Part shown: piece by piece, positions 1-39,190 of the stretch
How the letters are laid out: each line of letters begins with the position of its first letter
Numbering within the stretch: the first letter of the stretch is position 1
Assembly (NCBI GenBank): GCA_024398405.1
Contig: JAKSJE010000011.1
Span: 1 to 39,190, forward strand
Direction of reading: 5' to 3'
Source: Bacteroidaceae bacterium
GTDB lineage: Bacteria; Bacteroidota; Bacteroidia; Bacteroidales; Bacteroidaceae
Length of the DNA stretch: 39,190 nucleotides
Program-made: the position numbers and the translations under genes
The notes under the pieces: generated by a model
What the model was told of the DNA's origin: nothing
The model's input: only the letters and a program-made list of their open reading frames with translations
Database searches by the model: none

Positions 1-52
1 CTGCTCGGAACAAACCTCAAAATCGCCAGAAATGAATTTATAGAACCCACCT
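1..52 (-). repeat. Edge of MITE-like palindromic element (partial copy)
   Basis: Bases 1-52 are nearly the reverse complement of 28263-28314. Both share the outer end GTGGGTTCTATAAATTCATTTC and the inner block TTTGTTCCGAGC. The window therefore opens inside an inverted copy of the element described at 28263-28464, and its outer boundary is the AGAACCCACCT at 42-52. The rest of this copy lies outside the window. It sits about 100 bp upstream of a decayed transporter gene. Confidence 0.75.
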
Positions 53-153
53 AAACTTGCATTACGAGCCGGCATGTAACGGCATCGTAATCCGAATGTA
101 ATGTTATTGTAACGTACAAGTTGTACTTTCGCGTACTAACCAATATCTTGAGA

Positions 154-1065
154 ATGGAATTAATCATTAACATTTTCTCCTTAGTCGGTTCCCTGGCGTT
201 GTTCCTTTTCGGTATGAAGACTATGTCGGAGGGACTTGAGAAATTCGCGGGCGACCGTCTTCGCGGCATTCTCTCAGCCATGACGGGAAACCGCGTGATG
301 GGTGTCATGACCGGAATCCTCATTACAGCCCTCATACAGTCCTCTTCCGCCACGACCGTGATGGTGGTCTCGTTCGTCAATGCTGGGCTGATGACCCTGA
401 CACAGTCAATCGGAGTGATCATGGGGGCCAACATCGGTACGACGATAACCGCGTTCATGGCATCTCTGACAGCTAACACTTAGGCGCGCCGGGCTGCGCT
501 GGCACATCTGTTCTTCAACGTCTTCGGTGTGGTGATAGTCCTGATTGTCTTCTATCCGGCATGTGACGGCGTGACCTGGCTTGTCGAGAGCCTCATGGGT
601 GGCGGCAACGACTTGTTCAAACTCTCGGCGTTCCATACAGCCTTCAATGTCATCAACACACTGCTGCTTATTGGCTTCGTCCGTCAGATAGAGTTGTTCG
701 TGTGCAAGGTGCTGCCAATAAAGGAGAAGGACGAGGAACACCGTCTGAAGTTCATCAGCGGTGGATTGCTCTCAACTGCCGAACTGAGTATCATGGAGGC
801 TCAGAAGGAGGTCATGAACTTCGCGGGGAGATGCAAGAAGATGTTCGGCTTTGTTGGTGAGCTGATGGACATCGATGACGAAGTGGCGTTCGAAAAACTA
901 CATGCGCGGATTGAGAAGTATGAGAACATCACTGACCAGATGGAGATTGAGATTGCCGGATATCTGAACAAGGTCAGCGAGGGACGGCTGTCGGATGCCT
1001 CGAAGACGGAGATACGCAAGATGCTCCGGCAGATAACCGAGCTTGAGTCAATAATTTGCAGGTGA
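154..1065 (+). pseudogene. Na/Pi-cotransporter family protein (NptA/PhoU-like), degraded
   Basis: The intact family consists of membrane transporters, predicted to be sodium-phosphate cotransporters, with two homologous membrane repeats each carrying a QSSSAT motif, followed by a PhoU-like helical domain. The reading frame begins at ATG 154 with a first membrane segment, has one QSSSATTVMVV motif, then GANIGTTITA, and stops at TAG 481-483. The same frame continues with ARRAALAHLFFNVFGVV, two more membrane segments and a PhoU-like helical region, and ends at 1063-1065 in the middle of a typical ELES helix. The text after GANIGTTITA looks like the region that normally follows the second repeat, so the stretch between the two repeats seems to be deleted. 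The result is about 300 codons where 550-600 is usual. The frame is open apart from the single stop, so decay is recent. It abuts the convergent GH31 gene by 2 bp. Confidence 0.85.
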
Positions 1066-1067
1066 CG

Positions 1068-3389
1068 TCAGAGTCTGACCTTGACTTCCTTTCCCGTGTA
1101 CGAGACGGTCTTGCCGCCTATCCTGAAGCTGCGCTTCTGGAGCATACCCGGGAAACTGCCCTGGCGCTTGCCGATGGTAAGGGTGCGTGAACGGTCGTTC
1201 CATGTGAGCCGGATGGTGGAATACAGTCCCTTCTCGTAGTTGTAGCCGTCGCCCTCGTCCTCATAGAGCGTGAACGTGGCGTTGTCGCCCGGAATCACCT
1301 TGATCTCCATGTCGTTCCAGCCCTTCTGGTCTGTGTGTTGCTGACCTTCAACCATAGGAAGGATGGTTCCGGCTTTCAGGAACACTGGGCTGTGGAAGAT
1401 GTTGGTGCTGACTTCCACTTCCTGTCCACCTTTGTACTTATCGCCGGTGTGCATCTCAGTCCATTCGGTTCCTGAAGGCAGATAGACGCGGAACGTCTTT
1501 TCCTGAGTCCAGTCAACCTTCCGGTTGAACCACTCACGCGAGATTTTCTCCTCGGTGTAAAGAGGCTCGAGTACCGGACATACGAGTATGTTCCTGCCGA
1601 ACATGAACTCACGGCTGTTGTTCCATGTGTTCTTGTCTTCCGGGAAGTCCATCATCAGCGGACGCATGAAGGAGCCGTCGTTCTTTGTGACATCCCATGA
1701 CGTGCTGTAGATGTAAGGCATGAGTGTGTAGCGCATCCTGACGGTCTGGACGAGTGCGTCATATACCGGCTCGCCTTCCTTGCCGAAGTAGTATATCTCA
1801 CGGAATATGTCGGCTCCGTGGCTGCGCATCATCGGATTGAAGAGCCCGAACTGCATCCAGCGAACGAACAGTTCCTGGAACTGAGGGTTACGAGGTGCGG
1901 AATTGTGACCTGCGACGCTGTAGGAACCGGCAAAGAAACCGCCTATGTCGGTGTTGACATTAGGATTGGCGGTGAGGGTGTAGTTGAGGCAAATCGGAAT
2001 CTGCTTGCGGAATGTGTCCCATGACGAGCCGGTGTCACCGGTCCATGTGTTGGCTCCCGTGCGTTGCTGGCCGGAGAAATAGCTGCGCGTGAGGATGAAG
2101 ACTCGTTTGTCGCTGTCAACAGCCCTCTGTGCGTCATACACGCCCTCGACCGTCGCAAGCGGGAAGGCGTTCCTTACGCTCCTGTAGCTGACTTGGGTTT
2201 CCTTGCCGTCAGGCTGCGTCATAGGGACCACCTGGTCGAGGTCGCTGTCCTTGTAGCTGTGATGATCAGGATCGGTGGAGTCCATCCACCATGCGTCGAT
2301 ACCCATCTTGTGCATCACCGAAAGGTACTTCCAGTAGATGTCGCGTGCTTCCTTGCTGTAGCAGTCATACACCCTGACCCCCGAAGGATAGTCCATCTTG
2401 GGCGGCCACTGAGGCAGTCCGCTCTGAGGCCATGTCTCGAAGTCGAAGAGCAGGCCTTTCGACTTGAGCTCACGGAACGGTTTCGTCTCCGGTCCGAAGG
2501 ATGCCCAGATGGAGATGGAGAGGTGGGCATTCTGCCTGTGGACTTCGTCGATCATGCGCTGAGGCTGTGGGAACTGGTCGTTGAGGAACTCCATGGCGTT
2601 CCATGTGTAGTTGCTGCCCCAGTACTGCCAGTCCTGGATGATGCCGTCGAACGGAATCCTCAGGTCACGATACCGATGAACCACCTCAAGCAACTCGTCC
2701 TGGCTCTTGTAGCGTTCACGGCACTGGTGGAAGCCGTATGTCCACAGAGGGAGCATCGGCACGTGCCCGGAGAGGTTGCGCATACATGCGATGACGCCAT
2801 CGGCATTGCCGCCGTACATGAAGTAGTAGTCAATCAGGCCGCCGACTTCCGACTCCCAGGTCAGTAGGTTGTCTCTGTCCTGTATAAGTGTAGGTGAGTA
2901 GTTGTCCCAGAAGACACCGTAGCCCTTGATGCTCTGGAAGAAATGGGCGTAGTCCTCGAGGTTGCTCTGCTCCATGCGACGGTTCTCACCGCGCTGCGAC
3001 ATCTTGCCGTTCTGTAGCAGACCGATGCCGTATATCGGCTCATCGGCATCAAGCGCGAAGCCTTGCGACACTTTGTATGAGCCTTTGTCAGGTCCCTGCG
3101 TGATTGGAGTGAAACGTGAGTCACCTTCGCGGAGCAGGATGTTGCCTTTACGGTCGGAGAATGTGACGTTGCCCTTGTCATCGACAGACCACTTGAAGTC
3201 CATCTTCGACTTCGGCTCTTGTCTGGCTGTGACCACCAGAGACTGTTTCAGGGACTTGGCATCTGAGTTGCCGGTTGTCTTGACCACCCTTACGATGTTG
3301 TTTCCGTAAGGTATAACCTCGGTCTTGGTCTGTGCGCCGGCAGAAGCGGCGAGACACAGAACTGATACGATAAAAAACCAACGGTTCAT
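1068..3389 (-). CDS. Glycoside hydrolase family 31 (alpha-glucosidase/alpha-xylosidase-like), secreted
   Basis: This is a 773-aa exo-acting alpha-glycosidase of family GH31. I start it at the ATG at 3389, which gives a clean Sec signal peptide (MNRWFFIVSVLCLAASAGAQ); a 15-codon upstream extension would run into the preceding terminator. An N-terminal beta-sandwich (about 20-200) is followed by the (beta/alpha)8 barrel. The catalytic nucleophile is the Asp in WWMDSTDPD (about residue 369) and the acid/base the Asp in WTGDTGSSW (about 449). IIQDWQYWG and the WPPKMDYPSGVRVYD stretch are typical of the Bacteroidetes branch. A C-terminal DUF5110-like sandwich carries YEDEGDGYNYEKG. Substrate cannot be fixed from sequence; alpha-xylosides or alpha-glucosides are likely. 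It lies downstream of alkaline phosphatase but is separated from it by a terminator, so it may be partly read-through expressed. Confidence 0.93.
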   Translation of the reverse strand: MNRWFFIVSVLCLAASAGAQTKTEVIPYGNNIVRVVKTTGNSDAKSLKQSLVVTARQEPKSKMDFKWSVDDKGNVTFSDRKGNILLREGDSRFTPITQGPDKGSYKVSQGFALDADEPIYGIGLLQNGKMSQRGENRRMEQSNLEDYAHFFQSIKGYGVFWDNYSPTLIQDRDNLLTWESEVGGLIDYYFMYGGNADGVIACMRNLSGHVPMLPLWTYGFHQCRERYKSQDELLEVVHRYRDLRIPFDGIIQDWQYWGSNYTWNAMEFLNDQFPQPQRMIDEVHRQNAHLSISIWASFGPETKPFRELKSKGLLFDFETWPQSGLPQWPPKMDYPSGVRVYDCYSKEARDIYWKYLSVMHKMGIDAWWMDSTDPDHHSYKDSDLDQVVPMTQPDGKETQVSYRSVRNAFPLATVEGVYDAQRAVDSDKRVFILTRSYFSGQQRTGANTWTGDTGSSWDTFRKQIPICLNYTLTANPNVNTDIGGFFAGSYSVAGHNSAPRNPQFQELFVRWMQFGLFNPMMRSHGADIFREIYYFGKEGEPVYDALVQTVRMRYTLMPYIYSTSWDVTKNDGSFMRPLMMDFPEDKNTWNNSREFMFGRNILVCPVLEPLYTEEKISREWFNRKVDWTQEKTFRVYLPSGTEWTEMHTGDKYKGGQEVEVSTNIFHSPVFLKAGTILPMVEGQQHTDQKGWNDMEIKVIPGDNATFTLYEDEGDGYNYEKGLYSTIRLTWNDRSRTLTIGKRQGSFPGMLQKRSFRIGGKTVSYTGKEVKVRL

Positions 3390-3403
3390 AATTAAACAGG
3401 AAT

Positions 3404-3443
3404 GAAAAAAGGCTGGTGTGCACGCATGCAGCATCAGCCTTTG
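3404..3443 (-). terminator. Intrinsic terminator after alkaline phosphatase
   Basis: On the minus strand AAAGGCTGATG pairs with CACCAGCCTTT (one A-C mismatch), and the distal arm runs directly into six T residues. It begins about 10 nt after the alkaline phosphatase stop and about 15 nt before the GH31 ATG, so it should limit read-through between the two genes. Confidence 0.75.
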
Positions 3444-3452
3444 GTTAGACGA

Positions 3453-5138
3453 TTATTTATTCTTCGCAAGTATTCTCTCGCGGAACGCGCGGGGAACGTA
3501 GTAAGTCTGGTTCTTGTCCACATATACGACTACAGTCGGGATTATCTCCTCCTTGCCGTTCACCGTGACCACATTGGTGTTAGGTGTGAAGACGATGGTG
3601 TTCTTCTTGTATTTCAGAGTGAGCGACTTGCTGTCCATCGTGGTCTTCAGTCCCTTGATGTCCTTGAACACATCGGCATGAGGTGCGAAGTTCGCGTTGG
3701 TCAGACTGTCCAGGATGTCATGCGTCAGGCCGGTGACCGAACAGAGATAGTGGTTGAGTTCGACGTTGGTGAGCATACCCGACGGGCGGCTTGCGTTGTC
3801 GGGATGGTAGGCAGCGAGGAACACGTCCTCACCTGTATGTCCGTTAGTGGTGAATGCCAGCCCGGTGCGTTCGGTCATGAACTGTGCTATCATGCGGTTG
3901 AATGACGAGTTGTAGCCTGCCACTGGCTTGCGGTCCTCTCGCTTGATAGGGCTGCTGCCATAGCCTTTGTGGTTCTTGAGGGCCTCGAGCTCCTTGTCAG
4001 TCAACTTGAAACCGCACAGTTCCTGGAAGATGTCCTGAGCCTGTTCGAACGGGGCACTGTTGAGTCTGCGGGCCACAGCGCCTGACGATGCTTTCATTTT
4101 GTGCAATGCGCCGAAGAGGTCCTGCTTCGGTGTTCCGGCGTAGTTGCCGTTATCGCGACGGCCAATGCTGAGTCCGCTGTTGCCGTGGTCGGGGAGTATG
4201 ACGACCGCTGTCTCACCGTTCTGCTTGGCGAAGTCGAGCGCCACCTTGCAGGCGCGGTCGAAAGCGAGGAACTCGGTGACGATGCCTATCGGGTCGTTGT
4301 CATGTGCCGCGAAGTCAACCTCGCTGCCTTCCACCATTATCACGAAACCGTCCTCGTCCTGAGAGAGATGGCGAATCGCCACCTGTGTCATTTCGGCAAG
4401 TGAAGGCTCTTTCTGAGGGTCGCGGTCGATGTCGTATGACATATCGTTCGGACGGAACAATGCCCACATCTTACGGCTGTCGCATGTCCGCATGCCCGCC
4501 GCGTCGTCCTTCAGCACTGCCCACCCGTTGTCCGTGAGAAAGGACTGCAACTCTGGAGTCACCATTCTCGTTCCGCCACCTATCAGCACGTCGATTCCGT
4601 TGTGAATCATCTGGTTTGCGATAGCCAACCCATTGTTGCGGTTATAGCAGTGTGACGTACAATCAGCCGGTGTGGCATGATTGAAGACGCAGGTGCTTAC
4701 CAGACCTATCGACTTGCCCATCATGAGGCGCGTGGCCTCAAGGAGTGTGGTCAGCGGCTGGTAGGCACGGGCTGAGTCCATTGGGTAGATGTCGCTTTCA
4801 GGATGGGCGATAGGGTAGGTAGATACCCAGCCTTTGAGGCTTGGATAGCCGGTCATGTAGCATGAGGTGGTCGGTGCGGAGTCGCCTATCGGAGCGTTGG
4901 AGCAGGTCGTCCTGACTGTTCCGCACAGGTAAGGGTCGATGCTCAGTTTCGGCATGTCGGGGTTCTGCATCCACTGATACCATCTTGCGGTTGAGACTGA
5001 GGCAAGTGAGCATCCGTCAGGAATCAGTATGATTAGGTTCTTTACTGGTTTCACGTTCTGAATGTCCTGCGCTGTGACATAGCCGGTTCGGCAAATGCAC
5101 ATGGCGAGTGCCAGTGCAATGAATCTGAGATTTCGCAT
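3453..5138 (-). CDS. Alkaline phosphatase, secreted
   Basis: This 561-aa phosphomonoesterase of the PhoA family (PF00245) has a signal peptide ending near TGYVTAQ and should act in the periplasm. The first metal-binding Asp is in LIILIPDGCSLAS. The nucleophile serine is in APIGDSAPTTSCYMTG (about residue 86), and MVEGSEVDFAAHDND, ILPDHGNSG and TNGHTGEDV supply the remaining metal ligands, so the active site appears complete. A C-terminal part after about 480 carries a short beta-rich tail typical of Bacteroidetes versions. The ATG at 5138 follows a -7 box at 5196-5189 and the gene ends at a clear terminator, so it is probably monocistronic. Phosphate-responsive control is plausible, but no Pho box was identified. 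Confidence 0.93.
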   Translation of the reverse strand: MRNLRFIALALAMCICRTGYVTAQDIQNVKPVKNLIILIPDGCSLASVSTARWYQWMQNPDMPKLSIDPYLCGTVRTTCSNAPIGDSAPTTSCYMTGYPSLKGWVSTYPIAHPESDIYPMDSARAYQPLTTLLEATRLMMGKSIGLVSTCVFNHATPADCTSHCYNRNNGLAIANQMIHNGIDVLIGGGTRMVTPELQSFLTDNGWAVLKDDAAGMRTCDSRKMWALFRPNDMSYDIDRDPQKEPSLAEMTQVAIRHLSQDEDGFVIMVEGSEVDFAAHDNDPIGIVTEFLAFDRACKVALDFAKQNGETAVVILPDHGNSGLSIGRRDNGNYAGTPKQDLFGALHKMKASSGAVARRLNSAPFEQAQDIFQELCGFKLTDKELEALKNHKGYGSSPIKREDRKPVAGYNSSFNRMIAQFMTERTGLAFTTNGHTGEDVFLAAYHPDNASRPSGMLTNVELNHYLCSVTGLTHDILDSLTNANFAPHADVFKDIKGLKTTMDSKSLTLKYKKNTIVFTPNTNVVTVNGKEEIIPTVVVYVDKNQTYYVPRAFRERILAKNK

Positions 5139-5188
5139 AATATCGTTCTTTTTTGATTTATAGTTAATGCTGTTTGTGAAATTCAGTG

Positions 5189-5196
5189 CAAATATA
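5189..5196 (-). promoter_or_regulatory. Bacteroidetes -7 box for alkaline phosphatase
   Basis: The minus strand reads TATATTTG, a perfect TAnnTTTG, about 50 nt before the ATG at 5138. No TTTG -33 box is visible at 19-21 nt, so the upstream element is weak or absent; this would fit activator dependence. Confidence 0.5.
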
Positions 5197-5269
5197 GCAA
5201 AAATATTCGTATGGTGTCTCTCAATGAGCCTATTTTTTAATGAAAAACGTCCTTGGGCATCATGTCGCG

Positions 5270-5300
5270 AAAAAAAAGCAGCGTCAGAAACTGACGCTGC
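5270..5300 (-). terminator. Intrinsic terminator after the small secreted protein
   Basis: A perfect 10-bp stem GCAGCGTCAG/CTGACGCTGC with a 3-nt loop is followed on the minus strand by eight T residues. It lies 30 nt past the stop of the gene at 5330-5707. Confidence 0.9.
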
Positions 5301-5329
5301 CGTTGTCTTGCGGAAATATGCCCATGCGA

Positions 5330-5707
5330 TCAGAAACCGCCGCCGCCGAAGCCGCCCTGCTGGAATCTCTCACGCATCTTCTTCTGGTCTTCCTCGTATG
5401 CCTTGTACTGTTCCTCTGTGAGAACGCTCTTGATTGTGTCGTTCTGAGCCTTCATGCGCTTCTGCATGGCTTCCATGTCGAAACCGCCCTGACCGCCACC
5501 GTTCTGGAAGTCTTCCATCATCTTCTTCGTGCTGTCTGTGAAGAATTTGAGCAGTTTGTTGTACTGAGTGTCATTGAGTTTGTAGGTTTCCTTCATACGT
5601 GCCACCTGCTGCTTTGCCATCTCCTCAGGGTTGAAGTCGCCGAATCCCTGTGCGAAAGCTCCTGTCGTAAGGACGAGAGCCAAAAGAGTCATGATGATCT
5701 TTTTCAT
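5330..5707 (-). CDS. Small secreted helical protein, Spy/DUF4890-like
   Basis: This 125-aa protein starts with a signal peptide (MKKIIMTLLALVLTTGAFAQ). The mature part is an acidic and basic helical region rich in Met, Gln and Lys with two LT/LN-type turns (YKLNDTQYNKLLKF and SVLTEEQYKAYEEDQKKMRERF) and ends in a glycine-phenylalanine tail, GGFGGGGF. The LTxEQ pattern resembles periplasmic Spy/CpxP-type proteins and Bacteroidetes DUF4890 proteins, which suggests a periplasmic chaperone-like or stress-sensing role. That is inference from composition and motif only. It is transcribed alone, divergently from the lyase-family gene, and has its own terminator. Confidence 0.8.
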   Translation of the reverse strand: MKKIIMTLLALVLTTGAFAQGFGDFNPEEMAKQQVARMKETYKLNDTQYNKLLKFFTDSTKKMMEDFQNGGGQGGFDMEAMQKRMKAQNDTIKSVLTEEQYKAYEEDQKKMRERFQQGGFGGGGF

Positions 5708-5816
5708 TGTTCGTGTTGTTTTTAAGATTAATAAATACGTAACTGCTATTTGTGCCGTCTTTTTTCCTCTCTTGACGCAATGCCCGATAAAAGGTTTAAT
5801 CTAATCAGAGAATATT

Positions 5817-5847
5817 TTTGTGGTATGTGATATTTTTTGTAAGTTTG
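5817..5847 (+). promoter_or_regulatory. Consensus Bacteroidetes sigma-ABfr promoter
   Basis: TTTG at 5817-5820 and TAAGTTTG at 5840-5847 are separated by 19 nt, matching the -33/-7 consensus in sequence and spacing. Transcription should start around 5850, which excludes the upstream in-frame TTG at 5818 as the start of the following gene. Confidence 0.8.
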
Positions 5848-5922
5848 CGATGCGAAAAGACGCTTAGTGGTTGTCACGGTGTGGAGACCGTGCACGTTAC
5901 GAGGCAGAAGAAGGTAGGAATC

Positions 5923-8103
5923 ATGACAAGAATCTCAATGTTGCTGCTGATGATGTGCCTGGCAGCGACAGGCTGGGCACAGAAGTTCGCGCACCCGGGT
6001 TTGCTGCACGGCACAGATGACATAGAACGGATGACGCGGCTGATCGAGCGAAAATACCCGGTTGCCTTTGTGTCGTACGAGAAACTCCTGGCTGACAGCA
6101 GGTCCTCGGCTGATTACAAGCCGCGCGGGCCGTTCGACATCATAGCCCGCGATGGTGTCTATCAGTCAAGGAGGAAGCCGAGCGAGGACGACTGTGCTGC
6201 CGCATACTATAACGCCCTGCTCTGGGCTGTCACCAAGGATGACGCTCATGGCCGCAAGGCGATGGAGATTATCAGGCTCTATGCCGACAGCCTGAAGTGC
6301 ATCACAGGCACCGAGGCTCCGTTATGCGCCGGACTGCAGGGGTTCATGTTGCTCAACGCCTGCGAGCTGATGAGGTACATGCCACGCATGCAGAGCGAAG
6401 GAACTGACACCATGATGAGCACATGGACAAAACTCGACACCAGGAACGTGGAGCGGATGATAAAGTACGTGTTCGTTCCTCACATAGACGAGTTCAGGAA
6501 GGCAGCACCCTGTACGAATGGCAGCTGGGGCATCGCCGTGAACAAACTGCGCATCGCCGTTGCCGTATTCACCGAGGACAGGAAGATGCTGAGAGAGGCA
6601 CTTGAATACCACTGCGGGACTAACGAACAGGGCAGGAACGACAACGGCTCCCTGGCCAACTACATCGGAGTGTCAGGCCAGTGTCAGGAGAGCGGGCGTG
6701 ACCAACGGTGGGTAATGACGTCGCTCGGCTCAATGGCTGAGTTCTGCGAGGTGGCATGGAACCAGGGGCTGGACATCTACGGCGAGAAGGAGAACCGCCT
6801 GTTGTCCGGCTATGAGTACATGTGCAAGGCGAACCTCGGATTCGAGGTCCCGTTTGAGCAGTGGAAGGACAAGAGCGGCAAGTACAGCCAGTGGAAAGTC
6901 ATCTGCGAGGCCGGCATGGGCGAATGGAGGAACGTACTGGAGATAGCATACAACCACTATGTGGGCAGGAAAGACCTCAAGATGCCATACACGGCTATGG
7001 CGCTACGGCATGTGAGACCAGAAGGAACGGGCAACCAATGCGACAATGCGGGCTACGGCTCGCTGACTTTCCTCAGGGACACACCATGCGACCTCGTCAC
7101 CACATCCCCGGGCATGCGACTCATCCTGCACAGCGAGACGCGCGACTACGACCCCGTCGCCGAACCAGTCATCAGGATGGCCGGAGCCGAGAACCTCACT
7201 CTCGCGAAGACGATGGACTGTTGGACCGAATACTGGGACATGAAGCCTGCCGGCATGAAGGACGGTATGTACGAGTACAGACCCGGCGAGGCGGTGTCGA
7301 GGAATGGTTTTGACTTCGGCTCCGCGAAAGCAACCACCACCTTTATTATATATGGCAACCTCGACATAGAGAAGGAACTGCGATACTGCAGGAGTCAGAT
7401 ACGAAGGACCTGGGCTCAGCTCAGGGGCGACGGCTCCGAGCCTGTGGACTCATCAAGGACAATCACCGGCATAGCCCCATACGACTCGATATGGGAAAGG
7501 ACATATGCGGACCGCGACGAATGGAAAGGCGTGTTCTGGGAAGGCGTCAGGAGCGAGAACGTGACGGGCGACCTTGCCGCCCGGCTGGCTGAGGCAGGCA
7601 AGGCCATGAGCACTAAGGCAATCGCCGCCCGAAATGACACCACACTGGCCCGGAACTGCGCATGGCGCATCTATGGCTACGCCTCACAGTATGCCGGAAC
7701 AAAGGACGCCGATGCTCGCCGACGCGCTGAGCAGGCGGCCGACTGGTACCTGAAGAACCTTCCTTACGACATGATACCATACTGGAGCTTCAACTCGCCG
7801 GTGAGACTGAAAATCCACCGTGACGCCTGCTCCGCATGCATAGCCGCATCAGGCCTGCTGACATTGAGTAAGGCCTTGGCGTCTGGCACGCAGGATGAGC
7901 GGTCGAAAGCCGAGGGCTATCGCGCAGCCGCTCTGAGGATGCTCATCGAACTCTCGTCCGACCGCTATCAGAGCCGTGACAGCAAACCGTCACTGCTGCT
8001 ACACTCCGTCGGAGACATGTATTCGGGAACCCAGATGGACTACAGTCTGATAATGGCCGACTACTACTATATCGAGGCACTGGGAAAAGCAAGAAACAAC
8101 TGA
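5923..8103 (+). CDS. Alginate lyase family protein (PF05426-like polysaccharide lyase)
   Basis: This 726-aa secreted protein starts at ATG 5923, the first start after the predicted transcription start, and has a signal peptide (MTRISMLLLMMCLAATGWAQ). The mature N-terminus HPGLLHGTDDIERM is the usual opening of this family. Within an all-alpha toroid of about 350 residues it has NGSWGIAVNKLRIAVAVFTEDR and GVSGQCQESGRDQRW, followed by CEVAWNQGLDIYGEKENRLLSGYEYMCK. These are hallmark motifs of Bacteroidetes alginate-lyase-domain proteins, some of which act on glucuronan or alginate by beta-elimination. The C-terminal 300 residues are less conserved, with a helical region ending in a Tyr-rich segment. 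The substrate is not deducible. It is followed 2 bp later by a hydrolase lipoprotein gene, so the two are surely co-transcribed. Confidence 0.85.
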   Translation: MTRISMLLLMMCLAATGWAQKFAHPGLLHGTDDIERMTRLIERKYPVAFVSYEKLLADSRSSADYKPRGPFDIIARDGVYQSRRKPSEDDCAAAYYNALLWAVTKDDAHGRKAMEIIRLYADSLKCITGTEAPLCAGLQGFMLLNACELMRYMPRMQSEGTDTMMSTWTKLDTRNVERMIKYVFVPHIDEFRKAAPCTNGSWGIAVNKLRIAVAVFTEDRKMLREALEYHCGTNEQGRNDNGSLANYIGVSGQCQESGRDQRWVMTSLGSMAEFCEVAWNQGLDIYGEKENRLLSGYEYMCKANLGFEVPFEQWKDKSGKYSQWKVICEAGMGEWRNVLEIAYNHYVGRKDLKMPYTAMALRHVRPEGTGNQCDNAGYGSLTFLRDTPCDLVTTSPGMRLILHSETRDYDPVAEPVIRMAGAENLTLAKTMDCWTEYWDMKPAGMKDGMYEYRPGEAVSRNGFDFGSAKATTTFIIYGNLDIEKELRYCRSQIRRTWAQLRGDGSEPVDSSRTITGIAPYDSIWERTYADRDEWKGVFWEGVRSENVTGDLAARLAEAGKAMSTKAIAARNDTTLARNCAWRIYGYASQYAGTKDADARRRAEQAADWYLKNLPYDMIPYWSFNSPVRLKIHRDACSACIAASGLLTLSKALASGTQDERSKAEGYRAAALRMLIELSSDRYQSRDSKPSLLLHSVGDMYSGTQMDYSLIMADYYYIEALGKARNN

Positions 8104-8105
8104 GT

Positions 8106-9059
8106 ATGAGAAAGAACACATATTTGACTATGGCACTCCTCTCGGTGCTCATGCTGAGCGGGTGCATAACGAGCAGGGTGCTTGACTACGCCCTGAAGAG
8201 CGACAGACAGAAGGACGAAGCGGCGTATCGTGGGGCATTTGACGGGTACAAGCTCTCGCATCCCGGCGAGAAGGCTTGGGTCGAGGCTTTCACGGACACG
8301 TTCATCGTCAGTGACTATGATGGGAAGCGGCTTCACGCCATCTACCGCAAGGCAGACATCCCGACCCCGAAGACGGCGTTCATCATTCACGGCTATGGGG
8401 GCAGTGCGGCTGGCATGTTGCCTTACGCACGATTCTACGGCAGCGAACTCGGCTACAACGTCTTTCTGCCCGATGTGCAGGCTCACGGACTCAGCGAGGG
8501 CACGATGAAGCGGATGGGATGGCTCGACCGGCTCGACATGTTACAGTGGATGCGGCTGGCGAACAGCATCTTCTCCATCGACGGCAAGGACACGGAGATG
8601 GTGGTGACGGGCGTGTCGATGGGCGGAGCCACGACGATGATGGTCAGCGGTGAGGTCGAGGAAAGGGGCATGACGTTCGTGAGATGCCTCGTGGAAGACT
8701 GTGGATACACCGACGTTTATGACCAGTTCAGTTCCGTAGCCAAAGGGCGTTTCACGTCAGTCCTCGACAAGGCGGACAAGAAATGCCAGAGACAGGAAGG
8801 CTGGGGATTCCGCGAGGCCTCATCGGTCAGCCAGGTGGCAAAGTGCCATCTGCCCATGCTGTTCATACACGGAGGCAGCGACACCTACGTCCCGACCCGC
8901 ATGGTATATGAGGTCTTCGCCAGCAAACCCGGGACAAAGGAGATATGGATTCCCGACGGAGTGACCCATGCCGAGGCCTTCTATGCCCAGGACAGAACCT
9001 ATAAGAACAAAGTACGAGACTTCCTGTCCAGGTATCTCACCCCCCTGCCGAACCAGTGA
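8106..9059 (+). CDS. Alpha/beta hydrolase lipoprotein
   Basis: This 317-aa serine hydrolase is predicted to be a lipoprotein: the signal sequence ends in the lipobox LSGC with Cys20. The fold motifs are FIIHGYGGSAAGM (oxyanion hole region), the nucleophile elbow GVSMGG, the Asp in FIHGGSDTYVP and the His in DGVTHAEAFY, so the triad is complete. It resembles Bacteroidetes BAAT/S15-like and cinnamoyl-esterase-like hydrolases. Its start lies 2 bp after the stop of the lyase-family gene, which suggests it removes ester groups (acetyl or feruloyl) from the same glycan. That link is inference from the operon only. Confidence 0.88.
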   Translation: MRKNTYLTMALLSVLMLSGCITSRVLDYALKSDRQKDEAAYRGAFDGYKLSHPGEKAWVEAFTDTFIVSDYDGKRLHAIYRKADIPTPKTAFIIHGYGGSAAGMLPYARFYGSELGYNVFLPDVQAHGLSEGTMKRMGWLDRLDMLQWMRLANSIFSIDGKDTEMVVTGVSMGGATTMMVSGEVEERGMTFVRCLVEDCGYTDVYDQFSSVAKGRFTSVLDKADKKCQRQEGWGFREASSVSQVAKCHLPMLFIHGGSDTYVPTRMVYEVFASKPGTKEIWIPDGVTHAEAFYAQDRTYKNKVRDFLSRYLTPLPNQ

Positions 9060-9721
9060 CTTCAGCCAACGGCACACGTCGGACATAGTCAGGACAGTTC
9101 AGGCATAAGCGGGAGAAACGTCATGTCATACTCATGTCTTTCCTGTGGAGAATCCTGATAACGGCCTGATATCAAGTCATCAGCACGTCAGTTTCCATAC
9201 CGTATGATGACAGCGAGCGTCCACCACCTCATGAGACAACACTCAGATGCCGCGAGGCGAGCGGTCAGCCGCATCATAGACAGAACTCAGCCGCGTCAGC
9301 GGTTTCGCATGACGAGGTCTGAGAGAGCGCATGACAAGACCTCGGCGTGCGTTTTCCCAGGCCGGGGTGTGCGTTCTCCCGGACGTATGCATGTGAATGG
9401 GTGGATATAGGGAAGCAAATGCGTTTGAGTTGGCAAGCGATGGCGAGAGGGAAATAGTGCGAAATCCCTTAGCAGTCAGTAGGAAAGGGTGGCTCTGAGG
9501 AGACGGTCCAGGGTGGTTGGGACTGTGGATGTGGATGATGGGGAGCCTGGATAACCGAAGATGGTGTTCGCCGTGCGGAAATCGGCAAGTGGAATAAGCC
9601 GGAGATGTCGTTCCGTCTCATTCGCTTCTTTGGCACCTTATAAGCGCGAGGCCAGTCCCGGTGTCGGAACTGACCTCGCGCTTGTGGCTGATAGCCTGCC
9701 TCGGTGAGGCTTGGGCAGTGT
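9060..9721. other. Gene-free interval with hairpins
   Basis: No reading frame here looks coding. The visible structure comprises a perfect 8-bp inverted repeat CGAGGTCT/AGACCTCG at 9313-9344, a direct repeat of GTGCGTT(T/C)TCCC near 9346-9380, and the long hairpin at 9642-9683. No Bacteroidetes -7 box is obvious on either strand. It may be a decayed gene remnant between two operons that converge here. Confidence 0.5.
9642..9683 (-). terminator. Long hairpin downstream of the M3 peptidase operon
   Basis: A 19-bp stem with a 4-nt loop starts with AAGCGCGAGG. Read as plus-strand RNA it has two C-A mismatches; read as minus-strand RNA both become U-G wobble pairs and the stem is continuous. It lies 39 nt past the minus-strand stop at 9722. 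There is no clear U-tract, so it may be a transcript end stabiliser and not a classical intrinsic terminator. Confidence 0.5.
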
Positions 9722-11722
9722 TCAGTCTATGAGTCCGCGGCCACGGAGGAAGGCTGTGTTGTCGGGCTCTCGACCTGCGAAGGTGGTGAAGAGCACCATC
9801 GGCTCCTCACTGCCTCCCTTCTCGAGGAAGGTCTCACGGAACTTTCTGGAGAGTGCCGTGTCCCAGACGTCGCCCGATGCCTCAAAGACGGAGAAGAGGT
9901 CTTTGTCGAGCACCTCTGCCCAGAGATAGCCATAATAGCCAGCGCTGTAGCCTCCGTTGAAGATATGGTTGAAATAGGTGGAACGATAGCGGAAGCCTAT
10001 CTCTGGGATGAGTCCGATGTCGTCGGCCACCTTCTTCTCGAAGTCGTCGATGTCTATGTCATCGACTGACTCAAGCTCATGCCATCTCATGTCGAGCATT
10101 GACGCGGCACAGAGTTCTGTGGTCATGAAGCCCTGGTTGAATTTGAGCGAACTGATGACCTTGTCAACTAGTTCCTGCGGTATGACCTCGCCCTTGTCGT
10201 TCTTGGCGTACTGTGCGAGAAGGTCAGGCTGGAACGCCCAGTTCTCGTTGATCTGGGAGAACACCTCGACGAAGTCGCGCGTCACACTTGTCCCGCTGAC
10301 TGACGGATAGTGGCACTGGGTGAGAAGCCCATGGAGGGCATGGCCGAACTCATGGAACACCGTCAGCACCTCGTCAATGGTGAGGTACTCCTGGAGGTTA
10401 GCCACATTGACGATGATAGGTCTTATGTCGTTGCCCTCGGCATTGACGTACTGGTCGCGTATGCCGTTCATCCACGCACCGCCTCGTTTGCTGTCGCGAG
10501 GCAGGTAGTCAGTCGTGAAGACACCGATGAGCGAGCCGTCGTCGGCAGTGACCTTATAGGTCGTGACACAGTCAGGGTTGTAGGATGGAACTCCTTCGAG
10601 TTTCTCCATGTTGACTCCGTAGAGTCGTTTGGCGGCTATGAAGATGCCGTTGACTACGTTCTCAAGTTTGAAGTATGGTTTGGTGAGGCTCTCGTCGAGG
10701 TCGTATTTCTGTTTGCGGACTTTCTCGGCGTAGTACCACCAGTCCCACGGTTCGATGCGTGAGCCAGCCTCTACCTTGCCGGCTGCTATGTCCTCATCCA
10801 TTATGGCCTGCATGTCTGCCAGTTCCTCTTTTGCTTTCGATACGGCTGAGACCATTATGTCCTCAAGGAACTTGTCAACGGTCTGGGGGTCGTGCGCCAT
10901 CTTCCTTATGAGGTAGTACTCGGCAGGTGTCTTGTATCCCATGATCTGAGCCTGTTCGATGCGGAGCCTCATGATGTCGATGATGAGCTGGCGGTTGTCG
11001 TTCCCATTGTCGTTGTGGCCTCGCATGGTATAGGCCTTGAGCATCTTCTCACGCATGGCGCGGTCTTCTGTGGTGGTCATGGCATTGGGGTAGTCGGATA
11101 CGCTGATGCCGAACTCAGCCTTGAAGGCATTGCTCTCGGCGAGGATGTTGTTGCCGAGTCTCTGCGACATCTGGGAGAGGCTGGCGCTGATCTCGCGCAG
11201 ACGTGCCTGCTTGTCCTCCGGAAGTCCTATACCGCTGTGCTCGAAGTCTTCGAAATGTCTCTTCAGCACCATCTGCTGCTCACGGGTGAGGTTGCTCTGG
11301 TCGCCGTTGTATATCGCTGCCACACGTTCGTAGAGCATTTTGTTGAAGGAGATGTCGCTGCTGTGGTCAGAGAGAAGTGGCAATGCCGTCTCGACGATGG
11401 AGTCGAGTTCGTCGCTGCGGTCGGTCTCGGATAGGTTGAAGAGCACACCCTGCACTTTGGCCAGGAGCTGGCCGGAGAGTTCGAGCGGTGCGATGGTGTT
11501 CTCGAACGTGGGAGCGTCCTTGCTGGAGGTGATAGCCTCAATCTCAGCGTTCTGCTGCTTGATGCCCTGTTCGATGGCTGGGATGTAGTCGTCAATCAGG
11601 ATTTCCTGAAATGGTGGGATGCCATAGGGCGTGTCCCATTCCGTGAGGAACGGGTTCTCACGGGTCTGTGTGCATGCTGTCATGATGATTAGTAAGCCTG
11701 CTGCGGCAAATGTTTTTCTCAT
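9722..11722 (-). CDS. dcp: M3 family zinc metallopeptidase (dipeptidyl carboxypeptidase-like) lipoprotein
   Basis: This 666-aa protein is the usual length for Dcp/oligopeptidase A. It opens with a lipoprotein signal ending MTAC (Cys17), so it is anchored in a membrane and not cytosolic as in E. coli. The zinc motif HEFGHALHGLL sits near residue 456, and SGTSVTRDFVEVFSQINENW supplies the third ligand Glu. The C-terminal helical dome with a FNHIFNGGYSAGYYGYLWAEVLDKD stretch contains the substrate-binding Tyr/His pattern of the family. It likely cuts dipeptides from short peptides in the periplasm. It is the last gene of an operon with the SIMPL and nucleotidyltransferase-kinase genes, 21 bp after the latter. 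The symbol is by family resemblance; the exact specificity is uncertain. Confidence 0.9.
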   Translation of the reverse strand: MRKTFAAAGLLIIMTACTQTRENPFLTEWDTPYGIPPFQEILIDDYIPAIEQGIKQQNAEIEAITSSKDAPTFENTIAPLELSGQLLAKVQGVLFNLSETDRSDELDSIVETALPLLSDHSSDISFNKMLYERVAAIYNGDQSNLTREQQMVLKRHFEDFEHSGIGLPEDKQARLREISASLSQMSQRLGNNILAESNAFKAEFGISVSDYPNAMTTTEDRAMREKMLKAYTMRGHNDNGNDNRQLIIDIMRLRIEQAQIMGYKTPAEYYLIRKMAHDPQTVDKFLEDIMVSAVSKAKEELADMQAIMDEDIAAGKVEAGSRIEPWDWWYYAEKVRKQKYDLDESLTKPYFKLENVVNGIFIAAKRLYGVNMEKLEGVPSYNPDCVTTYKVTADDGSLIGVFTTDYLPRDSKRGGAWMNGIRDQYVNAEGNDIRPIIVNVANLQEYLTIDEVLTVFHEFGHALHGLLTQCHYPSVSGTSVTRDFVEVFSQINENWAFQPDLLAQYAKNDKGEVIPQELVDKVISSLKFNQGFMTTELCAASMLDMRWHELESVDDIDIDDFEKKVADDIGLIPEIGFRYRSTYFNHIFNGGYSAGYYGYLWAEVLDKDLFSVFEASGDVWDTALSRKFRETFLEKGGSEEPMVLFTTFAGREPDNTAFLRGRGLID

Positions 11723-11743
11723 ATTGTCTGTTTTTGTAAGGTG

Positions 11744-12928
11744 TCAGTTGTTGTCGTCGTTCTTTCTTCTGATGGTGATAGGTATGGCCTCCTCATGTTC
11801 CTTGCAGAACCTGTCCTTGTCATCGACGACAAGTATGAGGTAGCCCCCTCCGCCGGCTCCCGGCATTTTCCATGCCCGGGCGCCTTCCATGACGGAATAG
11901 CGGTCGATGAAGTCCTGGACTTTGTCCTGTATCATGGCAGGGAACAATGTCGTCTGTGCATTGAACGAGTCCTTGTAGGATGAGGCGAAAGCGTCGAGGT
12001 CCATTGCCATGATTGCTTTCCAGCATCGGTCGGCTGCAGTCGTCAGAGCCTTGACGTTGTCAGGCGTGATGTTCTTTCCTGTCATCACTGAGCAGTCGGG
12101 ACGTCGCGGGAACATGAACGCCAGGCAGAGATGCTGTTCGAGCCAGGAGAGAATGGCCTCGTCGTTGCATGTCTCAATCTGCTCAGGCCAGAAATGGTTG
12201 TCGTAGAAGTGGCGGCAAAGTCCCGGTACACAGATGCCGATGGCGTCCTGAGCCCCACTGATATGGTCGGCTCCCTTCTCAGGATGGTTCTCGAAACAGA
12301 ACACCAGCCGTGCCAGCATCTCCGGGTCCATGCTGGCAGGGAGCCGGAAAGGCCAGATTTTCTTAATCATGTTACGGGTGGAAGTCGAGAGTCCGCACCG
12401 TTCCCTGACCTCGAAGGTCGGTTCTATGCTGATGGTCAGTGCCCAACCGGGATGGTACTGGCTGACATAAGGCTGGTCAATCCAAGTGCCGGCCAGGTCG
12501 AGGCGTGTGGGCAACTGGCATGTGGCGGTCTTGATGTCGGTACTGCTGCGGGCGGTGAGTCCTTCTGCCGGAATGCGCTCGAGGACGACGTATTCTATGC
12601 CGCGCTGCTCACAGAAACGGCGTTTCTCAGGTTTGTCGCCATCGGAATTGACGACGAGTATGTCTGGTTTGATGAGGTCAACGGTAGGGATGAAGTCCAT
12701 GATGCCGTCGCCCTGATTGATGAACGCCTCCTTGACATAGCGGATGCTCTGCACCATGAAGAGACGTTCCTTCTCGCTATAGAGGGTACGATGACCCTTA
12801 TACCCCATGATGGTCTTGTCAGAACCGATGCCTACATAGAGGTCTCCGTACATGGAGGCCTGACGGAAGAACTCGATGTGGCCGCTGTGAAGCAGGTCGT
12901 AGCACCCCGACACGAATACTTTTCTCAT
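11744..12928 (-). CDS. Nucleotidyltransferase - GHMP kinase-like fusion protein
   Basis: This is a 394-aa two-domain protein. Residues 1-134 are a cytidylyl/adenylyltransferase of the TagD/RfaE-C type: GCYDLLHSGH carries the HxGH signature (His14, His17), and ARSSTDIK matches the C-terminal ISSTxIK motif. From 135 on, LPTRLDLAGTWIDQPY resembles motif 1 of GHMP kinases such as the kinase half of the fucokinase/GDP-fucose pyrophosphorylase FKP, and KMPGAGGGGYL resembles motif 3. The usual ATP-loop motif P-x-GLGSSA is not found; the nearest match is GLSTSTRN, and the domain is shorter than typical. It should activate some sugar phosphate or polyol phosphate with a nucleotide, but the product is unknown and kinase activity is doubtful. 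It is 5 bp from the SIMPL gene. Confidence 0.8.
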   Translation of the reverse strand: MRKVFVSGCYDLLHSGHIEFFRQASMYGDLYVGIGSDKTIMGYKGHRTLYSEKERLFMVQSIRYVKEAFINQGDGIMDFIPTVDLIKPDILVVNSDGDKPEKRRFCEQRGIEYVVLERIPAEGLTARSSTDIKTATCQLPTRLDLAGTWIDQPYVSQYHPGWALTISIEPTFEVRERCGLSTSTRNMIKKIWPFRLPASMDPEMLARLVFCFENHPEKGADHISGAQDAIGICVPGLCRHFYDNHFWPEQIETCNDEAILSWLEQHLCLAFMFPRRPDCSVMTGKNITPDNVKALTTAADRCWKAIMAMDLDAFASSYKDSFNAQTTLFPAMIQDKVQDFIDRYSVMEGARAWKMPGAGGGGYLILVVDDKDRFCKEHEEAIPITIRRKNDDNN

Positions 12929-12933
12929 GGGTG

Positions 12934-13638
12934 TCAGTTCTTGAGCGAATAGGTGATGGTGGTGACCACCCTTACTTTCATCTTGTTGGGAACTATCTGG
13001 TCGGGAGTCACGATGGAGAACTGCCCTTGGTCGGCTTTGACGATCTTGTCCAGACTGCTCTTGCTGTTCTCGGCAAACTGCTCGGCTGTCTTCTGGGCGT
13101 TGGCTATGGCCTCTTTCATCATCTCCGGCTTGATGTCGTTGAAACCCTCGTATTCGTACTTTATGGGATTGTCATAATCGTTGTTCTGTGCCAACGAGAC
13201 ACCATCCTTCAGCAGGACACCCTGACGGTTGATGACATCACGCACTTTCTCGACTTCTCCGGACGAGACGCTCATGTGGAGCTGGACGAGGTATCGCGAT
13301 GGCTCACGCCCATCACTGTAGCGGTCCGCCTTGCGGTCAACCACGCTTGGGGCTGATGTGTGTATGTCCTCGGCCTTGATGCCGTTGGAGGTCAGGAACG
13401 ACTTGATTTTTTCCTCCACCTGCCCAATCCTCTGATACAAGACGGTCAGGTCGTCACCTGCCTCGGCTGAGGTGATGTTCCATGTGACCTTGTTCGCTGC
13501 GACTTCCTTCTCCGCGAGACCCTTGACCGTGACCTGACGGTCTTTGTTCACGAAATTGTCAATGCCGCCTTTGATGCACAGTCCTAAGATGACCACGCCG
13601 ACGGCGATGATTGACGATGAGATAATGCGTTCTTTCAT
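12934..13638 (-). CDS. SIMPL (DUF541) domain protein
   Basis: This 234-aa protein has a single N-terminal membrane anchor (about residues 6-26) followed by a SIMPL domain beginning RQVTVKGLAEKEVAANKVTW and ending VRVVTTITYSL. Family members are periplasmic or membrane-bound, form oligomers, and have been linked to oxidative stress and to interaction with kinases; no enzymatic activity is established. The KADRYSDGREPSRYLVQLHMSV segment is the typical central part. It is the first gene of the minus-strand operon, with the next start 5 bp away. A near-consensus -7 box TATATTCG lies at 13679-13672 on the minus strand. Confidence 0.88.
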   Translation of the reverse strand: MKERIISSSIIAVGVVILGLCIKGGIDNFVNKDRQVTVKGLAEKEVAANKVTWNITSAEAGDDLTVLYQRIGQVEEKIKSFLTSNGIKAEDIHTSAPSVVDRKADRYSDGREPSRYLVQLHMSVSSGEVEKVRDVINRQGVLLKDGVSLAQNNDYDNPIKYEYEGFNDIKPEMMKEAIANAQKTAEQFAENSKSSLDKIVKADQGQFSIVTPDQIVPNKMKVRVVTTITYSLKN

Positions 13639-13723
13639 GTGCTTATGAATTTACCTATTGGATAATTTACGCGAATATACGAAAAAATCCCGCAATCATA
13701 GTTCATTATTCCTAACTTTTTTA

Positions 13724-13731
13724 TAATTTTG
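13724..13731 (+). promoter_or_regulatory. -7 box immediately before manA (possible leaderless transcript)
   Basis: TAATTTTG is a perfect TAnnTTTG and ends 2 nt before the ATG at 13734, with a second in-frame ATG at 13737. A start site a few bases after the box would give an mRNA with little or no leader. No clear TTTG is present at 19-21 nt upstream. Confidence 0.55.
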
Positions 13732-13733
13732 CA

Positions 13734-14693
13734 ATGATGAATATAATCAAGTTTAATCCAATCAAGAAAGATAAGGTGTGGGGCAGTGAGACGTGGGTGG
13801 TCTCCGATGTTCCCGGTTCGGAGTCCGTGTTGTCTGACGGAAAGACCACACTACGGTATCTGATAAAAGAATATCGAGGACGCTTTGTCGGTGAGAAGAA
13901 CATCGACAGGTTTGGTACTGAGTTTCCGCTGCTCATCAAGTTCATCACAGCCAATCAGGATCTCAGCGTGCAGGTCCATCCGAACGACGAATTGGCAAGG
14001 GCCCGTCATGGTTGCATGGGGAAAACGGAGATGTGGTTCGTGATGGATTCGGAGCCAGGCGCCAAGTTGTACTCGGGCTTCAAGTCCGCTATTTCGCAAT
14101 ACGAGTACGAGAAGCGTGTGGCTGACGGAACCATCACCGACGTGCTTCAGGAGCACTCCGTGAAGTCGGGCGATGTCTTCTTCATACCTGCAGGCCGTGT
14201 CCATTCGATATGCAGCGGCATCCGACTGGCGGAAATCCAGCAGACGAGCGACATCACATACCGCATATTCGACTACAATCGTCCCGGACTTGACGGCAAA
14301 CTCCGTGAACTCCACACGGAACTCGCGAAGGACGCGATAGACTACACTGTCTTTCCGGACTACCGGACCGAATACCAGGCTAAGGTCAATGACGCAGTGT
14401 CCATAGTGACCTGTCCGTATTTCACGGTGAACACGTTAGACCTCACGCGCGCTTACCACCGGAACTTAGTCAAGTATGACTCGTTCATCATCTATATCTG
14501 CCTGAAAGGCTCATGCACTGTCAGGCCTCACAAGACTGTGCTCTTCAAGTCTGGCGGTGAACAAGTCAACATCATGGAGGGCGAGAGTTGCATCGTGCCG
14601 ATGGAGTGTGCCGACATCGACCTCGTACCTGAAGGCGAATATGGCAGGACTGAGGTCCTGGAGGTATATATCGACAACAAGAATTTCAGATAA
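13734..14693 (+). CDS. manA: Mannose-6-phosphate isomerase, class I
   Basis: This 319-aa cytosolic enzyme interconverts mannose 6-phosphate and fructose 6-phosphate. The zinc-binding motifs are QVHPND and KTEMWFVMD, and GDVFFIPAGRVHSI with the downstream RIFDYNRPGLDGKLRELH stretch completes the short, bacterial class I form. Length is normal for the compact Firmicutes/Bacteroidetes type. It sits 39 bp before a LacZ-type GH2, with no promoter or terminator visible between them, so mannose isomerisation and beta-galactoside hydrolysis may be co-expressed. Either ATG 13734 or 13737 could be used; I keep the first. Confidence 0.93.
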   Translation: MMNIIKFNPIKKDKVWGSETWVVSDVPGSESVLSDGKTTLRYLIKEYRGRFVGEKNIDRFGTEFPLLIKFITANQDLSVQVHPNDELARARHGCMGKTEMWFVMDSEPGAKLYSGFKSAISQYEYEKRVADGTITDVLQEHSVKSGDVFFIPAGRVHSICSGIRLAEIQQTSDITYRIFDYNRPGLDGKLRELHTELAKDAIDYTVFPDYRTEYQAKVNDAVSIVTCPYFTVNTLDLTRAYHRNLVKYDSFIIYICLKGSCTVRPHKTVLFKSGGEQVNIMEGESCIVPMECADIDLVPEGEYGRTEVLEVYIDNKNFR

Positions 14694-14732
14694 CACCCAA
14701 AATATCATAAACCAATTAATTATTAATCAACT

Positions 14733-17700
14733 ATGAGAACATTCAGATTACAGACTGCTGTTTGTGCCGTGCTGCTGGCAACAGCAGGCTTTGCCCAGCA
14801 CAACTACTGGAACAATCCGGCAATCAATGAGGACAACCGCATGGAAGACCATGCCGACTTCTTCGCTTATGAGAACAAGGCTCTTGCGTCAGTCGATGAC
14901 AAGACCCAGTCGGCTCGTTACCTGTCACTTGAAGGCGACTGGAACTTCAGATGGGTCGAGAACGCAGACGAGCGTCCTACTGATTTCTATCAGGTAGGAT
15001 ACAATGACTCTTCATGGGACAAGATGCCCGTTCCGGGAATGTGGGAACTCAACGGTTTCGGCAATGCCGTGTATGTCAACACCAGCTGGGCATGGCGGCA
15101 TGACTGGGAGACCAACCCTCCTCATGTGGGCGTCAAGGCAAACCATGTAGGCTCATATCGTCGGACATTCCGGATTCCCGCCGAGTGGAAGGGCAGCAAA
15201 GTGTTCATGCACATTGGTTCGGCTACCAGCAACGTGACGGTCTATGTCAACGGTGAATACGTCGGATACAGTGAGGATGCGAAGGTCGCTGCAGAGTTTG
15301 ACGTGACCAAGTTCCTCGTGCCAGGCAAGGAGAACCTCATCGCCATGCAGGTGTTCCGTTGGTGCGACGGCAGCTATCTCGAGGACCAGGACTTCTGGCG
15401 TCTGAGCGGAATCGCTCGTGAATGCTACCTGTACTCTACTCCGAAAGCACGCATCAATGACCTCTTCATCACACCTGACCTTGAGAACGGATATAAGGAC
15501 GGAGTACTGAACGTGATTGTCAGTCAGACCGGAGTTAAGTCAGTTGACCTCTCCCTTGTGGATGCGGATGGCAAGGAGGTCTATAACGAGACGCTCCAAG
15601 CCAAAGGGAATAGTCTCGACTGTTCGTTAAGGTTGAGTAATGTCAACAAATGGAGCGCCGAGTCACCTTACCTCTACACCCTGTACTCCGTGGCAAAGGA
15701 CGGGAAGGGCAATGTGCTTGAGGTGATACCTCAGAAAGTCGGTTTCCGCAAGGTGGAAATCAAGAACGCGCAGCTTCTCGTGAATGGGCAGCCTATACTG
15801 ATAAAGGGTGTTGACCGTCACGAACTGGATCCTGACTTCGGCTATGTAGTCAGCGAGGAGCAGATGATCAAGGATATCGAGGTGATGAAACTCCTCAACG
15901 TCAATGCCGTGCGCACGTGCCACTACCCTGACGACCCGCGCTGGTATCGTCTGTGTGACAAGATGGGCATCTACATGACCTCCGAGACCAACATCGAAAG
16001 CCACGGCATGGGCTATGGCGACGGTACGCTTGCGAAGAGGGAGGACTTCCATCTCATGCACCTTCAGCGTCAGTACCATCACCTGAAGACATACAAGAAC
16101 CATTCAGCCATCATAGTATGGTCGCTTGGCAACGAGGCCGGTTACGGCAAGAACTTCTCCGACTCCTATGACTGGGTGAAGCAATACGACCCAAGCCGTC
16201 CTTGCCAGTATGAGCGCGCCCTCTGGGAGAAAGACAACAGCGGCAAGAGTGACATATTCTGCCCTATGTACTATGGTTACGAAGACTGCGAGCGATATGG
16301 CCAGAACAAAGACAACACACGGCCTCTCATCCAGTGCGAGTATGCTCACGCAATGGGCAACAGCATCGGCGGTTTCAAGGAATACTGGGATCTCGTGCGC
16401 AAGTACCCGAACTATCAAGGTGGCTACATCTGGGACTTCATCGATCAGGGTCTCCGTTCCACAAGCAAGGTGACAGGCAAGCAGATATGGGCTTACGGTG
16501 GCGACTTCGGCCGTTTCCGTCCGAGTGACAATAACTTCAACTGCAATGGTGTCATCGCCCCTGACCGCAGCCTGAACCCTCATGCCTACGAAGTGCAGTA
16601 CTATTACCAGAATGTGTGGACGACCCTCGAAGGCAACAAACTGACCGTCTTCAATGAGAATTTCTTCGTCCCACTTGCTTGCGACCTCGAATATCAGGTC
16701 AAGGCTGAAGGCAAGACCATCGGAGGCGGTTCGTTCAACGTCTCCAACCTCAAGGTTGCTCCACAGAAGTCAGCCCTCATTCCTATCGAGAACGTAATCG
16801 CGCATTTCCGCAAATACGCGACGGAGAACCTGAAGGACAAGGAAGTGGTGCTCAATCTCTCATACAAGGAGAATGGCCAGCAGATTGCCCATCAGCAGTT
16901 CGTCATACAGGAGTACAAGTTCCCTGACATTCAGTCGCTCGTTGCCAAGAAGACAACTCTCACGCCTGCTAAACTGGATTCACGCCCTGCTTTCGTCAAG
17001 GTGACGGCTGGTGACATGGCAGTGACGTTCAACCGCAGTAACGGCTTCATCTCCTTCATCGACGTGAACGGCAAGCCGATGCTTCAGGACGGCAGTCAGC
17101 TGACTCCTGATTTCTGGCGCGCCCCGACAGACAACGACCATGGCGCTGGCATGCAGCGCAGTATGAGGGCATGGAGGAATCCGAATTTGCGGCTCACTGC
17201 TTTCAATGCCGACGAGAGCGATGGCAACGTGGTCGTCAAGGCGGAATACAGTTTCAGCATAGGTGCTCAGGCAGGTCAGCGCAGAGGTCAGAACAACCAG
17301 AGCCCGGCAACCCCGGCCCAGCCTAAACTGGTGCTCACTTATACTGTCACTCCAGACGGAGCAATCGTTGTCAACCAGAACCTCATGGCTGGCGAGAACA
17401 CACGCAATATCCCTCAGATGCTTCGCTACGGCATGAAACTTGACATGCCGGAGCAGTATGACAAGATAGAGTTCTACGGCAAGGGACCTCAGGAGAACTA
17501 CATAGACCGTCAGGGATTTGCCAATATCGACGTATATAGCCAGAAGGTGGCTGAACAGTATTATGGCTACGTCCGTCCTCAGGAATCAGGTAACAAGACT
17601 CAGGTGCGCTGGTGGAAGGTGGTTGACAACTCCGGCCGTGGCCTGAAATTCTTCAGCGATGCCCCGATGGAGTGCCAGACCATACCTTATACTTATGATG

Positions 17701-17897
17701 ACCTCGATCCTTCTACGGAAAAGGGTCAGCGTCACTCCGGAGACCTGACACCTCGTCCGTTCAGCAGCGTGCACGTGGCACAGAAGCAGATGGGTGTTGG
17801 TTGCGTGAACTCATGGGGAGCCTGGCCTCTGCGTCAGTATCAGATGCCTTATCAGGACTACGACTTCACGTTTGTGATCGAAGCTGTATGCAAGTAA
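14733..17897 (+). CDS. LacZ-type beta-galactosidase, GH2, secreted
   Basis: This 1054-aa enzyme hydrolyses terminal beta-galactosides. Unlike E. coli LacZ it has a signal peptide (MRTFRLQTAVCAVLLATAGFAQ). Domain order is a jelly-roll sugar-binding domain (about 60-240), an Ig-like domain (about 245-345), the TIM barrel (about 350-640), a linker domain and a C-terminal Bgal_small_N domain containing FWRAPTDNDHG. The acid/base Glu is E468 in SLGNEAGYG and the nucleophile E536 in IQCEYAHAMGNS, both intact. An insert rich in Gln, Asn and Pro (QRRGQNNQSPATPAQP) interrupts the C-terminal domain and probably forms a loop. The next GH2 gene starts 8 bp after this stop, so the two form one unit. Confidence 0.95.
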   Translation: MRTFRLQTAVCAVLLATAGFAQHNYWNNPAINEDNRMEDHADFFAYENKALASVDDKTQSARYLSLEGDWNFRWVENADERPTDFYQVGYNDSSWDKMPVPGMWELNGFGNAVYVNTSWAWRHDWETNPPHVGVKANHVGSYRRTFRIPAEWKGSKVFMHIGSATSNVTVYVNGEYVGYSEDAKVAAEFDVTKFLVPGKENLIAMQVFRWCDGSYLEDQDFWRLSGIARECYLYSTPKARINDLFITPDLENGYKDGVLNVIVSQTGVKSVDLSLVDADGKEVYNETLQAKGNSLDCSLRLSNVNKWSAESPYLYTLYSVAKDGKGNVLEVIPQKVGFRKVEIKNAQLLVNGQPILIKGVDRHELDPDFGYVVSEEQMIKDIEVMKLLNVNAVRTCHYPDDPRWYRLCDKMGIYMTSETNIESHGMGYGDGTLAKREDFHLMHLQRQYHHLKTYKNHSAIIVWSLGNEAGYGKNFSDSYDWVKQYDPSRPCQYERALWEKDNSGKSDIFCPMYYGYEDCERYGQNKDNTRPLIQCEYAHAMGNSIGGFKEYWDLVRKYPNYQGGYIWDFIDQGLRSTSKVTGKQIWAYGGDFGRFRPSDNNFNCNGVIAPDRSLNPHAYEVQYYYQNVWTTLEGNKLTVFNENFFVPLACDLEYQVKAEGKTIGGGSFNVSNLKVAPQKSALIPIENVIAHFRKYATENLKDKEVVLNLSYKENGQQIAHQQFVIQEYKFPDIQSLVAKKTTLTPAKLDSRPAFVKVTAGDMAVTFNRSNGFISFIDVNGKPMLQDGSQLTPDFWRAPTDNDHGAGMQRSMRAWRNPNLRLTAFNADESDGNVVVKAEYSFSIGAQAGQRRGQNNQSPATPAQPKLVLTYTVTPDGAIVVNQNLMAGENTRNIPQMLRYGMKLDMPEQYDKIEFYGKGPQENYIDRQGFANIDVYSQKVAEQYYGYVRPQESGNKTQVRWWKVVDNSGRGLKFFSDAPMECQTIPYTYDDLDPSTEKGQRHSGDLTPRPFSSVHVAQKQMGVGCVNSWGAWPLRQYQMPYQDYDFTFVIEAVCK

Positions 17898-17905
17898 ACA
17901 GCCAG

Positions 17906-20179
17906 ATGACTTCGAGCAAGAGACTATTCTTTTTGTTGATTTTCGCCCTGTGCGACGTGGCGGCCTACTCAGTAGGCAACCCGTTGCACAGGGTTCGTAT
18001 TGACAGCGGCTGGCAGTTCGCATTGACAGATAGGAACCCCATGTTGTTCGATGTGGATTTCTGTGATGTGACACTGCCACATGACTGGTCCGTGGAGCAG
18101 AAAGGCGATGTCGGACCGTTCTTCCGCGACGGTGACTATCAGGTGGGTTTCATGAAGGGCGGAACAGCCTGGTACAGGAAGGTCTTGCATATTGACAGAA
18201 GTCAGGCCGGCACACCATTCATCTATTTCGAAGGAGTCTATAATCAGGCTACGGTCTTCCTCGATGGCCGGGAGGTGGCGAAGAACCACTATGGTTATCA
18301 TGGCTTCAGGGTGGACCTGTCTGTACTGAGGTCTGAGAGCGAGGGCTATCCTTCCGAGACAGAACTGCTCGTCAAAGTCGAGAACAAAGAGCCAAATTCC
18401 CGTTGGTATTCCGGGTCAGGGATATACCGTCATGTGTGGCTGGAGTATCAGAACGAAGGATTCATAAATCCACGCGACGTGTTCATCAAGACGGAATCGG
18501 CCACTGAGAGCAAGGCGGTGGTGTCCTTCTGGGTGAAAGGTGTGCGCCAGTTCTCGAGGGTCATACGCAATCCGAAACTGTGGTCGCCAGAGACACCTTA
18601 TTTATATACGATGAGAGTCGGCGGAAACGAGTTCAGGTATGGTATTAGGACTGTCGAACTGTCACCGGTGCATGGACTGCTTCTCAACGGTGTGCCTGTC
18701 CTGCTGAAAGGAGGATGCCTACACCATGACCTCGGACTTCTTGGCTCGGCGTCGTTGGACAAAGCCGAAGACCGCAGACTTCAGATTCTTAAAGAGCAGG
18801 GGTACAATGCAGTGCGCTGTTCACACAACTTGCAGTCAGAGCATTTCATGCAAGCTTGCGACAGTATCGGGCTGATGGTGATTGACGAGTGTTTCGATCA
18901 GTGGTACGTCGCGAAGAACACAAACGATTACCATAACTGTTTTCCCGACTTCTACCGTCAGGATCTGACAGACATGATACTACGTGACCGCAACCACCCG
19001 AGTGTGATCATGTGGAGTTTGGGCAACGAGATTCCCGGACGCCATTCAGAGAAAGCGCAACGTGCCGCCGACCAGATGCGGAGAATCGTCCGCTCGTTGG
19101 ACGACACACGTCCAGTCACCGCTGCACTCTGCGGATGGGACAACGGACCGATGGACTGGAAAGACGATGCGCCGAAAGCATGGCGGTCGTTGGACGTTGT
19201 GGGGTATAACTACCTTTGGCAGAACTACGAAGCCGACCATGACTCCTTCCCTGAATTGTATATGGTGGCAACTGAGACCTACCCGAAAGAGGCAGCCATG
19301 AACTGGAGGATGGTCGAACGGCATCCCTATGTACTCGGCGAGTTCGTATGGACCGCGAGCGACTATCTCGGAGAGGCTGGAATAGGGCATTCTCTCATGT
19401 TGCGTGAAGGTGAGGACAATCCCTTTTTCATGAACTGGCCTTATTTCAATGGCTGGTGTGGGGATATCGACCTGATTGGCCAGAAGAAGCCGCAGTCCTA
19501 CTATCGCGACGTGGTATGGGACAGACAACCTATAGCCATCGCAGTGGAGGAGGCCATACCGGATGGAGCCAAGAACATCGTCAGCGGATGGGGCTGGCCA
19601 ATAGAACACAACTGGTGGGGGTATATGCCCTCTGACTCAGCAGGTCTCAAGCGGACGGTGAAAGTCTATTCCAAGGCGCAGAAGGTACGTCTGTATCTCA
19701 ACAAGAAGGTCATTGGCACGCAGAGCGTTGACAGCAACTACACAGCGAGATTCCAGGTCGCTTACGAGCCAGGCGAATTGAGGGCAGTCACCTACGACGG
19801 CAGGAAGGAAGGCTCATCGAGCTCGCTCCATTCCTTCAGTGAGCCGTCATCCCTCAGAGTCATCTGTGACAGGACACGCCTGAGAGCAGATGGCCAGGAC
19901 CTTGCGTTCGTAACGGTTGAGTTGGTGGATCACGAAGGTAATCTTGTCCCTCTGTCCGACCGTAAGGTCACTGTTGCCACGTCTGCCAGAATAAAAAGCC
20001 AGGTTATCTCCGGAAACGCATCTCCCAATGACATGGAAAGTTTCCGAAGTACCGCACCCAAGTTCTTCGAAGGACGCATCCTGACCATCATCCGCACCTC
20101 TGACAGCCCAGAGAACTTCACCGTGACATTCTCGGCAGGAACTCTCGTCTCGCAAACACTGGCTTTTGTCGTGAGATAA
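17906..20179 (+). CDS. Glycoside hydrolase family 2 with DUF4982-like region, secreted
   Basis: This is a 757-aa secreted exo-beta-glycosidase. I choose ATG 17906 because it gives a standard signal peptide (MTSSKRLFFLLIFALCDVAA); ATG 17888 would overlap lacZ by 10 bp and add six residues. An N-terminal sugar-binding domain (HDWSVEQKGDVGPFFRDGDY, YNQATVFLDGREVAKNHYG), an Ig-like domain and the TIM barrel follow. The acid/base is E375 in SLGNEIPG and the nucleophile E479 in VLGEFVWTASDYLGE. After the barrel come a DUF4982-like domain (VRLYLNKKVIG) and a C-terminal Ig-like domain (DGQDLAFVTVELVDHEGNLVP). Such enzymes are beta-galactosidases or beta-glucuronidases; the specificity is open. Confidence 0.93.
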   Translation: MTSSKRLFFLLIFALCDVAAYSVGNPLHRVRIDSGWQFALTDRNPMLFDVDFCDVTLPHDWSVEQKGDVGPFFRDGDYQVGFMKGGTAWYRKVLHIDRSQAGTPFIYFEGVYNQATVFLDGREVAKNHYGYHGFRVDLSVLRSESEGYPSETELLVKVENKEPNSRWYSGSGIYRHVWLEYQNEGFINPRDVFIKTESATESKAVVSFWVKGVRQFSRVIRNPKLWSPETPYLYTMRVGGNEFRYGIRTVELSPVHGLLLNGVPVLLKGGCLHHDLGLLGSASLDKAEDRRLQILKEQGYNAVRCSHNLQSEHFMQACDSIGLMVIDECFDQWYVAKNTNDYHNCFPDFYRQDLTDMILRDRNHPSVIMWSLGNEIPGRHSEKAQRAADQMRRIVRSLDDTRPVTAALCGWDNGPMDWKDDAPKAWRSLDVVGYNYLWQNYEADHDSFPELYMVATETYPKEAAMNWRMVERHPYVLGEFVWTASDYLGEAGIGHSLMLREGEDNPFFMNWPYFNGWCGDIDLIGQKKPQSYYRDVVWDRQPIAIAVEEAIPDGAKNIVSGWGWPIEHNWWGYMPSDSAGLKRTVKVYSKAQKVRLYLNKKVIGTQSVDSNYTARFQVAYEPGELRAVTYDGRKEGSSSSLHSFSEPSSLRVICDRTRLRADGQDLAFVTVELVDHEGNLVPLSDRKVTVATSARIKSQVISGNASPNDMESFRSTAPKFFEGRILTIIRTSDSPENFTVTFSAGTLVSQTLAFVVR

Positions 20180-20183
20180 CGGA

Positions 20184-20241
20184 AGGTGGGTTCTATAAAT
20201 TCACTGAATAATTAATAGAACACCCCTTCATGGAACCCACC
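20184..20241. repeat. Short MITE-like palindrome
   Basis: The interval opens with AGGTGGGTTCTATAAATTCA, the same end sequence as at 28263 and (inverted) at 33-52, and closes with GAACCCACC as the inverted end. Only about 58 bp long, it lacks the inner TTTGTTCCGAGC palindrome, so it is either an internally deleted copy or a minimal one. It lies 5 bp after the GH2 stop and could also act as a transcript-end hairpin. Confidence 0.65.
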
Positions 20242-20395
20242 ATAAATGATTACCTTTGCAGCATCATTATCCGACAAACAATCTCCGATGGGTCGCCAGA
20301 GGCTGACACACCGCACGCCATTTGGCAATACTACGCACGGGACATCGCAATAGTGCGCATGACATTATCCACGATTACGGACAAAACTATATTTC
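20242..20395. other. Spacer with an orphan -7 box
   Basis: No gene is supported here. TACCTTTG at 20251-20258 is a perfect Bacteroidetes -7 box on the plus strand, but only repeats and no credible reading frame follow, and no -33 TTTG is present. It may be a promoter orphaned by decay, or one for a non-coding transcript of the repeats. Confidence 0.4.
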
Positions 20396-20534
20396 TGTTA
20401 CTAACAAGTGGTATATACCTGTTACTAACAAGTGGTATATACCTGTTACTAACAGGTGGTATATACCTGTTACTAACAAGTGGTATATAGTTGTTACTAA
20501 CAGGTGGTATATAGTTGTTACTAACAAGTGGGTA
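20396..20534. repeat. 24-bp tandem repeat array, six units
   Basis: The motif CTAACA recurs at 20401, 20425, 20449, 20473, 20497 and 20521, an exact 24-bp period. Each unit alternates a near-dyad TGTTACTAACA (odd centre) with GGTATATACC, a perfect palindrome (GGTATATAGTT in the later units). Sites are separated by about one helical turn. The period is a multiple of three, so long reading frames through it are an artefact of the repeat. Confidence 0.9.
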
Positions 20535-20538
20535 ATGT

Positions 20539-20626
20539 TAAGCGCAGTCTCCGATAGTTTTAAGCGCAGTCTCCGATAGTTTTAAGCGCAGTCTTCGATA
20601 GTTTTAAGCGCAGTCTCGGAGTTCTT
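20539..20626. repeat. 22-bp tandem repeat array, four units
   Basis: TAAGCGCAGTCT begins at 20539, 20561, 20583 and 20605, an exact 22-bp period; units one to three continue as (C/T)CGATAGTTT and the fourth diverges after CTCGGAGTT. The right-hand copy of the element has about three diverged units. Confidence 0.9.
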
Positions 20627-20634
20627 CAACGCAA

Positions 20635-20672
20635 AAACCGTCCACGGACTTTCGCAGTCCGGTGGACGGTTT
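20635..20672. other. Strong hairpin inside the composite repeat
   Basis: AAACCGTCCAC-GGACT pairs with AGTCC-G-GTGGACGGTTT around a TTCGC loop: 16 bp with a single bulged G. In the right-hand copy only the distal arm (GCAGTCCAGTGGACGGTT) is present, so the hairpin arose in this copy by an inverted duplication, or was lost in the other. Confidence 0.7.
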
Positions 20673-20741
20673 GACATTGCTGGGCGATATTACCGGGTCT
20701 TCTTGGATTTGGAGTGTCCACGGAAAGATGTACATGCGCCA

Positions 20742-20867
20742 TCGGTCTTCATAACGCTAATGACCGATTTGGGGGCGTTTCCTGACCGTAAAGAAGATTG
20801 GACGCATGACGGTTCCACTGACAGGCCATATTCCACCTGCCGGGTGGAGCTGCTCAGCATGGTGTGT
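20742..20867. other. Region between the repeat tail and pspC end
   Basis: This short non-coding stretch begins with a hairpin ATCGGTC/GACCGAT (20741-20767) directly after the conserved repeat tail. It also holds a small hairpin CCACC-TGCCG-GGTGG. No gene is supported. Confidence 0.4.
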
Positions 20868-21068
20868 TCAGCCTCTTTCTTCTGGTATGACAAATAGAAG
20901 GACTATGTAGGCGATGATTCCGCAGAAGACCGTAAACAGGGTCAGCAGCACATAGAGAACCCTGATGATAGTGGGGTCCATGTTGAGATACTTTCCCATT
21001 CCACCACAGATGCCTCCGAGCATGCGGTTGGAGCGGCTTCTTTCCAAAACACGATTGTTGAAATCCAT
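20868..21068 (-). CDS. PspC domain protein
   Basis: This 66-aa protein consists almost entirely of a PspC domain: a basic N-terminus (RVLERSRSNRMLGGICGGMGKYLNMDPTIIR) followed by one long hydrophobic segment or hairpin (about 38-62) ending VIPEERG. PspC proteins are inner-membrane proteins tied to envelope stress responses; free-standing short forms are common in Bacteroidetes. An AAGGA Shine-Dalgarno-like sequence lies just before the ATG at 21068. It follows the CvfB-like gene by 44 bp on the same strand and probably closes that operon. Confidence 0.88.
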   Translation of the reverse strand: MDFNNRVLERSRSNRMLGGICGGMGKYLNMDPTIIRVLYVLLTLFTVFCGIIAYIVLLFVIPEERG

Positions 21069-21112
21069 AATTCCTTGGGTTTTATGACTGTCGGGTTGTT
21101 TGATATTTGACG

Positions 21113-21955
21113 TTATGACTCTGCATTTTGTTGCAGGGTCAGACCATTCTCGTGAATGAGTATGAGATTTTTCTTATAGAGGTCTCCGACTGCTTTCTTG
21201 AAGACTTTCTTGCTTACTCCGAACTGGGCGTAGATGTCTTCCGCAGGGCTCTTGTCATGGTACGAACATCTGCCGTCGTTCATCTGTATGAACTCAAGCA
21301 ATTGTTTCGAGAAGTCAATCACGTGTTTTTGACCTTGCTCCTGTAGTATGAGGTCTATTTTCCCGTCTTCTCGGACATTCTTGACGAAAGCTTGCAGTTC
21401 ATCACCTGTGTGGATGTCGCGGAACAACTCGTTCTGGTATATCTGCCCACTGTACTTTCCTTCGACGATGGCCTTGAAGCCAAGTTCCGTCTTCTGTTGT
21501 ATGAGGACTTGCACTACGTCGCCATGATGGTAAGGCGGGAGTTCCTTTGATAGGAATTTCTCGATTTTAGCCGAAGCGACGATTCTGTATGTGAGACTGT
21601 CAACGTAGCAGCATACTATGTATTTCCGTCCTTGTTGCATTCGCATTTTCTGTTCACGGAACGGACAGAAGAGGTCTTTCATAAGCCCCCAGTCAAGGAA
21701 AGCGCCAAACTGGTTGGTCCATTTCACCTCGAGATATGCGATTTGTCCTACTTCGACGAGAGGGTGCTCTGTCGTGGCTATCAGACGCTCTTCCTGGTCG
21801 AGATACAGGAACACGTCAAGTTCATCACCCACGCGGCATCCATGCGGTACGTATCTTTTCGGCAGGAGTACGTCGCCCTTGTCGCCGCCATCGAGATATA
21901 CTCCGAAATCCACGATACGGCAGACTTTCATCTGGTTTCTTTTTCCTAAGTTCAT
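21113..21955 (-). CDS. CvfB-like S1 RNA-binding protein
   Basis: This 280-aa protein resembles the CvfB/YitL family: tandem S1-like beta-barrels, the first starting near [25 protein letters not shown], the second near [17 protein letters not shown], the third near [20 protein letters not shown]. They are followed by a C-terminal winged-helix part (residues about 220-275, [21 protein letters not shown]). It likely binds RNA and affects virulence- or stress-related gene expression, as CvfB does in staphylococci; its role here is unknown. Its ATG overlaps the stop of the upstream LolD-like gene (ATGA, 21952-21955), so translation is coupled. Confidence 0.88.
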
Positions 21956-22626
21956 TGTTCTGTATTTGTTTCGTCGGTCTGTATCATTCCGTCATTGAGG
22001 TGGATGGTTCTGTCGGTCAGCCTCGCAAGGTTCTCGTCATGGGTCACGATGACGAAAGTCTGTCCGAGTCGGTCTCTCAGGTCGAAGAACAACTGATGCA
22101 GTTCGGCTTTGTTCTTCGTGTCAAGACTTCCCGATGGCTCGTCGGCGAGGATGACAGAAGGATGGTTCATGAGTGCCCGTGCCACTGCAATACGTTGTTT
22201 CTCTCCACCTGAGAGTTGGGTCGGTTTATGGCTTGCGCGGTCATATAGCCCCATCATCTCGAGCAGTTCGGAGGCTTGTTCCTTTGTCGCCTTTCGTGGT
22301 TCTCCGGCAATGAGTGCCGGTATCATGATGTTCTCAATGGCGGTGAATTCGGGAAGAAGCTGGTGGAACTGGAATACGAATCCGATGTGCCTGTTGCGGA
22401 ATGTGGCCATCTCGTTCCTACGGAGTCGGCAGACATCAACTCCGTCAATGATCACAGTCCCGGTGTCCGGTGTGTCCAATGTGCCGATGATCTGGAGCAG
22501 AGTGGTCTTGCCTGCTCCGCTCGGGCCTACGATACTCACCACCTCACCTCGTGCTATGTGTAGGTCGATGCCTTTGAGGACCTGAAGGTCTCCGAAACGC
22601 TTGGTTATGTTTGTTGTTGTGATCAT
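21952..22626 (-). CDS. LolD-like ABC transporter ATP-binding protein
   Basis: This 224-aa ATPase belongs to the LolD/MacB/FtsE-type branch. Walker A is GPSGAGKTT (about 34-42), the Q-loop lies in [17 protein letters not shown], the signature is [15 protein letters not shown], Walker B with the catalytic Glu is VILADEPSG, and the switch His is in IVTHDENLA. It would power extraction of lipoproteins or another envelope substrate through a LolC/E-type permease. No permease gene is nearby, so its partner must be encoded elsewhere. It lies 37 bp after the antiporter gene and overlaps the CvfB-like gene by 4 bp. Confidence 0.9.
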
Positions 22627-22663
22627 GTCTTCTCGTAAACGATAGGCGGTTGATTTATAAACG

Positions 22664-24745
22664 CTAATTAATAGGATTGAATAAGGAAGAGGAGTCGGTG
22701 TTATTGCCGAGTTGGTCTGGATATATTACCATGAGGCTGCAGTGTGAGAACCATTCCTGCAAGTGCTTAGACAGTTTCGTCATTGGTTTCTGATAGCTGA
22801 CGCTGTCTGGTCGCGCAGACACGACTACCAGCAAATGGTCTTCCTTGACCGTGTCGCATAAATTTGAGAGATCTCTCCAGCCGTCTTTTCTGAGATAACT
22901 GCCGCGCAGGCTTTTATGATGCTTCTGGTTATGTGACCTAATGGTCTCAAGTGTTCTTCCATTTGCGTAGTAGTCAATCTTGCACCCGATTTGTTCCGCC
23001 ATCCGCGCAAGTCGTTCTACCCACCGAAGGAAGCCTTTCTCGAATTCCGCATCATCAGGCACTGCTACATGAATCTTGCGCAATGTGTTCACAGGCATGT
23101 TATATCGGACGATAATGACCTGCCGGGACATTCCCTGGAGCAGTCCTTGTGCGAAACTGCCTAAGAGTGACTTGTCATAGTCAATCTGCTTGTGCATGCC
23201 TATGATAATCTCGGATGCATCGTTCTCACGAAGGGCATGTACGACTCCGTTGACGAGATTGACTGCGAGGCGGCTCTGTACCTGAACTGGCACGTCGGCT
23301 GAAGTGCATAATTCGTGAGCCTTCGCCAGACATTCCTTGCTTTTCTTCTGGTTCTCATCAGCATTCAGCCTATCGTTGTCATTGACCACATTGAGGCAGA
23401 TTAGTCCCCGGTTCATACGAGCGTTTCGCATCATGATGGCTGTGTGGAGTATGTTGTCAATGCTGTCATAGTCATTCAACGTGACGAGTATTTTCTCGTC
23501 ATCACCTTCGTACGCACCATCTTTTGCCGCTTGTCCTTTGGTCTCAGCCAAGGTGAGCCGTCGTGCTCCGGCGTCGGTCGCTATGGAACTGATAATACAG
23601 GAGACAAGTATCATTACTACGACGCCATTAAGTACGGCGTTGCTCATCAACGGTACGCCCGGAGCAATCTGAAGACCGGCTCCCACCATGACCATGGCAA
23701 TGGCTCCTGCCGCATGGGCTTCGGATAGCCCGAACATCATGAGCCGCCTTGGAGCAGAGAAGCCGAACGACAATCCTGCCACATGTGACGCCAGGAATTT
23801 GGAGAAGGTACTGAAAACGACAATCACCAGTGCGACCAACATGGCTGAGGTGTCGGTAAACATAGGTCTCAGATTGACCAACATTCCGACGCCGACAAGG
23901 AAGTAGGGTATGAACAACGCATTGCCCACAAATTCGATGCGGTTCATCAAAGGTATGGTTCGTGGAATGAAACGATTGAAAATCAGTCCTGCCATGAATG
24001 CGCCGACCAGCCCTTCGATTCCGCAAAGTTCTGCCATCACCGCGGCGAAGAACACCATAGTGATGACAAAGGTGAACTGCACTATCCTGTCGCGGAAACG
24101 CTTAAAGAACCATCTGATGATTCTTGGAAACAAGAAGAACAGTCCTGCAAAATAGGCTGAGAATTTTATGATGAAGCACGTCCAGAACCACAGGCCGTTG
24201 TCACCCCTGTAACTTCCTGAGAGAATGGCAAGAATCAGGAGAGTGGTGAGCAGGGCAATCATAGTGGCGGCAATGGAGATGCTGACTGCTGGATTTCTCT
24301 GAAGACCGTATCGCGAGATGATAGGATAGGATACGAGCGTATGTGATCCGAATATACATGCTAGGAGAAGGGATGTCGCGGCAGGATACCCTAACAAGTA
24401 GAATCCAGAGACAAATCCGAAGGCGAACGGGATGAGTGTTGTCAGTGCGCCGAACTTCATGCCCCTTGAGATGTTCTGCTTGAATCCTTCCATGTCGATC
24501 TCGAGTCCTGCAAGCAACATGATGTAGTACATTCCGACTTTCCCGAATATCTCAAAACTCGCATCACGTTCAAGGAGGTTGAGACCATGTTCCCCAACTA
24601 GTACGCCGGCAATGATCATGCCGATGAGATGAGGTATCCGGAGTCGGTTGAATACCAGAGGCGCCATGAGGATGACAAGCAGGACAAGGAAGAAAATCCA
24701 TGTCGGGTCTTGTATCGGGAGGTTCAGGTCGAGGAATTGGGTCAT
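22664..24745 (-). CDS. CPA2-family cation/proton antiporter with C-terminal Usp-like domains
   Basis: This 693-aa membrane protein has about 12 predicted transmembrane segments in residues 10-400, of the Kef/NapA type: [24 protein letters not shown] near the N-terminus and [14 protein letters not shown] are characteristic. The cytosolic C-terminus from about 420 holds two UspA-like alpha/beta domains ([23 protein letters not shown] and [25 protein letters not shown]), with [24 protein letters not shown] matching the Usp nucleotide-binding loop. It probably exchanges Na+ or K+ for protons under nucleotide control. It heads the operon with the LolD-like and CvfB-like genes. Confidence 0.92.
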
Positions 24746-24825
24746 TGAGTCCTATATCGGGTATTGGTGGTCAAAGACTACCGGATGGTGAATGCGACAG
24801 CGGAAAGAGCTGCCGCTTGCGGTTG

Positions 24826-25827
24826 CTATTTGTTCGCTATCAGATATTCGGCTATCTGGACGGCATTCAGAGCGGCTCCTTTACGTATCTGGTCGGCGGA
24901 GAGCCAGAATGTGATACCGTTGTCATTTGCATAGTCCTTACGTATGCGCCCGACGAACACCTCGTCCTTGCCGGCTGTATAAAGTGGCATCGGGTATTGC
25001 CTGTTGGCGGGGTCGTCCTGGAGGATGACTCCTGGCGCTTCGCGGAGTGCCTGACTGACCTCCTCCACAGACAACGGATGTTCCGTCTCGATCCATACGG
25101 CTTCTGAATGGGAACGGAGGGATGGGACTCTGACACACATCGCCGAGCAACGTACATCGGAGTGCAGAATCTTACGTGTCTCATCAAACATTTTCTGCTC
25201 TTCTTTTGTATATCCGCTCTCGAGGAATTCATCAATCTGAGGGATCACGTTGTAAGCCAGTTGGTATGCAAATTTGCTTACTGTCACCGGTCTGCCGTCC
25301 AGAACTTCTCTGTATTGCTGCTCAAGTTCAGCCATGGCTGATGCTCCGGCACCTGATGCTGACTGATAACTGGCAATATGAATACGGGATATGTGAGAGA
25401 GATTATCAATAGGCTTAAGGGCGACGACCATCATGATGGTGGTACAGTTAGGGTTGGCTATGATACCTCTTGGGTGGTTGAGGGCGTCCTCGGCATTGCA
25501 CTCCGGAACTACCAACGGCACGTCGCTGTCCATTCGGAACGCCTTGGAATTGTCTATCATCACGGTTCCGAAACGAGTGATGTCTGCTGCAAATTCCTTT
25601 GAGATACCTGCTCCGGCGGAAGTGAAGGCGATGTCTATGCCCTTGAAGTCGTCGTTGTGGCAAAGTTCCTTGACGATATATTCATTACCACGGTATTCGT
25701 ACTTACGTCCGGCACTGCGACTCGAGCCGAAGAGGACTAATCCGTCCATCGGGAAATTACGTTCGTCAAGAACACGGAGGAACTCCTGTCCGACAGCGCC
25801 ACTGACGCCTACTATCGCTATTTTCAT
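24826..25827 (-). CDS. asd: Aspartate-semialdehyde dehydrogenase
   Basis: This 333-aa enzyme makes L-aspartate 4-semialdehyde from aspartyl phosphate with NADPH, the branch point to lysine/diaminopimelate, threonine and methionine. The nucleotide-binding start is [18 protein letters not shown]; the catalytic Cys is C128 in NPNCTTIMM, and the catalytic His lies in [25 protein letters not shown] is the conserved substrate loop. Length and motifs are normal for the bacterial form. It follows the FKBP gene by 75 bp on the same strand and may belong to the glyS-FKBP operon. Confidence 0.95.
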
Positions 25828-25902
25828 ATAATTCTGTTTTAATGACCGCCGAGCATGGCAGCCGCAATGATACTACTATCCGGGGGATTGAACAAAGAGT
25901 GA

Positions 25903-26526
25903 CTAATGCCATGATGTATTTGTGTCAATGCCTTTCCTGTAAATCTTCGCCAGTTCCATTTCAAAAATGAGTGACGAATAGGCTGGTATTGAGGTCCTCT
26001 CAACAGTACCATAACCGAGCTCATGAGGGATATATACCACCCATCTGTCACCAACTGCCATATTCTGGAGTGCCGTGGAGAATCCGACTACAGTGTTGGC
26101 GACGCTGAGCAAAGCAGGTACATCAGTTTTGGATGCGAGAGTGTCTCCGATGTAGCTCTTGTCAAAGTTGTATCCTAAAGGGTATGTCTTTGATGGGATA
26201 AGACGTCCATAGTAATGTACCCTGACAGAGTCCCCATAAAGTGGCTTCTGCACACTTTTGCTGTCCCGGAGTGTCCTGACATATATGAAACGGTTCGTCT
26301 GCCCTGTGTAGATGGCAGTAGAATCGCCTAATGTATAAGCCTTGATAATCCTCCACGAACCATCAGCGTTAGTGCTGGCCACCTTGGCGATGGAGTCGAT
26401 GAAGGTCTTATTCCTGTTTTCCCAGTCATTGTATTCCGACTCTCCTGTTTTCTCCTCGCATGAAGACAGAACCAGGAATGTCAGCACAGTAACTGAAAGC
26501 AAAAGCAGAGTCTGTTTCTGTTTCAT
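25903..26526 (-). CDS. FKBP-type peptidyl-prolyl isomerase lipoprotein
   Basis: This 207-aa lipoprotein has a signal ending LSSC (Cys23). The start at 26526 is fixed by its ATGA overlap with the GlyRS stop; an 18-codon longer frame lacks support. After a helical linker (about 25-90) comes an FKBP domain: YGDSVRVHYYGRLIP at its start, GFSTALQNMAVGDRWVVYIPHELGYG in the middle and IPAYSSLIFEMELAKI at the end, so the prolyl-binding core seems intact. It would fold periplasmic or outer-membrane proteins. Coupling to a tRNA synthetase is a matter of co-expression and not a known functional link. Confidence 0.92.
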   Translation of the reverse strand: MKQKQTLLLLSVTVLTFLVLSSCEEKTGESEYNDWENRNKTFIDSIAKVASTNADGSWRIIKAYTLGDSTAIYTGQTNRFIYVRTLRDSKSVQKPLYGDSVRVHYYGRLIPSKTYPLGYNFDKSYIGDTLASKTDVPALLSVANTVVGFSTALQNMAVGDRWVVYIPHELGYGTVERTSIPAYSSLIFEMELAKIYRKGIDTNTSWH

Positions 26527-28064
26527 GGTAGTTTCTTTAGGAGGCTTGTGATGGTCACTTCCTTCTCTATCATAGGACACAAATCCTCGACTTTCACACG
26601 GGTCTGTTCCATCGTGTCACGGAAGCGGAGTGTGACCGTGTTATCCTCAAGAGTCTGATGGTCAACGGTAACGCAATAAGGAGTGCCTATTGCATCCTGA
26701 CGACGATATCGTTTGCCGATGGTGTCTTTCTCCTCATACTGGCAGTTGAAGTGGAACTTCAGATCATTGATGATTGAGCGAGCCTTCTCAGGAAGACCGT
26801 CTTTCTTAGTAAGAGGGAAGACTGCAAGTTTGACAGGCGCTAAAGCAGCAGGCAGACGGAGAACCACGCGCGTCTCGCCATTCTCTAACTGTTCTTCTTG
26901 ATAACTGTGACACATGATGCTGAGGAACATACGATCAACACCAATGCTTGTCTCTATCACATATGGAGTATAGCTTTCGTTGGTATCAGGGTCAAAGTAC
27001 TTGATGCTCTTGCCTGAGAACTTCTCATGCTGAGAGAGGTCGAAGTTCGTACGTGAGTGTATCCCCTCGACTTCCTTGAAGCCGAATGGCATCCTGAACT
27101 CAATGTCAGTAGCAGCATTGGCATAATGAGCAAGTTTGTCGTGATCATGGAAACGATAGTTCTCTGCCCCGAAACCCAGATTCTGATGCCATGCCATACG
27201 GGTGGCTTTCCACTGGGCAAACCAGTCAAGTTCTGTTCCGGGCTTAATAAAAAACTGCATCTCCATCTGTTCGAACTCCCTCATACGGAAAATAAACTGG
27301 CGTGCCACAATCTCGTTACGGAATGCCTTACCTATCTGTGCGATTCCAAACGGTATTTTCATCCTCCCTGTCTTCTGGACGTTGAGGTAGTTGACGAAAA
27401 TACCCTGAGCAGTTTCAGGACGCAAATAAATGGTCGAAGCTCCTTCTGCCGTGCTTCCCATCTCGGTCTTGAACATGAGGTTGAACTGACGTACCTCCGT
27501 CCAGTTGCGCGTACCGCTAATAGGACATACCACACCTTCATCGAGAATTATCTGACGGAGTGCTTCAAGATTGTTTTCATTCATTGCTTTCTGATAACGT
27601 TCGTGGAGCGCATCACGCTTCTGAGTCTCTTCGAGAACGCGCGGACTTGTAGAACGGTATTGCTCTTCATTGAAAGAATCTCCAAAACGTTTCTTGGCTT
27701 TCGCAACTTCTTTTTCTATCTTCTCGTCGTATTTTGCTATTTGGTCTTCTATCAGAACATCCGCACGATATCTTTTCTTAGAGTCGCGGTTATCGATTAA
27801 TGGGTCGTTGAATGCATCAACGTGACCAGACGCCTTCCAAATCGTAGGATGCATGAAGATACATGAGTCAATACCTACGATATTCTCGTGCATGAGTACC
27901 ATGCTCTGCCACCAGTACTGCTTAATGTTGTTCTTCAGCTCAACACCATTTTGACCGTAATCATACACGGCTCCAAGTCCGTCATAGATATCACTTGATG
28001 GGAAGACGAACCCATATTCCTTACAGTGGGAAACCACTTTCTTAAAAACATCTTCTTGTGCCAT
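26523..28064 (-). CDS. glyS: Glycyl-tRNA synthetase, dimeric type
   Basis: This 513-aa class II synthetase of the alpha2 (eukaryote/archaea-like) type charges tRNA-Gly. I start at ATG 28064 (MAQEDVFKKVVSHCKEYGF); the longer frame begins upstream of the predicted transcription start. Motif 1 region is SSDIYDGLGAVYDYG, motif 2 FRMREFEQMEMQFF, motif 3 ETSIGVDRMFLSIM, and the C-terminal anticodon-binding domain begins near LPAALAPVKLAVFPL. The symbol glyS follows common annotation of this form, also called glyQS. It is the first gene of a unit with the FKBP lipoprotein, overlapping it by 4 bp. Confidence 0.95.
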   Translation of the reverse strand: MAQEDVFKKVVSHCKEYGFVFPSSDIYDGLGAVYDYGQNGVELKNNIKQYWWQSMVLMHENIVGIDSCIFMHPTIWKASGHVDAFNDPLIDNRDSKKRYRADVLIEDQIAKYDEKIEKEVAKAKKRFGDSFNEEQYRSTSPRVLEETQKRDALHERYQKAMNENNLEALRQIILDEGVVCPISGTRNWTEVRQFNLMFKTEMGSTAEGASTIYLRPETAQGIFVNYLNVQKTGRMKIPFGIAQIGKAFRNEIVARQFIFRMREFEQMEMQFFIKPGTELDWFAQWKATRMAWHQNLGFGAENYRFHDHDKLAHYANAATDIEFRMPFGFKEVEGIHSRTNFDLSQHEKFSGKSIKYFDPDTNESYTPYVIETSIGVDRMFLSIMCHSYQEEQLENGETRVVLRLPAALAPVKLAVFPLTKKDGLPEKARSIINDLKFHFNCQYEEKDTIGKRYRRQDAIGTPYCVTVDHQTLEDNTVTLRFRDTMEQTRVKVEDLCPMIEKEVTITSLLKKLP

Positions 28065-28092
28065 TTTATATCGTAAATTAAAATAATGGCGC

Positions 28093-28100
28093 AAATTTAC
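28093..28100 (-). promoter_or_regulatory. -7 box for glyS
   Basis: The minus strand reads TAAATTTG, a perfect TAnnTTTG, 28 nt before the ATG at 28064. A CTTG at 28122-28119, 18 nt upstream, is a weak -33 match. Confidence 0.6.
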
Positions 28101-28262
28101 TAAAAAAAAAGGAGAAACAAGTGCTGTTTTTGTTATTTTATGCCAAAAGTAATGGTTAAAAACAACTTCCTAATGTTTATACCATATAGAAAAATGTTTT
28201 AACCATTGCAAACGCTTGACGAAACCAAAATGCTTTCAACACTATTAGCGAAAAATCAGTTT
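28101..28262. other. AT-rich spacer with a 12-bp inverted repeat
   Basis: No gene is supported. AATGGTTAAAAAC at 28151-28163 and GTTTTAACCATT at 28196-28207 form an inverted repeat with a loop of about 32 nt, upstream of the glyS promoter. It could be an operator pair or a hairpin; nothing more can be said. Confidence 0.4.
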
Positions 28263-28464
28263 AGGTGGGTTCTATAAATTCATTTCTTGCGATTTTGAGT
28301 TTTGTTCCGAGCTGGTTGCTGTGCGGAAGTAAGGAATTATGCGGGCTTCATGACTGGCTGATAAACGGCAATCTGCTCGGAACAAAGCCAAAAGCGCTGA
28401 AAAGAACCATATCACCCATAGTTGTGAATTTACTATTTATTCGGCGAATTTTTAGAACCCACTT
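28263..28464. repeat. MITE-like element with nested inverted repeats (about 202 bp)
   Basis: The outer ends are AGGTGGGTTCTATAAATTC at 28263 and, inverted, AAGTGGGTTCTAAAAATTC at 28464, identical at 17 of 19 positions. Nested inside are TTTTGTTCCGAGC (28300-28312) and its inverted partner GCTCGGAACAAA (28375-28386), with a 62-nt core between. No reading frame of note is present, so if mobile it must be moved in trans. Related copies lie at 1-52 and 20184-20241. No target duplication longer than a TT can be proposed. It lies between the end of the Rpn gene and the glyS promoter region. Confidence 0.75.
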
Positions 28465-28530
28465 TTACATAGACATTCTTCATCAGCGTCGATTTGGGAC
28501 TACTGATAACCTATTTAGAGTTAGTATTTC

Positions 28531-29535
28531 TCAGAGGTTGCTGATTTCTTCTTCACTAAGACCGGAATATCTTGCAATCATGGATATAGGCATATGGTCT
28601 GCTAACATAAATCTGGCTATTTCGACATTTCTGTCTGCTATACCTTCCGCTCTGCCTTCCGCTCTGCCTTCCGCCCTGCCTTCCGCTCTGCCTTCGACGA
28701 TGCCCTTTGCTCTGCCTTCGACGATGCCCTTTGCTATACCCTCGACGATGCCCTTTGCTCTGCCTTCGACGATACCTTCAGCTAAACCTTTGGCGCGACT
28801 TTCTTCCTGCCATTCGACTTTATGTTTCTCTGTGTACGTCACCCATGAGTTCTCTATGCGAACCGCATCCCAGAATTTATCATAAGCATACATCTGAGCC
28901 TCTGTATATCCTGACCTTTCAAGAATGCCAATGGCTGTGCGAATCTCGTCGTTGTCAAGTAATTCGTTGTCAACGGTATAAGTGTTATCGTGAATTTCGG
29001 TGAGAAAGCGCATCCAGAGCACTTGCATTTTCTTTGAAGAATAGTCTGCCGGTCGAAACTTCTTCAGTTCCACGAACACGAACTCCATACCTTCAAGTAC
29101 TCGCTCATTGTGTTGATCCTCCACGATGGAATAGTGATGGTAAAAATCTTCGCCATCCTCATAGTTTTCATTAACTAATGCAAGGGCATATACCGGCATC
29201 AGCTGTTCATAGTCGATGCCCTTGTCAAGTTGGTTAACATATACTTTTGAAGCATTGAAAAGCATACGTTGCATGAACCATGGCTGCCAGTGCATCTGCA
29301 TCTCCACTATAAAAGAACGCTTCATAGTGTCAAGACAGCGCACATCAACAATGGAGTTTTTCTTTTCCATCGGAGTCTCAGGTACAAGTTCGGTAGGAAG
29401 GTACTCAATGCTCACTATCTCACATCCATCTTTAAGTGGGAGCATGGCATTAAGAAAGGATATGAGCAGATTCTTATGCTCACCAAATATCCTCTTGAAA
29501 GTGAGGTCGGCACGAGGATCAAGGTATCTCGACAT
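28531..29535 (-). CDS. Rpn family recombination-promoting nuclease / PD-(D/E)XK nuclease family transposase-like
   Basis: This 334-aa protein of the PDDEXK_2/Rpn type opens RYLDPRADLTFKRIFGEHKN, the typical start. The nuclease core is VDVRCLDTMKRSFIVEMQMHWQ, giving D64, E78 and Q80 of the D-ExQ site. After about residue 245 the chain turns into 4-residue repeats of the form (A/V)-(E/K)-G-(R/I), about thirteen in total, then a short helical tail ISMIARYSGLSEEEISNL resembling a DNA-binding helix-turn-helix. E. coli Rpn proteins cut DNA and raise recA-independent recombination; these genes are abundant in Prevotella. It has its own consensus promoter and probably forms a single-gene unit. Confidence 0.9.
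   Translation of the reverse strand: MSRYLDPRADLTFKRIFGEHKNLLISFLNAMLPLKDGCEIVSIEYLPTELVPETPMEKKNSIVDVRCLDTMKRSFIVEMQMHWQPWFMQRMLFNASKVYVNQLDKGIDYEQLMPVYALALVNENYEDGEDFYHHYSIVEDQHNERVLEGMEFVFVELKKFRPADYSSKKMQVLWMRFLTEIHDNTYTVDNELLDNDEIRTAIGILERSGYTEAQMYAYDKFWDAVRIENSWVTYTEKHKVEWQEESRAKGLAEGIVEGRAKGIVEGIAKGIVEGRAKGIVEGRAEGRAEGRAEGRAEGIADRNVEIARFMLADHMPISMIARYSGLSEEEISNL
28637..28797. repeat. 12-bp coding tandem repeats in the Rpn gene
   Basis: Imperfect 12-bp units (plus-strand variants of GCTCTGCCTTCC, GACGATGCCCTT and GCTATACCTTCC) encode the (A/V)-(E/K)-G-(R/I) repeats. The period is a multiple of three, so unit gain or loss changes protein length without frameshift. Confidence 0.85.
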
Positions 29536-29557
29536 AACTGCGTCTTTTATTTCGTGA

Positions 29558-29589
29558 CAAAATTACAAAAATAATATCGCAGAAGCAAA
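29558..29589 (-). promoter_or_regulatory. Consensus promoter for the Rpn gene
   Basis: On the minus strand TTTG (29589-29586), a 20-nt spacer and TAATTTTG (29565-29558) match the Bacteroidetes -33/-7 consensus. The ATG at 29535 is 22 nt downstream, giving a short leader and separating this gene from xerD. Confidence 0.78.
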
Positions 29590-29624
29590 CAAAAAGAGAA
29601 AAATCATCAACGACTATGTGCACT

Positions 29625-30557
29625 TCAGACCCGGCTGCGGTTTTTCATGTAGCGAGGATGGTGGTTCATAAGTTCTTCCCGTAGGTGTATCGTATTAATG
29701 TGCAGATACATTTCCGTGGTGTTTATCGACTCGTGGCCCAGCATAGTCTGTATTGCTCTGAGGTTTGCGCCGCCATCAAGGAGGCAGGTGGCAAAACTAT
29801 GCCTGAAAGTATGTGGGCTTACGGTTTTTCTGATGCCGGCGAGTTCAACGAGCTCCTTGATAATGTGGAACACCATGATGCGTGACAGGTTCTTCTTGCG
29901 GCGGTTGCTTACAAAGACATAGTCTTCATATCCTTGTTTGACATCTATGGCATTCCTGTCAACAAAATATAATCGGAGTTCTTCAATGGCTTTTGAGGAG
30001 ATAGGCACCAGTCGTTGTTTTGCGCCTTTACCTACAACACGTATGAAACCTTCGTCTAGATACAAGTCTGAGATTTTCAGGTTACAGAGTTCGCTCACTC
30101 GGAGTCCACAACTGAACAAAACCTCAATCATGGCTTTGTTCCTCTGGCCTTCAGTCTGTGACAGGTCTATCGCCTGCATGATACTGTCCACTTCATCCAC
30201 AGTAAGAACATCCGGTAAGTGTTTTGGCCTTTGCGGAAATTCAAGAAGTTCCGTCGGGTCATCATCAATCTCTCCTGACATAAGGAGAAATCTGTAGAAA
30301 CTCCTTACCCCGGAAAGAATCCGGGATAAGGATAGTGGGTGAATGCCGAGGTCGATAAGAATCGCAGAAAACTGATGGAAATCGTTCAGCGCAGGCGACA
30401 TGAGGTTGATTTTCTCCGCCTCAGCAAACTCGGTGAACTTCTTCAGATCCCTTTGGTAGGCCTCCACGGTATTATCAGAGAATGACTTCTCTAACTTCAG
30501 ATATTGGTAGTATCTTCTCTGCAACTGTTGGATGTCTTTCGGGGGCATCGGAATCAT
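29625..30557 (-). CDS. xerD: Tyrosine recombinase XerD
   Basis: This 310-aa tyrosine recombinase should resolve chromosome dimers at dif. I start it at ATG 30557, which overlaps the stop of the small Cys-rich gene as ATGA; a start at 30572 would add five residues. The N-terminal SAM-like core-binding domain begins YYQYLKLEKSFSDNTVEAYQRDL. The catalytic residues are visible: Arg in FSCGLRVSELCNL, Lys in VVGKGAKQRLVPI, HxxR in SPHTFRHSFATCLLDGG, His in MLGHESINTTEMYLHI, and Tyr in the same segment. The length fits housekeeping XerD and not an integrase. Its coupling to an iron-uptake operon is unusual and is discussed under findings. Confidence 0.92.
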   Translation of the reverse strand: MIPMPPKDIQQLQRRYYQYLKLEKSFSDNTVEAYQRDLKKFTEFAEAEKINLMSPALNDFHQFSAILIDLGIHPLSLSRILSGVRSFYRFLLMSGEIDDDPTELLEFPQRPKHLPDVLTVDEVDSIMQAIDLSQTEGQRNKAMIEVLFSCGLRVSELCNLKISDLYLDEGFIRVVGKGAKQRLVPISSKAIEELRLYFVDRNAIDVKQGYEDYVFVSNRRKKNLSRIMVFHIIKELVELAGIRKTVSPHTFRHSFATCLLDGGANLRAIQTMLGHESINTTEMYLHINTIHLREELMNHHPRYMKNRSRV

Positions 30558-30712
30558 CGTCTTAACTTGCAATCAGCGTCGCAACCATCACACCGGGACT
30601 TGTCATCACATGGTGAACCGGTTTTCCCTTTGCCGGAGAACCTCTCATACAGTTTCCACGCTGTGAACACGATTGCCAACGACACGATGATTATGACAGC
30701 CAAATCCTGCAT
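30554..30712 (-). CDS. FeoB-associated Cys-rich membrane microprotein
   Basis: This 52-aa protein is easily missed because of its size. It begins MQDLAVIIIVSLAIVFTAWKLY, a single membrane span with the N-terminus out or in unknown, then a basic stretch and a Cys cluster PCDDKSRCDGCDADCKLRR with four Cys spaced C-x5-C-x2-C-x3-C. The layout matches the FeoB-associated Cys-rich membrane proteins (PF12669 type) that accompany feoB in many anaerobes; the Cys residues may bind iron or sense redox state. It starts 4 bp after the stop of the outer-membrane barrel gene and overlaps xerD by 4 bp, so it lies in the feoAB operon, one gene removed from feoB. Confidence 0.85.
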   Translation of the reverse strand: MQDLAVIIIVSLAIVFTAWKLYERFSGKGKTGSPCDDKSRCDGCDADCKLRR

Positions 30713-30716
30713 TCAA

Positions 30717-31244
30717 TCAGAAATAATAGTTGAAGCCTACGGAGAGGCACTCAGTCTTGAAGAGATGGAAATCGCAGAAATTGGTCTCAGGACCGTCATT
30801 GTCAACTGTGATTCTTCCGATACTGAACACGTCAGCATTGAGGCTTGTGCTCCAATGGTCGTTCAACATATACTCAAGTCCTACAGCTCCCCATACGTCC
30901 ACAAGATTCTCCTCACCACAGACACGACAAAACTCCAGTCCGAGGTCGAGGTTGAAGGAAAGTTTGTCTGTCAGTGGAATGGAATGTTCGTAGTAAGGAA
31001 GCAAAGAGACTTTGTGAAGTTCGTCACCGCCATCCTTGCAGTAACCATATCCCAAACCAAGGATAAACGAGTTGCGCTCATTGAACATGAAGCCAATCTC
31101 TGGAGTAAACTCAAGATTCTTAATACGTCCTGATTCATTTGTCTTTTCTGAAGTGTAGCCAAGACCACCACCTACGAAGATGTCCTGAGCGTAGATTGTT
31201 GTTGCTGCACACATAAGAGCAACGAGGGTGAAGATTTTTTTCAT
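30717..31244 (-). CDS. Outer-membrane beta-barrel protein (OmpX-like size)
   Basis: This 175-aa protein has a signal peptide (MKKIFTLVALMCAATTIYAQ) and a mature chain of about 155 residues with alternating amphipathic strands, ending in the aromatic C-terminus GFNYYF expected by the BAM machinery. That size fits an 8-stranded barrel. The mature part contains five Cys, including a CRVC pair, which is unusual for an exported barrel. It lies 36 bp after feoB and 4 bp before the Cys-rich microprotein, so it is likely iron-regulated and may help iron cross the outer membrane. That role is inference from position only. Confidence 0.82.
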   Translation of the reverse strand: MKKIFTLVALMCAATTIYAQDIFVGGGLGYTSEKTNESGRIKNLEFTPEIGFMFNERNSFILGLGYGYCKDGGDELHKVSLLPYYEHSIPLTDKLSFNLDLGLEFCRVCGEENLVDVWGAVGLEYMLNDHWSTSLNADVFSIGRITVDNDGPETNFCDFHLFKTECLSVGFNYYF

Positions 31245-31280
31245 TTTTGTTTTTGATTAAGTTGTTTGTTAATAAGGTAA

Positions 31281-33680
31281 TTACAAAATCAGCACTGCTG
31301 ACTGATAGATTATCATTGAACAAAGCCACGCAAGAACCATTGAATACATAATGGTGAACAAAGCCCATCTCCAATGTCCCGACTCATGGCTGATGACTAT
31401 GCAGGTAGGGATGCATGGAACATACAGCAGTACGAATACCATTAACGCAAGTGCCGCGGCAGGGGTCATCCCGCCGTTCGCGATAATCTTGGAAAGACGA
31501 GAACTGCTATCTTCTCCTGCTTCCTCACCTCCGTATGGGGCTCTTGCCATCTCAGCCTGGTCGCCGGAATATAGTACACCCATCGTCGATGCCACGATTT
31601 CCTTTGCACCGATGCCGGAGATGAGACTGACTCCTTCTTTCCATCCGAGACCGCAAGGTCTTATGGCGGGCTCCACAAACTTGCCCAACTGACCGATGTA
31701 GCTTTGCTCCATACGCGCTTCTTCTGAAAGTCCGTCGGTGTGAGGAAAGTACGAGAGCACCCAGATGATGATACTTGCTGCGAGTATGGTGGTTCCCATC
31801 TTACGAAGATACTGCTTGCCCTTTTCCCAGGTATGACGGGTGACTGATTTGGCAGATGGCAAGCGGTAAGGTGGAAGTTCCATTACGAACGGACTCGTAT
31901 CGCCCTTGACCACGAACTTGCTGAACAGATGCGCCATCAACACACTCATCACTATACCGGTAAGATACAGTCCGAAAAGCACCAACGCTTCATGATGTGG
32001 GAAGAATGCCCCAATGAGAATGATATAGATTGGAAGACGTGCGGAGCATGACATAAGCGGCACGATAAGCATGGTGATAAGTCTTGACTTACGGTCTTCA
32101 ATAGTCCTTGTCGCCATCACTGCAGGGATGCTGCATCCGAAACCCATAATCATCGGTATGAACGACTTTCCGTGGAGTCCCATCCTGTGCATTATCTTAT
32201 CCATGATGAAAGCAACTCTCGCCATGTAGCCGCTGTCTTCCATCCAGGAGATAAACGCATAGAGAATCAGTATGTTGGGCAGAAAAACAATCACTCCTCC
32301 GACACCTGATATGACACCATCTACCATGAGGGCTTTCAGAATTCCTTCAGGCATGTTTTGCGTGACCGTGTCACTGATCCATCCCACCACTGAGTCAATC
32401 CAGTCCATCGGAAACTGTCCGATGGCGTAAGTACAGTAGAACATCAGGTACATCAGCAGCAAGAACACCACATATCCGAACCATCTGTTCGTCACTACGG
32501 CATCAATTCTCTTGGTCAGCACACGGCTCGGGATTCTTCTGTATTTCCTGACGAAACATTCTTTCAGCGCACCCTGTATGAAACCATATTTTGCGTCGGT
32601 CATGGCACTCTCAGAGTCTTCGTTCCATTCGTCCCTGATGGCCTGCTGACATAGTGAACGCTTGAACATAATCTGCTCGGCGTTCGGCAGACTTTGTATG
32701 AATCCTTCGACTTGCCGGTCGTTCTCTAAGAGTTTTATGGCAAGAAACCTACCTGAATAGTTATGATGGGGTTCGGGGTTCTCACGTATCGGTACTTCGA
32801 GTTCCTCAATGGCGTCTTCTATGAGTTTCCCATGATTGACATGGATATGCCTGAAGGGTGACTGTGAGTCTTTGGTGCAGACATCGATGACAGTCTGTAG
32901 CAGTTCGCTGACACCCTCTCCGGTACGACCTATTGTAGGGATGATTGGTATTCCCAGGAGTTTTCCCAGCAGGCCGATGTCGAGTTGGTTGCCACTCTCG
33001 CGGAACTCGTCATACATGTTCAGCGCCATCACAATAGGCACGTCCATGTCTATTATCTGAGTGGTGAGGTAGAGATTGCGCTCAAGGTTACTGGCGTCCA
33101 CCACATTGATTATGACATCAGGTGTCTGCTCTATGATGTATTTCCTGACGTACAACTCCTCAGGTGTATATGCGCTCAGAGAGTAAGTGCCTGGCAGATC
33201 GTATATGTTGATGTGGTAGCCGTTGAACTTCAGTTCGCCCTTCTTGGCATCTACAGTGACTCCTGAGTAGTTTCCCACTCGTTCGTGTGCATTTCCCGCT
33301 ATGTTGAACAAGGAGGTCTTGCCACAGTTCGGGTTACCTACGAACGCCACATTGATGGTTCTGCTCTTCTCTTCCGCCACCTTGCTCAGCATTTCCCCCT
33401 CGTCCACGTAGATGGAAGGTTGCTCCGTCTGGCTGTCGTGCCACTGTCTGGCCTCTTCCTTACTCACAATCTCGACAAGGTCGGCCTCGGCACGGCGAAG
33501 GCTAACCTCATAGTCCATAATCTTGTATTTCACCGGGTCGTTGAGCGGTGCGTTAAGCACAGTCTCCACCAGAACTCCTCTGATGAAGCCCATCTCGACG
33601 ATGCGCTTGCGAAATCCACCGTGGCCATGAACCTTTACGATAATGCCACTCTCGCCAGATTTCAGATCGGACAGTTTCAT
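31281..33680 (-). CDS. feoB: Ferrous iron transporter FeoA-FeoB fusion
   Basis: This 799-aa inner-membrane Fe(II) transporter carries an N-terminal FeoA (SH3-like) domain (1-72, LKSGESGIIVKVHGHGGFRKRIVEMGF) fused to the FeoB G-protein. G1 is GNPNCGKTS (115-123), G3 DLPGTYSLSAYTPEE, and G4 NMYD in place of the usual NxxD with K or M, which is normal for FeoB. The membrane core from about 390 has the two Gate motifs, including FGCSIPAVMATRTIEDRKSRL and the second ending GIGAKEIVASTMGVLY. Fused FeoAB proteins are common in Bacteroidetes. It heads the operon with the barrel, the Cys-rich protein and xerD. The start is well placed because the FeoA domain begins at residue 1. Confidence 0.96.
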   Translation of the reverse strand: MKLSDLKSGESGIIVKVHGHGGFRKRIVEMGFIRGVLVETVLNAPLNDPVKYKIMDYEVSLRRAEADLVEIVSKEEARQWHDSQTEQPSIYVDEGEMLSKVAEEKSRTINVAFVGNPNCGKTSLFNIAGNAHERVGNYSGVTVDAKKGELKFNGYHINIYDLPGTYSLSAYTPEELYVRKYIIEQTPDVIINVVDASNLERNLYLTTQIIDMDVPIVMALNMYDEFRESGNQLDIGLLGKLLGIPIIPTIGRTGEGVSELLQTVIDVCTKDSQSPFRHIHVNHGKLIEDAIEELEVPIRENPEPHHNYSGRFLAIKLLENDRQVEGFIQSLPNAEQIMFKRSLCQQAIRDEWNEDSESAMTDAKYGFIQGALKECFVRKYRRIPSRVLTKRIDAVVTNRWFGYVVFLLLMYLMFYCTYAIGQFPMDWIDSVVGWISDTVTQNMPEGILKALMVDGVISGVGGVIVFLPNILILYAFISWMEDSGYMARVAFIMDKIMHRMGLHGKSFIPMIMGFGCSIPAVMATRTIEDRKSRLITMLIVPLMSCSARLPIYIILIGAFFPHHEALVLFGLYLTGIVMSVLMAHLFSKFVVKGDTSPFVMELPPYRLPSAKSVTRHTWEKGKQYLRKMGTTILAASIIIWVLSYFPHTDGLSEEARMEQSYIGQLGKFVEPAIRPCGLGWKEGVSLISGIGAKEIVASTMGVLYSGDQAEMARAPYGGEEAGEDSSSRLSKIIANGGMTPAAALALMVFVLLYVPCIPTCIVISHESGHWRWALFTIMYSMVLAWLCSMIIYQSAVLIL

Positions 33681-33684
33681 GGTG

Positions 33685-33692
33685 CAAAGTTA
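33685..33692 (-). promoter_or_regulatory. -7 box just before feoB (possible leaderless transcript)
   Basis: The minus strand reads TAACTTTG, a perfect TAnnTTTG, ending 4 nt before the feoB ATG at 33680. A start a few bases downstream would coincide with or nearly reach the ATG. No TTTG -33 box is found at 19-21 nt, and I could not recognise a Fur box. Confidence 0.55.
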
Positions 33693-34073
33693 AGAAAAAA
33701 ATCCGAATACTACATCATTGTCAAAGATACTGATTGTTTTTTTGTGATTAGGTTTCAAGTGCCTCCCTCGCTGTCTGGCCTCTTCCAGTGCGCTCTTCAT
33801 AGTGTCGTGGTCGTTACAGCCTGAGGTCTTGAAGGTGTTATGGTGTCACGCCGTCAAGTTATCAGCCGTAGCGGGTCAGGGCTTCGGCCGACAATCCATG
33901 ACGAGACATAACGTCGCGGACGGGGCGTGACGTGCCAAACGAGACTCGGACGGATGTTTTTCCGCCGGGAGGCTTGGTCGTTTGGTAAAACATTAGTATA
34001 TTCGCGTTGGATTCACGGCCGGACGGCCTTTATGCCACATTGGCTTATTATTGACTTGTTTTGTTTTATGGTT
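33693..34073. other. Divergent intergenic region between feoB and a GH2 gene
   Basis: No gene is supported. A near-consensus plus-strand promoter for the GH2 gene may be CTTG (33973-33976), 20 nt, TATATTCG (33997-34004). An 8-bp inverted repeat GTCACGCC/GGCGTGAC spans 33845-33931 and could be a regulator site. Confidence 0.4.
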
Positions 34074-36584
34074 ATGAAGATCAGGATTATTTGTTCCGCA
34101 TTGCTGGCTTGCACAGCCTTGGTAGCGAGCGCGCAGCGTAGGGAGACTTTACTTTCAGAGGGTTGGAGATTCACTCGCTCTGCCAAGACCGAGGAGATGA
34201 TTAAGGTGGATTTCGATGACAGTGGGTGGCAGACGGTCTCAGTGCCTCACGACTGGGCCATCACGGGCCCGTTCGACAACAACATCGACAAGCAGACCGT
34301 GGCCATCGAGCAGAACGGCGAGAAGGTGGCTACGGAGAAGACGGGGCGCACGGGGTCGCTGCCGTGGGTGGGGCATGGATGGTACAGGACCACGTTCACG
34401 GTCGGCGAGGACTGCCAGCGCGCCATCCTGAATTTCGACGGGGCTATGGCGGAGCCCACCGTCTATGTCAACGGAAGGAAGGCCGGCGAATGGAAATACG
34501 GATACAACGCATTTAACATTGATGTCACTCCTTTCATCCACAATGACGGAAGCGATAACATATTGGCCGTACACCTTTTTAATATAAACGAGAGCAGCCG
34601 CTGGTACCCTGGCGCTGGCATCTACAGACCAGTCACTCTGATAGAGACACAAAGGCAGGCGATTGAGCAGTGGGGCGTCAACATGAGTACGCTGCACTTG
34701 GGCAGCGGCTATGCCACGGTGGAACTGAGCGCTGAATGCACGGGCATCGACAAGGAACACTATGTGGCCGAATTCCAGATCACCACTGACAAGGGGAACA
34801 GAAACCAGATGCTGGTGTCGTTTGACGACCAGGGCATGGCTAAGGTCATCACGCACATCGACGGGGTGACGCCGTGGACTCCTGAGACTCCGGCGCTCTA
34901 CGACCTGAACGTGTCGCTCTACACGCTCAGGGATGGCAGGAAGGACAAACGGATTGACAGCCTCACCAGGAGGGTGGGGTTCCGCACCGTCAGCTGCACG
35001 GCCGATGGCGGTTTCCGGCTCAACGGCAAGACGAGGAAAATCAAGGGTGTGTGCTTGCATCATGACCTCGGCATGATCGGGGCTGCCGTCAACAAATCGG
35101 CTGTCATCAGGCAGATCGAACTGCTCAAGACGATGGGGTGCGACGCCATACGCACTGCCCACAACATGCCGTCGCAAATCCAGATGGAGGTCTGTGACTC
35201 ATTAGGGATGATGGTGATGGCTGAGTCGTTCGATATGTGGATATACAAGAAATGCAAGAATGGCTACGCGCGATTCTTCGAGGAGTGGTGCGACCGCGAC
35301 ATCGTGAACCTCGTGAGAGCCAACCGCCTGCACCCGTCAATAGTCATGTGGAGCGTGGGCAACGAGATACCGGAGCAGAGCACCGCCGTGACGGGTCCGC
35401 GGATACTGCGCCACCTGCAGAACCTGGTGCACAAGTACGACACAAGCCGCCCGGTCACCAACGGCATGGACCGTGTGGAGGCTGCCATGAAGAGCGGATT
35501 CGCACAAGTGTCGGAGGTGCCGGGGCTGAACTACAGGACACAACTCTACCAGAAGGCATACGAGGGAACCGGACATGGTTTCATACTCGGCAGCGAGACG
35601 GCCTCCACGGTGAGCTCAAGAGGTGTGTATAAATTCCCCGTGGTACGGGCTGACGGCAAGTCCTACGCTGACGGCCAGTGCTCGGGATACGACGTGGAGG
35701 CGTGCCCGTGGTCGAACGTGCCGGAGGAGGACTGGGTGCTCCAGGACGGGAAAGACTGGGTCATCGGCGAGTTCGTATGGACGGGATTCGACTACCTCGG
35801 AGAGCCTACGCCTTACGATGACCGCTGGTCAGCACGCTCGTCATACTTCGGAATCTTCGACCTTGCGGGACTGCCGAAGGACCGCTACTATCTCTACCGC
35901 TCACGATGGAACGACGGCGAGAAGACTATACACATCCTTCCACACTGGACATGGCCGGGACGCGAGGGCGAGGTGACACCGGTGTATTGCTACACCAACT
36001 ATCCCACCGCCGAACTGTTCGTCAACGGCAAGTCACAGGGGCGCATCACGAAGAAGACCGGCATAACCGCAGGCTCGGGGAAAGACGGGAAGGTCTCCGA
36101 CATCAACGACCCGCTGCTCGACCGCTACCGCCTGCGCTGGAACAACGTGAGGTACGAGGCCGGAGAACTGAGAGTGGTGGTGTATGACACCGACGGCAAG
36201 GAGGTGGGGACAGAGACCGTACGGACAGCCGGCAAAGCCACGTCACTCAGACTTACCGGCGACCTCGGCTCCCCGGTCAGACCGCTGAAAGCCGACGGCT
36301 CCTCCATGACCTTCATCACCGTGACGGCGGTGGACAAGAGGGGAAACCTCGTGCCTGACGCTGAGAACCCGATTACGGTATCGGTCAGCGGAGCTGCCAG
36401 GTTCAGAGGCATGTGCAACGGCGACGCCACCTCGTTCGAGGTGTTCACCGAACCGACCATGAAACTGTTCCACGGACAACTCGTCATCGGCATACAGTCC
36501 AACGGCATGCCGGGGACGGCTAAGGTCAAAGTAAGCGGAAAGGGACTGGGGACCCGGACGATTGAGCTGGTGGCCGGAGACTGA
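34074..36584 (+). CDS. Glycoside hydrolase family 2 (DUF4982-type beta-galactosidase-like), secreted
   Basis: This is an 836-aa secreted exo-beta-glycosidase. I start at ATG 34074, giving signal peptide MKIRIICSALLACTALVASAQ; ATG 34068 adds two residues, and longer frames lie upstream of the candidate promoter. The sugar-binding domain contains PHDWAITGPFDNN and RWYPGAGIYRPVTL. The TIM barrel carries acid/base E431 in SVGNEIPEQ and nucleophile E566 in VIGEFVWTGFDYLGEPTPY. Beyond it are a DUF4982 domain (PVYCYTNYPTAELFVNGKSQG) and a C-terminal Ig-like domain (MTFITVTAVDKRGNLVPDAEN) ending with the GMCNGDATSFE motif. It resembles Bacteroides GalA/GalB-type enzymes; substrate unknown. Confidence 0.94.
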   Translation: MKIRIICSALLACTALVASAQRRETLLSEGWRFTRSAKTEEMIKVDFDDSGWQTVSVPHDWAITGPFDNNIDKQTVAIEQNGEKVATEKTGRTGSLPWVGHGWYRTTFTVGEDCQRAILNFDGAMAEPTVYVNGRKAGEWKYGYNAFNIDVTPFIHNDGSDNILAVHLFNINESSRWYPGAGIYRPVTLIETQRQAIEQWGVNMSTLHLGSGYATVELSAECTGIDKEHYVAEFQITTDKGNRNQMLVSFDDQGMAKVITHIDGVTPWTPETPALYDLNVSLYTLRDGRKDKRIDSLTRRVGFRTVSCTADGGFRLNGKTRKIKGVCLHHDLGMIGAAVNKSAVIRQIELLKTMGCDAIRTAHNMPSQIQMEVCDSLGMMVMAESFDMWIYKKCKNGYARFFEEWCDRDIVNLVRANRLHPSIVMWSVGNEIPEQSTAVTGPRILRHLQNLVHKYDTSRPVTNGMDRVEAAMKSGFAQVSEVPGLNYRTQLYQKAYEGTGHGFILGSETASTVSSRGVYKFPVVRADGKSYADGQCSGYDVEACPWSNVPEEDWVLQDGKDWVIGEFVWTGFDYLGEPTPYDDRWSARSSYFGIFDLAGLPKDRYYLYRSRWNDGEKTIHILPHWTWPGREGEVTPVYCYTNYPTAELFVNGKSQGRITKKTGITAGSGKDGKVSDINDPLLDRYRLRWNNVRYEAGELRVVVYDTDGKEVGTETVRTAGKATSLRLTGDLGSPVRPLKADGSSMTFITVTAVDKRGNLVPDAENPITVSVSGAARFRGMCNGDATSFEVFTEPTMKLFHGQLVIGIQSNGMPGTAKVKVSGKGLGTRTIELVAGD

Positions 36585-36987
36585 CACTCGGCAACATGCG
36601 AGAGACGAAAAACTCAGGCAATCGTATTATCCGTCGATTGCCTTCGTGTCCTCAGTCGGACGCCACCAAATTCTCAGCGGGATGTCCCCGTGTTCTCTGA
36701 CTTGGGAAGCACATACCCATACACGCTTGACATAGGGTACACCTTTTTTATATATACGCGCGCAATAGACCTCTTATTGCGGATGTGAGTCACCTGACGG
36801 CTACGATGCCGGCTTTCTTTTGCCAAAACGCATGCCCCCGACAATGCCACCCTCTGCCCTCATAGCCCTCCTGAACCTGCGTGACCGCCACCCTGCGGTG
36901 GCTGTGCGGCATCTGCCGGTAGTGCGGACGTAAGCACTATGTCAATATCGTGCGGTATGATGAAGACGATGTGTGTCTGGATGTCTG
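36585..36987. other. Intergenic region between convergent GH2 genes
   Basis: No gene is supported. Two hairpins are visible. AGGCAATCG/CGATTGCCT at 36616-36643 is followed on the minus strand by GAGTTTTT, so it could end transcription of the minus-strand GH2. GCCACC-CTGC-GGTGGC lies at 36887-36902. A stretch of T followed by TATATATA occurs near 36745-36757. Confidence 0.45.
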
Positions 36988-38814
36988 TTACTGCAGGCTT
37001 CTGCTGATTCTGTCGTTTGACTTTCTGACTTTCTCCTCGTCCAGTTTCACGACTTTCCTGTCGTATGTCATAAGGCCGTTGACCTCAATCTCGACATCGG
37101 TCGTCTGTGTATAGACCGCGGCTGAGTAACCGGCATCGATAAGTCCGTAGAGCATGTCAGTGTAACGAAGATACTGCGACGTGGCTTCCTCCGATGTCTT
37201 GTACTGGACGTAGCCCCAGTTTCTGTCGGGTTCCCACAGGTGTCCGTCAAGGGCCAGGCCTATTCCTCCGTATTCGCCGAGCACGTTGACCCTGTCGCGG
37301 TCGAACAGTATCATGGCTGGCTCAGGATAGTGATGCATGTCGAGTATGTCGCCTGTGCCTTTGTAGTGGTTTCCGCCGCTTGCGGAATTGACTAAGCGCG
37401 TGGAGTCCGTTGCCGCTGTCATGTCGGCGATTTCCTTGGTCTTGAACTGTCCCCAGGCTTCGTTGAACGGCACCCAGACGGCGATGCAAGGATAGTTGTA
37501 CAGCTGGCTGACTATCTCTGTCCATTCCTTGCGGTACTCGTACTCACTCTCAGGCGATCGTCTGTTCTCAGTCCCGTCGAAGTAATTGAGGTTTTGCCAT
37601 TGCGGCCCTTTGTCGCCACTCGGCATGTCTTGCCACACGATAACGCCCAGCCGGTCGCAGTGAGTGTACCAACGTGCCGGCTCCACCTTGATATGCTTGC
37701 GTATCATATTGAACCCAAGCGCTTTCGTCTTCTGTATGTCAAAAAGCAGCGCTTCGTCATCGGGAGCGGTATAAAGACCGTCGGGCCACCATCCCTGATC
37801 CAGGGGACCGAACATGAACAGGGGCTTGTGGTTAAGGCACATGCGGAGTATCCCGTTCTTGTCTCTTTCCTTGGTGATTATCCGCATCGCCGCATAGCTT
37901 GCCACCTCGTCAATGACTCTGTTCCCTTCCCTCAGTTGTATTTTCAGGGTGTAGAGGAACGGTGTGTCAGTGGTCCAGAGTCTCATGTCACGCGGCATGT
38001 CAATCTCGACTTTCCTGCCCCCTTCGGCCTGAGCCACTACGTCGGTGCCGTCTGCCACACTGACTGATATGTGGTTGTCGCCACCCGACACGGTCGCCTC
38101 CACTGTCAGCACGCGCCGGTCGATGTCGGGAGTGATACGAAGTCCCTGGATATAATAATAAGGCACGGGCTCCATCCAGACCGTCTGCCATATTCCAGTC
38201 ACTGGTGTGTACCAGATTCCCTCTGGGTTGTGTACTTGCTTTCCGCGAGGTTGGGTGCCATGGTCGGTGGGGTCCCATACGCGCACGGTCACTTTCTGGT
38301 TCTTCCTGTGGCTGAGATATGGCGTTATATCGACCGTGAACTCTGTGTAACCGCCTTCGTGGGTGCAGGCCTTCCTGCCGTTGACCCAGACCTCCGCTTT
38401 GTAGTCCACTGCCCCGAAATGCATGAGCACACGTCCGGACCTCCATCCTGATGGCACTGAGAATGTACGTTCATACCATAGCGTCTCCTCTGGACCGACC
38501 CTGCGGCCGACTCCCGACAGTGCCGACTCCACGGCGAACGGCACGAGGATCTCGTCATGGAACGACTCCGGGCATTCCGCGTCCTTGTCAGTAATCGCAT
38601 AGTTCCACAGTCCGTTCAGATTGACCCATGACTTGCGCTCCATGATAGGTCGAGGATACTCAGGCAACACGCCAGCGGGATTCAGCGTCTCTCCCCATTT
38701 CGTCATGATATGTCCGCTCACTGGCTGCCATTGACTGGCATCGGTGTCAGGGACTATGAGGGCTGAGGCTGCAAGTGCCATAACGAGAATGGCTGTAAGT
38801 CTTTTTCTTCCCAT
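36988..38814 (-). CDS. Glycoside hydrolase family 2 (short type), secreted
   Basis: This 608-aa secreted enzyme is a three-domain GH2 without C-terminal accessory domains. I start at ATG 38814 (MGRKRLTAILVMALAASALI signal peptide); a longer frame reaching 38859 overlaps the -7 box and is excluded. An N-terminal sugar-binding domain (LNGLWNYAITDKD, FGAVDYKAEVWVNGRKACTH) is followed by an Ig-like domain and the TIM barrel. The acid/base is E452 in WVPFNEAWGQ and the nucleophile E514 in VLGEYGGIGLALDGHLW. The NEAWG variant marks a GH2 clade distinct from the LacZ and DUF4982 types; specificity is not predictable. It is convergent with the preceding GH2. Confidence 0.93.
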   Translation of the reverse strand: MGRKRLTAILVMALAASALIVPDTDASQWQPVSGHIMTKWGETLNPAGVLPEYPRPIMERKSWVNLNGLWNYAITDKDAECPESFHDEILVPFAVESALSGVGRRVGPEETLWYERTFSVPSGWRSGRVLMHFGAVDYKAEVWVNGRKACTHEGGYTEFTVDITPYLSHRKNQKVTVRVWDPTDHGTQPRGKQVHNPEGIWYTPVTGIWQTVWMEPVPYYYIQGLRITPDIDRRVLTVEATVSGGDNHISVSVADGTDVVAQAEGGRKVEIDMPRDMRLWTTDTPFLYTLKIQLREGNRVIDEVASYAAMRIITKERDKNGILRMCLNHKPLFMFGPLDQGWWPDGLYTAPDDEALLFDIQKTKALGFNMIRKHIKVEPARWYTHCDRLGVIVWQDMPSGDKGPQWQNLNYFDGTENRRSPESEYEYRKEWTEIVSQLYNYPCIAVWVPFNEAWGQFKTKEIADMTAATDSTRLVNSASGGNHYKGTGDILDMHHYPEPAMILFDRDRVNVLGEYGGIGLALDGHLWEPDRNWGYVQYKTSEEATSQYLRYTDMLYGLIDAGYSAAVYTQTTDVEIEVNGLMTYDRKVVKLDEEKVRKSNDRISRSLQ

Positions 38815-38856
38815 CTTGATTATGAGTTTGGTTTCTATGGATAATAGTTCGTTCTG

Positions 38857-38864
38857 CAAATTTA
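38857..38864 (-). promoter_or_regulatory. -7 box for the short GH2 gene
   Basis: The minus strand reads TAAATTTG, a perfect TAnnTTTG, about 43 nt before the ATG at 38814. No good -33 TTTG is seen. Its position rules out the upstream start at 38859. Confidence 0.55.
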
Positions 38865-38963
38865 GTGATTATTTCGGAAAACCTGCTGCGAATTTTGCAT
38901 AAATCTTAGAATCGAATGCGACATCCAGCCGTTAGCCCTCGGTTCTTCGACAACGAGCGAGGC

Positions 38964-39190
38964 TGGCGCATGTGCATTTCCCATGGACACCCCAAATCAA
39001 AGAAGACCTGGTAATATCGCCCGGCGATGTCAACCGTCCACTGGACTGCGGATAACACTATCCGAGACTGCGGTTAAAAACTACCATAGACTGCGCTTGA
39101 CATTACCTACTTGTTACTAACAACTATATACCACCTGTTAGTAACAGGTATATACCACCTGTTAGTAACAGGTATATACCACTTGTTAGT
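38964..39190 (-). repeat. Composite repeat element, right copy (inverted, truncated by window end)
   Basis: The reverse complement of this interval matches 20396-20741 in order: 24-bp units built from TGTTA(C/G)TAACA and GGTATATACC (39105-39190 and beyond), about three diverged 22-bp units with AAGCGCAGTCT and ACCGCAGTCT, one hairpin arm AGTCCAGTGGACGGTT, and the tail with GGCGATATTACC, AGGTCTTCTTTGATTTGG and GTCCA, ending at TGGCGCA. The near 24-bp units here end CTATATACCACC as on the left. The left hairpin is incomplete in this copy. Confidence 0.85.

Follow-up and report, generated by a model that had tools for sequence, protein, structure and literature searches.

The closest described counterpart of the repeats analysed here is BrickBuilt, a miniature inverted-repeat element (MITE) of P. 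gingivalis. According to its published description, BrickBuilt is intergenic and dispersed, with 19 copies in ATCC 33277, and is confined to one species plus a close relative (PMC4596501). Its leader and tail are described as carrying short terminal inverted repeats and as enclosing a 23-nt minisatellite, with predicted stem-loops; both ends are present in 4 of the 19 copies, and most copies are without one end (PMC4596501). The ends are given as IS5-like, GAGACCTTTGCA (PMC4596501, Table 2). The same source presents MITEPgRS/464, also from P. gingivalis, as a MITE with internal tandem repeats, 41-nt units and IS5-like ends (PMC4596501).

The window analysed here, 39,190 bp in length, takes up contig C3 in its entirety, within a Bacteroidaceae draft genome (G000; 1.7 Mb, 75 contigs, 59.7% complete). 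The initial annotation had reported in it a composite repeat, two tandem arrays and a tail, present as two copies on either side of about 18.5 kb. Both copies were found approximately where they had been placed, in opposite orientations and with identical internal order, and the genes named between them were present as well: a FeoA/FeoB fusion, a tyrosine recombinase, a PDDEXK_2/Rpn-like nuclease and two GH2 genes. Our analysis suggests that the feature probably consists of two copies of a MITE-like mosaic element, termed F1, which is intergenic, non-coding and about 0.5–0.75 kb long; one copy is nearly whole and the other is truncated by the contig end.

The left copy lies on the + strand and starts earlier than first noted. 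Its leader, which other copies share, was placed by the module scan at 20248–20395 (modules LdA, 20248–20352, and LdB, 20354–20395), and is preceded directly on its left by a remnant of the abundant MITE G2 at 20185–20241 (+; GGTGGGTTCTATAAATTCA ... GGAACCCACC). A complete G2 copy of 200 bp, with TTTA on either side, is found at 28264–28463 (+); this family is separate from F1. The leader is followed by a 24-bp tandem array with the core GTTASTAACA (A24, about 20388–20532), a 22-bp tandem array of TTAAGCGCAGTCTCCGATAGTT (B22, about 20538–20620), a hairpin module with the stem CCGTCCAC/GTGGACGG (20625–20682), and a tail at 20683–20740. The tail ends in the right terminal inverted repeat (20722–20740, reverse complement GGCGCATGTACATCTTTCC), and the element ends with it at 20740. 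No ORF of at least 100 aa overlaps 20248–20740.

The second copy is on the − strand and comprises the tail with its terminal inverted repeat (38965–39021), a shortened hairpin module (39024–39059), a B22 array of 22/23-bp units (about 39044–39099) and an A24 array (about 39104–39190), which is cut at position 39190 because the window is the whole contig. The 24-bp unit was matched seven times in the window and never in 100 shuffles. A repeat search of the window aligned, in inverted orientation, 20448–20561 with 39077–39190 (114 bp, 91%), 20424–20505 with 39109–39190 (82 bp, 96%), and 20671–20726 in the tail with 38978–39033 (88%). The initial annotation was right to call the repeat composite, and right that the copies differ both in how many units they hold and at individual bases.

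Analysis of the whole draft genome showed that the 24-bp array occurs at no fewer than 47 places, 45 located by the module scan (eleven module strings over chosen loci) and 2 by the unit pattern only, with any array split over two contigs counting twice. The unit pattern gave 117 matches and its reversed control none, while a search with the left element gave 87 pieces, of which many overlapped or were the palindromic array read in reverse. The arrays lie mainly in two intergenic element types, which share A24 and differ in their right halves. F1 is ordered as terminal inverted repeat, leader, A24, B22, hairpin, and a tail ending in the inverted repeat; leader, A24, B22, hairpin and inverted repeat recur among its copies with the same order and strand, and a piece of G2 is often found beside or within the leader. 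F2 is composed of a GC-rich leader, a 22-bp array (GCGAGCGCATGACATTATCAAC), A24, a tail unlike that of F1 and a further 24-bp array (ATGAACCATTCATTATCACACT). At one locus, on C67, an F1 leader is joined to the F2 22-bp array and the right half is cut off; the flanks of arrays on C9 and C56 match neither F1 nor F2. Such mosaics may have formed by recombination within the shared arrays, and the arrays themselves would have grown and shrunk by slippage or unequal recombination.

The ends of F1 carry an inverted repeat, GGCGCATGTGCATTTTYCC, which is imperfect. Two copies have both ends, C16:3540–4170 (631 bp) and one on C7 (about 740 bp). Comparison of the two 30-bp ends of the C16 copy showed identity at 24 of 30 positions, a level that none of 20000 random pairs reached. 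As expected of a MITE, the element is short, carries no transposase gene of its own and is bounded by terminal inverted repeats: allowing up to three mismatches, the end pattern was found at 18 places in the genome, against none for the control. Two of these places (C18 and C1:30646) lay outside any recognised copy. The left repeat is visible in only 3 of the 14 leader-bearing copies, one of the 14 being cut by a contig start. Target-site duplication could be read only in the two complete copies, with none at C16 and perhaps GTC at C7. Inspection of F2 revealed no inverted ends. The element was probably spread by a transposase acting on its ends in trans. The end pattern led to no recognisable parent transposon in the genome itself (60% complete), nor among 300 genomes of the family, where it matched in 22, always with 1–2 mismatches, compared with 9 control matches; these matches occurred once per genome, except in one genome with two on different contigs.

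The hairpin module and the foldable arrays could instead indicate an element that acts as RNA, a transcribed intergenic stem-loop serving as a terminator or stabiliser. Over 13 copies, 92% of cells in the hairpin stem are paired. Relative to shuffled sequences, folding was better for the array as DNA (z −3.5) and, as RNA, for the right half (z −2.5). Good folding of A24 as single-stranded DNA is what an array of palindromes would be expected to show. No compensatory changes were found in the hairpin, in a covariation test that is weak given how alike the 13 copies are, and 6 of the 13 have lost the pairing at one inner position of the stem. The strands of flanking genes were mixed, unlike those expected around a terminator. 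By crude ORF calling, in which some ORFs are of 80–105 aa, the upstream neighbour of F1 was on the + strand in 8 of 14 cases and on the − strand in 6, the downstream neighbour on + in 8 of 15 and − in 7, and the downstream neighbour of F2 on + in 8 of 12 and − in 4; no strand bias was visible among the F1 neighbours. A search of the window against Rfam at the gathering score gave no match. On these tests a role as RNA is improbable.

The initial annotation had described the two copies as an inverted pair, of a kind that can drive inversion by homologous recombination; the arrangement is not a special one. In an inversion device of this kind, homologous (or XerD-like) recombination between the copies would flip 20.7–38.9 kb. 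The inverted orientation, the matching arms of 114 and 82 bp, and a tyrosine recombinase gene lying between the copies (29625–30572, Pfam PF00589) are in keeping with such a device, and inversion by homologous recombination between the copies is possible in principle. The recombinase, however, appears to be of an ordinary Xer type. Pairs of same-family copies on one contig were direct in two cases (C2, C19) and inverted in three (C1, C3, C7); this count omits fragments on C18, C24 (22534–22587, hairpin), C44 and C48, as well as pairs of F1 with an F2-type array on C33, C35, C43, C45 and C47. Among the 47 array places laid out, 30 had a contig end within 60 bp (75 contigs, hence 150 ends), and the right copy in the window likewise lies at a contig end. 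That repeats break assemblies and come to lie at contig ends is stated in a P. gingivalis study (PMC5771137).

With so many array places, pairs in both orientations and the right copy at a contig end, nothing indicates an inversion device, and we regard one here as very improbable. The apparent pair arises because the assembled contig breaks inside one copy, and the opposite orientation of the two copies is chance, an expected accident. A genome-wide count of copies and orientations had been proposed as the check; the copies proved many, which fits a repeat family, and their orientation mixed, which does not fit a dedicated pair. An invertible DNA switch was rejected on the same grounds, the repeats forming a dispersed multi-copy family in place of a dedicated inverted pair. 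The repeats explain much of the contig breakage of this draft genome, and they serve as a warning that assembly may create the appearance of an inverted pair where a contig ends. As for the surroundings of the left copy, the adjacent CvfB and ABC-transporter genes were next to each other in 26 of 27 relatives. The region past CvfB varies among these relatives, with an FKBP–ProRS pair there in 3 of the 27, and a GH2 relative was seen in 1 of the 27, 8 kb away.

F1 is dispersed through this one species. As DNA, the element was found in 2 of 17 genomes of the genus, the host's own included. A search of 301 genomes of the family, with two candidates scored per genome, gave those two genomes again. 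The array in the second genome (G009) is single-copy, and its neighbours shared no gene with the own-genome loci compared (protein comparison, E 1e-8). The unit pattern likewise matched both genomes within the genus, plus one match at 2 mismatches in a third (G003); among 117 other genomes of the phylum, one genome gave two matches, both at 2 mismatches. All of these 2-mismatch matches were taken as chance and not as true copies. A two-unit pattern had no exact match in the genome-contig collection or in the viral-contig collection, from both of which the host may be omitted. The suggestion that the host is a Prevotella is only approximate, as its CvfB-like protein (Pfam) was closest, among the 27 relatives listed, to that of Candidatus Colivivens equi (78%), the nearest named relative by this one protein.

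Sequence variation within the A24 units is concentrated outside the palindromic core. Across 181 units from 40 loci, the core GTTASTAACA carried 2 substitutions in 1810 positions and the spacer 410 in 1991, that is, departures at 0.1% and about 21% of positions in the same units (Fisher p 3e-121, a guide only, since the units are non-independent and the unit finder is partly anchored on the core). When only units with a length of exactly 24 bp were taken (93 units), neither GTTA nor TAACA showed any change, and the spacer was variable. A collection anchored instead on the spacer comprised 129 units, 20 of which were flagged for a core change; sorting showed 16 to be the reverse-strand register of the palindrome, 3 to be non-array matches and 1 to be a true change. 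The central base was C in 70 and G in 26 F1 units, and G in 53 and C in 2 F2 units, a difference that is one palindrome seen from opposite strands. Invariant positions occur in the other arrays too, which were represented by fewer units: three in the F1 22-bp array (47 units), three in the F2 22-bp array (48 units) and two in the F2 24-bp array (24 units). The divergence between the window copies had been taken as a possible sign of a sequence-tolerant function; what is seen in the A24 core is the opposite.

The array of the genus-mate G009 points the same way. Three of its units read GTTATTAACA, with the half-sites of A24 and a different centre, and the fourth, at the end, reads GTTACTAATG, in which one half-site departs. 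Half-sites kept while the centre changes in three of four units are as expected for a symmetric site. Judged from sequence, the core (GTTA-N-TAAC) has the appearance of a binding site under constraint, presumably for a dimeric DNA-binding protein, and a sequence-specific protein may bind it many times side by side along the array. A search of the genome for core palindromes outside arrays, intended to find an autoregulated binding protein, used the pattern TGTTANTAACAY, which misses sites flanked by A/G on both sides, and returned none.

Neutral minisatellites, that is, functionless products of slippage kept alike by gene conversion, would also account for some of these observations: the number of units differs between arrays, spacer subtypes occur, and short intergenic tandem arrays are common in this bacterial family. 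The disparity between spacer and core within the same units argues against this explanation, as does the persistence of the half-sites in the species of G009. Gene conversion would homogenise whole units, yet the spacer varies, so that conversion alone is insufficient. We consider neutrality unlikely and favour a core under constraint. Should it be a binding site, more than 100 near-identical sites would be present on one chromosome, spread by a mobile-type element, and the repeats would lend themselves directly to work on the seeding of regulons or nucleoid sites.

Many 22-bp intergenic arrays were noticed in relatives, and intergenic tandem arrays were sampled in the host's family (Tandem Repeats Finder, score 40, ORFs of at least 150 aa masked). 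Their periods peaked at exactly 22 bp, in 30 of 109 arrays. The own genome contributed 2 of 11, B22 of the window among them; genus-mates contributed 3 of 11, the 30 stretches taken from the family's other genera 15 of 46, and named relatives 10 of 41. The period was seen in 1 of 20 arrays from block-shuffled family DNA and in 4 of 44 arrays inside ORFs of the same stretches; small samples gave 0 of 3 for E. coli K-12 (200 kb), 1 of 8 for the remaining families of the class and 0 of 2 for further classes. A second method, independent of the repeat finder, counted identical 9-mers per lag, each intergenic stretch once per lag. Lag 22 again ranked first, with 14 in the family and 16 in the named relatives, and lags 44 and 66 were also high; the small controls gave 1 (other families of the class), 1 (other classes) and 0 (E. 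coli).

A bolder reading, less probable than not, is that the family's intergenic regions carry a widespread class of tandem arrays with a period fixed at 22 bp (roughly two turns of the helix) and with sequences that change between species. Such arrays would be phased sites for fast-evolving DNA-binding proteins, and in this species the array type with the core GTTA-N-TAAC would have become mobile in MITE-like elements. Many of the period-22 arrays are barely two copies long, their units differ between species and only some are clearly palindromic; the host's own arrays, with periods of 22, 23 and 24, fit the 22-bp class loosely. The family-wide period is the boldest lead of this work, only lightly tested as yet, and constitutes a testable general pattern. 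At the level of titles and abstract openings, a literature search found no earlier description of it. The closest hints found are that 22-, 23- and 41-nt tandem repeats are mentioned for P. gingivalis W83 (PMC4596501) and that close direct repeats have been surveyed across phyla (PMC4060949).

Compared with known systems, the arrays of F1 and F2 are head-to-tail and the part that might pass for a spacer is itself repeated, unlike a CRISPR array, in which unique spacers separate the repeats and cas genes are present. Neisserial intergenic mosaic elements (NIME/dRS3) are intergenic mosaic arrays of short inverted repeats, but these are not known to run head-to-tail at 22–24 bp as the F1 and F2 arrays do. 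Plasmid iterons are tandem protein-binding sites of about 22 bp on one face of the helix; the F1 and F2 arrays differ in being dispersed in many copies. MITEPgRS/464, as described, shares internal tandem repeats with F1 and differs in its 41-nt units and IS5-like ends. The likeness to BrickBuilt, as far as its published description goes, is closest: F1 has the same plan of leader, tandem repeat and tail, here with 24/23-bp and 22-bp arrays, is intergenic and dispersed, has a similarly narrow distribution and predicted stem-loops, and lacks one end in most copies. Set against that description, F1 has the ends GGCGCATGTGCATTTTYCC and not the IS5-like GAGACCTTTGCA, combines two different arrays in one element, shares one of them with a second element type, F2, and has a near-invariant palindromic core. 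F1 works like BrickBuilt but its ends differ, and it is therefore not classed as a member of that family. What is new in F1 is that one element pairs two arrays, that one of these arrays also occurs in a second element type, and that the core is under evident constraint. The feature in the window is ordinary as an inverted pair; its interest, a moderate one, is as a new mosaic repeat of mobile type whose array core hardly varies.

The G2 MITE, a family separate from the F1 mosaic element, fills the draft genome, with 180 end matches in G000 as opposed to 0 in the control. Its ends are GGTGGGTTCTATAAATTCA, copies have a common length of 199 bp, and target duplications, as judged by eye, are usually 3-4 bp (TTTA, TTAT and TATC, for example). 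Many copies are also located at the contig ends of the genome. In the window, matches to this family occur at 33-51, at 20185-20241, where a remnant adjoins the F1 leader, and at 28264-28463, which is a complete copy.

The 24-bp array of F1 was also found in a second mosaic element, F2 (examples L105-L119), to the right of which a downstream ORF begins in 8 of the 12 cases having an ORF on that side. Tandem arrays with a period of exactly 22 bp were frequent in intergenic DNA across the host's family (L177-L239), a frequency not seen in the small set of controls outside that family. Candidatus Colivivens caballi, as well as a genus-mate, carries arrays resembling AAGGTGTACACCTT, with a GTACACC palindrome (L188 26-109 and L204 4299-4378); GTACACCTTTTT also occurs singly in the window, at 36737-36764. 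Within a gene, a 12-bp repeat (28634-28801) lies towards the C-terminus of the PDDEXK_2 (Rpn-like) nuclease (28531-29535, minus strand).

Around the CvfB gene, which neighbours the left F1 copy, the FKBP-ProRS gene pair is upstream in the window and downstream in three relatives (L199, L201 and L202), a local gene-order change. The Bacteroidales order of this region was also found on two contigs filed under Roseburia and Clostridium MAGs (L190 and L197), which are probably misbinned or mislabelled.

The DnaA box is TTATNCACA. Strings close to it occur in the F1 leader (TTATCCACG, 20365-20373) and in the 22-bp array of F2 (TTATCAACG), and this likeness may be due to chance.
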